Shown here piece by piece: positions 1 to 64,000 of a DNA stretch of 64,000 bases. The notes below the pieces were generated by a model, which had not been told where the DNA came from, did not search any database, and worked only from the letters and a program-made list of their open reading frames with translations. The position numbers and the translations under genes are program-made. The first letter of the stretch is position 1; every line of letters starts with the position of its first letter. Source of the DNA: Actinopolymorpha cephalotaxi (lineage in GTDB: Bacteria > Actinomycetota > Actinomycetes > Propionibacteriales > Actinopolymorphaceae); contig NZ_JACBZA010000001.1 of assembly GCF_013408535.1 (NCBI RefSeq), positions 2,936,850 through 3,000,849 on the forward strand. Direction: 5' to 3'.

Positions 1-1790
1 CGGCTGATCGGGCCCTGCCCCATGTCCGGGACACTCGCCATCGAACCGGCCGCCACGCCGTCGACGGGAGCGACCACGCGGTTGGCGGGGATGTCGTAGT
101 ACATCGAGGCGTCTCGCGCCCAGACGGCGTCCCCGACGGCCGGATCGTCCCGTAACCAGATCCGGTCCTTGACGAACGTCGTCGGCGCACTGGCGGTGTT
201 CCACTTCCATGACTCCATCACCACCGGACAGTGCATCCGGTCGGCGACCTTGACCCGCTCGGTGACACCGGGAGCCGTACCTCGGCGGGCGGTCGTCTCG
301 GTCACCCATCGGGCAAGCACCGTGGCGGTCTCCGGGTCGAGCAGGCCGTGCACCGGCCCCCAGTACCTGCGTGGGTTGTGCAGATGGAACAACGGGTCGG
401 CTGCGTGCGGGCCGGTGAGCGGCTCCAGTACGCCGGCCACTCCCTCGGTGCCGGCGTACCCCTGGAGGTGCCGAACGGCCCACTGCGTGGATCGCCCGTA
501 CTCGCGGTACGCGGCGGTTCCCTTGGCCGGAAGGCAGGTGAAGCCGACGAGGACCAGGTCGTCGTGCAGCTTCTCCACGTGGCTGCCCGGATCTCCGGCC
601 CGGACGGCACCGCCGTACTTCTTCGTGGCATCGGAGTCACCGGGCTGGAGGTAGAAGCCGCCGTATCTCGTCTCCAGGGCGTAGAGGTGGTCGCTCGGCC
701 AGGAGGGCACTCCTCCGGTGAGCGCGGCGGTGAGGAACGCGACGAAGTCGTCGGCCATCGACCGGATCACAGCCGCCTGGGCGGTCACGTCCGCGAGTGC
801 CGACTCGGCGGCTCCTTTGATTCCCTTCGTGCCACGGCGTTCGATGACCAGGAACAACCAGGCGACCAGGGTGAGGGCCTTGGCCACCGACTCCGCGGCC
901 TTGGCGTCCAGCGTGACCGTGGAGCCGGACTCGGTGTGCGGGATGGGTGGTTGGGCGGCCTTCACGAACGACGCGAACCGCGTGGTGACGTGGGGCGTTC
1001 CCGCCACCGGCGGGTCGAGGTAGTACCCGCGCAGGAGTGCGCCCACGCTGGCGATGCTCGGAGTGCCCACCGCGTGTGCGGCGAGTACCTGCGCGTCGAG
1101 ATCGCTGAGCAGGTCCTGCAGCGACATCTTCCGCACCAGCACCGACTTGCGGTGTTCCTCGCTCTGCGCCGCAGTCCACGGCGTACCGGCCGCCTCCGCC
1201 TTGATGCGCTCGGAGTTCCACTCGACGAACCATGAGGCGAGGTCACCCACCCAGGTGACGAGCCCCTGGATACCGGTGTCGAACATCTCACCCAGAGAGG
1301 GGTCCAGCATCGTCGCGACCATCCGCCAGGTGTTGAGCTCGCGCCGGTTGAACGCGAAGTCGATTCCGACGAACAGGTGACTGGTGTCAACCGGCGCTTG
1401 CTCGAACCCGGAATAGGGGGCGAACGGCGACCCCGTCATGATGTTGCCGGTCGAGTAGAGGCGGTCGAGTGTCGTCGCCGACACGTCCTTGGTGGTGAGC
1501 GGCGCGGCCAGTTTTTCGGTGTCGAACAGAACGTCGAACTTCGCGCCGGCCCCCTTGGTGAACCTGCTGTAGGCCAGCCGCCGGAGATTGAGGACGTTCC
1601 GTCGGAAGTCCTCGCGGGTGGGCGAGTTTCCTTCCATACGGTCGATCCAGACGAGATAGTCCGCCAGCCGAGCTGTGTAGGCCTTCACCTCCTCCGAGCC
1701 AACCGCCGGTCCGTCCTGCCACGCTTCCCGGTGCCGGCGGCGCAGCCGCATCGTCGCCGCCAGGCCAGCCGCCGAAGCTACCGTCCCCAT
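1..1790 (-). CDS. Large protein with peptidoglycan-binding-like segment (3' end beyond window)
   Basis: An open minus-strand frame runs from an ATG at 1790 (GGGGGA-type ribosome site just upstream) off the left edge without a stop; 596 residues are visible and the C-terminus is missing. There is no signal peptide. Most of it is alpha-helical and unrecognised. Around residues 395-450 a stretch with EKLHDDLVLVGF and STQWAVRHLQ looks like a degenerate PG_binding_1-type repeat, the fold that anchors enzymes and phage tail proteins to cell wall. It is the last visible gene of operon A, 67 bp after the 564-aa gene. I infer a structural or lytic part of the same assembly; a lysin activity cannot be judged without the C-terminus. 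Confidence 0.75.
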   Translation of the reverse strand, partial: MGTVASAAGLAATMRLRRRHREAWQDGPAVGSEEVKAYTARLADYLVWIDRMEGNSPTREDFRRNVLNLRRLAYSRFTKGAGAKFDVLFDTEKLAAPLTTKDVSATTLDRLYSTGNIMTGSPFAPYSGFEQAPVDTSHLFVGIDFAFNRRELNTWRMVATMLDPSLGEMFDTGIQGLVTWVGDLASWFVEWNSERIKAEAAGTPWTAAQSEEHRKSVLVRKMSLQDLLSDLDAQVLAAHAVGTPSIASVGALLRGYYLDPPVAGTPHVTTRFASFVKAAQPPIPHTESGSTVTLDAKAAESVAKALTLVAWLFLVIERRGTKGIKGAAESALADVTAQAAVIRSMADDFVAFLTAALTGGVPSWPSDHLYALETRYGGFYLQPGDSDATKKYGGAVRAGDPGSHVEKLHDDLVLVGFTCLPAKGTAAYREYGRSTQWAVRHLQGYAGTEGVAGVLEPLTGPHAADPLFHLHNPRRYWGPVHGLLDPETATVLARWVTETTARRGTAPGVTERVKVADRMHCPVVMESWKWNTASAPTTFVKDRIWLRDDPAVGDAVWARDASMYYDIPANRVVAPVDGVAAGSMASVPDMGQGPIS

Positions 1791-1857
1791 GCGTTCCCCC
1801 AGGTGTCACTCGTGTACGGCGCGGTGCCTACACAGTCTTGGTCCGTGTACGGCAACG

Positions 1858-3552
1858 TCAGTCGATGGTGTCGAAGCGCAGGCCGCTGGAACTCTGCCCG
1901 CGTCCGGCCCGCTTGCCGCGGCCGACCCAGAAGTAGGACTCCCCGCCGACCCATCTGGCGTACTGCGTGGTGCGGGTGACCACGGCCCCCTCGGACGGCA
2001 CCTCCTCCTCGGGCAGTTCGAGCGGTTCGCCCGGTCGCAGCAGCCGGCCGAGCGGGTTCAGCGGGACCGGTTGGCCGTCCCGCCCGGTGCGACTGAGGGT
2101 GGCGCGTCGCAGGTGGTTGGCGCCCGGCCGTACCTCCACCGGCAGCAGCGGGATCCAGTGCTCGGGTACGTCGGTCATCAGCCGGTAGGGCAGCCTTGCC
2201 GGGTCGGTGCCGTCACTGCCGATGACAGCGGTTCCGCCGGTTCCGTCGAAGGTGCGGGCAGCCGCGGCTTCGGCCCGATCGAGGGTGCGACCGACGGCGT
2301 TGGTGACTTTGCGTTCGATCGCCCATGCCTGGTTCGCGCCCTCGTCACGGGCGAACGCGACCTCCTCCAACGGGTCGCTCTCGAGCGTCTGGGCGAGCAC
2401 CGGCGCGACGAACAGGCCCGACTCCGCCGCAACTCCTCCCGAGGCGCTGAGCTGGAACAGTGACCATCCGGCGTCGCCCCTGCCATCGCCCTGGCCGGAC
2501 ACCAGGCACTGCTCGCCGAAGGTGTCCGCGACAACGACAGAGGTGACGCTCGTCAGCGAGCCGACCGGAACGTCGACGGGCACGACGTACCAGTCGTTGG
2601 CGTACACCGTGGCGAACTCAACCAGCAGCATGCGGGCGAGATCCTCCGGCGCGGTCTCGATCCCACCGAAGTTCACTCGGGCGTCCTCGAACTCCCAGTA
2701 ACGCCGAGAGGGCATCCCGGCGAAGAACGCCGGCGCCGGCAGGACAGTGCGGACGAGTTCTGTTCGGTCGGCCGGCGCCTGCAGCGGGGTTGCCTTGTCG
2801 TCGACGACGAACGAGTGCCAGTCCAGGCGCCCCCCGTCGTACGCGGGTGCGCCGAGGGTGATCTGCTGCCCGCCGCGGTCTGCGCCAACGGCGAACTCGT
2901 ACTCCATGCGAGCGGGCTTCCACGCGGACCGCTCCGGCGGCACGGTCGACAGCCGGGACTTCGCCCACCCGAGCCAGCGCACCGCGACCTGCCGGGCGGT
3001 CTCGGCATCCGCGCCCTGCAGCCCCCACTCGGGCAGGCCGTCCGGCAGCGTCACTCCCAGCGCGTCCGCCAGGGCGGCTCCGTCGGGGACGCGACCTGAG
3101 ACCACCGCCAGGTAACGACGGGCGGAAGCGTCGACGAGCGGGCCGACCGGCGCCTCGTCCGCCCGCAACGGGTACGCGGCCACGATGGCGTCGGCCACCG
3201 CGCCCGTCAACCCGGCGGCGGCTAGCATACGCAGGAAGTGCTGCCCGGCTTCGGCGGCTGCACGCAGATCCGGTGCGGGTTCCTCCCGCTCGACCAGGAC
3301 CTCCAGCGGTGTGGCGCCGTCGTAGTCCTCGGCGACGAGGTCGGCACCGGGACGGAACCTGGTTACGCGGTCGGAGGTGGCGCGGACTCGGACCCAGACG
3401 GGCGACCCGGCGTCGTCGCCGAGGAACTCCCCGAACTGCCACTGTCGCGCCAGCGTCCACAGCGGGTCGTGTACCTGCGCCTCCAGCGCCGGCCGCATGT
3501 CGCCGGCACGGGCCCGTGGCTCGATCCGGGTCCAGGTGGTGATGGACGACAT
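1858..3552 (-). CDS. Conserved hypothetical protein, LARQWQFGEF family, operon A
   Basis: 564 aa, starting at an ATG three bases after the stop of the 1501-aa gene, with GAGGTG as ribosome site, so translation is probably coupled. The N-terminus has the motif DPLWTLARQWQFGEFLGDD and the C-terminus has WIPLLPVEV, LPEEEVPSEG and SSGLRFD, which I remember as conserved positions of an unnamed bacterial family; no function is known to me. No signal peptide, membrane segment or catalytic motif is evident. It sits between two much larger scaffold-like proteins, so a structural role in the same complex is the simplest inference. Confidence 0.85.
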   Translation of the reverse strand: MSSITTWTRIEPRARAGDMRPALEAQVHDPLWTLARQWQFGEFLGDDAGSPVWVRVRATSDRVTRFRPGADLVAEDYDGATPLEVLVEREEPAPDLRAAAEAGQHFLRMLAAAGLTGAVADAIVAAYPLRADEAPVGPLVDASARRYLAVVSGRVPDGAALADALGVTLPDGLPEWGLQGADAETARQVAVRWLGWAKSRLSTVPPERSAWKPARMEYEFAVGADRGGQQITLGAPAYDGGRLDWHSFVVDDKATPLQAPADRTELVRTVLPAPAFFAGMPSRRYWEFEDARVNFGGIETAPEDLARMLLVEFATVYANDWYVVPVDVPVGSLTSVTSVVVADTFGEQCLVSGQGDGRGDAGWSLFQLSASGGVAAESGLFVAPVLAQTLESDPLEEVAFARDEGANQAWAIERKVTNAVGRTLDRAEAAAARTFDGTGGTAVIGSDGTDPARLPYRLMTDVPEHWIPLLPVEVRPGANHLRRATLSRTGRDGQPVPLNPLGRLLRPGEPLELPEEEVPSEGAVVTRTTQYARWVGGESYFWVGRGKRAGRGQSSSGLRFDTID

Positions 3553-3555
3553 GGG

Positions 3556-6500
3556 TCACCTCGCCAATGTGCGGGAGAAGTCGGTCGCGGTCGCGTCGGT
3601 GCCGACCACGTTCATCGGGAGTACGGCCGCGGGCAGGAGTTGTCCGACGTCGGTGAGGGCGTCGGGGTTGGTGGGATGCAGGGCCTCCAGGTCGACAGCC
3701 CGCAGCTGGGCCAGGGCAAGCGCCTCCTCGACCGTCTCCCCGAGGATGTCCGGATCCCAGGTGGGCCGTCCGTCCGGTGGTACGGCCAACAGCATCGTGT
3801 TCGGCGGCGCGGCGTTCGGGCTGTCCACGCTCAGTGCGATGCCGGTGGTCTCCGCTGCGGCCGGAAGGACCTCTGCCCACTCGTCCACGACGAACCCGGT
3901 GAGACCGGAATCCATGCTCACCCGGCCGGACCACGGGTCAGCGAGCGGTGCGTGCACGAGCAGAGAGACACGGCTTCCTGCCACACGCGGCCCCTCGAAC
4001 CGAAGGCCGAGCCAACGGTCACCCTGTGCGTACGGCAGTTGGGCGACACGCAGGTCAAGAGTGTCGCCGGCGCCCAGCGCCTCCGCATAGCCGACGCTGG
4101 TGACCAGCCGGTCGACGCCTCGGCGGACGCGGCCGACCGAGGTGAGCCAGGCTGCGGCCGCCGTCGGGTCGCCGCCCTGGAGTTCGGCGCTGCGGGCGAG
4201 CACCTGTTCGAGCGCCACGCCGTTGGGCGGGGTGAAACTACCGAGCAGGGGCACCTGCCGACCGATCAGAGCGGACAGGATGTCCCGACCGGACTCCGCG
4301 ATGTCAGCTTGTTGGATCCGGCGGCCCAGTTCGGTGGTGGCCGAGGACGCGAGGGCGGCTAGCTCGGCATCTGCTGCCCACGGCGCCGGCAGCACCCCGG
4401 GGATGCCGAGCAGAGCCGCGCGTCGCAGGCCATCCCGTCGCTGTCCGGGGACGCGCAGTGCTGCGAGCGCGGTGTCGGTGACTGCCCGGACAGCGTCCGC
4501 CCGGGTGGCGAACTCGTCGACGGCCTCGCTCTCCTCGGCCTGCCCGCCGGCAGAGGCGACGGACTCCGGCAGGTCGAGGTCCGCGACGGCCAGCGGCCGA
4601 GCCGAACTCACCAGATCACGTGCGGCCGTGGCGGCCTCGAGCAGTTCCGGCAGCCCGAGAACGTCACTCCCCCACTCCGGTGCCCGATCGGCGAACAGGG
4701 TGAGTCGAGCTCCGTCCGGAACGTCCGCTCGGTCCGCGGCACGGAGCAGCAGCAGGCGTTCGAGGTCGCACCCGGCCGGTGCGCCGGCTCCGACCGAGAG
4801 CGCGGCCACGTCGAGGGCGGAAAGGTCGAGTTCACTCAGCGAGAACTCCACGATGCTCACCGCCTCACTCCCCCCGTCACCCGCCCCGGCGTCCACGCGC
4901 ACTCGGACGCGGACACGCGTCGATGCCGGCAGCAGGCTGGACATCCACGCGTCGGCCTCCGGGGAGGCGACAGCGCGTGCCTGCGCGGTAGCGTCGACCG
5001 GCCACCGGGTTGGGTCCGCGCACGACCCGGCGGGCAGGACGGTCACGACTCGGTGGGTCAGCGCGACACCGGTCCGCGGCGTACGAACCGACTCCAGTTC
5101 GGGTGGCGGCGCCTCACCGCGGCCGAGCGCGTCCAATGTTGCCCCCGCTCGCAGCGGGTTACCGAGGACCGCCTGATGTACGCCTTCGACCAGCAGCGCG
5201 TCCGCCACGGAATCGACCGCGTCGTCCAGGTCGTCGAGCACCTGGGCGAGTGCGGCGATCTGGTCGGTCTGGTTCGCGGGTACGCCGACGTCGCGGACCA
5301 GGTCCAGGCGGCCCGCCTTGCGAAGCCGGTGCAACGCCAAGCCGTCGACGACCGACGTCGTGGTGATGGCTTCGCTGACCTGACCCTCAGGGTCGAGCGC
5401 CGATCCCCGCAGCGGCGCGACCGCCCGGAAGCGATCGATGTGGGCCGCCAGTGCCGGCAGCGGGTGGTCCTGGACGGCGCGTTCGAACCGGTAACCCAGC
5501 AGGGTGCCGAGCGGCTGGCCCTGGCGTACGCCGTCGAGGATCCAGGCTGCGGTGCGTACCCGGTCCGAAGGCAGGGAGACCGCGAGCGGCCCGGTGGGGT
5601 CCTCTCCGTGGGCACGGTGCCCCGAGCGAAGGACCGCCGCGGTGGTGGCTTGCGCCAGCGAGGGCGCGTGCACGAATCCGGGCGAGTCTGGAATCCGGGT
5701 GAGCGGTCCGGGCTCGTTCGGCGGCAGTTCGTCCGCCGGAACGGCCGGCCGGGTGGGACGAGGGCGTACGTCGGTCACCCAGCCGAAACCGCCCACGTGC
5801 ACCCCGGTCGGCTGTCCGCCGGCGGGTCGGCGTAGCCAGGCCAGCCGTTTGGTGGCCAGCGAGGTGATCCAGGCGTCCAGGCGGTGCGATGCGGCGTCGA
5901 GAGTCTGCGCCATCGTTCGTTCGAGATCGCGTGCCGGGACGTTCACCAGCGCGGTGATCGCCGAGCGCGCCTCCCACAGGTCGGCTGCGCCGACGTCGCG
6001 GGTGGACTCCTGTCCGGCGAGGTACGCCCCGACGGCCTGAGTCGAGCCGGGCCGCTGACGCTGCAGCCTGCGCCACGCGGTCGGCGTGTCGGTGCCAGGG
6101 ACGACGTCGACGAGTTCGGCCTCCGCCCGCTCCGCGAGTGGCGTGCCGAGAATGCGGTCGGCGGCGATGACGTACTCCGCGAGCAGCGACTGGCGCAGCA
6201 GCCGGTACAGCAGCGGCGTGCGCTCCGGTGCAACCACGTCGACCGCGTCACGCAGCCACTCCGCCGTGCGGACGGCCGCGGTGAGGTTGCGCAGGTACGC
6301 CGACGGCTCGGCGCCGTCTGCACGTACCCACGGCAGGTCGAGCGGGAACGACTCGCGGGCATGGACGAGCTGCGTCACCCGGACGTCGAACGGAGTGAGC
6401 CCGAGCCGCTGTCCCAGGGCGGCGGCGCCGACGGCGAGTTCGGTCCGCCACTCCTGCCGCAGCTCGAGTTCTGCGAACCGCCACAGGTAGGCGACGTACT

Positions 6501-8061
6501 CCGCCCCGAGCGCGTTGCGGCCGAACAGCCGGCGAGCCAGCGGCGACATCGCCAGCAGCCGCACGAGGGTCAGGTCCGGTCGGGTGTCGTCCGGCCTGAT
6601 CCTCGGCACCGCCTGGGTGTCGGCCACGGCAGGCTCGAAGACCAACTGCCGCACCCGGCCCAGGAACCCGACCACGGCCGGGTCCATGCGACGCCGTCCG
6701 AGCGCGCTTCCCTCCACGTCGGCCCAGCGCCGTAACGGCAGGACGGGCAGGATGCCGTAGGGCTGGGACCCGATCCGCAGCGCGGGCACCGGGCCGTTGG
6801 GCCGCAAGTAGTCCATCGCGTGCTCCCGCGCCCCACGCACGGCGGCTTCGGAGAACCGCCCGGCGGTCAGTTGGCTGAGGAAGTACCCCCAGGTCGTTCC
6901 CCACAGCGCGGTGACCATCGCTCTGGCGGTGACGTCGTCGGTGCCGTCGCCGCCACGCACACGACGCAGCGGCGTGGCGCTGCCCGGCCGTGGCGCGGGC
7001 GGCGGAGGCGTTCCGGGTTCCCCCTCCGGCGGAACGGGCGGCTCCGTCAGGTCGAGTCCCAAAGCGGCGGCGAGTACGTGCGAGTTGGTGTCGCCCCGGT
7101 CGTCCCGATCGGGTTGCTCTACGGACAAACGCACCTGGTACGCCGCCGCGTGGGCGGGATCGTTGCGGCTGTACGCGGACGAGGTCGTCTCGGTGTTGTT
7201 GGTCGCGGCACCGGGCGGTACGTATCCCAGGCCGCGGGTGTGGTACTGCGCGGTGATCAGGTCCGCGAGCGCCTGGGTGGACGCCACCGGTCGTCCCGTG
7301 GCGGGGTCCGTCGCGTCCTCGCGCACGCCGTACACGAAGATGCGGGCGTACCCACCCGCCGGCCGGGGCAACCGGATGCCCATGCCCACGGCCTCGGCTT
7401 GGTCGAAGTCGACGAGCCAGCGGATCGCGTCGTCAACCGGCGGTTGCGTACGCGGATCCACACCGGGCTCAGTGGCCGCGGTCGTGGTCGAGGTGGTGGT
7501 CGAGTCCGAGGCAGGGTCGGGTGCCGGGTTCGGATCGGGTCCGACGGCGAGACTCGCCGGGATGTCCCCGCCGACCACCCGAACGACCGGTTCGGCCGGG
7601 CCGAGTGGATAGGCGACGACGTACCAGCGAGACGGCAGGCACCCGGCCGTGGCCCGCCGTGTCCAGGTCGTGGTCCGCAGGGACACGTCCGGGATGGCCG
7701 GCGGCGGCGCTAGGCTCGGGTCGGTGCCGGGCGCGGGCCGGTCGCCGGGGTTCGTCGGCTCGGTCACCCGGGCGATCCAGGCCGCCCGCTCCGCGCCGAA
7801 CCGCGTGGCGAGTTCCGCCCAGCCGGCGTCCTCCACACCGGTGTCGGCACCGGCCGTCCACACCGTGGTCCAGTAGCGGCGCGCCCAGTCCGCCTCGTCG
7901 GCGGTGAGGTCGCGTTCGTGGCTGTCGACGTGCAGGTCGTCCGGATACACCCGGAGCAGCAACTGGGTCGGGGTGAACCTGGTCTCGAGACGCACCGGCA
8001 ACAACAGCACCGGCCAGGCGGTCGAGAGGGTCCAGAGGTTGGTGGCGCCAGGATCGCTCAT
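3556..8061 (-). CDS. Giant conserved hypothetical protein (1501 aa), operon A
   Basis: 1501 aa; its ATG overlaps the TGA of the preceding 1715-aa gene (ATGA), so the two are translationally coupled. The N-terminus begins with a motif VLLLPVRLETRFTP followed by LRVYPDDLHVDSHERDLT. About residues 145-220 there is a low-complexity Pro/Asp/Thr stretch with repeated ST pairs, then a mainly helical body with segments such as RIGSQPYGILPVLPL. No signal peptide, transmembrane helix, ATPase or nuclease motif is seen. The family looks ordinary in codon use compared with its neighbours. Function unknown; size, lack of export signal and operon position suggest a particle or scaffold component. Confidence 0.85.
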   Translation of the reverse strand: MSDPGATNLWTLSTAWPVLLLPVRLETRFTPTQLLLRVYPDDLHVDSHERDLTADEADWARRYWTTVWTAGADTGVEDAGWAELATRFGAERAAWIARVTEPTNPGDRPAPGTDPSLAPPPAIPDVSLRTTTWTRRATAGCLPSRWYVVAYPLGPAEPVVRVVGGDIPASLAVGPDPNPAPDPASDSTTTSTTTAATEPGVDPRTQPPVDDAIRWLVDFDQAEAVGMGIRLPRPAGGYARIFVYGVREDATDPATGRPVASTQALADLITAQYHTRGLGYVPPGAATNNTETTSSAYSRNDPAHAAAYQVRLSVEQPDRDDRGDTNSHVLAAALGLDLTEPPVPPEGEPGTPPPPAPRPGSATPLRRVRGGDGTDDVTARAMVTALWGTTWGYFLSQLTAGRFSEAAVRGAREHAMDYLRPNGPVPALRIGSQPYGILPVLPLRRWADVEGSALGRRRMDPAVVGFLGRVRQLVFEPAVADTQAVPRIRPDDTRPDLTLVRLLAMSPLARRLFGRNALGAEYVAYLWRFAELELRQEWRTELAVGAAALGQRLGLTPFDVRVTQLVHARESFPLDLPWVRADGAEPSAYLRNLTAAVRTAEWLRDAVDVVAPERTPLLYRLLRQSLLAEYVIAADRILGTPLAERAEAELVDVVPGTDTPTAWRRLQRQRPGSTQAVGAYLAGQESTRDVGAADLWEARSAITALVNVPARDLERTMAQTLDAASHRLDAWITSLATKRLAWLRRPAGGQPTGVHVGGFGWVTDVRPRPTRPAVPADELPPNEPGPLTRIPDSPGFVHAPSLAQATTAAVLRSGHRAHGEDPTGPLAVSLPSDRVRTAAWILDGVRQGQPLGTLLGYRFERAVQDHPLPALAAHIDRFRAVAPLRGSALDPEGQVSEAITTTSVVDGLALHRLRKAGRLDLVRDVGVPANQTDQIAALAQVLDDLDDAVDSVADALLVEGVHQAVLGNPLRAGATLDALGRGEAPPPELESVRTPRTGVALTHRVVTVLPAGSCADPTRWPVDATAQARAVASPEADAWMSSLLPASTRVRVRVRVDAGAGDGGSEAVSIVEFSLSELDLSALDVAALSVGAGAPAGCDLERLLLLRAADRADVPDGARLTLFADRAPEWGSDVLGLPELLEAATAARDLVSSARPLAVADLDLPESVASAGGQAEESEAVDEFATRADAVRAVTDTALAALRVPGQRRDGLRRAALLGIPGVLPAPWAADAELAALASSATTELGRRIQQADIAESGRDILSALIGRQVPLLGSFTPPNGVALEQVLARSAELQGGDPTAAAAWLTSVGRVRRGVDRLVTSVGYAEALGAGDTLDLRVAQLPYAQGDRWLGLRFEGPRVAGSRVSLLVHAPLADPWSGRVSMDSGLTGFVVDEWAEVLPAAAETTGIALSVDSPNAAPPNTMLLAVPPDGRPTWDPDILGETVEEALALAQLRAVDLEALHPTNPDALTDVGQLLPAAVLPMNVVGTDATATDFSRTLAR

Positions 8062-11000
8062 GAGATGTCCGCCGGGATCGGTGGGAGGGAAAGGAGGTTG
8101 TTGGGCGCGTCGCCGTCGGCGCGGGTCCGGAGGTAGGAGCGGCCGAGGTGGGTGTGCGAAACCACCACGTCGACCGGATCTCCGGTGGGTTCCTCGACGT
8201 AGAACCGTTCACGGCGAGCGATGGCGGCCACCACCTCGTCCACGCTCGCCCGCCACCATGTGCCGTCGGGGTAGCGACCCGCGACCGCGCGTATCCGCGT
8301 CTGTGGATCACCGGCGGTGCGCCTACGCACGTGCGTGATTCGCCACCCGTCGCCCACGCCGGGCGGCAGCAGAGCGGTCGCGTGGTAGGCCACCCGCACC
8401 GGCTGCTGCAGGTGGATGTGCGCCATGTGGGCCGAGTTGTGGCCCCACGTCACCGACGGCGCCTCGGAGTCGGTCGCCAGCGGGCGTTCGGGCATGCCGA
8501 ACGGTGCGTGCAGCACCGGCACGTGTCCGAGGTGATCGAGTGCCTGCTGGTCGCCTGCGACCGCGGCCCAGCTGAGGTCGCGCCAGGTGGCCGGCGCGGT
8601 GCCGTAGCCGGGATCCTTGTCCGGAGGGACGTCCATGCCGAACCTCGGAGCACTGGGTTGTTCCTCGAAGACGAAGAACCAGCCCGGGTCGCCGGCGCCG
8701 CCACGCGCCTGCTCGACGGTGAAGGGAAAACCGACGAAGAGGATGTCGGGTTCCAGCATTCCCTGAAAGGCCGGCTCCTGGCGTTCACTGCCGAGGCGGA
8801 CGGGGCCGCCGGGCACCGCAGGCGGCAGCGCTCGACGAGCGTGCAGGCCGAGCGAAGGGAACCGGCGTACGACCTCGCCACGGACGAGCAGGACGGCACC
8901 GTTGCCGGCGCCGGTCGTCGCCACCTGACCGAGGTGCGCGGACCCCGGCCACTGCGCGACCGGCGGGATGTCCGCAGTGTCCCCCGTGGTCCCGTCAGCG
9001 CCGCGGGAGTCCCAGAACTCCCGGAAGGCGGTCGCCCTCCGGTCGGTCGGGAACTCCCTCCACAGCAGTTCACGGCCGAGCTCGTGATTGGCGCCCACCA
9101 GGAACGCCTCCACGAACGCCGGGTTGGCCCGCAGCAATGTGACCGTGTCCAGCGGGACGTTCCCGGCCCCGGGCAGCAGGTGCTCCTGCCCCAACTCGGC
9201 GAGCAGCTCCGACATCGGTTGACCGAACCGCGGCGGCACCAGCAGCTGGCCGAGCGGGTCGGTCAGCTCCGCGTCCGCGAGGTCGATGCCCGTGAGCCGG
9301 GAGGTGACCCGGGCGGTCACCGTGAGGTCGGGAACGAGGGCCTGCCGGACGTCACCGGCGATCCGGCCGAGCGCCAGGGCCTGTTCGTCGTCGGCGGCGG
9401 CGACCTCCTGCGCCCGATGCACCGCGGTGAGGTTCGCCAACGTGGCGGTGCGGAACCGGGTTGCCATCTCCCGCTTCTGTCCGAGCAGGGCGTTGTCCAG
9501 GTCGGCGATGGCGATGCTTCCCCCCTGGTTCTCCCACCCGAACCAACCGCCGGCGTGGATCGGAGTGGCCGGCCCCCACCGCGCCGGGTCACCGGCCGCG
9601 TTGCAGTCCCAGCCGATCCGGTAGTACGCGCGGTTGTCCATCTCGGGGTTCTCCAGGTGGAAGACCACGAGGTCCGGCTGGGCGGTGCCGCTGACGTCGG
9701 CGACCGCGATGCCCGCGCCGGCGACGCTCGCCCCGAAGCTGCCGGGGATCTGTTTGATCGGACTCCAGCCGCCGGTCACTTTGCCGCGGGCGTTCAACTG
9801 CCAGCCGATCCGGTACGACGCACGCACCGCCCCGCCGACCTGTTCCATTAGCAGGACCGTGAGTTCTGGGCGAAGGTCACCGTTGAGGTCGTCGACGGAC
9901 ACCCCCATGCCGACGACCGGCGGCGCGGTCGCGGCGGTACGGGTTTCCCAGGGCACCTCCACCGACTCCGACCATCCGCCCTCGGCCGCACCGGAGTCGG
10001 GGTTGATGCGCCAGCCGATCCGCAGGTACAGCCGGCGGTCGGCCGGCGCACCGCTGACGTAGACGACGACGAGTTCCTGCCGCCCGTCACCGTCGAGGTC
10101 GGCAAGGGTGGCCGTGCCGTTCTCGACGCGGTAGCTGATGCTCAGCGCGCCACTGGAGCCGTAGAACGTCGACATCGGCGTCGGCATCCGGCGTTCGTCG
10201 GTCCAGTAGGCGGGGTTACCGTCGGCGTCGAGGTTGCGGCCGATCCGCCACTTTCCGAAGTTGCCGTAACCCGGGATTTCCTCGATCCAGAACTGCAGCA
10301 GGTCCGGGCGTCCGGAGTTTCCGTCGAGGTCGGCGACCGCCAGCGCGAAACCCTGTGTGGGGTCGCCGACGCGGTAGGGCAGCGCGGGCCTCAGCTCCCA
10401 CCCGCCGCGTACCTCGCCGTCGAAGCCGACGTCGCGCCCGAACCGCACGTACGCCGGGTTGACTCCGCCGGGGTTGTCGACGTGCCCGATCACGAGGTTG
10501 GACATGAAGCCGAGCCGCGGCCGCCACCGGATGTGCGCGGACGGAGTGGCGTCGGGGTGGCCGCGCCCGCCGAACACGGGCTGGCCGAGGTCCTGCCAGG
10601 TGGGTGCGCCGCCGCGGAGCAGACGTACCAGCCTGGACTGGCCGACGCCGTACACGTCGGCGCCGGCTATGACCGCCTGCATACCCCAGGCGGGGTCGGT
10701 CGGCGGCGGCCCGCTCGGTGTCTGCCAGCTCCCACCCGCGGCCAGCGCCATGACGGTCTGCGCGGTGGACTTGACCAGCAGAGAACCGTCGGGTGCCCGT
10801 CCGAGGAGCGCCCCGGCGGGCTGCGGCGGCGACTGCGCGAGCCACAGGTCCCCCATCAGGATGACCCGCATCGTCAGGTAGAGCTTCCCGTCGGTGGCCA
10901 TCGCGGCGAGGTAGGTGCCGACTTCGGCGATCCTGCCGGTGACCCGGACGTACGTCGACGGCTTGCCGTGGCTCGTCCACACCCAGCCGTTGCCGGAGTT

Positions 11001-13205
11001 GCGGTACTCCTGTAGCCGTCCCTCGGAGTCGGCGACGGCGAGCCGCCACCAGCTGAGCACGGACGGGCCGCTCTGGCACAGGGTGCCCGGCGGCGTGCCG
11101 TGGGTCACCCAGACCGAACCACCGCCGCCGACCTTGCGCTCGTACAGCACACCGTTGGCGCCGACGCACCACACGCTGTCGAACGTCCCGGTCTGCGCCA
11201 GTCCCCCGCTCAGAGGACGGGAGTCCCACGCGCTGGTGGCGAGGCCGAATGCCCAGCCGATCGTGGTGCCCGGCGGTGTGCCGTGGGAGATCCAGCCCCA
11301 GCGTTCGCCGTCCCAGCCGCACTCGTAGAGGGCACCGTTGCCACCGGTCACGAACGCGTGCAGGTCGCGGATGCCCACCGGGTCCGAGTTGATGGCGGCG
11401 TCCGGCGGCCGGCCGTGGTCCACCCAGCCGACGTGCACGTCGTTCTCCACCCGCGACATCAGCCGGCCGTCGACTGTGACGACGAAGACTCGCCCGCCCA
11501 TCGGCGCGCCGACCCGGCTCAGCGGCGGCGAGTAGGCGCCCGGCTCGTCGCGCGGCAGCTGCGGATCCTGCTCCCACCACCGCGGCGTCAGGCGTTCCCC
11601 GCGCAGATGGTCGAACGTCTCGCTGTCGGAGAAGTCCTCGAACCCCAGCAGCCCCGGTGGCGTACGCAGCGCCGGAGTCGCGGTCACGTCCCGGCTGGCG
11701 AGCGCCTGCAGAGCGGTGGTCCCGAGGTCGCCGGACTCGCCGGACTTACGCCGGTCGACCGGACCGCCGGGGCGGCTGAGCCGACGGAATGCCGGCGACA
11801 CCGCGGCCTCGGCCTCCCGGTTGCCGGTCAGCTCGTCCCCGACGGTCGCGTCGCCGACCACGACGTCGTGCCGGGCGGGAGCGGCGACCTGAAGCAGGTG
11901 AGGGTCGTCCAGCCCATCGGCGGGGTTCGCGGTGACGCCCAGCCGACGCCGGTAGATGCTGTCACTGAGTTCGCGGGCCAGTTGTCCCTGGCGCAGTGCC
12001 TCGTTCGCCTGCCTGACCTCCGCCGCCTGGTCCCACGCCGCCGCTACGAGATCCTCCTGGTGGCGGCGGACGACCTCCGCACCGAGCGCGGCGGCGGCAC
12101 GGTGCCGTGGGTCGACGTTCAGGTCGCGCAGCCACAGGGGCGGCTCTCCGTCGCCGGGTACGCCAGAACGACCCGCCAGCTGGTCCCCGTAGCTCGGCGG
12201 GGAGAGCCGGTCCGGCGCGGTGGCCAGCACACGGTCGTACGCCGATTCGAACGCGCGCCGGGTGTTCTCGTCCCACGTCCGCGGCCGGGTGCCCACGGAT
12301 CGCAGCGGACCCTCGAAATCCACTACGCGGTGGGAATCGTCTGCGGGCAACTCCGGCAGCCCCGAACCCGCGGAGCCTGCGTCGAGTTCCCGCACACCGA
12401 TCTTCCCGGGTAGGGCGCGCGGCACGAGCCGCCCGACCAGCGACTCGAAGTCGCCGCGTTCGCCGGTGACGAACGTCCAGTGGTGGTACGCCGGAAGCGC
12501 CCAGCCCGCCTGCGCGGACACCGGCGGCCAGGCGGGGCGGAGTTCGGTAGCGTCGGGTCCCTCGACGGGTTCGCCGAGACCGGCGAGCCGGCCGGCCTCG
12601 AAGGCGGGCACCACCGCGGCGACATAGGCGACGTGGGAGTCGAGCCGCTTGGGGCACACCAGCCGGGACAGCGTTCGTTCCGGTGCTTCGGCGAGCAGGC
12701 CGTCGACGGTAGCGTCGTCCAGGTTCCCGTCGGTGACCACCTGCGCGTGCGCCCAGGCCCACGACTCCGACAGGTCGGGCAGGTCCTCCGGCGCGCAGAC
12801 GAGTCGCGGAAGTCCGCCGTTCGGGTCGGGTACGACGGTGGCGCGGTCGGCTTCGACCACGACCATCACCAGCCACGGACGCAGCCGTTCCTCGCCGGTA
12901 GGCGCGGCGGGGCTGAACATCCACGGCAGGTCCGGCCGGTCGAACTCCACCTGGGCGAACAGGTGCGGCTCGAACCCGTCGGTACCGGCCGGCGGGTCGG
13001 TCCGCAGTACCTGCCGCGGGTCGATGCCGGCGACGTCCCCCGGCCCGTAGAGCCGGGTCGGCACCTCCACCTCGGGCCGGTCGTTGATCCGGACCTTCAC
13101 CGTCACCGTTCCCCGCGCCGGTAGCGAGCCGATCAGCGGATCGGTACCCGAACCGCTGGCCCCGAGTCCCTCGCGTACCCACGATAGAAATGTCAGACCG
13201 CTCAT
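8058..13205 (-). CDS. Giant chimeric protein (1715 aa) with lectin-like propeller and FG-GAP/VCBS repeats
   Basis: 1715 aa, start overlapping the DUF6603 stop by ATGA. Residues 1-560 and 1260-1715 look like one scaffold: RLRPWLVMVVVE near residue 125 and EAFLVGANHELGRELLWREF near residue 1365 resemble an unnamed bacterial family. Between them lies a beta-rich insert. Residues about 565-870 repeat the pattern W-x-(D/S)-H-G-x-P-P, as in tachylectin/PLL-type lectin propellers. Residues about 950-1240 hold at least four FG-GAP/VCBS calcium-type loops, for example VADLDGNSGRPDL, LADLDGDGRQEL and VDDLNGDLRPEL. I infer that a carbohydrate- or surface-binding module has been placed in a structural protein. 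No signal peptide. Confidence 0.85.
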   Translation of the reverse strand: MSGLTFLSWVREGLGASGSGTDPLIGSLPARGTVTVKVRINDRPEVEVPTRLYGPGDVAGIDPRQVLRTDPPAGTDGFEPHLFAQVEFDRPDLPWMFSPAAPTGEERLRPWLVMVVVEADRATVVPDPNGGLPRLVCAPEDLPDLSESWAWAHAQVVTDGNLDDATVDGLLAEAPERTLSRLVCPKRLDSHVAYVAAVVPAFEAGRLAGLGEPVEGPDATELRPAWPPVSAQAGWALPAYHHWTFVTGERGDFESLVGRLVPRALPGKIGVRELDAGSAGSGLPELPADDSHRVVDFEGPLRSVGTRPRTWDENTRRAFESAYDRVLATAPDRLSPPSYGDQLAGRSGVPGDGEPPLWLRDLNVDPRHRAAAALGAEVVRRHQEDLVAAAWDQAAEVRQANEALRQGQLARELSDSIYRRRLGVTANPADGLDDPHLLQVAAPARHDVVVGDATVGDELTGNREAEAAVSPAFRRLSRPGGPVDRRKSGESGDLGTTALQALASRDVTATPALRTPPGLLGFEDFSDSETFDHLRGERLTPRWWEQDPQLPRDEPGAYSPPLSRVGAPMGGRVFVVTVDGRLMSRVENDVHVGWVDHGRPPDAAINSDPVGIRDLHAFVTGGNGALYECGWDGERWGWISHGTPPGTTIGWAFGLATSAWDSRPLSGGLAQTGTFDSVWCVGANGVLYERKVGGGGSVWVTHGTPPGTLCQSGPSVLSWWRLAVADSEGRLQEYRNSGNGWVWTSHGKPSTYVRVTGRIAEVGTYLAAMATDGKLYLTMRVILMGDLWLAQSPPQPAGALLGRAPDGSLLVKSTAQTVMALAAGGSWQTPSGPPPTDPAWGMQAVIAGADVYGVGQSRLVRLLRGGAPTWQDLGQPVFGGRGHPDATPSAHIRWRPRLGFMSNLVIGHVDNPGGVNPAYVRFGRDVGFDGEVRGGWELRPALPYRVGDPTQGFALAVADLDGNSGRPDLLQFWIEEIPGYGNFGKWRIGRNLDADGNPAYWTDERRMPTPMSTFYGSSGALSISYRVENGTATLADLDGDGRQELVVVYVSGAPADRRLYLRIGWRINPDSGAAEGGWSESVEVPWETRTAATAPPVVGMGVSVDDLNGDLRPELTVLLMEQVGGAVRASYRIGWQLNARGKVTGGWSPIKQIPGSFGASVAGAGIAVADVSGTAQPDLVVFHLENPEMDNRAYYRIGWDCNAAGDPARWGPATPIHAGGWFGWENQGGSIAIADLDNALLGQKREMATRFRTATLANLTAVHRAQEVAAADDEQALALGRIAGDVRQALVPDLTVTARVTSRLTGIDLADAELTDPLGQLLVPPRFGQPMSELLAELGQEHLLPGAGNVPLDTVTLLRANPAFVEAFLVGANHELGRELLWREFPTDRRATAFREFWDSRGADGTTGDTADIPPVAQWPGSAHLGQVATTGAGNGAVLLVRGEVVRRFPSLGLHARRALPPAVPGGPVRLGSERQEPAFQGMLEPDILFVGFPFTVEQARGGAGDPGWFFVFEEQPSAPRFGMDVPPDKDPGYGTAPATWRDLSWAAVAGDQQALDHLGHVPVLHAPFGMPERPLATDSEAPSVTWGHNSAHMAHIHLQQPVRVAYHATALLPPGVGDGWRITHVRRRTAGDPQTRIRAVAGRYPDGTWWRASVDEVVAAIARRERFYVEEPTGDPVDVVVSHTHLGRSYLRTRADGDAPNNLLSLPPIPADIS

Positions 13206-16200
13206 GCGTTCGCCCCCGTCATCTGTTCCTGCTGGGCGGCCCGGGCCCGGCGGCGGCCGGCCATCCGCGGGTCTTCCGCCCCGGTGCCGTCCGTCGTTGT
13301 TCTGCTCGCACCCGTGTCGTGGACGGCCAGCCGGCGCTTCGGCTCCGCGAAGCGGCCGCGTCCGGTCGTGCGGGTGCCGGCCCGGGCAGCCGGGCCCACA
13401 CCTACGCGAGCCAGCAGGGCTGTTCGCTCCCGGCGTGCGGCGACCGCTGACGAGCGGGCTGTTGCTGCCATCTCCGCCGGTGCCATCTCCGCCGGTGCCA
13501 TCTCTGCCGTGGCCGCGCGCAGTCCGTCCCGGTCGTTCGCCGACGCGACGGCCGGGCCCGACGCACCGACCACGACCTTCTCCTCGTACGCGGGCGGCGC
13601 CTCGATCAGGCCGCCGTGGTCCCGGTCGGTCAGGTCCGCGGTCACCGCCCGCCCGGCGTCGAAGAGCTGGAACGACGGTCGCGAGAGCTTCTCGTCGTCG
13701 CTCAGGTCGAGGAACTGCGCCACCGCGAAGTGCTCGGACCTACCCTCAGAATCCAGCGGCTCACCGTCGTCGATACGGACGCTCTCGATCCGCAGAGGCC
13801 GGTGGTCGGTCACCGGCGCTGCGCCGAACCGCTCCAGGGCCAGCCCAAGCGGTGCGACGCGCTGGGTGACCGAGAGGCCGCCGAGCGGGTGCGCCAGCAG
13901 CGTCCCGTCCGGGGCCGCCACCTGCCGCAAGGACACGACCGAACGACCCGCGCCAGGCAGCTGCGCCGTCCAGTTCCGGCTGTCCGCCAGCGCCGCCTCC
14001 ACTCGCCCGGCGACGTCGACGGGGGCGGATGCGACCGCCGGTGCGGGCTGCCCGAACCGCTGGTCGAAGGAGATCTCCCCGCTGAAGAAGAGGATCTCGA
14101 ACGTGGCCCGGCCACGCGCGTGCCACGGGCTCGGCCCGGACAGGGTGACGTCGACTCGGACCGCCATCAGGGTGGTGTCGCCCCGTTTGAGCGCGAGTGC
14201 GCCCCCCATGTCGGCGATGAAGCCGAACGGGTCCAGTTGTACCAGGGCGTCGAAGTACAGCATCCCCTCCACGCTGAAGCCGAGCGCGGCCGCGTAGAGC
14301 TCCAGCCGGGCGCCGAATTGCACAGTGTTCGAGGTGAGCGCGAGGTACGACTCCAGCCGGATCCGCGGGTTGTCGCCGGTCATCAGCGACAGCGTGAGCC
14401 GACGCAGGGCAGGGAAGCCGGGCGGTGGCTGGAAACGCGGGTTGAACCCGCCCGCCGACAGCGCGAACGTCGGCCGGTCGAGCCACCGGGCCCGCATCGC
14501 CATGTCGCCGCTCAACGCGAACGCCGCGATCCGCGAGTCGTACAACGTGGCGTCCACCGACGCCTCGCCACGGTCGAAGTCGATCAGCCCGAGGACGTCC
14601 ATGTTGATGACGACCACCGCGGCCTCTTCGGTGGGCAGCGCCATCCGCAGCCGCCCGAGGAGCGCGAGCCGGACGGGGCTGGGAAGCTCCAGCAGGAGCC
14701 CGATGTCGAGCGTGAGCAGGGTCGGCGTACCCCACCCGATCCGCGCCATCGGCCCGACCACGTGCCGGTTCGGCGTCGGCGGGAAGACCGTGCCGAGAGT
14801 GGCGACGATCTCGGTGGCTCGGGCCACCGGGTCGGCGGGAAACAGGACCGAGTCCAGCGCACCGGTGCGGATGCCCGCCCGTAGGACTTCCACAGCGACC
14901 GACCGGTTGATGCCGAGCAGGCCGCCGACACCGTTGAGGGTGAACCCGAAACCGAGCTGGATCGGCGTGAACTCCGCGGCGACGATGACGAGCAGCGAGA
15001 AGCCCTCCGACCCGTCGGGCATCCGGGTGGTGAGCAGTCCGACGGCCTTCAGACCGATGCCCTCCAGCTCCAACTGGAGCGCGCCGGCGTACTCCTCCTT
15101 CGCCGGGTCGAAGAAGAGGTAGCCGCCGCCGACGACCGGGCCCGCCTCGATCGCCAGGGCGATACCGGCTGGTGGCTTGAACGCGAGTGCGAGTTCTGCC
15201 GGCCCTAGGTTGCCGCCCCCCTCTGGAAAACGTAGGGACGCCTCCACGCCCGTGCGCTGCACAGCAGCGGTGATCGGCCCCAGCCGTACCCGGAACGTGC
15301 CGGCACCACTGACCGCGAACCCGTCCGGCGACGTCGGCAGCGCCAGCTCGAGTACGTCGACCTGCAACGGCCCGAGACTCAGGTGCACTGGGAGCGACAC
15401 GGCCAGCCCGCCGCCGTGTCCTCCGCTCCCGGCGCTGCCGGTGACCCGGAGGCCCTTGTCGGAGTTCCATCCCACGGTGACGTCGAAGGGAACCCGCATC
15501 CCCTTGTCAGGAAGTACTTTCGCGAGGAAGGAGTCGCCGTCCCCGGGTTCGACCACGAGCGCGGACGGCCCGGAGGACACCGCCACGTCGAACACCGTCG
15601 AGGTCGGGCCCGCGACCAGGGAGACGGACAGTCCGGCACCACCGATCTCGACCCGGGTACCTTTCTCCGCGGGCAGCGCGACGGCCGCCGAGACGCCGGT
15701 GCCGACCTCGCCACCATCGACCTGTCCGTAGGTGTTCGGCGTTCCCACCCTGGTGAGGCTGAACCGGACGAGGACCTCCGATTGACCGGACCCGTCGGCG
15801 AGGTGGGCACCCTCGGCGGAAACGACCAGGCCCGGCGCGAGCACTCCCACCTCCGCGACGAGATCCCAGGCGCCGACCTGCCAGCTACCCGACCAGGTGC
15901 CGAACGCCTCGATCGCGAGAGCCAGTCGGCCGAAGTCCTCGCCGGTCAGCACGAAGACGGCGCCGGCTCCCAGATCCCCGCCGGTGTAGGAGTCGGCAAC
16001 GGGCAGGATTTCCCCTTGGTGGTATGGGCTCACCGGCACCCCCACCCGGAGCATCCGGTGGGTCAGCGCACACTGGTCGGCCGGGAGTGCTGCGGCGAGT
16101 TCGCCGGCCAGGTCGTTCGCCGCGTCCAGTCCCAGCCCGCGCAGCCAGTCGGCGAGCATCGGCAGCAACAACCGCGCCATGTTGTCGAGCCGGGCGGTGA

Positions 16201-16786
16201 GGTCGGCCGACGCCGTGTCGTATCGATCGCGCAGTGCGCGCACCGGATCGCGGAGGAACGCCTCGAGCAGTGCGGTGTCGAGATGGCCGCGCGGGCCGGG
16301 TCCGCGGATCACCGTGCCACCGGAGGTGATGATCGGCGCCTCCGCGGCCGCCAGCCGCGCGGGAACGTAGAGTCCCGTCACCGCGAGCACGTCCGCGACA
16401 CGCGGGTGATGTTGGTCCAGCCAGGTCGAGACGAGATGGTTGAGCAGGTCGTCGCCGAACTTCTCCATCAGGTCGAGTGGCAGGCCCGCCGGGGGGCGCC
16501 AGTCCGCGGCCACGGCGCGGACCGCCTCGACAGTTCGGCCCACCACCGGAAGTGCCGAAGCGATGTCGGCGAGTTCGAACTCCGGCGCGGTCAGCAGCGC
16601 GAGCAACTCTTCCGCGGCGTCCGCCCCGGCCGCGAGCATCGCTTCGATCCTGGTGATCGGAAGCCCGGTCGCCGCGTCGAGGTCCCAACCGAGCCGCGCC
16701 GCGAGGCCGGTGACGTCGGTCGCGTCGGCGATCGGTGACACGAACAGCCGCAGCTCCCGCAGGAGTGGCGCCCAGTTCCCCGTCAT
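13202..16786 (-). CDS. DUF6603 domain protein (1194 aa), first gene of operon A
   Basis: I place the start at the ATG at 16786 (MTGNWAPLLREL) because the in-frame extension to 16969 is rich in Cys, Ser and Pro and reads like non-coding DNA. The core, about residues 560-910, carries the DUF6603 signature: FTLNGVGGLLGINRS, then long beta-strand-rich repeats with INMDVLGLIDFD, LSAGGFNPRF and FSGEISFDQRFG. Function of the domain is unknown; I expect an elongated beta solenoid or sheet. The N-terminal 500 residues are helical then beta-rich. Near the C-terminus there is a short tandem repeat AEMAP x3. No signal peptide. It overlaps the next gene by ATGA and heads the operon. Confidence 0.85.
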   Translation of the reverse strand: MTGNWAPLLRELRLFVSPIADATDVTGLAARLGWDLDAATGLPITRIEAMLAAGADAAEELLALLTAPEFELADIASALPVVGRTVEAVRAVAADWRPPAGLPLDLMEKFGDDLLNHLVSTWLDQHHPRVADVLAVTGLYVPARLAAAEAPIITSGGTVIRGPGPRGHLDTALLEAFLRDPVRALRDRYDTASADLTARLDNMARLLLPMLADWLRGLGLDAANDLAGELAAALPADQCALTHRMLRVGVPVSPYHQGEILPVADSYTGGDLGAGAVFVLTGEDFGRLALAIEAFGTWSGSWQVGAWDLVAEVGVLAPGLVVSAEGAHLADGSGQSEVLVRFSLTRVGTPNTYGQVDGGEVGTGVSAAVALPAEKGTRVEIGGAGLSVSLVAGPTSTVFDVAVSSGPSALVVEPGDGDSFLAKVLPDKGMRVPFDVTVGWNSDKGLRVTGSAGSGGHGGGLAVSLPVHLSLGPLQVDVLELALPTSPDGFAVSGAGTFRVRLGPITAAVQRTGVEASLRFPEGGGNLGPAELALAFKPPAGIALAIEAGPVVGGGYLFFDPAKEEYAGALQLELEGIGLKAVGLLTTRMPDGSEGFSLLVIVAAEFTPIQLGFGFTLNGVGGLLGINRSVAVEVLRAGIRTGALDSVLFPADPVARATEIVATLGTVFPPTPNRHVVGPMARIGWGTPTLLTLDIGLLLELPSPVRLALLGRLRMALPTEEAAVVVINMDVLGLIDFDRGEASVDATLYDSRIAAFALSGDMAMRARWLDRPTFALSAGGFNPRFQPPPGFPALRRLTLSLMTGDNPRIRLESYLALTSNTVQFGARLELYAAALGFSVEGMLYFDALVQLDPFGFIADMGGALALKRGDTTLMAVRVDVTLSGPSPWHARGRATFEILFFSGEISFDQRFGQPAPAVASAPVDVAGRVEAALADSRNWTAQLPGAGRSVVSLRQVAAPDGTLLAHPLGGLSVTQRVAPLGLALERFGAAPVTDHRPLRIESVRIDDGEPLDSEGRSEHFAVAQFLDLSDDEKLSRPSFQLFDAGRAVTADLTDRDHGGLIEAPPAYEEKVVVGASGPAVASANDRDGLRAATAEMAPAEMAPAEMAATARSSAVAARRERTALLARVGVGPAARAGTRTTGRGRFAEPKRRLAVHDTGASRTTTDGTGAEDPRMAGRRRARAAQQEQMTGANA
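13467..13511. repeat. 15-bp tandem repeat, three units, in the DUF6603 gene
   Basis: Two identical 15-bp units (gccatctccgccggt) and a third slightly changed one encode AEMAPAEMAPAEMA close to the C-terminus of the DUF6603 protein. The repeat is in frame, so copy-number changes would alter length only. Confidence 0.8.
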
Positions 16787-16937
16787 GAGCGCACCTGGTG
16801 AGCACCCGGTCGACGTCGGGAAGGGCCGTGGAGTCGGCAGCAGATGGGCACACGAGTACGCCGAGAGCAGTGCATGAGAATCCCCCAGTCGCGTCGCAGA
16901 AGCGACGTGCCCAAGAGATTTGCAGCAAGGTGACCCG

Positions 16938-16980
16938 CCGTCAAGATCAAATTTCGGAGCCCGCGTCAAACCACCGTCAA
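16938..16980 (-). promoter_or_regulatory. Candidate promoter/operator of operon A: triple TTGACG motif
   Basis: The 544-bp gap between the DUF6603 start (16786) and the small genes (17331) has no convincing gene. On the minus strand it holds TTGACGG, TTGACGC and TTGACGG within 43 bp, 150-195 bp before the DUF6603 start. TTGACG matches a sigma-70-type -35 hexamer, and AAATCT lies 17 bases after the last copy as a possible -10. Repetition may instead mean a regulator site. Motif evidence only. Confidence 0.3.
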
Positions 16981-17330
16981 ACGGCCAGGGGCTGGGAAAC
17001 GGGTGGGCGATCCCTTCTGTGCAAGGGATCCGACCGACCCTCGATGACGAGGCAGTTTGCGGATTCGCCGGACAAGATGATCAATCGTGAGTCATCATGT
17101 CCTGCGTTCGGCGTCAACCATCACTTGCAGGAGTCAGCCACGATGCGCGGTCCCGGTCGGTGGTACATCGGTGTTTGTCGTAGGCAGTGAACTGTCGGCG
17201 TCGCACCGCCTGACGCGGAGAGCGATCGCGGAGAACCTGATTTGTAGTACCCGTACAACCACGTGGCCGCCAACCCGCCGCGGTCGCGGTGCACACATGA
17301 CGGTGACAAGGGGACCGACTCAGCTGGCGG

Positions 17331-17546
17331 TTATGTCGCGCGGATCAACTGTCGAATCACAGGGACAACCTGGCATGTCGACCGGAAGGTGGTCGCCAAG
17401 GCCTGCATCATGCGGCCGTTGACGTCAAGCCGGAACCGCCGGTCCTCGGGTATCACCTCCACCTTGTAGCCATTGGTTACCGCACCGATGGCTGCCTGCA
17501 GGATCCCCACGTGGTGCACCTGGTCGTTGTCGAGGTGTTCGTACAT
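17331..17546 (-). CDS. Small hypothetical protein (71 aa)
   Basis: 71 aa with a strong ribosome site (GGAGAGGTGGTGAGG) before its ATG. It begins MYEHLDNDQVHHVGILQ and is predicted mostly helical with a short beta stretch (YKVEVIPEDRRFRLDV). It lies 35 bp after the 69-aa gene on the same strand and the two probably form a pair. Not recognised. It could be a nucleic-acid-associated or toxin-antitoxin-like small protein, but nothing in the sequence proves this. Confidence 0.6.
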   Translation of the reverse strand: MYEHLDNDQVHHVGILQAAIGAVTNGYKVEVIPEDRRFRLDVNGRMMQALATTFRSTCQVVPVIRQLIRAT

Positions 17547-17581
17547 CGTGCGGTCCTCACCACCTCTCCAGTGAGGATGGG

Positions 17582-17791
17582 CTATTTGATCAAGCTATAA
17601 GACCCATCGCTGTGCTGTTCGAAGTACGCCGTGTAGCCACCGGGATTGCCCCTCCTGTGCTTCGGGAGGAAGACGTTGTACGTCGGTTCCGCCCATCCTG
17701 GGCACGCCCGGCGCACATCCGCTGCCCTAAAGCGGTCCGGCAGAGCACCAGCAAGACGAGCGGCACGAATATCATCAACGAACCGACTCAC
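17582..17791 (-). CDS. Small hypothetical protein (69 aa), winged-helix-like
   Basis: 69 aa. The order 'LPDRFRAADVRRACPGW', 'TYNVFLPKHRRGNPGG', 'YTAYFEQHSDGSYSLI' gives two helices followed by beta strands, the layout of a small winged-helix domain of the type found as DNA-binding modules next to restriction or phage genes. It is upstream of the 71-aa gene and 59 bp downstream of the FG-GAP gene, so all three may be one transcript. Function not known. Confidence 0.6.
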   Translation of the reverse strand: MSRFVDDIRAARLAGALPDRFRAADVRRACPGWAEPTYNVFLPKHRRGNPGGYTAYFEQHSDGSYSLIK

Positions 17792-17850
17792 TGTCTTACC
17801 CTCCCACCAGTTCTCAACCGGCCTACGTCGTTACCTGCCGTTGAGCCGGG

Positions 17851-19467
17851 TCAGGGGCGGCCTGGGTTGTTGAGTGCGGCGCCGAAGGCGCCGTCTGGTT
17901 CGAGTGGTCCCTTGACCTCGTAGGTCCCGGCTGACCAGAAGGCGTTGAGTATCCCATCGCTGTTGGGACCGGCCAGCAGGTAGTGGAACGCGCCGGCATG
18001 TTGGACGCCCTTCAGTGTTTCGCCGGGTGCTCCGATGAGAAGTTCTGCGTGATCTGGGCCTCCGAGGTTCACGATGGCTAGGGAGGCGCCGAACTTGTCG
18101 CCGGTCTCTGCGGCTCCCAGCATTGTGGGAGTGTCCTGGCTGAGGAGTTCTTCTGCGTCGCCGGTGGCGCTGGGTCCGCCGGGTTGACCCCAGAACACCT
18201 GCGCCGCCCCGGCCGCCGTCACACCGCCGACACTGTCACCGGGGACACCGACAACTACGTCCTCGGCGGTCGCGAACGCGTTGAGGTGCCCTACTGCGAT
18301 GGTGGCGCCGAACTCGTCCCCGTCCTCGGCAGTTCCGGTCACGCCCGCGGTGTTCTGCGACCAGAACTCGTTCCCCACGGGCCCGATGCCTGTCGAGGAG
18401 CCGAACAGCACAGCGATGCCCCCGCTCCCGTTCTCCCCCGGGATCCCGACCACCAGATCATCACGCCCGTCCGGGGTGACAGCACCGGCACCGAGTGCGC
18501 TGCCGAAGCCGTCATTGGGTTCGGCAGCCCCGACGATGCCGGCGGTGTTCTGGGACCAGAACCTCGACCCGGCGCCGGTCAGCGCGGCACCGCGGCTGCC
18601 CGGTACGACGACCACACCGCCGGAGCTCGAGTTCTCCCCGGGGATACCGATCGCCAGGTCGTCGATCCCGTCACCGGCGAAGTCGCCCACCGTCAGGCTG
18701 GCACCGAACCGGTCCGACGCCTCCGAAGCTCCCGGGATGAGCGGCGACGACTGTGCCAGGCGCACCGCATGGGTTGGTCCGGCGTTCAGCCCGGCGGTGT
18801 TGCCGTAGACGATGAACACCGCACCCGCGGCGACACCGCTCTCCACATCACTGGGTGCGGCGATGGCCAGGTCGGTAATCCCGTCGTCATTGAGATCACC
18901 GATCGCCAACGCCGAACCGAAACGCTCCCCCACCGTGCGCGGACCGGGGATCGAGGCGGTTCCTTCCAGCAGCATCTTGTTCCCGGTGGTGACGAGAAGA
19001 CGTGCGTTGTCAGCACCGTAGAAGACGTTGACCGCACCAGCGTTGCCGTCCTCGCCAGGGACACCTACCGCGGCGTCGGCGCAGCGGTCACCGTTGAAAT
19101 CGCCGGTGACCACGGCCGCACCGAAACGGTCGTTCGGCTCAGACCCGCCGGCGACTCCGGGGGTGTCCTGGCTGATCCACTGGTCCTCGTACGTGCTCGC
19201 AGTGTCACCGGCATTGAGACCTTCTGGAGTGCCCGCGAAGACATGGATCGCACCCGCGGCGTGGTTCTCCCCCGATGCGCCCGCGACGAGGTCACCGTTG
19301 TCGGTATCGGGAGGAGCTCCGCCCCCGTTCATATCCTGGTTCGGCAAGGTGGGCGCACAAGTCGTCACAGCCGCGTCGGCTCTTCCTCCACTTGCGGCCG
19401 ACGATACTCCGCCGAACGTGATGCAGACGGCGAGGGCAACCAGCCCTACGGCAGGAAACGCACGCAT
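17851..19467 (-). CDS. Secreted FG-GAP repeat (integrin alpha-like) beta-propeller protein
   Basis: I choose the ATG at 19467 because GGAGGAG lies six bases before it; the protein is then 538 aa. Residues 1-30 are a signal peptide (MRAFPAVGLVALAVCITFGG, cleavage probably near AASGGRA). The rest is about seven FG-GAP blades, each with a phrase like DRFGASLTVGDFAGDG followed by DDLAIGIPGEN; the Asp-rich loops are expected to bind calcium as in integrin alpha propellers. The last blade is shortened (DGAFGAALNNPGRP). No anchor or enzyme domain follows, so it is probably secreted or cell-wall associated and binds a partner. Its 5' end is part of a segment copied at about 37.05 kb. Confidence 0.9.
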   Translation of the reverse strand: MRAFPAVGLVALAVCITFGGVSSAASGGRADAAVTTCAPTLPNQDMNGGGAPPDTDNGDLVAGASGENHAAGAIHVFAGTPEGLNAGDTASTYEDQWISQDTPGVAGGSEPNDRFGAAVVTGDFNGDRCADAAVGVPGEDGNAGAVNVFYGADNARLLVTTGNKMLLEGTASIPGPRTVGERFGSALAIGDLNDDGITDLAIAAPSDVESGVAAGAVFIVYGNTAGLNAGPTHAVRLAQSSPLIPGASEASDRFGASLTVGDFAGDGIDDLAIGIPGENSSSGGVVVVPGSRGAALTGAGSRFWSQNTAGIVGAAEPNDGFGSALGAGAVTPDGRDDLVVGIPGENGSGGIAVLFGSSTGIGPVGNEFWSQNTAGVTGTAEDGDEFGATIAVGHLNAFATAEDVVVGVPGDSVGGVTAAGAAQVFWGQPGGPSATGDAEELLSQDTPTMLGAAETGDKFGASLAIVNLGGPDHAELLIGAPGETLKGVQHAGAFHYLLAGPNSDGILNAFWSAGTYEVKGPLEPDGAFGAALNNPGRP

Positions 19468-20090
19468 GAGGTCTCCTCCGGCCCAGCGCACGGATGAGCG
19501 CGATGATCAACCAAGCATGCGCTTTCGCCGTGTACGACGAACCCGTTTCGCACAAGTCGATGCCGTTGCAGCCCTCTAGGCGTTGCACGACAGCTGACCG
19601 GCTCGGACTACTGACCTGAAAGCCGCCGCCATCTCATCACCTCAACAGACAGGGCCTTGCGCTGTCATGCTGCTCGCGCCGGTCGACGACTCGGCGCCCA
19701 CTACGCCACCGCCGCAGACGTGCACAGCTGCACCGAAGGCCGGCCCCTCATGGCGACGGAGAGACTCATATGCGGCTCAGACCCGATCGCGACCGTCCGC
19801 TTGTGTGGCTACAGCCAAGGCGTGAGGCCCTGGTTAATGGTGACCAGGGGACTAACTCGATCCACGGAAAAGGGCGAAACGGCACCGATTCCGGTCACTG
19901 AATGCGATCTTCGCAGGTCGACCGGGGTAGGGCGGGCGGGACTCGAACCCGCGACCCAGGGACTATTAGAACCCCTTCCAACACCTACCAGGCCATCACC
20001 AGCGACTTTGTCCTCAGGCCGCTCCCCCACAGCCACCCTGACCACACCTGTCGCCGCAGTTTCGCACCACAACCCGCACCACGGATGATC
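19443..20090. repeat. Segment duplicated near 37.05-37.75 kb (left copy)
   Basis: This stretch covers the FG-GAP signal-peptide codons, its ribosome site and about 450 bp of non-coding DNA, ending in a tRNA-like repeat. It matches 37043-37749 in the same order and orientation, for example gcagccctacggcaggaaac-type start, acaagtcgatg, ctgacctgaa, gaccaggggactaactcg and the whole tRNA-like repeat. The copies differ by many substitutions and small indels. The gap 19468-20195 shows no credible gene. Confidence 0.75.
19921..20083 (-). repeat. tRNA-like dispersed repeat, copy 1
   Basis: A 163-bp element also present at 37586 and 58048, same orientation. Read on the minus strand it holds GCGGGTTCGAGTCCCGC, a perfect T-arm, after a tRNA-like anticodon region. 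In this copy the anticodon loop reads CTAATAG instead of the CTCATAA of the other copies. The acceptor strands do not pair, so it is not a working tRNA. It ends in a GTGGTGCGGGTTGTGGTGCG-type direct repeat. It marks the left end of operon B. Confidence 0.75.
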
Positions 20091-20195
20091 CCCGCCGCGA
20101 CGCCGGCGATCCAACGATCAGGGCAAAGGCGCCGAGCATGCCGCACACAGCACGGGCGCCACGTCACCGTCCGTGGTGCTCAGGAGGGACCGCTG

Positions 20196-20966
20196 TCATG
20201 CGGTCCGGCGGATGGCCGCGAGATCTGAGCTGTGCCAGATCGGCGGCCCGTAAGCCATCGAGCAGACGGCGTCCAGGCTCTGACGGGGGCAGACCTGCCG
20301 CGCGGTCCGGGCTCCGTCCGTCAGACCCCGTACGCCGCACTGAGTGGCGTGATCCAGTGCCCGCGCCAGTTCGTCGGGCTCCGGGTAGAAGGGTGACAGG
20401 CTCTGCCAGCGGGCCGCGGAGGATGCCGCCCAGCCCAGTCCGGTAGTCAGGCCGGCCAACGTCTCCTCCACCCCGGGGATCTGCTGCAGCCCGAGCGAAT
20501 ACAGCAGGGCCAACACGTTGGTGGCCGCCGTCAGGTCCACGAGGTCGATGTCACGACCGGCTCCCCGACGATGCCAGGTAGTGAACATGCCTTGTCGCAG
20601 CCAGGGCGGGCCGGGATCGAGCACGCGGCGGAGCCGGTGTGCGCCCACCGTGTGACAGGCCACGCTTCGAGCTTCGGTGCGTGAGACCCGCCCGGCCCGT
20701 GCCAGTTCCAGCAGCATGACCGCGGTGTCGTCGCTGTCCGCGGGGAGTTCCGGCGCCCATGCCGGGGTGGCGCCGTACGGCCAGAACCCGTACGAGCCGT
20801 TGGGACGACGACAGGTCTCGAGCAGATCGAGCCAGGCTTCGGGCACCGTCTTCCCCGCACGCCGTACTTCACGTACGGCCAGGGCAGTGACGAACCCGTT
20901 GGAGTCGTGGACCGAACGACCGTCGGCCCACCGCACCACACTGCACACGCCCCCCGGCGCGGTCAT
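20196..20966 (-). CDS. Putative alpha-alpha barrel (prenyltransferase/terpene-cyclase-like) protein
   Basis: 256 aa starting at the ATG at 20966, which overlaps the stop of the 324-aa gene (ATGA); the longer in-frame extension to 21464 is Arg/Gly-rich shadow sequence. The protein is helical with phrases such as RRPNGSYGFWPYG, PADSDDTAVMLLELARAG and LTAATNVLALLYSLG. A 'G-S-Y-G-F-W' turn and a 'DSDDTA' helix start are reminiscent of alpha-alpha barrel repeats in prenyltransferase and squalene-cyclase proteins, but the DXDD acid or zinc residues are not convincing. It is the last gene of operon B. Function is a guess. Confidence 0.65.
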   Translation of the reverse strand: MTAPGGVCSVVRWADGRSVHDSNGFVTALAVREVRRAGKTVPEAWLDLLETCRRPNGSYGFWPYGATPAWAPELPADSDDTAVMLLELARAGRVSRTEARSVACHTVGAHRLRRVLDPGPPWLRQGMFTTWHRRGAGRDIDLVDLTAATNVLALLYSLGLQQIPGVEETLAGLTTGLGWAASSAARWQSLSPFYPEPDELARALDHATQCGVRGLTDGARTARQVCPRQSLDAVCSMAYGPPIWHSSDLAAIRRTA

Positions 20967-21937
20967 GTCGGTCGCAGACCTGCCTGCAGCCAGGTGCCGC
21001 CGGCGCGGTCGACCCCGACGCCTACCATGCCGTGACGCCAGCGGCCGTCGTCCGGTCCCGACGAGAGGGCCTGGTACAACCCGGTGGAGTCCGATCGACA
21101 GACGACGAGATCGGTCGTCCGCAACACCGCCGCCCGGACGTCCTCGTCGTCCGCCCATACCGACTTCGCGACGGCGAACCAGGTGAACGCCATCGGTGTT
21201 CCCCACGGCGCCAGCACCAGGCTGAGCCCGGAAGGTCGTGGGAGCACGACACGACGACCCAGCTGATCCCGTGTGATCAGGTTGCCGACCAGACTTACCA
21301 GCCGGTCCTCGTGGCCGACCAGGCTTGCCGCCGCGGCCAGCTCTGACCAGCTCAGCTCCGGAATGCGGGCGTAGAGCTCGACCGAGCCGTCGTCGTTGAC
21401 CCCCGCCATCCGCCAGGTCAGCCCGAGCACCCTGGACGCCAGCTGCAAGCCGGCGTGGGCCCATGGCTCCGGCGCGCCCTCGTCCAACGGTTCCGACGGC
21501 AACTCAAGGTAGACCTTGGCCCGCCGCGAACCGTCGAGCTGACGTAGCCCCAACCAGGCTCCCCAACGCAGACGCTGCCCATCCTGAACCTTGCTCCATC
21601 GACGCAGATCCAGCCGCGACCCGGCCGTGGCTGCTGCCGCCTGCTGCGCCAACCTCAGCCGATCCGCTTCGGGGACCTCGGGTCCGGCCACCTCACAGGT
21701 CCACCGCAGCGCGACGTCCCGCGACGCCCAGGCCATTTCGACCGGGTAGCCGGTGGCCGTGAGCACGCCGAAGCGCCACGCGACATCCGGCCACTTCGAG
21801 TCGACGACCGGCCGGAGTGCCTCTGTCAGCGCCTCTTCGGCAGCGTCGGCATCGGCTGCGGCTGCCTGGGTGACTCGGATCCGGTCGAAGGCTCGACCGA
21901 GCGCAGGCGGCCACTGCCGAGCGGATGCGGCGTTCAC
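20963..21937 (-). CDS. Hypothetical protein (324 aa), possible ABBA-type fold
   Basis: 324 aa, GTG start overlapping the stop of the 1033-aa gene (GTGA), and overlapping the next gene by ATGA, so all three are coupled. The phrases GYPVEMAWASRDVALRWTCE and RAKVYLELPSE recall the 'xPxExS...RyTxE' and 'KxYxxP' patterns of aromatic prenyltransferases with an ABBA barrel; the resemblance is by eye and weak. No signal peptide or membrane helix. With the next gene it could be a small enzyme pair that modifies a component or product of operon B. Confidence 0.6.
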   Translation of the reverse strand: MNAASARQWPPALGRAFDRIRVTQAAAADADAAEEALTEALRPVVDSKWPDVAWRFGVLTATGYPVEMAWASRDVALRWTCEVAGPEVPEADRLRLAQQAAAATAGSRLDLRRWSKVQDGQRLRWGAWLGLRQLDGSRRAKVYLELPSEPLDEGAPEPWAHAGLQLASRVLGLTWRMAGVNDDGSVELYARIPELSWSELAAAASLVGHEDRLVSLVGNLITRDQLGRRVVLPRPSGLSLVLAPWGTPMAFTWFAVAKSVWADDEDVRAAVLRTTDLVVCRSDSTGLYQALSSGPDDGRWRHGMVGVGVDRAGGTWLQAGLRPT

Positions 21938-24900
21938 CGGATCGGGATCACCTCCTCCGTTGTCTTCACGAAGGCACGCTGGTCGAAGCCGCCAGGCCCG
22001 GTGAAGGTGAAGCGCACGCTGTACTCACGCTGGGTGGCGTCCCGCAGCGGGATACGCAGGCGCAGCGGCTCGGTGGCGTTGCCCGGCAGCTCACGGCGTA
22101 GGACCCGTTCGTACGCGTGCGGCTCGTCGTGGTACTGGATGTCGACGAACACGCGGTCCACTCCGGCGGACGGGAACGAGGGTACGAGGACGAGTTCGAG
22201 GGCATCGGGGAAGAGGTCGTGCACCCGGACCAGGGAGAGGTCGACCGGTACCGGCTCCGTCCGGTCGACGGTGCCGTCGGTGAGCGTCTGCACGAAACTG
22301 ACCGACATCCCTCGCTCCGCCGGCGCGGGCAGGGCTCCACGCAGCCGCCAGACCTGACTGGCGGTGTCCTTCCGCAGTGTCACCAGGTGCCGCAGGTCCC
22401 GTTCCCCGTAACCCTTCGCGGTGAGCTGTACGTCGATGGAGGCCACCACCTCCCAGTCGATGTTGCCGGGCTCGATGGTGATGGTCCGTAGGTCCAGATG
22501 CTCGTACGGGTTGATCACCACGTCCCGGTCCGTGGAGTTGGGCAGCGGGATCGAGTACCTCAGGGCGTCGCCGTCCCAACCGGAGGTCCCGTCGAACGTG
22601 AGGTCCAGGCGGGCGTTGTAGCTGAGGGTCAGCTTGTCGTCGAGGAACGTCGTGAACGTCTGCGGAGCGGTCTGCTGTGGCGTGAACACCAGGTCGCCGT
22701 GACGCATGTGGTCCGCCGGACCGTAGTCGATGGACAGCTGCGCCTCGGTCAGCCCGAGGTCGCTGATGTCTCCCGGCATCCGGGCGGTGACGTCCAACTG
22801 CCGGAAGAACCTGTGGTCGAGATCGATCAGCGTGACGACCTTCTCCGCATCGTTCAGGTCCTTGGCCAGCAGTCCGAGGAATCCCTGCGGTGCAAGGGTT
22901 TCCCGGACCGCGTCGCTGCGCTGGTAGCGAAGGGTCAGGTCCCGGCGTTCCTCCTGCCTGACGTAGCGGAGTTTGAACGCCGCCAACGTCGGCAACTGGG
23001 CCTGGCCGGGGTTCGGAGCCGGACTTGGAGTCGGGGTGGGTGTGGGAGTCGGGGTGGGTGTGGGAGTCGGCGTGGGAGTTGGAGTCGGCGTCGGCGTCGG
23101 CGTGGGAGTCGGGTTCGGTGTCGGGGTCGGCGTCGGAGTCGGGGTCGGCGTCGGAGTCGGCGTCGGGTTCGGCGTCGGAGTCGGCGTCGGGTTCGGAGCG
23201 GCTGCTCGGCTCAGCGTCCCGCTCCAGGAAGGTCCGGCCGCCGAGTTGTGCTGCCTGATCTGAGCGACGCGGTTGTCCGGGTCGCCCCCGAACTCACTGT
23301 GGCTGCCCGGACGTGCGGCGGCAACGGTGTCGCCGAGCGCGTCCTGGACCACCGGGTCCCCGCCGGCTCGCCGTACCAGGGCAACGGCCACGTCCAGCCG
23401 GCGCCGGGACAGTCGCAGGTTGTACGCCGCTCGTACCGAATCCGCCTCCGGATGGGTGTGCTCGTGGCTCGCGTAGCCGCGGACCTCGACCTGTCTGGGT
23501 GCGGGCAGTTGGGCGATCCACCGGCTCAGTCGGTCCGCGCCCTGCTCGGGACCGGTCCAGGCGCCATCCCCCTGTATCTGTTGAATCCCGGTCGCCGACC
23601 TGAATCGCGGGTCGGTCGTGGTGTTCTCGACATAGGAGCGGAACTCGGTGTTCGGCGGCTGGGTGGACCAGCCGCTCTCCGCGGGCTTGTCCATGTCGAA
23701 GTACAGGCAGAAGGTCTCCCCCGCGCCGGGCGAATCCCAGTTCACGTCGATGTGGACCGACTCACCGGGGTTCAGGACCCGCGTCACCGTGCCGTCGGCG
23801 CCCAGAGTCACCTCCTGCCCGGCCAGGCGGACGTGCGCGCCGGCGCCGGTGATCCGCACGCTCTCGGTCGTGCCGGTGGTGGACGGCGTGTGCGTCACCG
23901 ACAGGCCGGTCGGCAGCGGATTGGGTGAGCTGGACTCCTGCTGGAGTACCGCCGCCGGAGGCGCCGCAGGTGGCACCGGCACCGTTACACCGCCGACGGG
24001 CGGTGTCGGCGCCGGCGAGGGATTGGGAGTCGGCGCCGGCGTTGGATTAGGAGTCGGAGTCGGAGTGGGCGTGGGGCGGGGGGTCGGCGTCGGCGTTGGG
24101 TTGGGAGTCGGCGTGGGCGTGGGCGTGGGCGTCGGCGTGGGCGTCGGCGTGGGCGTCGGCGTGGGCGTGGGCGTCGGCGTGGGCGTCGGAGTGGGCGTGG
24201 GGGTGGGCGTGGCCGGCTTGCCGGGAGCCAGCGTGGGCGTGAACCACTCGGCGAGCAGGTGGTCGGTGAAGAGCTGGAGAGCCCACTTCTCCTGGTCCTT
24301 CAGGTCCGCGTCGTCGCTGAATTTGTTCACTGTGACAGTGATCGCGCCCTGGGCCTTCAGCCACTCCAACGCGGCCTCAAGACCCACCTTGAAGTACATG
24401 TACTGCCCCTCGAGACTCGCGCTCAGTCCCGAGTACACCTGCTCGAGGTGTGCGGTGATCGTCACGTCGAGGCTGGGACGCAGCGCGAGGTACTGCAGCG
24501 AGTAGACGACGCCGACCGGGGTCAGCCCCTGCTTGATGGCCTGCTCCATGATGATCGCGCCCTCCTGGCTGAGTACCAGGTTGAACGCCGCGCGGTTGGC
24601 CGCGTCCATCGTCGGGACGGTTGCTCCGAGGATCTGCTCGGTCGCACGGAACGTACCCTCCGGTGCGGGCGTCGCGTCGGTGCCGCCGGACCCCTGCAGG
24701 TCGAGCGCGATGCACTGGACCGTGCCGTTCTCGAACGGGGGTGGCGAGATGGTCACCGGGAGCACGGCTCCGGGTTCCGTGCTCACTCGCGACTCGATCT
24801 TGCTGAGCGTCGCCCTGGGCAACTCGAGCGTGCTCTCGAACATCATGTACCCGCCGCCCTTCGAGACCCCGCCAGCCTGCGCTGGCCGGTAGGTCAGCAG

Positions 24901-25035
24901 TGACAAAGCGGGTGCGCCGTCGGTGCGGTGGGCCAGCGCCACCCGGCCGGGCAGATACCAGAACCGGCTCGGGTCGGCGTGGTCGCGATAGACGGTGATT
25001 CCGTCCACCACCATGGGCTTTTCCAGGCTGAGCAT
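21934..25035 (-). CDS. 1033-aa scaffold protein with OmpA-like domain between Pro-Thr linkers, operon B
   Basis: Start at the ATG at 25035 (GGAGAG ribosome site; the extension to 25590 is Arg-rich shadow). Residues 1-275 form the module shared with the next genes upstream: [20 protein letters not shown] near the N-terminus and [10 protein letters not shown] near residue 185. A (PT)n linker spans about 274-341, an OmpA/peptidoglycan-associated-like domain about 490-600 ([32 protein letters not shown]), a second PT linker about 613-675, and a C-terminal beta-rich region about 676-1033. N and C parts align with the 754-aa protein, so the OmpA part is an insert. No signal peptide. Probably binds peptidoglycan or another sugar polymer. 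Confidence 0.85.
23010..23196. repeat. Pro-Thr coding hexanucleotide repeat (second linker)
   Basis: Imperfect tandem repeats of gtcggc/gtcggg/gtgggc units encode PTPTPN on the minus strand between the OmpA-like domain and the C-terminal part of the 1033-aa protein. Units are six bases, so slippage would keep the frame and only change linker length. Confidence 0.85.
24012..24212. repeat. Pro-Thr coding hexanucleotide repeat (first linker)
   Basis: A second imperfect run of the same hexamers encodes about 65 residues of Pro-Thr before the OmpA-like region. It is the longer and more regular of the two runs (gtgggcgtcggc alternation). Confidence 0.85.
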
Positions 25036-25058
25036 CTTCGCTCTCCGATCGGGGCGGA

Positions 25059-27323
25059 CTACGGGAGCCGGGGAACCAGTACCGGTTCGGCCGACGCCAC
25101 CCAGTTCGTGACGTGCCGCAGGCCGTTCCTGAACAGGACGGTCGAGCGCCACTCGTAGCGGTTGCGGGAGACGTCGACGTAGTCGAACTCGAACCGGGCT
25201 CGGGCGTCCGGGCCGTCGAGCTCTAGCTGGGCCGCGTAGTTGAGGTTCTCGAGGAAGTCCTCGAACCGCAGCTCGAGGGAGATCAGTTCGACACCTCGGG
25301 TCTTCCAATCCGGCGGTGGCATCACCTGGACCACCCGGTGCCCGTGGCTCTTCGGGTCGACGATGATCCGCGGCTCGTACGTCACCGAGGGCGGCAGCTG
25401 CTTCACCCGCCCGTCGACGTAGCTGAAGGTGACGGTGTACTCGATCGCCGTCTGCGTCGGGTCCCGCAGGTCGACGACGAACGTCGGCGTGGCGGTCCCC
25501 TGACTCAGGTGCAGGGTGTCCTCGACGAGGACGTCGTTGGCCTTGTCCTCGTAGCGCACGTCCACGAACACGTCGCGTATCTCGGTCCATGACACGTTCG
25601 CCATGACGCTGAAAGTGCGGGCCCGGAACGGGTTGCGTACCGAGATCTGTTCCTCGTCACTGATCGACCAACCACTGTCGACGTCGTTGCCGTCGACGGC
25701 GCGCATCACGGTGCGCACCTCGTACGAGGTCTTCTCCCGGTCGACGACGAACATCGGCCACACCGCGGAGGGCGACTTCTCGGTCAGCCGGAACAGCTCC
25801 CGCTCGTCGACCTTGTGCTCCTCGTCGCGGTGACGCACGTACACCTCGACCGAGTCGAAGCGGGTCCACGGTATCCGCTCCGCCAGCAGGCTCACCGACC
25901 TGATCGTGAAGAGGTCGGCCTCGGGCAGCAACGACACGATGGGTAGCGAGGTCTTCTCGTGCTCGCTGCTCAGCTCGGCAGGCCGTTCGGTGGTGTCGGC
26001 GTTCTTGAAACGTACGTCGTAGGAGATGTCAACCTCCTGTTGCATGACACCGTCCCGGACGTCGCTCAGCCACTCGAAGTTCGTACTCCAGGTATCGGGC
26101 GTCAGGAGTGCGTTGTGCACAATGCCGCCGTATTCCGCGCGCACGTCGATGCTGTCGATGAGCGGCGCACCAAGGTTGGGCCGGTAGAGCGCCTGGAGCC
26201 TCCGCCTGGTGAAGAAGTCGCTCGCCTGCACTTCACGGACGAGCCGGCCGAGCAGTTCCGGCGAGGCGGCGATGGCCGCGAACAGCGACGTGAGGTGCCC
26301 CTGTGGGTAGATCGACCGGCGCACCGTGGTCCGCTCGGAGAAGTTGACGTCGAGGTTCTTACGGTCGATCCGGGTGTAGTCGGTCTTCTTGTAGCTGAAG
26401 CTGACCTCGTTGTTCTGCCCGGCCGGGCCACCGGCCGCCCAGGCGGCCTGCTGGGTGGCGAATTCGCCGATCGCCTTCAGCGCCCGCTCCCAGTCCGACG
26501 GCTTCTCCGGCGTCCACGGCGGCAGGCTGGGCTCGAAGAAGGCACTGGTGATCATCGCCTTCACCTGGGCCAGAGCGGCGTCACGGCGGTCAATCACGCC
26601 CTCGGTGTCCTCCGCCACGAAGGTGTCCGCGCGCAGGTCGATCGCCTTGGACTCGTCGAGTTCGTCGACCGCCTTGGAGATGTCCGCCGAGAAGATGAAC
26701 ACCTTGGTGCCGAACGTCTCGTCGAGATGCTTCTGAACGCGGTCCCAGTCGATCGACAGCGTCACCTTGTAGGCCGGTCGCAGCGCGAGGTAGTCCAGCG
26801 AGTAGATGACGGCCACCGGCAGGATGGCGGCGTCCAGCGTCGCTCGCACCATCGCGTACCCCTGCTCGTCGAGCTGGACCGAGAACGACGCCTGGTTCTC
26901 GTTGTAGAGCGAGGGCTTGGCGTTGTGCACCGCCTTGACCACGAACGGCTGCTCCGGGGCCGGCTGCCCGTCGTCGGGCGACGGCGGCGCAGCCGAGCTG
27001 TCCGCACCCATGACGACCAGGTGCACGGTGCCGTCCTCCAATGGGACGGTGGCCACGCGGGGATCGCCGTCGAGGTCGAACTGGGACCGGATCTTCTGCT
27101 GCAACGCGGAGATCGCGGCCTGGTCGAGCCCGATGTTGCAGTCGAACGAGAGCAGTCCGCCGTCCCGGCTACCGCGGAACCCGACGAGCTGGAACGCCGG
27201 GGTACCGTCGACGACGGTCAGGTGCGGTTGGGTGGGCAGGTAGTACCACTGCAACGGGTCGGAGTGGTCGGGGAACACCGAGATGCCGTCCAGTACGGCG
27301 CAGCGGGAGTCCAGCAGCAACAT
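25059..27323 (-). CDS. 754-aa paralogous scaffold protein, operon B
   Basis: 754 aa, ATG nine bases after the previous stop with GAGGGG as ribosome site. It has the shared N-terminal module: LDGISVFPDHSDPLQWYYLP (about residues 10-30), GFRGSRDGGLLSFD and, near residue 180, YSLDYLALRP. After a helical region (to about residue 300) a second conserved part begins with TDYTRIDRKNLDVNFSERTT and RSIYPQGHL and continues as repeated beta sandwiches. This order equals that of the 1033-aa neighbour without its OmpA insert, and of the 729-aa gene. No export signal and no catalytic motif. Probably a subunit of a hetero-oligomer made by these paralogs. Confidence 0.85.
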   Translation of the reverse strand: MLLLDSRCAVLDGISVFPDHSDPLQWYYLPTQPHLTVVDGTPAFQLVGFRGSRDGGLLSFDCNIGLDQAAISALQQKIRSQFDLDGDPRVATVPLEDGTVHLVVMGADSSAAPPSPDDGQPAPEQPFVVKAVHNAKPSLYNENQASFSVQLDEQGYAMVRATLDAAILPVAVIYSLDYLALRPAYKVTLSIDWDRVQKHLDETFGTKVFIFSADISKAVDELDESKAIDLRADTFVAEDTEGVIDRRDAALAQVKAMITSAFFEPSLPPWTPEKPSDWERALKAIGEFATQQAAWAAGGPAGQNNEVSFSYKKTDYTRIDRKNLDVNFSERTTVRRSIYPQGHLTSLFAAIAASPELLGRLVREVQASDFFTRRRLQALYRPNLGAPLIDSIDVRAEYGGIVHNALLTPDTWSTNFEWLSDVRDGVMQQEVDISYDVRFKNADTTERPAELSSEHEKTSLPIVSLLPEADLFTIRSVSLLAERIPWTRFDSVEVYVRHRDEEHKVDERELFRLTEKSPSAVWPMFVVDREKTSYEVRTVMRAVDGNDVDSGWSISDEEQISVRNPFRARTFSVMANVSWTEIRDVFVDVRYEDKANDVLVEDTLHLSQGTATPTFVVDLRDPTQTAIEYTVTFSYVDGRVKQLPPSVTYEPRIIVDPKSHGHRVVQVMPPPDWKTRGVELISLELRFEDFLENLNYAAQLELDGPDARARFEFDYVDVSRNRYEWRSTVLFRNGLRHVTNWVASAEPVLVPRLP

Positions 27324-27332
27324 GACAACCCC

Positions 27333-29522
27333 TCAGGCCGGGATCTCGAGGAAGAGCGACTCGTCCGTGGCGGCATCCTTCTTGTCGATCTTCCGGGTGC
27401 CGTCGAGCAGGAAGTACGTCGCGGTGTACGAGTAGGAGGCCGGCGCGCCCTTCGCCAGGAACACCGTCCATGCCTTGGCTGCGGTGTCGCTGGACCGGAA
27501 GAGGAAGTCGTCGGTCTTGGGCGGCGTACTCCCGTCGTAGCGGAGCGAGACGTTGACCAGCTTGAGCTTGGTCCAGTCGAGGAGGTCGGGAACGAGCTGC
27601 ACGTCCAGTTTGTCCGCGAACTTCCGGCCGACCTCGAACCGCGTGCCCTTGGCGTCGGCAACGTCGACGTCCTCGCTGGTGCCGTCCCGGTGCCCGACCG
27701 TCGCCTGGTAGGAGAGCTTGCCCTTGGCCTCGTCGATGGTGGGAAACGTCCAGGTGTCGAAGGTCTTCCCCTCGCCGCTCAACGTGACGCCGAACGTCTG
27801 CTGGTAGCCGTTGTCCGGCTCCGCGTACGTCGCCTGCAGCGAGATGTCACCGATGTCGTTCTGCAGGTCTCCGACAGCCACGAAGGTGATGGTCTTCAGT
27901 GCCCGGAAGGGGTCGTCGACGGAGATGATGTCGGCGTCGGTGGTGAGTTCGGGTCCGGCGATCTCGCGGCCGTCACCCTTCATCGTGTAGGTGGTCTGGT
28001 AGGTGACGTCGCCGGTGCGCGGTTTGCCGACCACCTCCAGCAGTTTGTGCTCGGCGTCGTTCTCGGTCAGGTTGAAGAACCGCTCGACCGGGCGGACGCC
28101 GCCCTCGTATCGCACCCGTACCCGGGCCCGGCTTACCTGGTCGAAGTTGACGTCGCCGTTGACGATGTCGAGCTTGAGCACCGGCAGGTTGGCGAGCTTG
28201 ACGTTGAGATCGGTGCCGTCGTCCTCCACCTCCGCCGACGTCCACGCCGGAGTGTCGCCCTCGAAGTGCACGATGTAGGACCAGAAGAACGTCCGGATCC
28301 TGTCGGCGACGATGAACTCCGCCTTCTGTGGCTTGCCGGCGTCGTCCTTGGTGAAGGTGGCCTCGACCGTCTTGGCATTCTCGCCATGCGGGTAGCGCAC
28401 CTTCACCTCGACGAGTGTGATGCCGTACCCCGGGAAGTCGGCGTCCACCCGAATGCTGAGTCGCAGCGTACGCAGGAACTCGTCGACGCTGACCTTGGAG
28501 TAGTAGTCCTCCCACTTCAGCAGTTGACCGTCGGGGCCCTTGAGGCTGGTCACCGTGGGCAGGCTGCCGTTCGGGCTGATCCTCCGGACGATCGCTTTGG
28601 CCTCGGTCCACTCGACCCGCACGTCACTGATCTGGGTGTTGGTCACCTCGCGGTGGACGTCCTCGATGTCCTGTCCCTCGGTCCACTCCTTGACGCTGGG
28701 GTCGACGGCCTGGATCGCCTGCAGCAGGTTGCGCTGGACACCGGCCTCGAGCTGCTTCGTGATCAGGTCGTGCACCCAGCTGTCGAACTGGGCACGCTGG
28801 TCCTGGGGAAGGTTGGGGTCCTCGACCAGATCGAAGTGGGTCTCGGTGACCTCGTTCTGGTACCGCGAGGAGCGAGTGATCTCGGTGTAGCTGTCCTCGC
28901 TCCAGAAGTTGTCCTCGGTGTCGACGTCCTGCCAGAAGGAGTAGAACGCCGACGAGTGCCACGTGCCCCAGGCATGCGCCTGGGGAAGCCGGCAGTAGTG
29001 GTCGAGGTCGTAGACCACCTGGATGGCCGACGAGGTGCCCTTGCTCAGCGTCTCCTTGAAGATAGCCGTCCCGAGCACCGTGAGCTCCAGGAAGAAGCAG
29101 GCCGTGTTGTCACCGGTGAGCGAGGGCGTGGTCGCTCCGCTGATCCGTTCGACGATCTTGCCGTCCTGCTGCAGCACCAGCCGGACCGCGCCACTGAGCC
29201 AGGGCACGGTCTGCAGCTCCACCTTCGGTCCGTTGCCGCCGAACCGAGCGTTCACCTCCTCCTGCAGCTTCTGCCGGATCTTGTCCTCCGTCTCGGGCAG
29301 CAGGCCAAGGTCGGTGTCGAAGGCGACGAAGCCGCCGAACTGGCTGTCGCCATCGACCCGGATCGCGTCGTACTCGACGAACCGCAGGGCCAGTCCGCCG
29401 TTCTCGAGGCGCGCGATCCGGGGGAACCGGGGCAGGACGTAGAAGACGTTCGGGCGGGCCGGGTCGTCGTCCCCGTGGACCTGGTGGCTTTCTATCGTCC
29501 TGACGTTGTCCAGCTTGAGCAT
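27333..29522 (-). CDS. 729-aa paralogous scaffold protein, operon B
   Basis: Start at the ATG at 29522 after AGGAGGGG; the upstream extension to 29591 is excluded by that ribosome site. It begins MLKLDNVRTIESHQVHGDDD and has the shared module as NVFYVLPRFPRIARLENGGL, then LRFVEYDAIRVDGDSQFGG. Residues about 290-729 are repeated beta-sandwich-like segments with EVKVRYPHGE, RVRVRYEGGV, DISLQATYAEPDNG and NVSLRYDGSTPP, about 100 residues apart, which look like tandem Ig-like repeats. No signal peptide or membrane helix. It is the most Lys-rich of the paralogs. Confidence 0.85.
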   Translation of the reverse strand: MLKLDNVRTIESHQVHGDDDPARPNVFYVLPRFPRIARLENGGLALRFVEYDAIRVDGDSQFGGFVAFDTDLGLLPETEDKIRQKLQEEVNARFGGNGPKVELQTVPWLSGAVRLVLQQDGKIVERISGATTPSLTGDNTACFFLELTVLGTAIFKETLSKGTSSAIQVVYDLDHYCRLPQAHAWGTWHSSAFYSFWQDVDTEDNFWSEDSYTEITRSSRYQNEVTETHFDLVEDPNLPQDQRAQFDSWVHDLITKQLEAGVQRNLLQAIQAVDPSVKEWTEGQDIEDVHREVTNTQISDVRVEWTEAKAIVRRISPNGSLPTVTSLKGPDGQLLKWEDYYSKVSVDEFLRTLRLSIRVDADFPGYGITLVEVKVRYPHGENAKTVEATFTKDDAGKPQKAEFIVADRIRTFFWSYIVHFEGDTPAWTSAEVEDDGTDLNVKLANLPVLKLDIVNGDVNFDQVSRARVRVRYEGGVRPVERFFNLTENDAEHKLLEVVGKPRTGDVTYQTTYTMKGDGREIAGPELTTDADIISVDDPFRALKTITFVAVGDLQNDIGDISLQATYAEPDNGYQQTFGVTLSGEGKTFDTWTFPTIDEAKGKLSYQATVGHRDGTSEDVDVADAKGTRFEVGRKFADKLDVQLVPDLLDWTKLKLVNVSLRYDGSTPPKTDDFLFRSSDTAAKAWTVFLAKGAPASYSYTATYFLLDGTRKIDKKDAATDESLFLEIPA

Positions 29523-29547
29523 GGAAGCTTCCCCTCCTGAAGATGGT

Positions 29548-31545
29548 TCAGACCCGCCAGGTACTGGCATCGGTGACGACGAGCACGGCACCGGATCCCC
29601 CGGCCAGGGCGAGGGCCTGCGGCCCGGTGGCCGCGACCCGGAGCAGGTAGTGGACGGCGACCAGACCGGCCTCCCCGGCGAGCGCTCGCTTCACGGTGGC
29701 GAGGTCGGTCTCGGCGAGTGCGGTGCTGAAGGACGCATCCTGCGTGACGGTGTTGGACGACCCCACCGCGGCCAGGGTGACCATCTGCCCGTCGCGCAGT
29801 ACGAGGAGCTGGACAGCGCCCTCCACCTCGAACGGCGCCACCGACAGCCGGACATCCGCAGCCGCGCCGGCCGCTACGCATGCCTGGCGAGCGGTCTCCT
29901 GGGCGGCGTCGGACACCCCCAGCGAGGTGGTCACCATAAGCATGGCCAGACCCGCCGCCTCGATCAGCGACAGCTGCGGCGAGCCGCTCGCGTCGCGCGC
30001 GGGCCCCGCGGTCAACGGCAGGAAGCGCCAGTCCGCGCCGGCCTTCGGGCCGGCCACCCTGAGGCCCGCTGAATCCACCACCAGCACCCGGTCGTCCGGC
30101 TCCACCCATGGTGGGTTGGTGAACGAGAACGGGTCGAGCCAGACCGCGGCGTCGGGTAAGGCTTGCCGGACGCTTCGGGGATCTGGACCGCGGGTGGTTG
30201 CCTCCGCCTCGACCGCCACGTCGATGGCCTCGCGCGGGACGGCGAGCCAGGCGCGGGTGTCATCCACGGACAGCGAAGCCCGGCTGACGAAGACGGCTGG
30301 GTCCTCTGCGACTCGGGCCCGGGCGGTGACCGTGACGTTGGCCAGGCCGAGCAGTTCGCCGGTGGCGTGCGCGGAAATCAGCCTCACCCCCAGGTCGGCC
30401 GGAGTCACCACCGGGGTGGAGTCCGCCGTCACGCGGCGGCTTTGTCCGGCGACCGTCCTCGGCGCCTGGTCGGTCTCCAGCACCACCGAGCCCTCGAGGT
30501 CGTAGGCGAGTGCTTCGCCAGGCGCCAGGTGGAGCGTCGCCGAAGCAGGTGTGGGCGGCACGAGGCGAGCGGTAGCCGCGGCCGCGAACGGTCGGACGGG
30601 CGGGGCCGGCGGTGCCGTCAGACGGACCGAGGCAACGACCGCTCCGGCCGGCATCGCGGGCAGAGTGCTGTGAACGGTCACCTGCTCCCGCCCGTCGGTG
30701 AGCGGTGGCACCTCGTGACGGCGAACGACGGCGTCCCCGCGCTCGCCGAGCACCGGGTCACAGGTCAGGCGCAGCAGGCGTACGGCCAGCACGGGCTCGG
30801 TCAGGTCCCAGGTGAAGGTCGAGGTGCGCACCTGCTCGGCGAACTGCCACCCGCCCTCCTCCTCGTCCACGAACACCGGAGCGGCCAGTCGCGCCACGAT
30901 CCGATCCACCACGGCAGAGGCCAACAGGTGAACGTCGCCCGGACCTTCGGTGACCGTGACGCCAGGCAGACCGGCACGCGCCCATTCCTCCAGATTCGCG
31001 GGCCGCACAGGTGCCGGGCCGATCCCGTTCGACAGTGCGTCCACGTCCACCGTCAGCCTGCCCTGGCAGCGCGCGGCGACCCCGCGGACGGTGACCAGCG
31101 CGACCGCCCCCAGGGTTCGCAGGCCGGCCCTGAGGGTGCCGACGAGCAGCTCACCGGCCACGCCGTCGAGGCGGACCAACGTCGGCAGCACCACACCGGC
31201 CACGGCGTCGCATGGTTGCGGCACGAGCGCGGTGGACGGCAGCCTGAGGTCGGCGGGAGCGACGAGTCGTACCCATCCCTCACCGAGCGGTGCGGGGCGT
31301 GAGTGCGCCGTGTCGGTGGCCGGATCAGTCGCCGTTGTGCTTGTCTCAAAGGAGAAACCGGCGGCGACAAGCGTGAACTGCGCGATCCCGCCGTCCCGCT
31401 CCTGGAGGTACTGGTCGACCTGCAGAGGCTCCGGACTCAACGAGGTGGGAGCGACCGACAGCATGCCGGGTTGCTCGTAGGCGACGTAACCCTCGGCCAC
31501 GCCGGAACGCTCGGGTCGGCCGAAGTCGGGAAGGCCCGTGAACAT
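29548..31545 (-). CDS. Hypothetical protein (665 aa), operon B
   Basis: 665 aa, ATG eight bases after the previous stop with AGGAG at a good distance. It begins MFTGLPDFGRPERSGVAEGY and is rich in Ala and Val with many beta strands; a helical end section (LIEAAGLAMLMVTTSLGVSD, then ETARQACVAAG) precedes a final region ending VLVVTDASTWRV. It lacks the YYLP module of its neighbours. A hydrophobic helix at about residue 545 is too polar around it to be called a membrane anchor. Not recognised; a structural subunit is inferred from position. Confidence 0.8.
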   Translation of the reverse strand: MFTGLPDFGRPERSGVAEGYVAYEQPGMLSVAPTSLSPEPLQVDQYLQERDGGIAQFTLVAAGFSFETSTTATDPATDTAHSRPAPLGEGWVRLVAPADLRLPSTALVPQPCDAVAGVVLPTLVRLDGVAGELLVGTLRAGLRTLGAVALVTVRGVAARCQGRLTVDVDALSNGIGPAPVRPANLEEWARAGLPGVTVTEGPGDVHLLASAVVDRIVARLAAPVFVDEEEGGWQFAEQVRTSTFTWDLTEPVLAVRLLRLTCDPVLGERGDAVVRRHEVPPLTDGREQVTVHSTLPAMPAGAVVASVRLTAPPAPPVRPFAAAATARLVPPTPASATLHLAPGEALAYDLEGSVVLETDQAPRTVAGQSRRVTADSTPVVTPADLGVRLISAHATGELLGLANVTVTARARVAEDPAVFVSRASLSVDDTRAWLAVPREAIDVAVEAEATTRGPDPRSVRQALPDAAVWLDPFSFTNPPWVEPDDRVLVVDSAGLRVAGPKAGADWRFLPLTAGPARDASGSPQLSLIEAAGLAMLMVTTSLGVSDAAQETARQACVAAGAAADVRLSVAPFEVEGAVQLLVLRDGQMVTLAAVGSSNTVTQDASFSTALAETDLATVKRALAGEAGLVAVHYLLRVAATGPQALALAGGSGAVLVVTDASTWRV

Positions 31546-31553
31546 TGGTTCTC

Positions 31554-33899
31554 CTATGGCTGGGGCAGGGCCAGTAGGTTGCTGTCGGTGGAACGCCAGT
31601 CGGTGTCGGCCTGGCTGCGACCGGAGACGTGCACGAGGGTCTGACGGAAGCGGAACGACCCCAGCCCGCGGTCGAGCAGCCAGTCCTCGAGTGGGACCGG
31701 TACGGCGATGTCGTGCTGGAGCGTGGTGTGGTCGAGGAGTACGGCGCCGGACACGCCCTCGAACTGCACGCCGATGACCGAGAGGTCGCGCTCGGGGTCG
31801 CCCGAGGTGCCAAGGCCTCCAGTGGTGGTGATGAGCGTGACCACGCGTGGAAGGCGTTCGACCCGGCGGTCCAGCGTCTGGCTGACGACCTGCTCGGGTT
31901 GCACCACGACGCGGACCCCGGTGACGTCGAGAGTCACGTCGGCCTTGTCCGGCTGCGCCGGGGCCTGCGAAGGGATGACCGTGACGTCGAGCGTCGCGCC
32001 TGGAGCGAGCGTCGCGGGCAGCGGACCCGTCATCGATGCCGCGGCTCCGTCGGTCCAGGCAGACAACACGGGAACGTCCAACTCGACGTCACCCTCGTTG
32101 AGCAGGGTGACCGTCAGGGAGCCGTCGGAGCCGGGCTTCTCCATCCAGGACAGTGGAGGGACGGCCGGCCGATCGAGTCGCAACTCGACCGGCACCTGGT
32201 GGACTTCATCGTCCACGGTGACGTCCACCCGGCCGCGCAGCAGTGCACTGGCCGCGCCTCCGGTCGTCAGGACGGCGTAGACGTCGCGGAGGTCGTCGAA
32301 GGCGAAGCTCTCCGAGACCCACCAGCCGCGCACCAGGTCCGGCGGAGCGTGCGTCGTGATCGCTCCCCCGGGCAGTCCAAGAGTGCAGGTGGCGGGATGG
32401 ACGGCCGCTCGCAGCTCCGGCGGGCCTGCGCCCGCGGGTACGTGCCCGGCCAGGGCGGCCGCAGCGGCGTACAGCCGGGCCGGAGACGTCTGAGGCACCA
32501 GGTGCACGCTGATCAGGGCGAGCGCACGCTCGGTGCCGGTTTGGGCATCGGTCGCCCTGCCGACCGTGAAGGACAGTTCCGGGCCGTAGGGCGCCTCGGC
32601 GAGCTGTCCGATGAGGAAGGCGTCGGGGAGGTAGTAGAAGACGTTGCCGCCGTTCTGGTCCTGGAAGTACACGTGGTTGCGCGACGTGGGCCCTTCGGCC
32701 GGCCAGGGCACGACCAGGGTGGCGAATCCCTTCGACGCGGCCGGCTGGCCGGAGGGAAACAGATAGGGGTGGGCGTCCACGTCGAAGCGGAGCGGCACGA
32801 CGCTGTCCAGTGTGTTGCTGACGAGCAGGTACCGGGACTCGGTGTCGTTCGGATCGTCGACGACGACGACAGGACCCGGGTCGGGTATCGGCACCGGAGG
32901 TACCGGAGGCACTGGCAGTGGCCACGGGATGGGCAGGGGGCGCCGGTGGTCACGCACGATAGGTCCGGTCCCGTCCCCACTGGGGGTGCGGTGGTCGCGA
33001 ACCACCACGTCGGGCGTTCGCACGTCGTCCCGCACGACGACCTGCCGCAGCAGCGGCGCGGCGGCCACGGCCGGCTGAAGCGAGAACCGGCGGAAGGACC
33101 GGTCAACGACGAGTTGCTGTCGCAGGTTCACCTGCGCCAGTCGCTCTGCCACGCCCTCCGCCTGGAGCAGTGTCTCGTTCGGACGAGGCTTCGGAGTCCC
33201 CTCCTCCGGGATCGGAATGGGTTCGAAGTGCCGTATCGGCTCCGGGATGGGGTTCGGGCCGACGCTGAGTACGAGGTCGGGGAGGATCACGTGCGTGTCG
33301 AGCACGTCGGGCTTCACCACGACCAGCACACCCGGATCGGGCTTTCGCCACGCCGACTGCACTGCGACCGTGATGCTGCGGTGGACCACCAGTCGGGCCT
33401 GCTCCTCGTCGCGGGTGAACGCGCGCAGCAGCGCGTCGCGTTCCGGCAACGCCAGTAGCAGAACGAATTCCGGCCGAACCTGCGTGTCGCCGAAGTTGGG
33501 GGTGAACTCGGCCACGGGGTAGTCGCGCACCATCTGTCCGGCCGACGAAACACTCACGGAGAGTTGGTGCGGCAGGATTGTGGCATCGGCCCGGGAGATC
33601 TCCGGCGCCGGAAAGCTCTCCAGCCCGAACGTCGTCCGCCACAGACCGTCCGCCAACGAGGTGGTGATCTCGTAGTGACCGGTGGCCTGGCTTACGCGGA
33701 GCCGGTAGCGGGGCAGGTAGTAGGCCTTCGCGGCGTCGGCCGGATCCTGGAACAGGACCGTGTCGTCGACCCGCCCGTCGGGGCTGACAGGCACGGTGAG
33801 CTGCGACCGCGGGATTCCGGGCCGGAACGGCCCTATGCGGCGTAGCGTCTCCAGATCCATGCCTGGACGAGGAACTCGCCGTAGCTGAGCTCCTGGCAT
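31554..33899 (-). CDS. 781-aa protein with two YYLP modules, operon B
   Basis: I choose the ATG at 33899 because GAGGAGG lies six bases before it; upstream in-frame ATGs lack this. Module 1 is near residue 45 (VLFQDPADAAKAYYLPRYRL) and module 2 near residue 420 (VYFQDQNGGNVFYYLPDAFL). Between them is a Pro-rich linker, about residues 330-355 (PIPWPLPVPPVPPVPIPDPG). The C-terminal third has a beta-sandwich-like section (SLTVTLLNEGDVELDVPVLS). The duplicate module suggests that it joins or caps the paralogous neighbours. No export signal. Function unknown. Confidence 0.8.
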   Translation of the reverse strand: MPGAQLRRVPRPGMDLETLRRIGPFRPGIPRSQLTVPVSPDGRVDDTVLFQDPADAAKAYYLPRYRLRVSQATGHYEITTSLADGLWRTTFGLESFPAPEISRADATILPHQLSVSVSSAGQMVRDYPVAEFTPNFGDTQVRPEFVLLLALPERDALLRAFTRDEEQARLVVHRSITVAVQSAWRKPDPGVLVVVKPDVLDTHVILPDLVLSVGPNPIPEPIRHFEPIPIPEEGTPKPRPNETLLQAEGVAERLAQVNLRQQLVVDRSFRRFSLQPAVAAAPLLRQVVVRDDVRTPDVVVRDHRTPSGDGTGPIVRDHRRPLPIPWPLPVPPVPPVPIPDPGPVVVVDDPNDTESRYLLVSNTLDSVVPLRFDVDAHPYLFPSGQPAASKGFATLVVPWPAEGPTSRNHVYFQDQNGGNVFYYLPDAFLIGQLAEAPYGPELSFTVGRATDAQTGTERALALISVHLVPQTSPARLYAAAAALAGHVPAGAGPPELRAAVHPATCTLGLPGGAITTHAPPDLVRGWWVSESFAFDDLRDVYAVLTTGGAASALLRGRVDVTVDDEVHQVPVELRLDRPAVPPLSWMEKPGSDGSLTVTLLNEGDVELDVPVLSAWTDGAAASMTGPLPATLAPGATLDVTVIPSQAPAQPDKADVTLDVTGVRVVVQPEQVVSQTLDRRVERLPRVVTLITTTGGLGTSGDPERDLSVIGVQFEGVSGAVLLDHTTLQHDIAVPVPLEDWLLDRGLGSFRFRQTLVHVSGRSQADTDWRSTDSNLLALPQP

Positions 33900-33980
33900 C
33901 GCCTGCCTCCTCGGTTGGAGAGGTGGAGATGGACCCATCACTCGTTCGGAACTACGCGGGGAGCCAGTCGACACACTTCG

Positions 33981-34220
33981 TCAGTCGGCAGGCGGTGGAT
34001 GCGGGTTCTCCTCGGGTGGCTTTTCCGAGGCCACTTCCTTGCCGTGCAGACGATGAGGTGTTCGGCGCTTGAGCCGCGGAACGTATCCCGGCGGGCACAG
34101 CGACTCACCGGGTTCGCCCGCAGACGGGGCGCGAGCCGCCTCCGGATCGATGAGCACGCACTCGTACTCGTCGTCCGGCCCTGACGGAAGTACCGGAGGC
34201 AGCTCGTCTCCCGCGGTCAC
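33981..34220 (-). CDS. Small protein (79 aa) with CPPGYVPR motif next to the neprosin gene
   Basis: GTG start at 34220, one base after the neprosin stop, with GGGGGAG at ideal distance; this shorter start is preferred to the ATG at 34268 inside the neprosin gene. Charged and Pro-rich, with DDEYECVLIDPEAA, SLCPPGYVPRLKRR and a tail EKPPEENPHPPPAD. Two cysteines and no recognised domain; probably disordered. Tight coupling to the peptidase suggests an inhibitor, chaperone or loading tag, but this is speculation. Confidence 0.65.
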   Translation of the reverse strand: MTAGDELPPVLPSGPDDEYECVLIDPEAARAPSAGEPGESLCPPGYVPRLKRRTPHRLHGKEVASEKPPEENPHPPPAD

Positions 34221-34221
34221 G

Positions 34222-35454
34222 TCACACTCCCCCGGGCCCGCCCCAGTAGAAGTACGAGCCCCAGCCACTGGTGCCGCTGAAGTCGGTCCAGATGTCGTAC
34301 GCCGCGGCGTTGGTGACCTGTGGCACGCCCTGAATCCCCACCATCGTGCCGTTCGCGTCGCTCTGGTAGGTGAGGTTGCGCATGTACGCGGCGTGCGTCC
34401 AACCCGCGCCGGGGAGGGTCCCGCTGCCCATGGCGGTGCTGGTGGGTTCGGGATGGTTGGCTGAGTCGTCGACGATCTCGCCGCCCCAGTCGACCTGGTC
34501 GGCCATGGTGCGAAGGCCGGTGTCGCTGTAGAGGCTGGCCGGGTAGTAACCCATCCACTCGGCGCCGATGCGGACCCACCAGTTGCCCTGGTAGAGCTGG
34601 ACCTTGATCAGCAGGTCGTACTGGTCGCCGCCGGCGATGCTCTCGGCCACCCGCATGCCCGGGAAGGAGGACGTGCCGACCTGGACCCAGCCCCTGACGT
34701 CGGTGTTGTAACCCCCGAGGTTGTCGCCGCTCTGGGAGTACGCGTTCGTGGTGTAGAAGATGAAGAGGTGCGGCTCCCAGTCGCCGTTGAGGTCCTTGTA
34801 GGTCTGGGCGCCGACCTCGAGAGTCTGCAGAGCGGCGCCACTCCCCCGTACGGTCCAGAGCTGGCCGAGGGAGAACTCGTTGGACCACTGGACGTACGGC
34901 TTCCAGGTGTTGATGTAGGCCTCGGTGCCATAGTTCGTGACGAACTGGTAGGCGTGCGCGTACTTGTGCTCGGCGCCGATGGCGGGCGGATGCGGGTCGT
35001 CCGGCGGGGTGAACTCGGGCCGGTAGGGGCCCTTGGCGAGGTAGTCCTGAAGGGTGCCGACCGGGCGGAGCTGGTCGATGTTCTTGCGCATCACCGGGAC
35101 CGTGCCTGGCGGGCCCTTCTCCACTTCCGGTGCGCGCAGCGCACGGGCGGCGGCACGGGTGGGACGGGCCGGGTCCTGCTCGATGCCATTCAGCGTCGGC
35201 GGCTCGGCCGGAGCGCCGTCGACCTGGGACTCGACAGGCACCCAGTCGACCCGGTCGCCGGCCGCGGACGTGGTCTGGGTGACGACGTCGCGCCTGGCGT
35301 ACAGGTCGAGGTGGTGCTGCCGGATCTCCTCCAGTCGTTCGGCGGCAGCCTTGAGGTCACCGTCAACCTCGGGCCCTGCGAACTTCTGATGCGCGAAACG
35401 ACTCATCCGCGCCGGCACTGCCTGAGGATTTCGCTCGATGAGCCCGACGTCCAT
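34222..35454 (-). CDS. Neprosin-family glutamic peptidase (prolyl endopeptidase-like), no signal peptide
   Basis: 410 aa; ATG after CTAGGAGGCGGCG. Residues about 165-410 are a full neprosin domain (former DUF239, peptidase family G3), with EAYINTWKPYVQ, GSGAALQTLEVG, DNLGGYNTDVRGWVQV, GNWWVRIGAEWMGYYP and VDWGGEIVDD. The two glutamates expected for catalysis, E213 in LEVG and E326 in WGGE, are present. Family members cleave after proline and usually are secreted. Here residues 1-160 are a charged, helical N-terminal region with no signal peptide. First gene of operon B; I infer cargo or an internal maturation protease of the assembly. Confidence 0.9.
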   Translation of the reverse strand: MDVGLIERNPQAVPARMSRFAHQKFAGPEVDGDLKAAAERLEEIRQHHLDLYARRDVVTQTTSAAGDRVDWVPVESQVDGAPAEPPTLNGIEQDPARPTRAAARALRAPEVEKGPPGTVPVMRKNIDQLRPVGTLQDYLAKGPYRPEFTPPDDPHPPAIGAEHKYAHAYQFVTNYGTEAYINTWKPYVQWSNEFSLGQLWTVRGSGAALQTLEVGAQTYKDLNGDWEPHLFIFYTTNAYSQSGDNLGGYNTDVRGWVQVGTSSFPGMRVAESIAGGDQYDLLIKVQLYQGNWWVRIGAEWMGYYPASLYSDTGLRTMADQVDWGGEIVDDSANHPEPTSTAMGSGTLPGAGWTHAAYMRNLTYQSDANGTMVGIQGVPQVTNAAAYDIWTDFSGTSGWGSYFYWGGPGGV

Positions 35455-36300
35455 CGCCGCCTCCTAGTACCCGCACCGTGTGACGCGCCGCGATGAAACC
35501 CGGCCCCGTCTCGGCGCGAACGTCGAGGGATGGCTGAGGCCGATCGACTGAGTCGAGCAAGACCTTGCACGTCTGGTCGACGAGGAGGTCGAGTTAACAG
35601 AAAAAGAGGAGACCAGCATCGGAACTCCCGTCCCCCTGGGCAACGGCCTCCAAACGCTTTTGTGAGGCCGGTTGCACTAGAAAACACCACTCTCACCGTA
35701 CGGTCAAGAGTTCCTCAACTCCGAATCAACCGAGCCTTGCGACGATGGCTGAACCCGCCTCGGCCACTACGACCCGGCTCGCCGACCCGGGCACGAGCTG
35801 CTGCACCGTCCCGTGCGCAGAGCCCAACCCCGCCAGCGAGGCGCGTACCATCCGCGCCGTGGCTTCCTGGGGTTGTACCAGTGGTGTCGGGCGCCTCCCA
35901 ACACCGCGGCGTGCAAGGCTACGACGATTCGGGTCCACAAAGGGATCGACCTTCGACCTACTCCAGACGCCAGAGTGCAATAGATACCGACGCGAGTCTT
36001 TCTGCAGTTCGACAGAGCTCGAAATTGCTCGCCCAGAGTTCTCACGACGAGTCAGGATCGCGCAAGGTTGGCGAATTTGTTCACCTGGTGTGCCGCTCTT
36101 CGTCATTCAACCATTAGAGAAGCGGACAACATTGTCGGCATCAGTTCGGGTCTCCGAACTACCGATGAGAAGTGAAACGACCTTCAGCGGCGCAGACCAA
36201 AGCGATGCAGGACACGCGCCGCGCTGTAGGCGCTTGCGGCCGGGGGCTTGATTTGAGAAGGCTCAATAGGTCAATGCCGAGGTTGGGAACCGGTCCACGT
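35455..36300. other. Gene-free stretch upstream of operon B
   Basis: About 850 bp. Open frames here on both strands are Ser/Arg-rich and out of step with each other, and none has a ribosome site or a recognisable domain. It must contain the promoter for operon B, but I see no clear -35/-10 pair. Base composition is slightly lower in GC than the operon, in keeping with decayed or acquired DNA. Confidence 0.5.
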
Positions 36301-36378
36301 GGGACGGAGCGTCGAGCGAGGGCTCGGACGCCTCAGTCGGGGTCGGCGAGTTCGGGTCGGTAGGCCGGCCCGCAACTC

Positions 36379-36989
36379 CATGGTGCGACTCGACGGCCGT
36401 GATCAATACCGCACTCCCGGCCAGGGGATCATCAACCGCTGGTGCACCTATACCGGCGATCCGGAGCCCGGCACCGGCAAGATCCACATCTTCAGCTATC
36501 CCCCTCCGTTCACCGAAGGGCTGGGCTGGTCGACCGCAAGCACGTTCCGGACTTCGTGTTAATGCCCGAGTGGGTCCGCGACGTGGGTAACCGAGGACGG
36601 GCCAGGGAGCGTCAACTGCCCGGTCACCCACAGGCGCGGCGTGTAAGAGCGGGCCGCTCGACCTCCTGCCGCCGAAGTTGTGGAACTCATCGAGCACACG
36701 TCGCAAGAAGTGCCGGATCGAACTGCCGCCTGCGGTGAACCGTAACCCCGATCCCGGGTGCGGGATCCTGGAGATCACCTTCGAAAAAGGCAAGCCACCG
36801 GCAAGGCGCTTGGTACGACGAGTACGCGAGCCCAGCGACGACAATCTCCGACGACCTACGCGAAGTAATCCAGTGGGCGCAGGCCCAGCCCGCCGAACGA
36901 AAGTCTTCTACGACGTCGGAAGGCCCGGCCCCGGCGACCTGGACAAGTTCGCCGCCAACCCCGACCACTACCTACACGAGCCCTCCTGA
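36379..36989 (+). pseudogene. Decayed protein-coding remnant with several frameshifts
   Basis: Protein-like pieces occur in order on the plus strand but in different frames: IINRWCTYTGDPEPGTGKIH (frame stops soon after), LVDRKHVPDFVLMPEW, PGCGILEITFEKGKPP, WYDEYASPATTISDD with LREVIQWAQAQPAERK, and VFYDVGRPGPGDLDKFAANP ending in a stop at 36989. Together they look like one former gene of about 200 codons. I do not recognise the family; 'HVPDF' is faintly like TnsA-type nucleases. Confidence 0.45.
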
Positions 36990-37078
36990 CAAGCACAGCC
37001 TCGCGCAACGGCACGGAGAATGGTGGCAAGCACTGTCTCCTCGACGGCAAGCAGCCCTACGGCAGGAAACGTACGGAT
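36968..37078 (-). pseudogene. Remnant of a second FG-GAP gene: signal peptide only
   Basis: The minus strand from 37078 reads (I)RTFPAVGLLAVEETVLATIL and then stops at 36968; the live gene at 19467 reads MRAFPAVGLVALAVCITF. The start codon has changed from ATG to ATC, the ribosome-site region (ggagggGAGACCTC) is kept, and no FG-GAP repeats follow. It is a dead stub inside the duplicated segment. Confidence 0.7.
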
Positions 37079-37749
37079 GAGGTCTCCCCTCCAGCGCAGT
37101 TCGCGTGGCAGACGCGCGTGATCAATCAGCATGCGCACCCGCTGTGCCCAACGAGCCCGGTTCGTACAAGTCGATGAGACCCTTGCAGACTCCCAGGTGA
37201 CGCGCGGCCACTGACGACCTTGGACCCCTGACCTGAAGGCCGCGGCTATCTCACCATCTCGGTGACAGGGGCCTTGTCCCGTCGGCACAGGGAAATCCAC
37301 TCGGGAGGTTCGTCAACGCCTGCGTCGTGGATGCTCCCACCCCTCAACTAGCTAAAGCCCGTTACGACGCCGCCGCACCAACGTGCTGAGTTCCACCAGT
37401 AGCAGGCTCCTCACCGCGACGGATGAGCTCCTGGGGTTCTGGGGCCGACTTCATCCGTGCGCTTACGTGTGGACACAGTCAAAGCATGAGGCCACCGACG
37501 ACGGTGACCAGGGGACTAACTCGCACCACGAAAAGGGGCGAAACGGACATAGATTTCGGTCACGAAATGTGATCTACGCAGGTCAACCGGGGTAGGGCGG
37601 GCGGGACTCGAACCCGCGACCCAGGGATTATGAGAACCCCTTCCAACGCCTACCGGGCCATCTACCAGCGACTTTGTCCCCAGGTCCACCCCCTACAGCC
37701 ACCCTGACCCCACCGATCACCACCGTTTCGCACCACAACCCGCACCACG
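37043..37749. repeat. Segment duplicated from 19.44-20.08 kb (right copy)
   Basis: Same order of matching blocks as the left copy: FG-GAP signal-peptide codons, gtacaagtcgatg, cccctgacctgaaggccg, gtgacaggggccttg, gaccaggggactaactcg, gaaaaggggcgaaac and the tRNA-like repeat. No credible intact gene lies in it. The two copies enclose operon B as direct repeats about 17.6 kb apart. Confidence 0.75.
37586..37749 (-). repeat. tRNA-like dispersed repeat, copy 2
   Basis: 164 bp, nearly identical to copy 3 at 58048 and close to copy 1. Minus-strand reading has an anticodon-like loop CTCATAA (Met-type CAT) but its stem has two mismatches, then GCGGGTTCGAGTCCCGC as T-arm. It marks the right end of the operon B cassette. 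Confidence 0.75.
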
Positions 37750-37825
37750 AGGAGCCTCTTCGCCGTATCGGGAGAGCCTCTGTGTACGCAACCCAGTGGG
37801 TCCAAAACCGTAGCCTGCGGCTCGG

Positions 37826-38092
37826 TCAGCGGTAGATGTCGCGCCGGTGGCCGAGATCCACGACGAGGACCACCAGCTGCGCATCCTGAACTTCGTAGAT
37901 GACCCGGTAGTCGCCAACCCTGATCCTGAGCAGTCCACTTCTCCCCTGCAGCGCCTTGGCTCCGTGGGGCCTCGGCTCGGCGGCCAGCTCGTCGATCGCC
38001 ACGGCGACACGCTTCCACGCCAACTGGTCGCCCTTGCGTAGACGCCGCAGCGCCCGCACCGCGGCGGGCTCGACTTGGATCTGGTAGCTCAC
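37826..38092 (-). CDS. relE: RelE/ParE-type toxin
   Basis: 88 aa from a GTG at 38092 that overlaps the antitoxin stop (GTGA). It begins VSYQIQVEPAAVRALRRLRK and has the family pattern: KALQGRSGLLRIRVGDYRVI, then YEVQDAQLVVLVVDLGHRRD. RelE-family toxins cut mRNA at the ribosomal A site; the conserved Arg and the 'R-x-G-x-Y-R-V-x-Y' core are present, with a final HRRDIYR. The partner antitoxin is directly upstream, as usual. The pair adjoins the right boundary of the duplicated segment, a common place for such modules. Confidence 0.9.
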   Translation of the reverse strand: MSYQIQVEPAAVRALRRLRKGDQLAWKRVAVAIDELAAEPRPHGAKALQGRSGLLRIRVGDYRVIYEVQDAQLVVLVVDLGHRRDIYR

Positions 38093-38484
38093 GAGTCGAG
38101 CTCGTCGCGCAGCGACTCCCACGAAACCGCTCTCGCGCCGGCCTCCCGCTCCGCCTCTACTGCCGCTACGGAGGCCTCATCGGCAGCGTCCTCAGCGGTC
38201 TCGATCAATCGATCGATCACCTGCCTGACCCGCTCCTTCGTGGCTTGGTCCGCCTCCTGCACCGACGACCAAAGCTCACGACAGGCCGCCGCCACAGCAG
38301 CCTCCCGCACCTTCGCTTCGTCCGCCGCTGCCCTCGCCAATGGCACGATCGCCGCGACACGCCGGCCGCGCCGAGTCAGATAGGTAACGCTGCCGGCGTA
38401 GGTCGCCTTGTTCACCACGTCCGCCAGACGATCACGCGCATCGCTGATCGCCAGCTCCGGAGGAACCTCTGCTGCCGCACTCAT
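38089..38484 (-). CDS. Phd/YefM-type antitoxin
   Basis: 131 aa. Residues 8-60 have the Phd/YefM DNA-binding fold: AISDARDRLADVVNKATYAG and TYLTRRGRRVAAIVPL. The rest is a long, acidic, Ala-rich helical tail (ETAEDAADEASVAAVEAERE) that should wrap the toxin; it is longer than in typical 80-90 aa members. It is expected to neutralise the RelE toxin encoded by the overlapping gene and to repress their promoter. Confidence 0.9.
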   Translation of the reverse strand: MSAAAEVPPELAISDARDRLADVVNKATYAGSVTYLTRRGRRVAAIVPLARAAADEAKVREAAVAAACRELWSSVQEADQATKERVRQVIDRLIETAEDAADEASVAAVEAEREAGARAVSWESLRDELDS

Positions 38485-38586
38485 GCGGCCAAGTGTACGA
38501 CTCGTACAACTCAGGGTGCCACTTCACCGAGATGCGGCGCTGACACCAGGACAAATCATAAGGAACCGTATTCATCTTCGCAGCGG

Positions 38587-40284
38587 TCAACTCCTACCGA
38601 CGGTGTACCCCTCGCCCCTCGTCAGGTGGGCGTAGCTGAGCCGGACCGCCATCGCACCCTCCCCGACCGCGGAGGCAACGCGTTTGATCGACCCACTGCG
38701 TACGTCACCGGCCGCGAACACTCCGGGAAGGCTGGTCTCGAGGAAGGTTCCCGGGTAGCTTCCGTCGCGCTCGACGTCGGATCCGGTCCGGACGAAACCG
38801 CTGTCGTCGCGTGCCACCTCGTCGCCCAGCCACCAGGTGCAGGGAGTCGAGCCGATGAAGACGAACAGAGCACGCGCCGGAACGTCCTCGCGTTTCCCGG
38901 TGTGGTTGTCCTCGACGACCAGGGTCTCCAGGGTGCCGTCCCCGACCAGTTCGCGGACCTCGGTGTGGGTGCGTACCTCGACCTGCGGCGTGCGGCGAAT
39001 CTGGTCGACCAGGTAGCGTGACATGCTCGTTCCCAGGTCGTCCTCGCGGACGAGGAGGACGACCCGGCTCGCGGAGTTGGACAGGAACAGCGTTGCCTGG
39101 CCGGCCGAGTTGCCGCCGCCGACCACCGCCACCTGGACGCGTCCGCACCACAGCGCCTCCTGCTGGGTGGCGGCGTAGTAGATGCTGGTCGGTTCGAATT
39201 CTTCCAGTCGGGGCACCGGGAGCCGGCGGTACCGTGCGCCGGTGGCGATCAGGACCGAGCGGCCCAGCACCGGCGGGCCGTCCTCCACGTCGACGACGTA
39301 ATGGCCCGCGTCCTGCTTCAGCGCCGCCGCGGTGGCGGGAATGTGCATCCGGGCACCGAACTTCTCCGCCTGGAGGACGGCACGTTCGGCGAGTTCCGCA
39401 CCGGAGATGCCCGAGGGGAAGCCGAGATAGTTCTCGATCCGGGAAGACGTGCCGGCCTGCCCGCCGGTCGCGACCGAGTCCAGAGTGATCACCGCCATGC
39501 CCTCTGACGCCGCATACACCGACGCCGCCAGGCCGGCCGGGCCGGCGCCCACCACCACGAGGTCGTGCAGCGGGGTGGACGGCTCGGGGACGAGCAGGCC
39601 GAGCCGCTGGGCGAGTTCGGCGTTGCTGGGGTTGCGCAGCACCTGGCGCCCGCCCAGGATCACGATCGGTGTGTCCTCCGGACGGAAGGCCAGGCTGCGC
39701 AGCAGCTTCTCGACGCCGGGGTCCTTGTCCAGGTCCAGGAAGCGGTGTGGCAGGCGGTTGCGCGCCGCGAACTCCCGCAGCCGGCGGGTGTCCTGGGAGT
39801 AGCAGGAACCGACGATCCGGACCCCGACGCCGAACTCGATCAACAAGGACCGCCGGAGCAGGAACGCCCGCAGGATCAGGTCGCCGAGCGCCGGGTCGTG
39901 TGCCACCACTTCCCGCAACGCCTCGGGTGGCACGTCCAGCACCTCCCCGGCCTCCACCACGACCGCGGTGAAGAACGACGGCTGTCCCGTGAGGACACCG
40001 AGTTCGCCGAGGAACCGGCCGGCACCGTGCACGCTGATGACCCGTTCCTCCGGGGTCCCGTGGTCGGCGACATTGGCGACCTTGCCCGAGACAACCACGA
40101 AGAAGTCGTACGGCTCGTCCCCCTCGCCGAAGAGGACGTCCCCGACCTCGGCGGGGCGTCGCGAGCCTCGGGCGGTCAGCGCGTCGATCTGGGGCGCGTC
40201 CAGTCGCGGGTAGGCGCCGTGGGCGTCCGGGGTCTCCACCTGCGTGGACGGTTCCTGCGGTGTGGACGGGGCTCGGTCGTTCAT
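38587..40284 (-). CDS. cNMP-binding domain / glutaredoxin-like / thioredoxin reductase-like fusion flavoprotein
   Basis: 565 aa. Residues about 30-145 are a Crp-type cyclic-nucleotide-binding domain (GDVLFGEGDEPYDFFVVVSG, GRFLGELGVLTGQPSF). About 155-235 is a thioredoxin/glutaredoxin-like fold. From residue 246 a pyridine nucleotide-disulphide oxidoreductase domain follows: FAD site VVVGAGPAGLAASVYAASEG, NADPH site VAVVGGGNSAGQATLFLS, and GVFAAGDVRSG near the end. The redox CxxC of classical TrxB, expected just before the 'GGNSAG-like' part, is absent, so it may not reduce thioredoxin itself. Last gene of the stress operon, two genes after a thioredoxin. It may couple redox control to a nucleotide signal. 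Confidence 0.9.
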   Translation of the reverse strand: MNDRAPSTPQEPSTQVETPDAHGAYPRLDAPQIDALTARGSRRPAEVGDVLFGEGDEPYDFFVVVSGKVANVADHGTPEERVISVHGAGRFLGELGVLTGQPSFFTAVVVEAGEVLDVPPEALREVVAHDPALGDLILRAFLLRRSLLIEFGVGVRIVGSCYSQDTRRLREFAARNRLPHRFLDLDKDPGVEKLLRSLAFRPEDTPIVILGGRQVLRNPSNAELAQRLGLLVPEPSTPLHDLVVVGAGPAGLAASVYAASEGMAVITLDSVATGGQAGTSSRIENYLGFPSGISGAELAERAVLQAEKFGARMHIPATAAALKQDAGHYVVDVEDGPPVLGRSVLIATGARYRRLPVPRLEEFEPTSIYYAATQQEALWCGRVQVAVVGGGNSAGQATLFLSNSASRVVLLVREDDLGTSMSRYLVDQIRRTPQVEVRTHTEVRELVGDGTLETLVVEDNHTGKREDVPARALFVFIGSTPCTWWLGDEVARDDSGFVRTGSDVERDGSYPGTFLETSLPGVFAAGDVRSGSIKRVASAVGEGAMAVRLSYAHLTRGEGYTVGRS

Positions 40285-40357
40285 GTGACGGCCCTCTCTC
40301 CGATGTCGTATCAGTGGTGGTTCACGGCCCGTTCGCGGCGGTTCACCGGTCTTGCGG

Positions 40358-40621
40358 TCAGACGAACTGCTCGTCGAAGTAGCACCAGCGCCAGTCCTCG
40401 CCGGGCTCGTAGGACGCCACGATCGGATGCCCGATGTGGTGCGCGTGCGCGCGGGCGTGCTTGAGCGGTGAGGAGTCGCAGCAGCCGACGTGGCCGCAGG
40501 TCAGGCACAGCCGCAGGTGCACCCACGGCGAGCCCATTCGCAGGCACTCCTCGCACCCGGTGGGTGTGCGAGGCTCGACCGTACGGATCTGTTCCAGGTG
40601 TGGATCCAGCGCGACGGGCAT
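40358..40621 (-). CDS. UBP-type zinc finger protein
   Basis: 87 aa with GGAGGAA before the ATG. It is a single ZnF-UBP domain: CEECLRMG, HLRLCLTCGHVGCCDSSP, HARAHAHHIGHPIVASYEPG and ending WRWCYFDEQFV. The Cys and His residues for zinc binding are all present. Eukaryotic relatives bind the free C-terminus of ubiquitin; the bacterial role is not known. It lies between a thioredoxin and the cNMP-TrxR-like gene and is often seen with such redox genes in actinobacteria. Confidence 0.9.
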   Translation of the reverse strand: MPVALDPHLEQIRTVEPRTPTGCEECLRMGSPWVHLRLCLTCGHVGCCDSSPLKHARAHAHHIGHPIVASYEPGEDWRWCYFDEQFV

Positions 40622-40675
40622 GTCGGTTCCTCCGTTCTCCGGTGGGGTTCTCGGTTCGGGCTCCCAGCCCGGCTG

Positions 40676-41140
40676 TCAGGTCTGTTCCCCTGCCGGCCGA
40701 TCCTCGGCCAGCGCCTCCTCCACCCAGGTACGCAGGCGCGCGGCGGGTACCGCGCCGAGCTGGGTGGACACGACCTGGCCAGCACGCATCACCAGCAGCG
40801 TGGGGACGGCCTGGACTCGGAAGCGTTCGGACACCAGGCGTGCCTTGTCCACGTCGACCTTCACCAGCTTGATCCGGCCGGCGAGGTCGCGGGCGACCTG
40901 TTCCAGCGCCGGGCTGACCATCCGGCACGGGCCGCACCAGGTTGCCCACAGGTCGACCACGACGGGCAGCCGCGAGCGGTCCGCCACGTCGGCGAACGTT
41001 TCGTCGTCGGCGTCGACGATCCACGGCAACGGTGCGCGGCAGTTGCCGCATCGGGGTTCACCGTCCCCGGTCGCCGGAACCCGGTTGCGGCGACCGCACT
41101 TGGCGCACTCGACGACGTTCGTCTCGGTCTGTGTGGTCAT
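40676..41140 (-). CDS. trxC: Thioredoxin with N-terminal zinc ribbon (Trx2/TrxC type)
   Basis: 154 aa. Cys12, Cys15, Cys31 and Cys34 form a zinc ribbon (ECAKCGRRNR, RCGNCRAP), followed by a thioredoxin domain with the classical active site WCGPC (Cys69, Cys72) and the cis-Pro in VQAVPTLLVM. The zinc ribbon is typical of Trx2, an oxidative-stress thioredoxin. It follows clpB by 28 bp in the stress operon. A paralog with a broken active site lies at 53085. Confidence 0.93.
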   Translation of the reverse strand: MTTQTETNVVECAKCGRRNRVPATGDGEPRCGNCRAPLPWIVDADDETFADVADRSRLPVVVDLWATWCGPCRMVSPALEQVARDLAGRIKLVKVDVDKARLVSERFRVQAVPTLLVMRAGQVVSTQLGAVPAARLRTWVEEALAEDRPAGEQT

Positions 41141-41168
41141 CAGTCCCGTTCCTTCCTCGATCGAACCG

Positions 41169-43789
<2,621 letters not shown>

Positions 43790-43808
<19 letters not shown>

Positions 43809-44242
43809 GAGATGCCTCCATAGCGTCGGGCGGCAGACGGCTGTCCGCGCCCACTGGATCTGGTGACGATGCGCCTACCGGTGTCGACAGAGGTAGACGG
43901 CTGCGGCGGGTGCCGCGAGAGGCGCAAACCGGCCGCGCGTTCGGCCGCCTCCAGTTCGGCGATCCGGTCCAGCAGGTCCAGCACCACCCCGATCCCGGCG
44001 TAGTTCAGACAGAACCCGGCCCGCAGCCGCTCGATCCGCGCCGCACGCGCCACCTGAGCAGGGGCGAAGTGCAGCCGCCCGGACGGATCCGCGTCGGCGT
44101 CCAGCAGGCCGAGCACCACCAATCGGCGCACATGATCTGGGTGCAGGCCTACCCGCGCGGCGAACTCCTCCAGGCCGAGGTGCACCTCCCGGCCGGAACG
44201 CTCCTCCCGACGGACCCGCATCCGGACAAGTGCGAACGACAT
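43790..44242 (-). CDS. CbpM/HspR-like MerR-type regulator or chaperone modulator
   Basis: 150 aa from the ATG at 44242, which shares a base with the dnaJ stop (TGATG); the extension to 44362 is shadow sequence. A MerR-like winged helix covers residues about 18-80 ([40 protein letters not shown]) followed by a helix for dimer contact ([20 protein letters not shown]). In actinobacteria HspR represses the dnaK operon and CbpM binds the CbpA J-domain. The absence of a clear HAIR box before dnaK speaks for the CbpM-like role, but the name stays open. Confidence 0.85.
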
Positions 44243-45330
44243 CAGCGCCTCCCTGCCCCGGAACCAGACGACTGACTTGACGATGAGCTGGACGTACCGG
44301 GCGCGCCGGTGCCGGAGCCCGCACGCGGGTCGAACCCGGAGATGCGGGCCAGCTCCGACCACAGCCGGCGCTCCTCCTCGCTCGGGTGCGACGGCACAAC
44401 GATCCGGACCTCGGCGTAGACGTCACCCGGTTGGCCGCGTGGGTTCGGCATCCCCCGGCCGCGTAGCCGCAGCGACCTCCCACTTGAAGTCCCCGGCGGC
44501 ACCTTGACCTTCGCCTCACCGCCCGGGGTGTCGACCGCCACGGTCGCGCCGAGGGCCGCCTCCCACGGAGCGAGCGGCAGGTCGAGATGGATGTCCCGCC
44601 CCCGCACGCGATAACGGGGATGCGGGAGGAGTCGTACGACGAGATACAGATCGCCGGGCGGGGCGCCGTCGCTGCCCTGCCCGCCCTGGCCGGCCAGCCG
44701 GATCCGCTGCCCGTCGGTCACGCCGGGCGGAACGTTCACCTCGTACTGCCGGGTGCCACCCGGCCCGGACAACGTCGACAACGTCACCGACCGCGGCCCA
44801 CCCCGGTAAGCCTCCTCGACCGTCAACGGGAGCTCGGCCTCCTGGTCCGCACCGGGGATCGGGCCGAAACCGCGACCGCCCCGACCAGCCCGCCCACGTC
44901 CGGCGCGACCTGCCCGCCCGCCGAACATGCCGCTGAGCAGGTCCTCCAGGTCGATCTCCTCGCCCTCCGTGCCGCCGAACCCCTCGAACCCCTCGAACCC
45001 GCCGAACCCACCTGCACCGCGAGCACCCGCGCCCGCCCTGGCACGGCCACCCGTGCGGGCCCGCGCCTGCGCCTGTGCCCACGTGTCGGGGTCGACGTCG
45101 TCGGGCACCCGCCGGAAGTCCGCGCCGAACACGTCGTACCGCTTGCGCAGATCGGGATCGGACAGCACGTCGTAGGCCTCCGAGACGTCCTTGAACCGGT
45201 CCTCGGCACCGGGATCCTTGTTGACGTCGGGATGGTTCTCCCGCGCCAGCCGCCGGTAGGCGCGCTGGATCTCCTCCCGGGTCGCCGTACGCGGCACCCC
45301 GAGAACCTGGTAGAAGTCGCGGTCGGCCAT
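44242..45330 (-). CDS. DnaJ-family co-chaperone without zinc finger (CbpA/DnaJ2 type)
   Basis: 362 aa. J-domain at residues 1-70 with the HPD motif (ARENHPDVNKDPGAEDRF), a Gly/Arg/Phe-rich linker (about 90-165) and two C-terminal substrate-binding domains (from about 165, with VNVPPGVTDGQRIRLAGQGG and VKVPPGTSSGRSLRLRGRGM). The CxxCxGxG zinc finger of DnaJ is missing, as in CbpA. A Ser-rich tail ends the protein. It starts five bases after grpE. It stimulates the DnaK ATPase. Confidence 0.95.
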   Translation of the reverse strand: MADRDFYQVLGVPRTATREEIQRAYRRLARENHPDVNKDPGAEDRFKDVSEAYDVLSDPDLRKRYDVFGADFRRVPDDVDPDTWAQAQARARTGGRARAGAGARGAGGFGGFEGFEGFGGTEGEEIDLEDLLSGMFGGRAGRAGRGRAGRGGRGFGPIPGADQEAELPLTVEEAYRGGPRSVTLSTLSGPGGTRQYEVNVPPGVTDGQRIRLAGQGGQGSDGAPPGDLYLVVRLLPHPRYRVRGRDIHLDLPLAPWEAALGATVAVDTPGGEAKVKVPPGTSSGRSLRLRGRGMPNPRGQPGDVYAEVRIVVPSHPSEEERRLWSELARISGFDPRAGSGTGAPGTSSSSSSQSSGSGAGRR

Positions 45331-45335
45331 TCGCC

Positions 45336-45908
45336 CTACGCCGCCTTCGTGGCCACCACCACGCCCGCCGGTCGCAGCTGCCGCTCCCCCTCGCCATAGC
45401 CCGGGCTCACCACGTCCAGCACCGTCCCCGCCGGCACCTCCGCACTGGGCACGGTAGCCACCGCCTCATGCCGAGCCGGGTCGAACACCGCACCCACCTC
45501 GTCGTCCCGACGTGGGTAGCCGAGCGCCGCGAGCACCCCGACCGCCTGCTCCAGAACGGCCCGGACACCCTCCAGCAACAAGTCCTGCTTCTCCTCCGGT
45601 CGCACCGCCTGCGCGTGCGCCACAGCCCGGTCGAGGTTGTCCACAACCGGGAGCCACTGCGCGGCCTGGCTCGCCGTGACCTGGGCGCGCTGCCGGTCCC
45701 ACCCATGCGCCTGCCGCTTGCGCTGGTTGTCGGCGTCGGCCAGGGCACGGCGCCACCGGTCCTCGAAGTCGGCCGCACGAGCCTGCGCCTCCACCAGCGC
45801 ATCATCGCGGCCGGGCGGGCCAGGCTGCTCGTTTGCGTTCTGCATGTCGGTCTCGGTGGCCCCCGGCCCCTCAAGGTCCGGCGGGCGTCCCGGCTTCTGC
45901 TCCGTCAT
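45336..45908 (-). CDS. grpE: GrpE nucleotide exchange factor
   Basis: 190 aa. A charged N-terminus is followed by a long helix (DFEDRWRRALADADNQRKRQ), then a helix bundle with LPVVDNLDRAVAHAQAV and a final beta domain with FDPARHEAVATVPSAEVPAG and VVSPGYGEGERQLRPAGVVV, as expected. It releases ADP from DnaK. It lies between dnaK and dnaJ with short gaps (30 and 5 bp). Rather Ala- and Arg-rich and diverged compared with the housekeeping GrpE, which suggests a second, specialised chaperone set. Confidence 0.93.
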   Translation of the reverse strand: MTEQKPGRPPDLEGPGATETDMQNANEQPGPPGRDDALVEAQARAADFEDRWRRALADADNQRKRQAHGWDRQRAQVTASQAAQWLPVVDNLDRAVAHAQAVRPEEKQDLLLEGVRAVLEQAVGVLAALGYPRRDDEVGAVFDPARHEAVATVPSAEVPAGTVLDVVSPGYGEGERQLRPAGVVVATKAA

Positions 45909-45938
45909 CGCAGACCCTGTCCCGTAGACGTTCCTACG

Positions 45939-47876
<1,938 letters not shown>

Positions 47877-48252
47877 GATCAAATCCGTTCAGAAAGGTCT
47901 CAACTGCAGGTCATGTCCGTCGCCGAACATGGATGAGCCACATCAGCGGAACGCGTGCAGCACCGGAAGGCTGTGATCCAGACCGGACACCTGGACGCAG
48001 AGATTCGACCAGGAAACGCAACAAACACGAGGTCGCGAAAGTCTGCGCACTACCTCGCAGTCTCACCCCCTCAGGGCAGAGTGTAAAGAGGCTTACAGCG
48101 TCGATCTCCAAGCCACCTTTTAGCACTGTCCCGTGCCGAGCTACGCGAGTATTTCATTTGAATTGGGTGAGCGCGGCTGACGGCAATCCGGTGATCACGC
48201 TAAATACCCCTGGGTGTTGCTCGTTTTTCTTTGCTCAGTATTTGCGGCCAGG
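47877..48252 (-). promoter_or_regulatory. Upstream region of the dnaK operon
   Basis: 376 bp without a gene. The part at about 48130-48245 is clearly AT-richer (gtatttcatttgaatt, ctaaatacc, tttttctttgctcagtattt) and is the likely promoter region. I find neither a full HAIR box (CTTGAGT-N7-ACTCAAG) nor a full CIRCE. A half-site TTAGCACT occurs at 48120. Confidence 0.4.
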
Positions 48253-48487
48253 CTATATCTCGGGTCGTGACGGGGGCTGCGGACCGCTCATGCGTGGCTT
48301 TCCCGACAACTCCTCCTGGTAGACGCGCGACGTGAAGGCTTCCGGTGTCCAGCCCTCCCGGTCGCGGGTGTCGCGCCAGTCCGGCTGCATCAGCTCGCGC
48401 AACGACTCACGCCACGCCTTCTCGTGCGGCAGACTCGACGAGGACGCCGTCCACGTCGAAGATCGTGCCCTCAAACCGTGCCGGCAT
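48253..48487 (-). pseudogene. Truncated, frameshifted HAD-family phosphatase (beta-phosphoglucomutase-like)
   Basis: From an ATG at 48487 the frame reads MPARFEGTIFDVDGVLVES, the HAD motif I with its DxD-type nucleophile region. At about 48434 one extra base shifts the frame; the match goes on in the next frame as PHEKAWRESLRELMQPDWRD, TRDREGWTPEAF and VYQEELSGKPRMSG, then stops at 48253. Intact relatives of this type have 200 or more residues, so motifs II-IV are lost as well. A dead gene start. Confidence 0.75.
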
Positions 48488-48555
48488 GTGTCAGACCTGA
48501 TCCAGTTCCTCGCGCGCTCCCATGTGCCGCCTCCCATCGTGCGTGTCGGCGCTGC

Positions 48556-49980
48556 TCAGCCTTGGGCGAAGCCGATCGCCGAGGTCGTCGGGAAGGTACG
48601 GACCAGTTTCTGGTTGACGAACTCCTTGATCCCCAGGTCGGACAGCTCTCGCCCGTACCCGGAGCGCTTGATGCCGCCGAAGGGCAGTTCGGGACGGGAC
48701 GAGGTGGGGTGGTTGACCCAGACCATGCCGGTGTCGAGCCGCTCTGCGACCCTGTGGGCCCGGTCGAGATCCCGGCACATGACGACGCCGCCCAACCCGT
48801 ACTGGCTGTCGTTGGCCAGGCCGACAGCCTCGTCGTCGTCGGCGACCTGGTACACCACGGCCGCCGGCCCGAAGAGCTCCTCGTGGTAGGCACGCATCCC
48901 GGGACGTACGTCGGTGAGGATCGTGGGCTCGACGAAGGCGCCGGGCCGGTCGATGCGCCTGCCACCGGTCACCAGGGTGGCGCCCTCCGCGACGGTGTCA
49001 CGGATCTGACTCACGAGGTTCTCGGCGGCCTGTTCGGACGATAGAGGGCCGAGGGTCGTCGCCGGGTCCATCGGGTCGCCCGGGGTGAGCGCCTCGAAGC
49101 GTCGGCGCAACCGGTCGACGAACTCGTCGTAGACGTCGGACACGACGATCATCCGCTTGGCGCTCACGCAGCTCTGCCCCATGTTGCCCAGGCGGCCGAC
49201 GACCGCGGCGTCGATGGTCCGGTCGAAGTCCCTGCCGTCGAGCACGATGAACGGGTCGCTCCCGCCGAGCTCCAACACGGTCTTGTCGATCCTGCGCCCG
49301 GCACGCTCGGCCGCGCTCGCACCTGCCCGGTCGCTGCCGGTCAGCGACACACCCTGCACGAGTGAATTGTCGATGATCTGCCCGATCGCGGATCCGCGTA
49401 CGAACAGGTTCGTGTAGACGCCTGTGGGAGCGCCCGCATCCCGGAACAGCTGCTCGAGCGCGAGTGCCGACTGCGGGCAGTTGCTTGCGTGCTTGAGCAG
49501 AATGGTGTTACCCGCAACCAGATTGGGCGCCGCGAAGCGGGCCACCTGGTAGAAGGGGTAGTTCCAGGGCATGATGCCCAGGAGCACGCCGAGCGGGCGG
49601 TTCGTCACGACTGCAGTGCCCTCGTCCACGGCTATCGGCTCGTCGGCGAGGAGTTCCGGCCCCTGCTCTGCGTAGTATCGGAGGATGTCGACCACGAGAT
49701 CCACTTCGCCGTAGCTCTCCTCGATGAGCTTGCCCATCTCCAAGGTCGCGGTACGTGCGAACTCGTCGCGACGCTGCTGCATCAGGTCGGCAGCCCGGCG
49801 TACGACCTGCGCGCGTTCTCCGGCGGGCAGCCACCGCCACTCCTGGAACGCCCGCTGAGCCTGGTCGACTGCTCGGTCGGCCTCCTCGTCGGACATCGCG
49901 GGGACCTCGCGGAGTACCTCGTTCTGGTACGGATTGACGCTCTGGATCGACCTTCGTGCGACTGATGGCGTGGCGGTCAT
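48556..49980 (-). CDS. NAD(P)-dependent aldehyde dehydrogenase, succinate-semialdehyde dehydrogenase-like
   Basis: 474 aa with GGGGAGA before the ATG. Class ALDH features: [20 protein letters not shown] (cofactor site), the general-base Glu in [13 protein letters not shown], the catalytic Cys in [10 protein letters not shown], and [13 protein letters not shown]. The sequence is closest by eye to GabD-type succinate-semialdehyde dehydrogenases (short linker, 'NPYQNEVL' start). It oxidises an aldehyde to the acid. It stands alone, upstream of the HAD remnant on the same strand and downstream of the DUF2267 gene. Confidence 0.92.
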
Positions 49981-50174
49981 GATGATGTCTCCCCGACCGA
50001 TTGACTACCACCAAGCACATGCCGACGGCTGGGTGGTGGGCAAGGCCGAAAGCCCCGTCCTGGTCGGGTTCTGTCAAACCGCCCCCACGTCCCCGAGGCC
50101 GGCGACTCGCGAAACGCGGCTCCGGATCGACCGTGACCCGGGGTGTTTCGTACCGAAGGAAGAACGGCTTGCGT

Positions 50175-50933
50175 TCAGCCCGACCACAGGGCCGCGTACG
50201 CCGGACCGAGTTGCGCCACGACGTCGTGGAACTCCTCCCCGACCGCTTCATGCAGCGTGGTCATGACCGCTCGAGCGTGGACGAACGCCTCCTGGGGTGT
50301 CACACCTTCACGCTCGGCCACCCGGTCGAGGAACGTCTCCACCGACATGCGCCGGGCCTGATCGCCGTCCACGGACCTGCCGGCTCGGAGGGGGTCATGG
50401 AGCGGGAAGGGCAACCTGCTGATCAGATCGTCGACCTCCCCCGCGGCGATGCGTTCGGCGAGGGTTTGAAGAACGGCATCGGTGACCCGGCTGGCATCGC
50501 CGTCATGGAGCTGGGCGCGCTGGGCAACCCGCTCGAGGAAGGCCCCGGCCGGAAGGATTTCCGGTCCGGTGGGCAGGACAAGGACGAAATCCTTGGGCAG
50601 CTGCGCGACGAGGTGGGCGAACTCGCGCTCGCTCAGCGCGCGGGAGAGTGCCGTGAAGACCGCGCTCGCGGCCCGGGTTGCGGTCGGAAAATCCATGTCG
50701 CCCCGCTCCGCTACGCGGCGGACGAACTCGTCGACATCGAACCCCTCCGCCGGGTCGGCGGTGAACAGCAGGGGACCCAGCTCCGGTGGGAGCTCGCCGG
50801 CGAGATGACGCGCCTCGGCGGGAGAGATCCGCTCGGCCAGGGTCTGCAGAGTGACAGCGGTGGCGCGATCTGCCCCTACTCCTGCGGCCCCGCCTGCTCG
50901 TTCCACAATGGTAAGAAACTGGTCATAGTCCAT
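50175..50933 (-). CDS. DUF2267 protein
   Basis: 252 aa from the ATG at 50933 (MDYDQFLTIVERAGGAAG). It has two DUF2267 units, about residues 1-125 and 125-250, each a helical bundle with a phrase such as TAVTLQTLAERISPAEARHL or TDAVLQTLAERIAAGEVDDL and ending near a 'FVRRVAER'/'FLDRVAER' helix. Function unknown; such genes lie close to universal stress or redox genes in actinobacteria, as here. The longer frame to 51068 has no ribosome site. Confidence 0.88.
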   Translation of the reverse strand: MDYDQFLTIVERAGGAAGVGADRATAVTLQTLAERISPAEARHLAGELPPELGPLLFTADPAEGFDVDEFVRRVAERGDMDFPTATRAASAVFTALSRALSEREFAHLVAQLPKDFVLVLPTGPEILPAGAFLERVAQRAQLHDGDASRVTDAVLQTLAERIAAGEVDDLISRLPFPLHDPLRAGRSVDGDQARRMSVETFLDRVAEREGVTPQEAFVHARAVMTTLHEAVGEEFHDVVAQLGPAYAALWSG

Positions 50934-51384
50934 GTTGCAATCTCTCGTTGCAAAAGGGTGAAGACGTTGGGATGCACGCGTGCTGATCACTCCGTATCGG
51001 AGGATTTCACGAAGCCACCGCAGGAAATCTCCGGTGCGCGTCTGTGTCGACAGGCTCCTCGTTCTCAATACCGAGGTACCGCTCCCATACTCTCAGAAAC
51101 CGCGCTCCTCGAGGCGAGCATTCTCGTCCTGGCCGAGAGTTTCAGTGATTTGTCGACAGTCCGGCACGACGTGGCACATGCTGAGAACGACCGGCGAATC
51201 TATCAGGTGATGGACGCGCATCAGCCGACTCTTCATTGGTACAGAGCAGAAAGTTCCAATAATTGTCCACTGCCTATACCGTGACGACGTCCGAGACGGC
51301 CATCGGCGGGGCCTCCGGTCGCACGGTGACACACAAGCGACCGCTGTCACCGGGTACGCCTCCGGCGCGGCGCCGACGCCCCGG
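50934..51384. promoter_or_regulatory. Divergent intergenic region between DUF2267 and FUSC genes
   Basis: 451 bp with no gene. Visible elements: a direct repeat gttgcaa-N6-gttgcaa (50934-50953) next to the DUF2267 start; a short hairpin ctccgtatcggag at about 50987; and two TGTCGACA palindromes near 51046 and 51154, about 108 bp apart. Both genes must be driven from here; -10-like cctatacc is near 51273. Confidence 0.35.
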
Positions 51385-52767
51385 GTGTCTACCCGTGTCA
51401 GGCGCGAGCTGGTGCTGAGCCACCGATGGCGGCCAGGTGCCGGTGGGGCGGAGCGGCAGCTGAAACACGCCCACGGACCAGCCCAGATCGTACGCCTTAC
51501 CCGGCGAGGCCCTGACGCGTTCGTCCGACAGGCCGTGCGGGCCACGGCCGCCGCGGTCATCGCCTACATAGTGGCGCAGCAGGTGTCGGGCAGCCCGCAG
51601 CCTCTGCTTGCGCCACTCACCGCGTTGATCGTCGTCCAGGTCACGCTGTATGCCACCCTCACCAGCGGAGTGCAGCGGGTGGTCAGCGTGGTTGTGGGTG
51701 TGCTCGTCGCAGTTGGCTTCGCCCATTTGGTGGGACTCACCTGGTGGAGTCTGGCTATCCTGATCTTCGCGTCCCTTGCACTGGGCCGGATCCTGCGACT
51801 CGGGCCGGCCGTACAGGAGGTCGCCATCAGCGGCATGCTCGTCATAGGGGTTGCCAACCCAGCGGCAACGGCTCAAGGACGGGCACTTGAGACATTGATC
51901 GGGGCCGGGGTGGGAGTGCTGCTGAACCTGCTGGTGCCCCCCTCTGTCTACGTCCAGACGGCCGGCGAAGCCGTCGACAAGCTTGCCGACCAGCTCAGTG
52001 AGCTACTGCGCCGCATGGCGCGTGAGATCCAACAGGGAGTGAGCGCCGAGAACGCCGGTTCATGGCTGGCTGAGGCCCGTCGGATCGACCGGGACTTCGT
52101 CAGGGTGGATGTCGCACTCGTCAAGGCCGAGGACAGCCTGCGCCTGAACCCTCGCGGCCGTCAACTGCTGCATACGCGGCTGATCTTGCGCAGCCGCATG
52201 GACACCTTGGACCACTGTGCGGTATCGGTCCGGTCGCTCTGCCGAACCATGGTTGACCTCTGCGGCAGTCCTCACCGCAGGGCGTTTCTGTCCGACGAGC
52301 AACTGGCTGCCTTGCTGGCGGTCCTCCTCAGCCGTCTGGCGGATTCGTTCGACGCCTTCGGCGTGATCGTCACCACCGAAATCACCCCGGACGCCAAGCC
52401 CAACCGGGACGACCTGGGCCACGCCTTGGCCCAGGCCCGTACAGATCGCGACGCGGCAGCCCAGCTTCTGCGCTCACTGGTGTGGCGCGACCCACAGGGT
52501 TGGGAGCTGGCGGGAGCCCTGTTGGCCGCGGTCGACCGGCTCATGGCCGACCTTCAGGTAGGCACACGGCCCCCCGGGCAGACCCGACACTCCCGATCGG
52601 GCCAGATTCAGCGGGCGGCCGCCCGCCGTTGGGCCACAGCGGTCCGTGCCCTCAGGAAATGGATGGCTCCCGCCGGCCAGTCCCGCAGGCGGGCAGCGCT
52701 TTCGCCACTACCGGGTCCATCCCGGCCGACCCCTGAACATGTACTGCCCGAGAAGATCACGCCCTAG
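51385..52767 (+). CDS. FUSC-family membrane protein (aromatic acid exporter-like)
   Basis: 460 aa; the GTG at 51385 is the first possible start and is without a clear ribosome site, so the true start may be later. Residues about 45-205 contain six close transmembrane stretches (FVRQAVRATAAAVIAYIVAQ, LLAPLTALIVVQVTLYATL, VVSVVVGVLVAVGFAHLVG, LAILIFASLALGRIL, EVAISGMLVIGVA, GAGVGVLLNLLVPP), the FUSC/ArAE pattern, followed by a long soluble helical tail. FUSC proteins export aromatic or toxic acids; the substrate here is unknown. Confidence 0.85.
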   Translation: MSTRVRRELVLSHRWRPGAGGAERQLKHAHGPAQIVRLTRRGPDAFVRQAVRATAAAVIAYIVAQQVSGSPQPLLAPLTALIVVQVTLYATLTSGVQRVVSVVVGVLVAVGFAHLVGLTWWSLAILIFASLALGRILRLGPAVQEVAISGMLVIGVANPAATAQGRALETLIGAGVGVLLNLLVPPSVYVQTAGEAVDKLADQLSELLRRMAREIQQGVSAENAGSWLAEARRIDRDFVRVDVALVKAEDSLRLNPRGRQLLHTRLILRSRMDTLDHCAVSVRSLCRTMVDLCGSPHRRAFLSDEQLAALLAVLLSRLADSFDAFGVIVTTEITPDAKPNRDDLGHALAQARTDRDAAAQLLRSLVWRDPQGWELAGALLAAVDRLMADLQVGTRPPGQTRHSRSGQIQRAAARRWATAVRALRKWMAPAGQSRRRAALSPLPGPSRPTPEHVLPEKITP

Positions 52768-53084
52768 CAGAGCGAAGGGGACCCGATCACGGCACATACC
52801 TGTTCATCGCAGCGCCGCGACCGCCGCCCGGGCGTGCAGGAATCACGTGGGGATTCCGCGGCTGATCACGCCGCACCGGATTCGACCTTTACAGGGTTCG
52901 GGGAGCGCGGGACGATGTCTGGTGACGGGGATGTTCTACAACCAGGTCACGGGCGCGGTCTGCACTCAACGACATTTTTGCCCGCAGGCTAGGTGAAAAC
53001 GCTTATGGATCGACCCCGCTGATCCTCGCGATCGTTGACGTCGGGCAACAACCCATGCGGCTCGACATGGAGCGTGAGAAGCCT
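52768..53084. other. Intergenic region before the CPPS thioredoxin gene
   Basis: 317 bp with no credible gene. It contains an imperfect hairpin ggaatc-N7-gattcc at 52839-52857, 72 bp after the FUSC stop, that could be a weak terminator, and a stretch aacgacatttttgcccgc at about 52968. No clear promoter for the thioredoxin gene. Confidence 0.3.
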
Positions 53085-53546
53085 ATGACGTCGCACGACC
53101 CCCTGGCCAGCGTGACATGTGAGCGTTGCGGCAGGATGAACCGCGTACGGAGCACGGTTGAGAATGCGCCGCGCTGCGGCACCTGCAAGTCGGCGCTCCC
53201 CTGGGTCGTCGACACCGACGACGACTCATACACCGACATCGTGGAGAGGTCGCAGGTTCCCGTCCTCATCTACATGTGCGCACCGTGGTGCCCTCCGTCC
53301 CGCCGCATGACGCCCATCCTCGAGCAGGTCGCCAAGGATCTGGCCGGACAGGTGAAACTCGTCGAGGTAGAGGTGGACGAAGCGCCACGGGTCACCGAAC
53401 GCCTTGCAGTTCGTTCCGTGCCCACGCTCATCGTCATGAAGAGGGGCGAGGTGCTCGCTACACACGTCGGCCCAGCACCTGCCGTGACCGTGCGGTCATG
53501 GGCGGAGGACGCCCTCGTAACAGGTCATCCGAAGCGGCTCGTCTAG
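53085..53546 (+). CDS. Thioredoxin-like protein with zinc ribbon and noncanonical CPPS site
   Basis: I choose the ATG at 53085 (GAGAAG before it; MTSHDPLASV matches the start of the paralog at 41140), giving 153 aa. The N-terminal zinc ribbon is complete (Cys12, Cys15, Cys31, Cys34), and the fold and cis-Pro (VRSVPTLIVM) are kept, but the active site is WCPPS (Cys69, Ser72) instead of WCGPC. It keeps the attacking cysteine but cannot form the usual disulphide, so a monothiol, isomerase-like or binding role is likely. Its stop overlaps that of the convergent DJ-1 gene in CTAG. Confidence 0.9.
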   Translation: MTSHDPLASVTCERCGRMNRVRSTVENAPRCGTCKSALPWVVDTDDDSYTDIVERSQVPVLIYMCAPWCPPSRRMTPILEQVAKDLAGQVKLVEVEVDEAPRVTERLAVRSVPTLIVMKRGEVLATHVGPAPAVTVRSWAEDALVTGHPKRLV

Positions 53547-54112
53547 ACCACCGGCGGTTCTGCTTTGGCCTGGAGGATGTGCATGAACTCGTGCATCCAG
53601 GCAGGGTGGTCGTTCCACGCCCTTCCGGACACCACCTGGCCGTCGACGACAGCGGCTGCGTCCACGAACTCCGCACCCGCAAGAGTGACGTCCGGTTCGA
53701 GTTCCGGGTATGCCGCCGTGCGTCGGCCAGCAAGGACACCCGCGGCTGCCGGGATCAACGGCCCGTGGCACAGCTGCGCCACCGGCGCGTCGGTTTCGTA
53801 GAAGTGACGCACGATTCGCTGACAGTCGGGGTCATTCCGGATGTACTCCGGTGCGCGTCCGCCGGGGATGACGAGTGCTGCGTAGTCGGCGGGTTCGACG
53901 TCGGCGAACGCGACGTCCGCGGGCCATGCATAGCCAGGTTTCTCTGTGTAGGTGTCGAAATCAGGGCTGAAGTCGTGTACGACGAACTGAAGCTTCTTCT
54001 TCTCCACGGCCGCGACCTCGACGTCATAACCCTCTTCGACGAGCCTCTGGTACGGATACAGCACCTCGAGTGACTCAGCACCATCACCGGTAATTATCAA
54101 GACCTTGGGCAT
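53543..54112 (-). CDS. DJ-1/PfpI family protein
   Basis: 189 aa, MPKVLIITGDGAESLEVLYP at the start with the conserved acid (Glu near residue 16), and the nucleophile elbow AQLCHGPLIPAAAG with the reactive Cys and following His. Such class I amidotransferase-like proteins act as glyoxalases, deglycases or chaperones. Ends WMHEFMHILQAKAEPPVV. Its neighbour on the right is the DUF1931 gene on the same strand, 47 bp away. Confidence 0.9.
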   Translation of the reverse strand: MPKVLIITGDGAESLEVLYPYQRLVEEGYDVEVAAVEKKKLQFVVHDFSPDFDTYTEKPGYAWPADVAFADVEPADYAALVIPGGRAPEYIRNDPDCQRIVRHFYETDAPVAQLCHGPLIPAAAGVLAGRRTAAYPELEPDVTLAGAEFVDAAAVVDGQVVSGRAWNDHPAWMHEFMHILQAKAEPPVV

Positions 54113-54159
54113 CTGTACACCTCCTGTGAACGCTCGCGGACGTCCACCTCAGGGCGGCT

Positions 54160-54609
54160 TCAGAGGAGCTGACCGAAGATCTGGAACACTCGTGACCAGT
54201 GCTCCGTCTGTGGGTTCTTCAGACCAGGGTCGATGATCTTGAAGGTCCTGGCCAGTGCGATGCTGAGGCCGCCGGCCACGCCCGGCAGCCTCTCCTCGGT
54301 CTCGTCGCTGATCGTGACGTCCAACGGAGGCCGTGCGGCCAGGATGTCGAGGGTGGGGGTCAGTTCGATCTCCTCGTCCAGCCGCCGGAACTCATGGATG
54401 CTCTCCTGGAGCCCCTTCGTGATGGGCAGGTCGGCCGGCTGGATGACGTCTCTGCCGTTGGCCTTCGCCGACGCCTTCGCGATCAGGAACAGATCGTAGA
54501 TTTTGTTGTCCAGGAAATCTTGGTAACGCTTGAGATCGTTCTTGTCGACGTCCAGGCTCGCCGCTGCACGAAAGAACCGTTCGAATCTGCTCCTACTCTG
54601 GACCGGCAT
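54160..54609 (-). CDS. DUF1931 protein, histone-fold
   Basis: 149 aa from the ATG at 54609, fixed by AGGAGG six bases before it. FERFFRAAASLDVDKNDLKR and LDNKIYDLFLIAKASAKANG with IQPADLPITKGLQESIHEFR are the helices of the DUF1931 domain, which in known structures is a single chain with two histone-fold pairs. DNA binding has not been shown to my knowledge. Divergent from the PfpI gene at 54834, with about 225 bp between them. Confidence 0.9.
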   Translation of the reverse strand: MPVQSRSRFERFFRAAASLDVDKNDLKRYQDFLDNKIYDLFLIAKASAKANGRDVIQPADLPITKGLQESIHEFRRLDEEIELTPTLDILAARPPLDVTISDETEERLPGVAGGLSIALARTFKIIDPGLKNPQTEHWSRVFQIFGQLL

Positions 54610-54833
54610 ACTCGCCTCCTGGTCTCCAGACACGGCATCGCGTCATAGTTCCCACCACCCTAACCCTGAGTGTCGTGAGCGGTCCCTGGCAAGGATGACA
54701 AATATTGTGCGGTGGCGATTAGCACTGCAACTATTTCCGGGTGCAGGCCCTTGTGAGGAAGTGCCCAGTCTGGTTGCGTGGAATCCGAGGCCGGGAACAC
54801 CCGACGCGTGTAACGGTCAGGAAGGTGGAAACC

Positions 54834-55394
54834 ATGGATTACCCACTGAATAACAAGACGGTGGCGTTCGTGGCCACCGACGGAGTGGAGCGGGTGGAAC
54901 TCGAACAACCTCGGGGTGCACTGTATGGCGCCGGGGCAAGAAGCGAGATCCTCTCGATTCACCCCGGCGAGATCCAGGCACGCCAGTTCGACCTCAATCC
55001 CGCCGGAACCTTCCCGGTCGACCGGCTCCTGGCCGATGCCTCCGCGGACGACTACGACGCCTTGGTCCTGCCCGGCGGCACCATGAACCCGGACCAACTG
55101 CGCATGAACAAGGATGCGGTCGCCTTCGTGAAGGCGTTCGTCGAGAGCGGTAAGCCGATAGGTGTCATCTGCCACGGTCCCTGGACCCTCGTGGAGGCCG
55201 ACGCGGTGCGCGGCCGCCGGATGACCTCGTGGCCGAGCCTGCGCACCGACCTGCGGAACGCCGGAGCAGAAGTCGTCGACGAAGAGGTCGTCATCGACGG
55301 GCAGTTGACCTCCAGCCGTTCACCGGCGGACCTGCCGGCCTTCTGCGCGGCCATCGTCGACCAGTTCGCTCGCGCTCCCAGCAGAGCCGCCTGA
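54834..55394 (+). CDS. DJ-1/PfpI family protein (YhbO-like deglycase/protease)
   Basis: 186 aa from the ATG at 54834 with GGAAGGTGG before it; the in-frame extension to 54741 is rejected. VAFVATDGVERVELEQPRGA holds the conserved Glu, and PIGVICHGPWTLVEADAVRG is the nucleophile elbow with Cys and His. Closer to PfpI/YhbO than the 53543 protein. Such proteins protect against heat or glyoxal damage. It precedes the formaldehyde-dehydrogenase-like gene by 137 bp on the same strand. Confidence 0.92.
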   Translation: MDYPLNNKTVAFVATDGVERVELEQPRGALYGAGARSEILSIHPGEIQARQFDLNPAGTFPVDRLLADASADDYDALVLPGGTMNPDQLRMNKDAVAFVKAFVESGKPIGVICHGPWTLVEADAVRGRRMTSWPSLRTDLRNAGAEVVDEEVVIDGQLTSSRSPADLPAFCAAIVDQFARAPSRAA

Positions 55395-55531
55395 CAGGAC
55401 TGCCGGAACTGAATCGAGGCTGCGGAACAGCGGATCTTGGTGTGCGTCCAGCCCCGGCCCGACGTACCCCTGCTGATGAGGCTCCAACCACTGGCGGCCG
55501 GGAACCCAGCTCGGAAGGCGAGGTATCGCCC

Positions 55532-56689
55532 ATGAAAGCAGTCGTGTACAACGGCCCACGTGACATAGCCGTAGAGAACGTTCCCGATCCCACGATCGAG
55601 CAACCGACCGATGCGATCGTCAAGATAACGTCGACGAACATCTGTGGGTCCGACCTGCACATGTACGAAGGCAGGACGTCGTTCGAGCCAGGGCGGATCT
55701 TCGGGCACGAAAACCTCGGCGAGGTCGTCGAGACAGGATCGGCCGTGCAGGACCTCCACCAGGGCGACATGGTGGCGGTGCCGTTCAACGTCGCGTGCGG
55801 AACCTGCGAGAACTGCAACGCGGGGTTGACGAACTACTGCCTCACGGCAAATCCGGATCCAGAGCTTGCGGGCGCGGCTTACGGCTTCGCCGACATGGGT
55901 CCGTGGAGCGGCGGACAGGCTGAGTACCTGCGGGTGCCCTGGGCGGACTTCAACGCCCTTCGTCTCCCACCTGGTGCCCGGGACAAGGAAGACGACTACG
56001 TGATGCTCGCCGACATCTGGCCGACCGGCTACCACGCCACCGAGATGGCAGGTGTCGCCGCCGGTGACACCGTGGTCGTCTACGGTGCCGGACCTGTCGG
56101 TCTCTTCGCGGCCTACTCCTCCGTACTCAAGAGCGCCTCCAAGGTCATGGTGGTCGACCGGCACCCCGACCGCCTGGCGCTGGCGGAGAAGATCGGGGCC
56201 GTTCCGATCGACGACTCCAAGACCGACCCGGTCCAGGCGGTCCTGGAGCAGACCGACGGCAAGGGAGCGGACCGCGGTTGTGAATGTGTCGGCTACCAGG
56301 CGCACGACCCGCAGGGCAAGGAGCAGAACAACCTCACGCTCAACCGTCTCATCGACTCGGTGAAGTTCACCGGCGGGATCGGCGTGGTCGGCGTGTTCGT
56401 TCCCAGTGACCCGGGATCGCCGGACGAGCTCGGCAAACAGGGAAAGGCGGCGGTCGACTACGGCAAGTTCTGGTTCAAGGGCCAGCACATGGGAACCGGC
56501 CAGTGCCCGGTCAAGCGCTACAACCGCAAGCTCTGCAACCTGATCGCCGCGAACAGCGCGCAGCCGTCGTTCCTCGTCTCCCACGAACTCCCACTCAGCA
56601 AGGCGGTCGAGGCCTACCAGCACTTCGACGCCCGCGAGCACGGCTGGACCAAGGTCGTGCTCAAGCCGCACGCCCAGACCACCTCGTGA
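55532..56689 (+). CDS. Zinc-dependent alcohol dehydrogenase, glutathione-independent formaldehyde dehydrogenase-like
   Basis: 385 aa from the ATG at 55532 (MKAVVYNGPRDIAVENVPDP; SD GGAAGGCGAGG). Catalytic zinc ligands in NICGSDLHMYEG and FGHENLGEVV, structural zinc in CGTCENCNAGLTNYC, and the NAD site VVVYGAGPVGLFAAY. The length and the 'YGFADMGPWSGGQAEYLRVP' section match the FdhA/formaldehyde dismutase group rather than ordinary ADHs. Likely detoxifies formaldehyde or another aldehyde in the cytoplasm. The earlier in-frame ATG at 55229 lies within the PfpI gene and is not used. Confidence 0.92.
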   Translation: MKAVVYNGPRDIAVENVPDPTIEQPTDAIVKITSTNICGSDLHMYEGRTSFEPGRIFGHENLGEVVETGSAVQDLHQGDMVAVPFNVACGTCENCNAGLTNYCLTANPDPELAGAAYGFADMGPWSGGQAEYLRVPWADFNALRLPPGARDKEDDYVMLADIWPTGYHATEMAGVAAGDTVVVYGAGPVGLFAAYSSVLKSASKVMVVDRHPDRLALAEKIGAVPIDDSKTDPVQAVLEQTDGKGADRGCECVGYQAHDPQGKEQNNLTLNRLIDSVKFTGGIGVVGVFVPSDPGSPDELGKQGKAAVDYGKFWFKGQHMGTGQCPVKRYNRKLCNLIAANSAQPSFLVSHELPLSKAVEAYQHFDAREHGWTKVVLKPHAQTTS

Positions 56690-56854
56690 TCGAGCGATCC
56701 GGAAGGACAGAGACGGTCCGCCACCGGCTGTGAACCCATGAGCAGCCGGCTGCGGGCAGCGGATGAGTGTGTAGCGTCTGGAGCCCCTCCGTTTGCGACG
56801 GTCAACCCGTTCGCTCGCGCGTTTCCACGTAGGCGCCGCGGGTACGGCGGGCAG

Positions 56855-57853
56855 ATGAAGGCGATACGCGTCGGCCTTGTCGCCGACCCTGCCAAGCCCA
56901 CTCAGATAGCCCGCCGGTTCGGCGACCTCCATCCGCCCGACGGCGAGGATCGGCGCGAGTGGGCCCTCGAGGTGGTCAGCGAGCCGTTCACGGTCGCCAG
57001 TGAGGACGTGGACACTGCGCTGTCCCGACTGAACGACCACGCCCACGAACATCAGTGGGATGTGGTCGTAGGACTCACCGAACTTCCCCTTCGTGACGAA
57101 GACGGCGGATACCTGCTGATCGAGACCGACCCGCAGCACCGGGCGGCAGTGCTGTCCCTCCCCGCGCTCGGCGGGCTCGGCATGCACAGGCGCAGCAGAC
57201 ACGCGTTGCGCGAGGTCATCAGCGGCATGTTCGACCCCACCTCCGAGCACGGCCACCGAGTGCCGCTGCCGCGGCGAAGTGGCCGCTGGCGCCTGCTCCT
57301 GGGGATGGTGCTCGCCAACCGGCCGTGGCTACTCGTGCCCGGGCTCAAGACAGCCCTCGTCGCGGCACTCACGACCGGTGCCATCGCCACCATCAACTCC
57401 ACCGTGTGGCTGTTGGCAGGCTCGTTGTCGCCGTGGCGCCTGGTCATTGCGACGATCGCCTCCATCGCGCTCGTCGTCGGCTGGCTCGTCATCGACGGTG
57501 GCCTGTGGGACCGGCCGGATGACGACTCCTCTCCAGCGCGGGAGCGGTCGCGTCTGTACAACACCTCGACGCTGGTGACCCTGACCGTCGGGGTGCTCAT
57601 CTGCTACGTGGCGCTCTACGTCTTGAACCTGCTCTGGGCGCTGTTCATCCTCGATCCCGCCGTGATGAGCAGCTCCCTCAAACAACCATTCCGCTACGCA
57701 GACCTGTTCGTGCTGGCCTGGTTCGTCGCGTCGGCGGCCACCGTCGGCGGCGCACTGGGCAGCGGCCTCGAGTCCGACGAAGCCATCCGTGCGGCCACGT
57801 ACTCCAAGCGAGAGGAGGACCGCCGCAACCGGCTCGCACGCGACGAGACCTGA
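56855..57853 (+). CDS. Membrane protein of unknown function
   Basis: 332 aa if started at the ATG at 56855 (MKAIRVGLVADPAKPTQIAR); the extension to 56738 is Arg-rich and unlikely. About 145 residues of a soluble alpha/beta domain come first (WDVVVGLTELPL, YLLIETDPQHRAAVLSL), then four or five transmembrane segments (LLLGMVLANRPWLLVPGLKT with ALVAALTTGAIATI, VIATIASIALVVGWLVI, VTLTVGVLICYVALYVLNLL, LFVLAWFVASAATVGGALGS) and a basic tail. Not recognised. Confidence 0.75.
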   Translation: MKAIRVGLVADPAKPTQIARRFGDLHPPDGEDRREWALEVVSEPFTVASEDVDTALSRLNDHAHEHQWDVVVGLTELPLRDEDGGYLLIETDPQHRAAVLSLPALGGLGMHRRSRHALREVISGMFDPTSEHGHRVPLPRRSGRWRLLLGMVLANRPWLLVPGLKTALVAALTTGAIATINSTVWLLAGSLSPWRLVIATIASIALVVGWLVIDGGLWDRPDDDSSPARERSRLYNTSTLVTLTVGVLICYVALYVLNLLWALFILDPAVMSSSLKQPFRYADLFVLAWFVASAATVGGALGSGLESDEAIRAATYSKREEDRRNRLARDET

Positions 57854-58047
57854 GGCGCGAGGCTCCACGCGGCCGGGGGCCGTTTCCGGTGGCGCCTCCC
57901 GACCCCTGTCGGGGTGACCGTGCGCAACACGCTCAACGGTTGCGAGAGCTCGGTGTCGCCGAGCTCGTGCCTGGTTCATCGTGCCGCAGTGATGGCGTCC
58001 CACCGCGCTCTACCGGAAGGGGCCGGCCCAGCCCCAGTGAGCAGCCG
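57854..58047. other. Gap before tRNA-like repeat copy 3
   Basis: No gene seen. With the repeat and the following 165 bp, the 523-bp gap 57854-58376 is free of credible coding sequence. Confidence 0.4.
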
Positions 58048-58211
58048 ACCGGGGTAGGGCGGGCGGGACTCGAACCCGCGACCCAGGGATTATGAGAACC
58101 CTTACCAACGCCTACCAGGCCATCTACCAGCGACTTTGCCCTCACGCCTCTCCCCCACAGCCACTCCGACCACACCGATCGCCGGCGTTTCGCACCACAA
58201 CCCGCACCACG
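58048..58211 (-). repeat. tRNA-like dispersed repeat, copy 3
   Basis: 164 bp, nearly the same as copy 2. Minus strand: TAGATGGCCTGGTAGGCGTT (D-arm-like), loop CTCATAA with a CAT anticodon, and GCGGGTTCGAGTCCCGC (T-arm). Acceptor ends do not pair. Unlike copies 1 and 2 it lacks the FG-GAP-derived flank. Open frames here starting 'GRAGLEPATQG' are a well-known type of false gene call. Confidence 0.75.
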
Positions 58212-58329
58212 GCGGGCGGAGATGTGCCCGACCTGGCGACGAGATCGACTGGCAGTTCGCTGGCAGCCAGACAGCAGCGACCCAAGCTCCGACTCGGGAA
58301 TGTAGTGCGGGATGCGCTGTTCGGCGGTC

Positions 58330-58361
58330 GAGTGCGGGAACCGCCCGAGGTTCCCGCACTC
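58330..58361 (-). terminator. Hairpin terminator of the MMPL gene
   Basis: A perfect 13-bp stem, gagtgcgggaacc and its complement, with a six-base loop, begins 16 bp after the MMPL stop. There is no U-run, as often in high-GC actinobacteria. Confidence 0.65.
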
Positions 58362-58376
58362 CGGCTCCGGGTTCGG

Positions 58377-60554
58377 TCAGACTCCGGCCTCTTCCCTCGC
58401 CCTGGCCGGTAGGATCGGCGTCTGCTTCGATGCCCGGCGCCCGGGCATCCACCAGTTTGCCTTGCCGCACAGTTCCATCACCGCGGGGACGAGGACCATC
58501 CGGACGATGGTGGCGTCGATGAGCACGGCGACGGCCATACCCAGGCCTCCCTGTTTGACGGCGACGTCCGGGCCCAGCAGGGAGGTGGTGAAGACGGCGA
58601 TCATGATGGCGGCCGCGGCGGTGATGAGCTTGGCAGTCCGGGCCAATCCGGCCATGACCGCCGTTCGGGTGTCACCGGTGCGCTCGTACTCCTCCCGGAC
58701 CCGCGAGATCAGGAAGACCTCGTAGTCCATGGACAAGCCGAACAAGACCGGGAAGATCATCATCGGCACCCAGGTCGTGATCGGCATGGCAGTGGGAAAA
58801 CCGAGCGCCGAGCCGAACCAGCCCCACTGCACGACCGCGACGATCACACCGTAGGCGGCGCCGATCGACAGCAGGTTCATCACGGCGGCCTGCAGCGCGA
58901 TCGTGACCGACCGGACCAGCGCGATCAGCAGCACCATGGACACCGCGATGACGACCGCGATCATCAGCGGCAGGCGTGAGTTGACCTGGTCGGCGTAGTC
59001 GATCGTGGCGGCGTTGGGGCCGCCGATGTAGATCCCATCGCCGCTGGGCGCCTTGGGCAGTACCTCGTCGCGGAGCCGATGCACCAGGTCCGCTGTCGCC
59101 GCATCCTGATATCCGGTCTTGGGGAAGGCCATGAAGGTCGCGGCCTGTCCGTCCTTGCTGACCCGAGGCTGGGTGACGTAGGCGATGCCCTTGGTCCCGC
59201 TGACCGCTTCGACCACGGGACGCAGATCCGCGTGCTTGGCGTCGACCTCCGTAGCGAAGATCAGCGGTGCGCTGAAGCCGGGACCGAAGCCCTGGGAGAC
59301 GATCCTGTATGAGATGTAGCTGCTCCTGTCGTGGGGCTGGACGCTGGCATCGGGCAGGCTCAGCCGCATCGACAGGGTGGGGGCGGCCAGCACCAGCAGA
59401 GCCACGCCGGCCAGCATCGCGGCGACCAGCGGCCTGCGCTGCACCACGCCGGCCCAACGCTCGGCGAGGTTCCGGCGTCCCTGTGACGCGGCACCGACGG
59501 GCTCGCGGCGGGTCGTGCGACGCGGCAGCCGGAGCGAGTTGATCTTGCGGCCGGTGAAGCCCAGGAACGCCGGCAGCAGGGTCACCGCAGCGATCATCGT
59601 CACCAGCACGATCACGGAAGTGGCGACGGCCACTCCGGTCATCAGCCGCTGTCCCATGACGATCAGGCCGAGCAACGCGATCACGACGGTAGTGCCCGCG
59701 AACAGCACCGCGTGACCGGCGGTGGTGATGGCCTTGACCGTGGCGTTCTCGGGCTCGTCGCCGTCCTCGAGGTTGTCCTTGTAGCGCGTCACGATGAACA
59801 GCGCGTAGTCGATGCCGACACCGAGCCCGACCATCGCGGCCATGATCACGGTGAAGTCCGGCGAGGGGACCACGTACCCCACCAGCTGCATCAGGGCGAT
59901 GCCACCGAGGATCGCCAGCAACGCGGTCACGATCGGCAGGCCCATTGCCACCAGCGACCCAAAGGCGATGAACAAGATCACCGCCGCTGCGAGTACGCCC
60001 ACACCCTCGGCCGGTCCCTGCTTGGGTGTCTCGGCCTTGGCTGCCTCGTCTCCGCCCAGCGCCAGCGTCACGCCGTCACCGGAGGTTTCCTTGACCGTGT
60101 CGACCAGGAGTTTGACCTTGGATGTGTCCACATCCTTGTCGGTCAGCGGGATGATCGTACGGGCGATGTGGCGATCCGGCGTCACCAGGCTCTTGTCCTG
60201 ATACGGCGAGGTGACGGGACCGGTGATGGGCGAGGCGTCCAGGTCGGCGATGACCTTCTCGATCCTTCGCCGGGCTGACGGATCGTCGACCCCCCTGTCC
60301 GCCTTGATCGCCAGCGTCAGCGTGTCCCCTTGCTGCTCGGGGAAGTGCTTGTCGATCAGGACCTGCGCCTTGGCGGAGCTCGTGTTTCCGCCGGAGAAGT
60401 CGTTGTCGGGGGTAGCGCCGTAGCCGAAGCCGAGGAACGCCAAGGCGGCCACGCCCACGATCCAGATCGTGAGGACCAGGCGGCGCCGCCGGTAACAGGA
60501 CCGGGCCAGTCTCGCCAGGGCCCCGTCCGTTGTGTGGGTCTCGGTCGTCGTCAC
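58377..60554 (-). CDS. MMPL/RND-family transporter
   Basis: 725 aa from the GTG at 60554 (VTTTETHTTDGALARLARSC) with GAGGAG before it; the earlier ATG at 60644 has no ribosome site. Two repeats, each with one N-terminal helix (LVLTIWIVGVAALAFLGFGY), a large outer loop, and five further helices. The MMPL signature GVGIDYALFIVTRYKD lies in the first half and GLSMDYEVFLISRVREEYER in the second, each with the Asp-Tyr pair used for proton coupling. Exports lipids or drugs. A palindrome shared with the neighbouring two-component genes lies about 250 bp upstream. Confidence 0.95.
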   Translation of the reverse strand: MTTTETHTTDGALARLARSCYRRRRLVLTIWIVGVAALAFLGFGYGATPDNDFSGGNTSSAKAQVLIDKHFPEQQGDTLTLAIKADRGVDDPSARRRIEKVIADLDASPITGPVTSPYQDKSLVTPDRHIARTIIPLTDKDVDTSKVKLLVDTVKETSGDGVTLALGGDEAAKAETPKQGPAEGVGVLAAAVILFIAFGSLVAMGLPIVTALLAILGGIALMQLVGYVVPSPDFTVIMAAMVGLGVGIDYALFIVTRYKDNLEDGDEPENATVKAITTAGHAVLFAGTTVVIALLGLIVMGQRLMTGVAVATSVIVLVTMIAAVTLLPAFLGFTGRKINSLRLPRRTTRREPVGAASQGRRNLAERWAGVVQRRPLVAAMLAGVALLVLAAPTLSMRLSLPDASVQPHDRSSYISYRIVSQGFGPGFSAPLIFATEVDAKHADLRPVVEAVSGTKGIAYVTQPRVSKDGQAATFMAFPKTGYQDAATADLVHRLRDEVLPKAPSGDGIYIGGPNAATIDYADQVNSRLPLMIAVVIAVSMVLLIALVRSVTIALQAAVMNLLSIGAAYGVIVAVVQWGWFGSALGFPTAMPITTWVPMMIFPVLFGLSMDYEVFLISRVREEYERTGDTRTAVMAGLARTAKLITAAAAIMIAVFTTSLLGPDVAVKQGGLGMAVAVLIDATIVRMVLVPAVMELCGKANWWMPGRRASKQTPILPARAREEAGV

Positions 60555-60800
60555 CAGTTTCTCCTCAAGTCCTTGACCGTTGCGCCCGATCTCCTTGTCC
60601 CGTTGCCTTCTACGAAGCGAGGGACCAAAGAGGTCGCGAATCATCCAGCACGCTTGTCGTCAGCGCGGATCTGCTCACTCTGTGACCCGCTCGGCGGGTC
60701 ACGTCCATCACGCAGGCAGGAAACGTCCGCAGGCACCTTCATGGGTTCAATCCTTGCGTCGTCGGGTTCCGTACTGCCTCCGACGACGGACGGCTGTGCG

Positions 60801-60816
60801 TACGCAGATCTGCGTA
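60801..60816. promoter_or_regulatory. Palindrome TACGCAGATCTGCGTA upstream of the MMPL gene
   Basis: A perfect 16-bp palindrome, extended on one side to tacgcagatctgcgtaggcg and accggt, found again before the histidine kinase gene (63101). It is 247 bp before the MMPL start. The rest of the 521-bp gap 60555-61075 holds no credible gene. I infer an operator. Confidence 0.6.
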
Positions 60817-61000
60817 GGCGACCGGTCTCCGACAAGGCCCGTCGTCGTAGGTCGTGCGCGACAAGTCGAAGCGGGGACCCCACCGTCGTCCTCGGATCCG
60901 ACAAGGTTTCGGGCCCCGGACATGGCGCAGCAACAAGGTGGGGCGATGACGTCACGAGACGAGGGGGCCGCTGCTGGTGCGACGTCGCCGGCAGGGTTCC

Positions 61001-61036
61001 GAGTGCGGTTCCTACGAACGCGTGCGTTCCGCACTC
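61001..61036 (-). terminator. Possible hairpin terminator of the two-component operon
   Basis: Arms gagtgcgg and ccgcactc with a 20-base loop that itself contains gaacgc/gcgttc arms. It lies 40 bp after the response-regulator stop. No U-run. Confidence 0.45.
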
Positions 61037-61075
61037 ACCTGATCCATCACCCGCATGAACGGGTGGCCCCTATGC

Positions 61076-61765
61076 CTACGGGCTGACGAGTCCGGTCTGG
61101 TAGGCGATGACGACGAGTTGCGCACGGTCGCGAGCAGCTAGTTTGACCATGGCGTGGCTGACATGGGTGCGGGCGGTGGCGGGGCTGAGGAAGAGTTCGG
61201 CACCGATTTCATCGTTGCTCAGGCCCTGTCCGACCAGGGCCAGGACCTCCCGTTCGCGCTGGGTCAGCGGAGCGAGTCGTTCCTGCCCGGCATGGGTGGC
61301 TGTTCGTTGCGCGGCGAACTGGGCAATGAGGCGCCGGGTGATCCGTGGTGCGAGCAGTGCGTCCCCGGCAGCGACCACTCGGATGGCGTGCAGGAGCTCG
61401 GCCGGTCCGGCGTCCTTGAGCAGGAAGCCGCTGGCCCCCGCCTGCAGCGCTTCGAAGACGTACGCGTCGGTGTCGTAGGTCGTGAGGATCAGGACGTGAA
61501 CGTGTTCCAGTCCGGGTGTCCTGCCGATCTGGTCGGTGGCCTGGATTCCGTCCAGCTTGGGCATGCGGATGTCCATGAGCACAACGTCGGGGCGGGTGGT
61601 GCGGGCCCGCTCGACCGCTTCGGCGCCGTTGGTGGCTTCGGCAACCACCGTGATGTCGTCTTCGAGGTCGAGGAGGACCTTGAAACCGGATCGCACGAGC
61701 AGTTCGTCGTCGGCAAGAAGAACCTTGATCGGCATGGTGCCTTGCGGTGCGGTTGCTGCGTTCAT
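61076..61765 (-). CDS. LuxR-family (NarL/FixJ) response regulator
   Basis: 229 aa; the ATG at 61765 overlaps the kinase stop (ATGA), so translation is coupled, though MPIKVLLADDE at 61735 is also possible. Receiver domain: acidic pair LLADDELLVRSG, phosphate-accepting Asp in VVLMDIRMPKLDG, switch Thr in LILTTYDTDA and Lys in FLLKDAG. The output is a LuxR helix-turn-helix, LTQREREVLALVGQGLSNDE followed by FLSPATARTHVSHAMVKL. Probably binds the palindromes found before this operon and before the MMPL gene. Confidence 0.95.
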   Translation of the reverse strand: MNAATAPQGTMPIKVLLADDELLVRSGFKVLLDLEDDITVVAEATNGAEAVERARTTRPDVVLMDIRMPKLDGIQATDQIGRTPGLEHVHVLILTTYDTDAYVFEALQAGASGFLLKDAGPAELLHAIRVVAAGDALLAPRITRRLIAQFAAQRTATHAGQERLAPLTQREREVLALVGQGLSNDEIGAELFLSPATARTHVSHAMVKLAARDRAQLVVIAYQTGLVSP

Positions 61766-63015
61766 AGGTGAGTGGTTCCGCTTGGTGCCAGGGGCAGCCG
61801 TGCCTGCACCTCGAACCCGCCGTCTGGACGTCGCCCTGCGAGCAGCTCTCCGCCGAGCAGCTGACAGCGCTCCCGCATCCCGAGGATGCCGCGGCCCGGT
61901 GGTTCGGCCGAGCTACCGGCACGATTGTCGGTCGGGAGCTGGGGTGGCGGTTGCGAGCCGGCGGAGTGAGGGGCTGGGGCGTGACACGCCTCGTTGATCA
62001 CGCGGAGTTCCAAGGCGTCGATGCCGTAGTTGAGCGCAACAGTCACCCGGGTCGGGCCGACGTGGCGAATCACGTTGGTGATCGATTCCTGCAAGATCCG
62101 GTAAGCGGCACTGCCGACCGCGCTCGGCAGTGAAGGGGTTGGCGAAGTCGCCTCGAGCTTGATGTCCAGCCCGGCATCGCGCGCCTTCGCGGTGAGCTCG
62201 CTGATCTGCCCCAGGCCCGGGTGCGGCCCTCGCCCGTCGCCCGCGTCCCGGAGCACTCCAAGGATGGCCCGCATTTCCCGCAGCGCCTCGGAGCTGGTCT
62301 GCGCAATGGCCACCAACGTTTCCCGCGCGCGTTCCGGCCGCTTGTCGAGCACGTGTGCGGTGACCCCGGCCTGAATGTTGATGATCGCGATGGCGTGAGC
62401 GACCGTGTCGTGCACCTCGCGCGCGATCCGCAGCCGCTCGGCGTCAACCCGAGCGCGCGCTTCCTCCTCGCGAGTCTGCTCAGCCCGCTCAGCTCGGGCC
62501 TGGGCCTCGGCCGCTATGAACCGCCGGGACCGGACCGACTCGCCGAGAGCCACGCTCATCACCGACGCTCCGATCCGGAAGAACACCCAGCCGATCGCGG
62601 CCCTGGGTTCGATGTCGGCCGCGGCGACCAGCCAACTCGTGGCCAGCACGGCGATGCCCCCGCCGGCGATCAGGAGCGACCGGCGCCCGTCACCGTAGGC
62701 GGCGAGGGTGTACAAGGCGACGAACAGGCCGAGCCAGCCGGGCGCATCCGGGAAGTCGAAGCCGTAGTAGACCAGGCTGGCCAACGCAGTCGTGACGAAT
62801 ACCGCCAGCGGCCACCGGCGCCGGAACGCGATCACCACACCGCTGGCGACCAAAAGCACGTATCCGAGGTAGCCCAGATCGGTAAGCGGCCGGGCCGAGA
62901 CCTTGTCCGCACCGAGGGCGACGGCGCCCTGAACCTGCATGACCGTGACGAAAAGTGCAAGCAACGCATCTTGTACCCGGACCGGCACACGGAACGACTC
63001 GACTTGGCGTTGCAT
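61762..63015 (-). CDS. Sensor histidine kinase, HisKA_3 type
   Basis: 417 aa. Residues 1-160 have five or six transmembrane segments (LALFVTVMQVQGAVALG, YLGYVLLVASGVVIAF, LAVFVTTALASLVYYGF, LGLFVALYTLAAYG, LIAGGGIAVLATSWLVA), so it likely senses a membrane state or ligand. A coiled coil leads to the dimerisation domain RIAREVHDTVAHAIAIINIQ with the phospho-His, and an HATPase domain with LQESITNVIRH and GRGILGMRERCQLLGGEL. Typical for DesK/NarX-like kinases. The stop overlaps the regulator start. Confidence 0.95.
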   Translation of the reverse strand: MQRQVESFRVPVRVQDALLALFVTVMQVQGAVALGADKVSARPLTDLGYLGYVLLVASGVVIAFRRRWPLAVFVTTALASLVYYGFDFPDAPGWLGLFVALYTLAAYGDGRRSLLIAGGGIAVLATSWLVAAADIEPRAAIGWVFFRIGASVMSVALGESVRSRRFIAAEAQARAERAEQTREEEARARVDAERLRIAREVHDTVAHAIAIINIQAGVTAHVLDKRPERARETLVAIAQTSSEALREMRAILGVLRDAGDGRGPHPGLGQISELTAKARDAGLDIKLEATSPTPSLPSAVGSAAYRILQESITNVIRHVGPTRVTVALNYGIDALELRVINEACHAPAPHSAGSQPPPQLPTDNRAGSSAEPPGRGILGMRERCQLLGGELLAGRRPDGGFEVQARLPLAPSGTTHL

Positions 63016-63100
63016 ACCGAGATCCTAGGGCTCCCGCACCGTTCCCCAGCTCCTACCAGCTGCGCAACCAGCTACGACGGCAAGCGCGATCAGGCACCGG

Positions 63101-63126
63101 TCGCCTACGCAGATCTGCGTAGGCGA
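63101..63126. promoter_or_regulatory. 26-bp perfect palindrome before the kinase gene
   Basis: tcgcctacgcagatctgcgtaggcga is a perfect inverted repeat, 86 bp before the kinase start. Its reverse complement with flank is the same as 60801-60826 over 26 bases (tacgcagatctgcgtaggcg, then accggt). Position suits autoregulation by the LuxR-type regulator. The rest of the gap 63016-63296 has no gene. Confidence 0.7.
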
Positions 63127-63296
63127 GGAATCCACGGTCGGAGGAGGCGCCCGCGACCTCGGCACTTCGCGCCCCTGGCCCCGACCCCCCGCTATATCCA
63201 GGCCGCCCGACTTGGCGGACGAGTTCGAGCGGCAGTTCGCCGGCAGCCAGTCAGCGACACGGCGTGGACCGGAGCGGCGCGCCTCCGCGCTGCGGA

Positions 63297-64000
63297 TCAG
63301 GTGAGGGTCCGCTGTGGCGGAACCAGGGAGCCGAGTTCGGAAGAGATCGCACTCGCTGTCTGCCGAACGGCGGCAGCCACCGTATGGAGCTTGGCTCCGG
63401 AGAACTCGCTTGAGAAGCCGGTCACACCGACGGCGTACGCTACCCGATCGCCGGCGTCGAACACCGGAGCGGCGACACAGCTGATCTCGGCTTGTTCCTC
63501 CTCGTCCTCGAACGCGTAACCGCGCTCGCGCGTCTCGGCAAGCTCCCGCCGGAAAGCCCGAACACTTGGTCGTCGCGCTCGAGGACCGGCGCCGGGAGCC
63601 AGGTGGTCAAGTAGCGACACAAGCTCCGACTCCGGCAGGTAGGCGGCGATCGCTCGGCCCAGGGCTGTCAGGTTGAAGGGCGCGACCTTCCCGACAAAGG
63701 TGTCGAACTGGACGAAGCCCGGTGTCGCGGCCTTGGCGACGTAGACGATCGTCGCACCGTCCAGTGCCCCCAGGTGGGCCGGCATGCCGACCTTGTCGCT
63801 CAGCGAACGAAGATGCTGGCGGGAGACGTTGGTCGGGTCGATCTTGCGCACGAGGCGAGTTGCCATGGCGTACAGCCGAAGCGTCGGTTGCCAGAAGTGG
63901 CTTCGGCCGACGACCTGCCGGTTTGCGTAGCCTCGCTCCTCGAAGGTCTGCACGATCGACGCGCAGGTTGCGAGCGGTACGCCGGCTTCCTGCGCGAGCA
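63297..64000 (-). CDS. IclR-family transcriptional regulator (5' end beyond window)
   Basis: The frame is open to the right edge; 234 residues are seen. It starts within the winged helix (EAGVPLATCASIVQTFEERG with WQPTLRLYAMATRLVRKI), then the effector-binding IclR domain (LRSLSDKVGMPAHLGALDGA, FNLTALGRAIAAYLPESELV, EISCVAAPVFDAGDRVAYAV). The ligand and targets are not known. Transcription is towards the two-component operon, so its own targets are probably beyond the window. Confidence 0.9.
   Translation of the reverse strand, partial: LAQEAGVPLATCASIVQTFEERGYANRQVVGRSHFWQPTLRLYAMATRLVRKIDPTNVSRQHLRSLSDKVGMPAHLGALDGATIVYVAKAATPGFVQFDTFVGKVAPFNLTALGRAIAAYLPESELVSLLDHLAPGAGPRARRPSVRAFRRELAETRERGYAFEDEEEQAEISCVAAPVFDAGDRVAYAVGVTGFSSEFSGAKLHTVAAAVRQTASAISSELGSLVPPQRTLT

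Follow-up and report, generated by a model that had tools for sequence, protein, structure and literature searches.

The window analysed here is a stretch of 64,000 nucleotides from Actinopolymorpha cephalotaxi (genome G000 below). In it, the eight predicted genes of operon B (20196–35454, minus strand) lie between two direct repeats, R1 (19431–20083) and R2 (37042–37749), both on the plus strand. To the left of operon B, the operon A unit ends on its right in an FG-GAP repeat gene (PF01839; 17851–19467, minus strand) whose start is inside R1. To the right, unit C starts with the right arm of R2, followed by a RelE-type toxin gene (TIGR02385) and a Phd/YefM-like antitoxin gene that scored below the Pfam cut-off (together 37826–38484, minus strand). 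The ORF at 37662–38018 was scanned for family matches and gave none.

Operon B is a conserved eight-gene set, present also in distant bacteria. Scans with Pfam, NCBIfam and PADLOC named only Neprosin within it, together with one sub-threshold NCBIfam match. The protein encoded at 27333–29522 was modelled with a mean pLDDT of 75 and a pTM of 0.37, and a profile search of PDB sequences with it returned nothing. The model did match multi-domain beta-rich PDB chains, but the query TM-scores were 0.07–0.15 among the 50 matches listed, which we take as uninformative. DUF6603 was not mentioned in the literature searched, and a search on neprosin, FG-GAP, genomic islands and actinobacteria found nothing relevant. 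Twelve loci with operon B homologues were found, and none of the 10 that were scanned had a tRNA nearby.

The preliminary description had placed the repeats at 19443–20083 and 37043–37749, enclosing all of operon B. Repeat comparison bore this out, giving the slightly refined edges used here (72.7% identity over 714 columns, BLAST E 1.7e-107), with all eight genes between the copies. All five sub-blocks of R1 and R2 scored locally above every one of 500 shuffles, so that the similarity outside the previously proposed 164-bp core is above background. The 230 bp beyond the edges were at background level, with 103 of 500 shuffles scoring as well on the left and 336 of 500 on the right. The two copies were identical at 60/64 positions in the tRNA core, 102/113 in the right arm, 81/103 in the left arm, 102/137 in the middle block and 180/227 in the FG-GAP start and its upstream region; however, random pairs of 230-bp segments of the window averaged 72% with the same global aligner (maximum 79%, n = 100 pairs), so outside the core and right arm these percentages mean little alone and it is the local scores that carry the claim. 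A third copy of the core and right arm, lacking the left arm, lies at 58048–58211 (plus strand) with 90–91% identity. Decay had also been proposed at 35.5–37.8 kb. This is borne out only in part: the sequence up to 36366 belongs to a block (20127–36366) that contains operon B and is 97% identical to positions 34892–51151 of contig C20 in G001, and only 36367–37041 had no match in the stretches of relatives searched.

The ‘tRNA-like’ part of the repeat corresponds to the 3′ half of a genuine tRNA-Met(CAT) gene. The intact gene lies outside the window at the equivalent position 90360–90435, closing the array on the right, and is oriented like the displaced copies. No similarity to the tRNA extends past the anticodon loop, and the tRNA half is flanked by common arms. 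R1 reads as a composite attachment site, comprising the FG-GAP gene start with its upstream region (19431–19660, minus strand), a left arm that would have belonged to the left-hand element as its tRNA-side arm (19803–19905, plus strand), the displaced tRNA 3′ half with a short trailer (19906–19969, minus strand), altered near the anticodon loop at the crossover point, and a right arm (19970–20083, plus strand). R2, the second such site, keeps only the first bases of the FG-GAP gene at its left end, followed by its left arm (37467–37570, plus strand), core (37571–37634, minus strand) and right arm (37635–37749, plus strand). Other copies of the FG-GAP block lie upstream of FG-GAP genes, for example at L006. 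What had been called a 164-bp core combines the tRNA core, including its short 3′ trailer, with about 114 bp belonging to an element arm. ARAGORN found no tRNA within the window, and neither did an Rfam scan at gathering thresholds match anything there, because the copies are half tRNAs. A motif common to both arms, CGCACCACG, was considered as an integrase arm site but rejected, as its enrichment was not clear (6 sites against 2.9 expected; 7 of 100 shuffles had as many).

A 35-base piece of the tRNA 3′ half, allowing up to 3 mismatches, occurred at 15 sites in the six genomes of the genus (4, 2, 2, 2, 2 and 3) and once in each of two genomes from other genera of the family, while the reversed control had no sites. 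Every one of the six genomes of the genus has additional copies of the 3′ half, with differing cargo and order, and the displaced copies keep one orientation within each complete genome. Among 11 displaced copies that were aligned, tRNA similarity ended at the anticodon loop in 10, which are those keeping the core; the other, in G003, has lost most of it. The displaced copies in G005 have different arms from the rest. In G004 and on contig C15 of G001, the left arm directly adjoins the intact tRNA, as expected for the tRNA-side end of an element. In G000, three displaced cores lie on the 3′ side of the intact tRNA and in its orientation, so that a single target gene has a series of att-bounded units beside it. 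The repeats are not private to operon B but belong to an array running to the tRNA at 90.4 kb.

In G000, an integrase N-terminal domain (PF14659, E 1e-9) adjoins the 3′ end of the tRNA and is followed by a stop; the gene is broken, and no catalytic-domain match was found beside the tRNA. We therefore describe a decayed island array rather than a functional element. Searching the G000 array for PF00589, PF00239 and PF01580 gave no match, and none of the four FtsK/TraB-type matches in this genome lies in the array. In G005, the protein encoded next to the 3′ end of the tRNA carries an integrase catalytic domain (PF00589), but the array stretches of the other five genomes (G000–G004) had no PF00589 match, so no integrase can be tied to these particular arms.

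The most likely explanation is that R1 and R2 are worn, fused attachment sites in a decayed array of mobile islands that piled up at the tRNA. In our assessment it is highly probable that they are internal junctions in a tandem array of integrative elements whose attachment site was one tRNA-Met(CAT) gene; tandem accretion at a tRNA is a known kind of structure. Tyrosine integrases would have inserted successive elements either at the tRNA itself or at the att copy carried by an element already in place, each insertion keeping the tRNA whole and leaving a displaced 3′ half behind. Later loss of integration and transfer genes would have left att-bounded, CIME-like cargo units, operon B being the cargo of one. 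The earlier suggestion that the repeats mark old mobile-element boundaries agrees with this, each being a tRNA 3′ half between recurring arms. The suggestion that R1–R2 recombination could remove or duplicate operon B fares less well: judging from the sequence, this is unlikely today, because the longest exact match is 42 bp, the R1 core is altered and the tRNA-side integrase is broken. The array looks immobile now unless an integrase is supplied from elsewhere.

What makes the structure legible is that its pieces recur in sister species in other arrangements, unit order differing among G000, G001, G002 and G004. A search for a relative with an empty site had been suggested; G004 provides one, having a single repeat, itself split by a Mutator-family transposase gene, and neither operon A nor operon B. 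In G001, operon B is present but neither of its edges has a repeat, which contradicts the proposal that operon B is its own 17.6-kb unit bounded by private repeats. G002 has no convincing copy of the repeat in its A-to-C gap (best E 0.001 over 32 bases). These two cases count to some extent against the tandem-array explanation, as do the other arm type in G005, the lack of an integrase tied to these arms, the unclear enrichment of the arm motif and some of the arm identities given below. Silent sites of operon B are 94% identical between G000 and G001, compared with 83% for the backbone, suggesting that operon B was exchanged recently between species of the genus, by a route that was not seen.

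Could operon B instead have inserted at a single site and duplicated it, giving R1 and R2? The direct repeats flanking the operon and its absence from four of the six genomes of the genus would fit, as would the R2 right arm, which is closest to that of R1 (0.88 identity, compared with 0.84 and 0.82 for the arms of G001 and G004 that adjoin the same toxin–antitoxin genes). The argument about age therefore rests on the left arms. The R1 left arm is 81% identical to the tRNA-side arm of G001 (C15) but only 73% to the R2 left arm, which implies that the left arms of R1 and R2 had diverged from each other before the species split. The R2 left arm is itself slightly nearer to those of G004 and G002 (0.76 and 0.75), with 0.72 to the G001 remnant with which it groups. 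In the left-arm tree, R1 joins G001 C15 (support 0.88) and R2 joins the G001 remnant (0.96), while one node has a support of 0.04. Together with recurrence of the core at 58.1 kb and in genomes lacking operon B, and the repeat-free edges in G001, this makes site duplication, also raised in the preliminary description, extremely unlikely. A composite transposon was rejected: R1 and R2 are made up of half a tRNA, arms and the start of an FG-GAP gene, whereas such a transposon would be flanked by transposase-bearing insertion sequences.

Alternatively, the repeats might have arisen around a tRNA relic through ordinary segmental duplication and homologous recombination, with no integrase involved. 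This would account for five of six arrays lacking an intact integrase, and transposase genes near junctions in G001 and G004 indicate that other rearrangements occur. We nevertheless regard it as very unlikely, since independent copies, of two arm types (G005 and the rest), share the end point in the anticodon loop, integrase remnants or genes adjoin the tRNA, and the copies share one orientation per complete genome. It is also conceivable, if rather improbable, that A and B make up the two halves of a single composite element in the B–A order of G001, where they are 37 bp apart, and that A–R1–B in G000 is the junction of two tandem copies with complementary losses. FG-GAP starts follow A in both G000 and G001, and a truncated one follows B in G000, which fits. 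However, no remnant of A to the right of B or of B to the left of A was found in G000, G002 has A without B, silent-site identity to G001 is 88% for A but 94% for B, and R1 and R2 are too diverged to count as close copies. The tRNA-Met array might also be a cargo-exchange platform of the genus, with operons A, B, C and D as interchangeable units reordered between species and some, such as operon B, exchanged after the backbone had already diverged, perhaps via circular permutation of a composite B–A element whose ends share an FG-GAP gene and arms, the units having no integrase of their own; we consider this speculative.

A puzzling repeat pair thus becomes a set of mapped island boundaries, and operon B can be given a history of transfer. 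For further study, operon B holds more interest than the array itself. Decayed tRNA arrays without an integrase, which a search demanding an integrase gene would miss, can be read through sister species.

The array can be compared with three known systems. Like the tRNA islands found by Islander, it has an intact tRNA gene with displaced 3′ fragments oriented as the gene is, and crossover in the anticodon loop is a described class of such islands (PMC4383910). As described there, the method depends on an integrase gene being present and, for a tandem, on every member having both an integrase and a fragment to itself, a filter that the present array would fail. Like the CIMEs, or cis-mobilizable elements, outlined in PMC5704250, its units are att-bounded, are stacked at a tRNA 3′ end and appear to lack integration and transfer genes, judging from PF00589, PF00239 and PF01580; any mobilization by a partner would be putative here, and one core is altered at the crossover. 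In Streptomyces, AICEs, defective AICEs and remnants are reported to accrete at one tRNA gene (PMC9513070), and tandem AICEs are reported in Frankia and S. avermitilis (PMC3218068). Unlike those arrays as presented there, ours has no FtsK/TraB-type match or intact integrase, carries large uncharacterized cargo operons, and has diverged junction repeats (about 73% between R1 and R2) where the Streptomyces repeats are described as identical. It shares with them a single tRNA gene with elements in a row and direct repeats between, strain-variable content, and remnants that appear to lack transfer genes, judging from the families searched.

Operon B (20196-35454, minus strand), whose eight genes encode large proteins without family matches and a Neprosin protein, had been described as lying between direct repeats of about 700 bp at 19443-20083 and 37043-37749, and these were confirmed by BLAST, with best edges of 19431-20083 (R1) and 37042-37749 (R2). 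The two are 72.7% identical over 714 columns (E = 1.7e-107), with a longest exact match of 42 bp. They are most alike in the tRNA-Met core (60/64) and the right arm (102/113), and their remaining blocks are 74-79% identical; since random pairs aligned by the same method already average 72%, the claim outside the core and right arm is carried by local scores, which for all five sub-blocks exceeded those of all 500 shuffles. The 230 bp beyond the edges was at background, with 103 and 336 of 500 shuffles scoring as well. A third copy of the core and right arm was found by BLAST at 58048-58211.

The tRNA-like character that the preliminary description gave to part of the repeats was borne out. In the 6.86 Mb, single-contig genome (G000), the core was found again at 3027191-3027252, where ARAGORN places an intact tRNA-Met(CAT) gene on the minus strand at 3027209-3027284 (window-equivalent 90360-90435); ARAGORN found no tRNA gene within the window. 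Seventeen sites from six genomes, six intact tRNAs and 11 displaced copies, were aligned. In the displaced copies, the tRNA similarity ends at the anticodon loop and consists of the 3' half with a trailer of at most about 18 bp; most of the core is gone from one G003 copy. Past the loop, about 114 bp of right arm is common to the copies of G000, G001, G002, G003 and G004, and the two copies of G005 have other arms, common to both. Judged by this alignment, a tRNA half cut at the anticodon loop with shared arms is the signature of anticodon-class tyrosine-integrase attachment sites, as described in PMC4383910. A 35-base segment from the 3' half, at up to three mismatches, was found at 15 sites in the six same-genus genomes (4, 2, 2, 2, 2 and 3) and once in each of two genomes of other family genera, and the reversed 35-base control gave no sites in the same genomes. 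The two copies of G001, a draft genome, lie on different contigs, and a longer query recovered two further, diverged copies in G003.

The left part of R1 and R2 consists of an FG-GAP gene start and its upstream region, followed by the left arm; the same upstream region also lies 5' of a different FG-GAP gene, at 6.2 Mb. The left arm directly adjoins the intact tRNA in G004 and on G001 contig C15, as would be expected of an element's tRNA-side end. The ORF next to the G000 tRNA encodes an integrase N-terminal domain (PF14659) and is broken off by a stop, past which the same-frame piece had no Pfam match. PF00589 had no match in the array stretches of five of the six genomes, the sixth being G005, where a match adjoins the tRNA, and neither PF00239 nor PF01580 matched in the G000 array. 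Because the integrase ORF is broken, these three domains have no match in the G000 array, and the alignment shows the crossover point of the R1 core to be altered, the array looks immobile by itself.

Unit order was read by comparing G000 with five same-genus genomes (G001-G005), in window orientation. The G000 order is X, A, R1, B, R2, C, the 58.1-kb core, D, tRNA, where C holds toxin-antitoxin, oxidoreductase, chaperone and other genes, and the genes scanned in D include transport and regulatory ones. A site with one repeat and no operon B, which the preliminary description had proposed seeking in relatives, exists in G004: X (its two parts swapped), glycosyltransferase and polysaccharide genes, one repeat, C and tRNA, with neither A nor B found. 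A Mutator-family transposase gene, flanked by what looks like a 9-bp target duplication, separates the left arm of this repeat from its core. In G002, A is followed by 4.6 kb in which no repeat was convincing, and then by C, an att copy, further cargo and the tRNA; part of D is left of A. Contig C20 of G001 begins this series with a portion of C and a remnant of the left arm, continues with X, B, A and an FG-GAP start, and then has an rve-domain gene, a stretch resembling that of the G000 integrase, an att copy and toxin-antitoxin genes; C15 carries the tRNA, preceded by FG-GAP sequence and a left arm. On C20, operon B (34892-51151) has no repeat at its edges, an arrangement that the preliminary description had named as counting against its reading, and A begins 37 bp after it. 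Neither A nor B was found in G003 or G005. Together, the one-repeat site in G004 and the repeat-free operon B in G001 point to repeats that belong to the array rather than to operon B.

Operon A (1-17149), which encodes a DUF6603 protein alongside others of very large size, extends left beyond the window. The edges of the block conserved with G001 and G002 nearly coincide across the three genomes, and its left edge carries a 17-bp perfect inverted repeat, terminator-like in look. Left of operon A, an FG-GAP upstream-region remnant without a tRNA core (L005:1501-1606) is perhaps a relic of one more unit boundary. Also left of the window is a cluster with phage-sheath, baseplate-J and collagen-repeat proteins (L009:1039-17148), which we take to resemble a contractile injection system. 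Its genes matched nothing in the stretches of the relatives that were compared, and the same holds for 36367-37041, which separates R2 from the conserved block of operon B.

The gene order of operon B is conserved in distant bacteria. All eight genes occur in order in Cellulomonas endophytica, six or seven of the eight, also in order, at nine loci from Marmoricola, Hydrogenophaga, five Lysobacter, Nakamurella and a Nitrospira MAG, and fewer at two shorter loci. Among 391 genomes of the order, four, counting the window's own, had a match to one of its proteins, and in two of these the identity was 31-32%. Two tracts of 12-base repeats in the largest protein (22936-23279 and 23959-24278) encode Thr-Pro linkers.

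Between G000 and G001, identity at four-fold sites is 94.3% for operon B (eight genes, 2999 sites), 88.0% for A (seven genes), 84.5% for C (nine genes), 78.6% for X (three genes) and 82.6% for the backbone beyond the tRNA (22 genes). The eight operon B genes span 0.903-0.965, a range reached by one of the 22 backbone genes (rank test p = 1.1e-5, although an operon's genes are not independent data points); with the same limit on independence, A differs from the backbone at p = 0.02 with both G001 and G002. The excess of operon B over the backbone suggests exchange between the lineages after they split, and says nothing on the date of its arrival beside R1. Site duplication upon insertion of operon B had been offered as one origin of the repeat pair. 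The R1 left arm is 81% identical to the tRNA-side arm of G001 versus 73% to that of R2, and the left-arm tree joins R1 with the former (support 0.88) and R2 with the G001 remnant (0.96), although one node has a support of 0.04, and by plain identity the R2 left arm is further from that remnant (72%) than from the arms of G004 (76%) and G002 (75%). The right arms are no help, that of R2 being nearest to R1's (88%), above those that adjoin the same toxin-antitoxin genes in G001 (84%) and G004 (82%). The left-arm kinships thus argue against an origin of the pair by insertion of operon B in this lineage.

The G000 array was not classed as a functional element, since no intact integrase was found in it, nor as an AICE, since PF01580 is absent. 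Among known systems, the literature describes elements accreted at one tRNA gene in Streptomyces, with remnants and direct repeats (PMC9513070), tandem AICEs in Frankia and S. avermitilis (PMC3218068), and CIMEs, att-bounded units without mobility genes (PMC5704250). By analogy with these, the array works like a decayed member of the same tRNA accretion kind.
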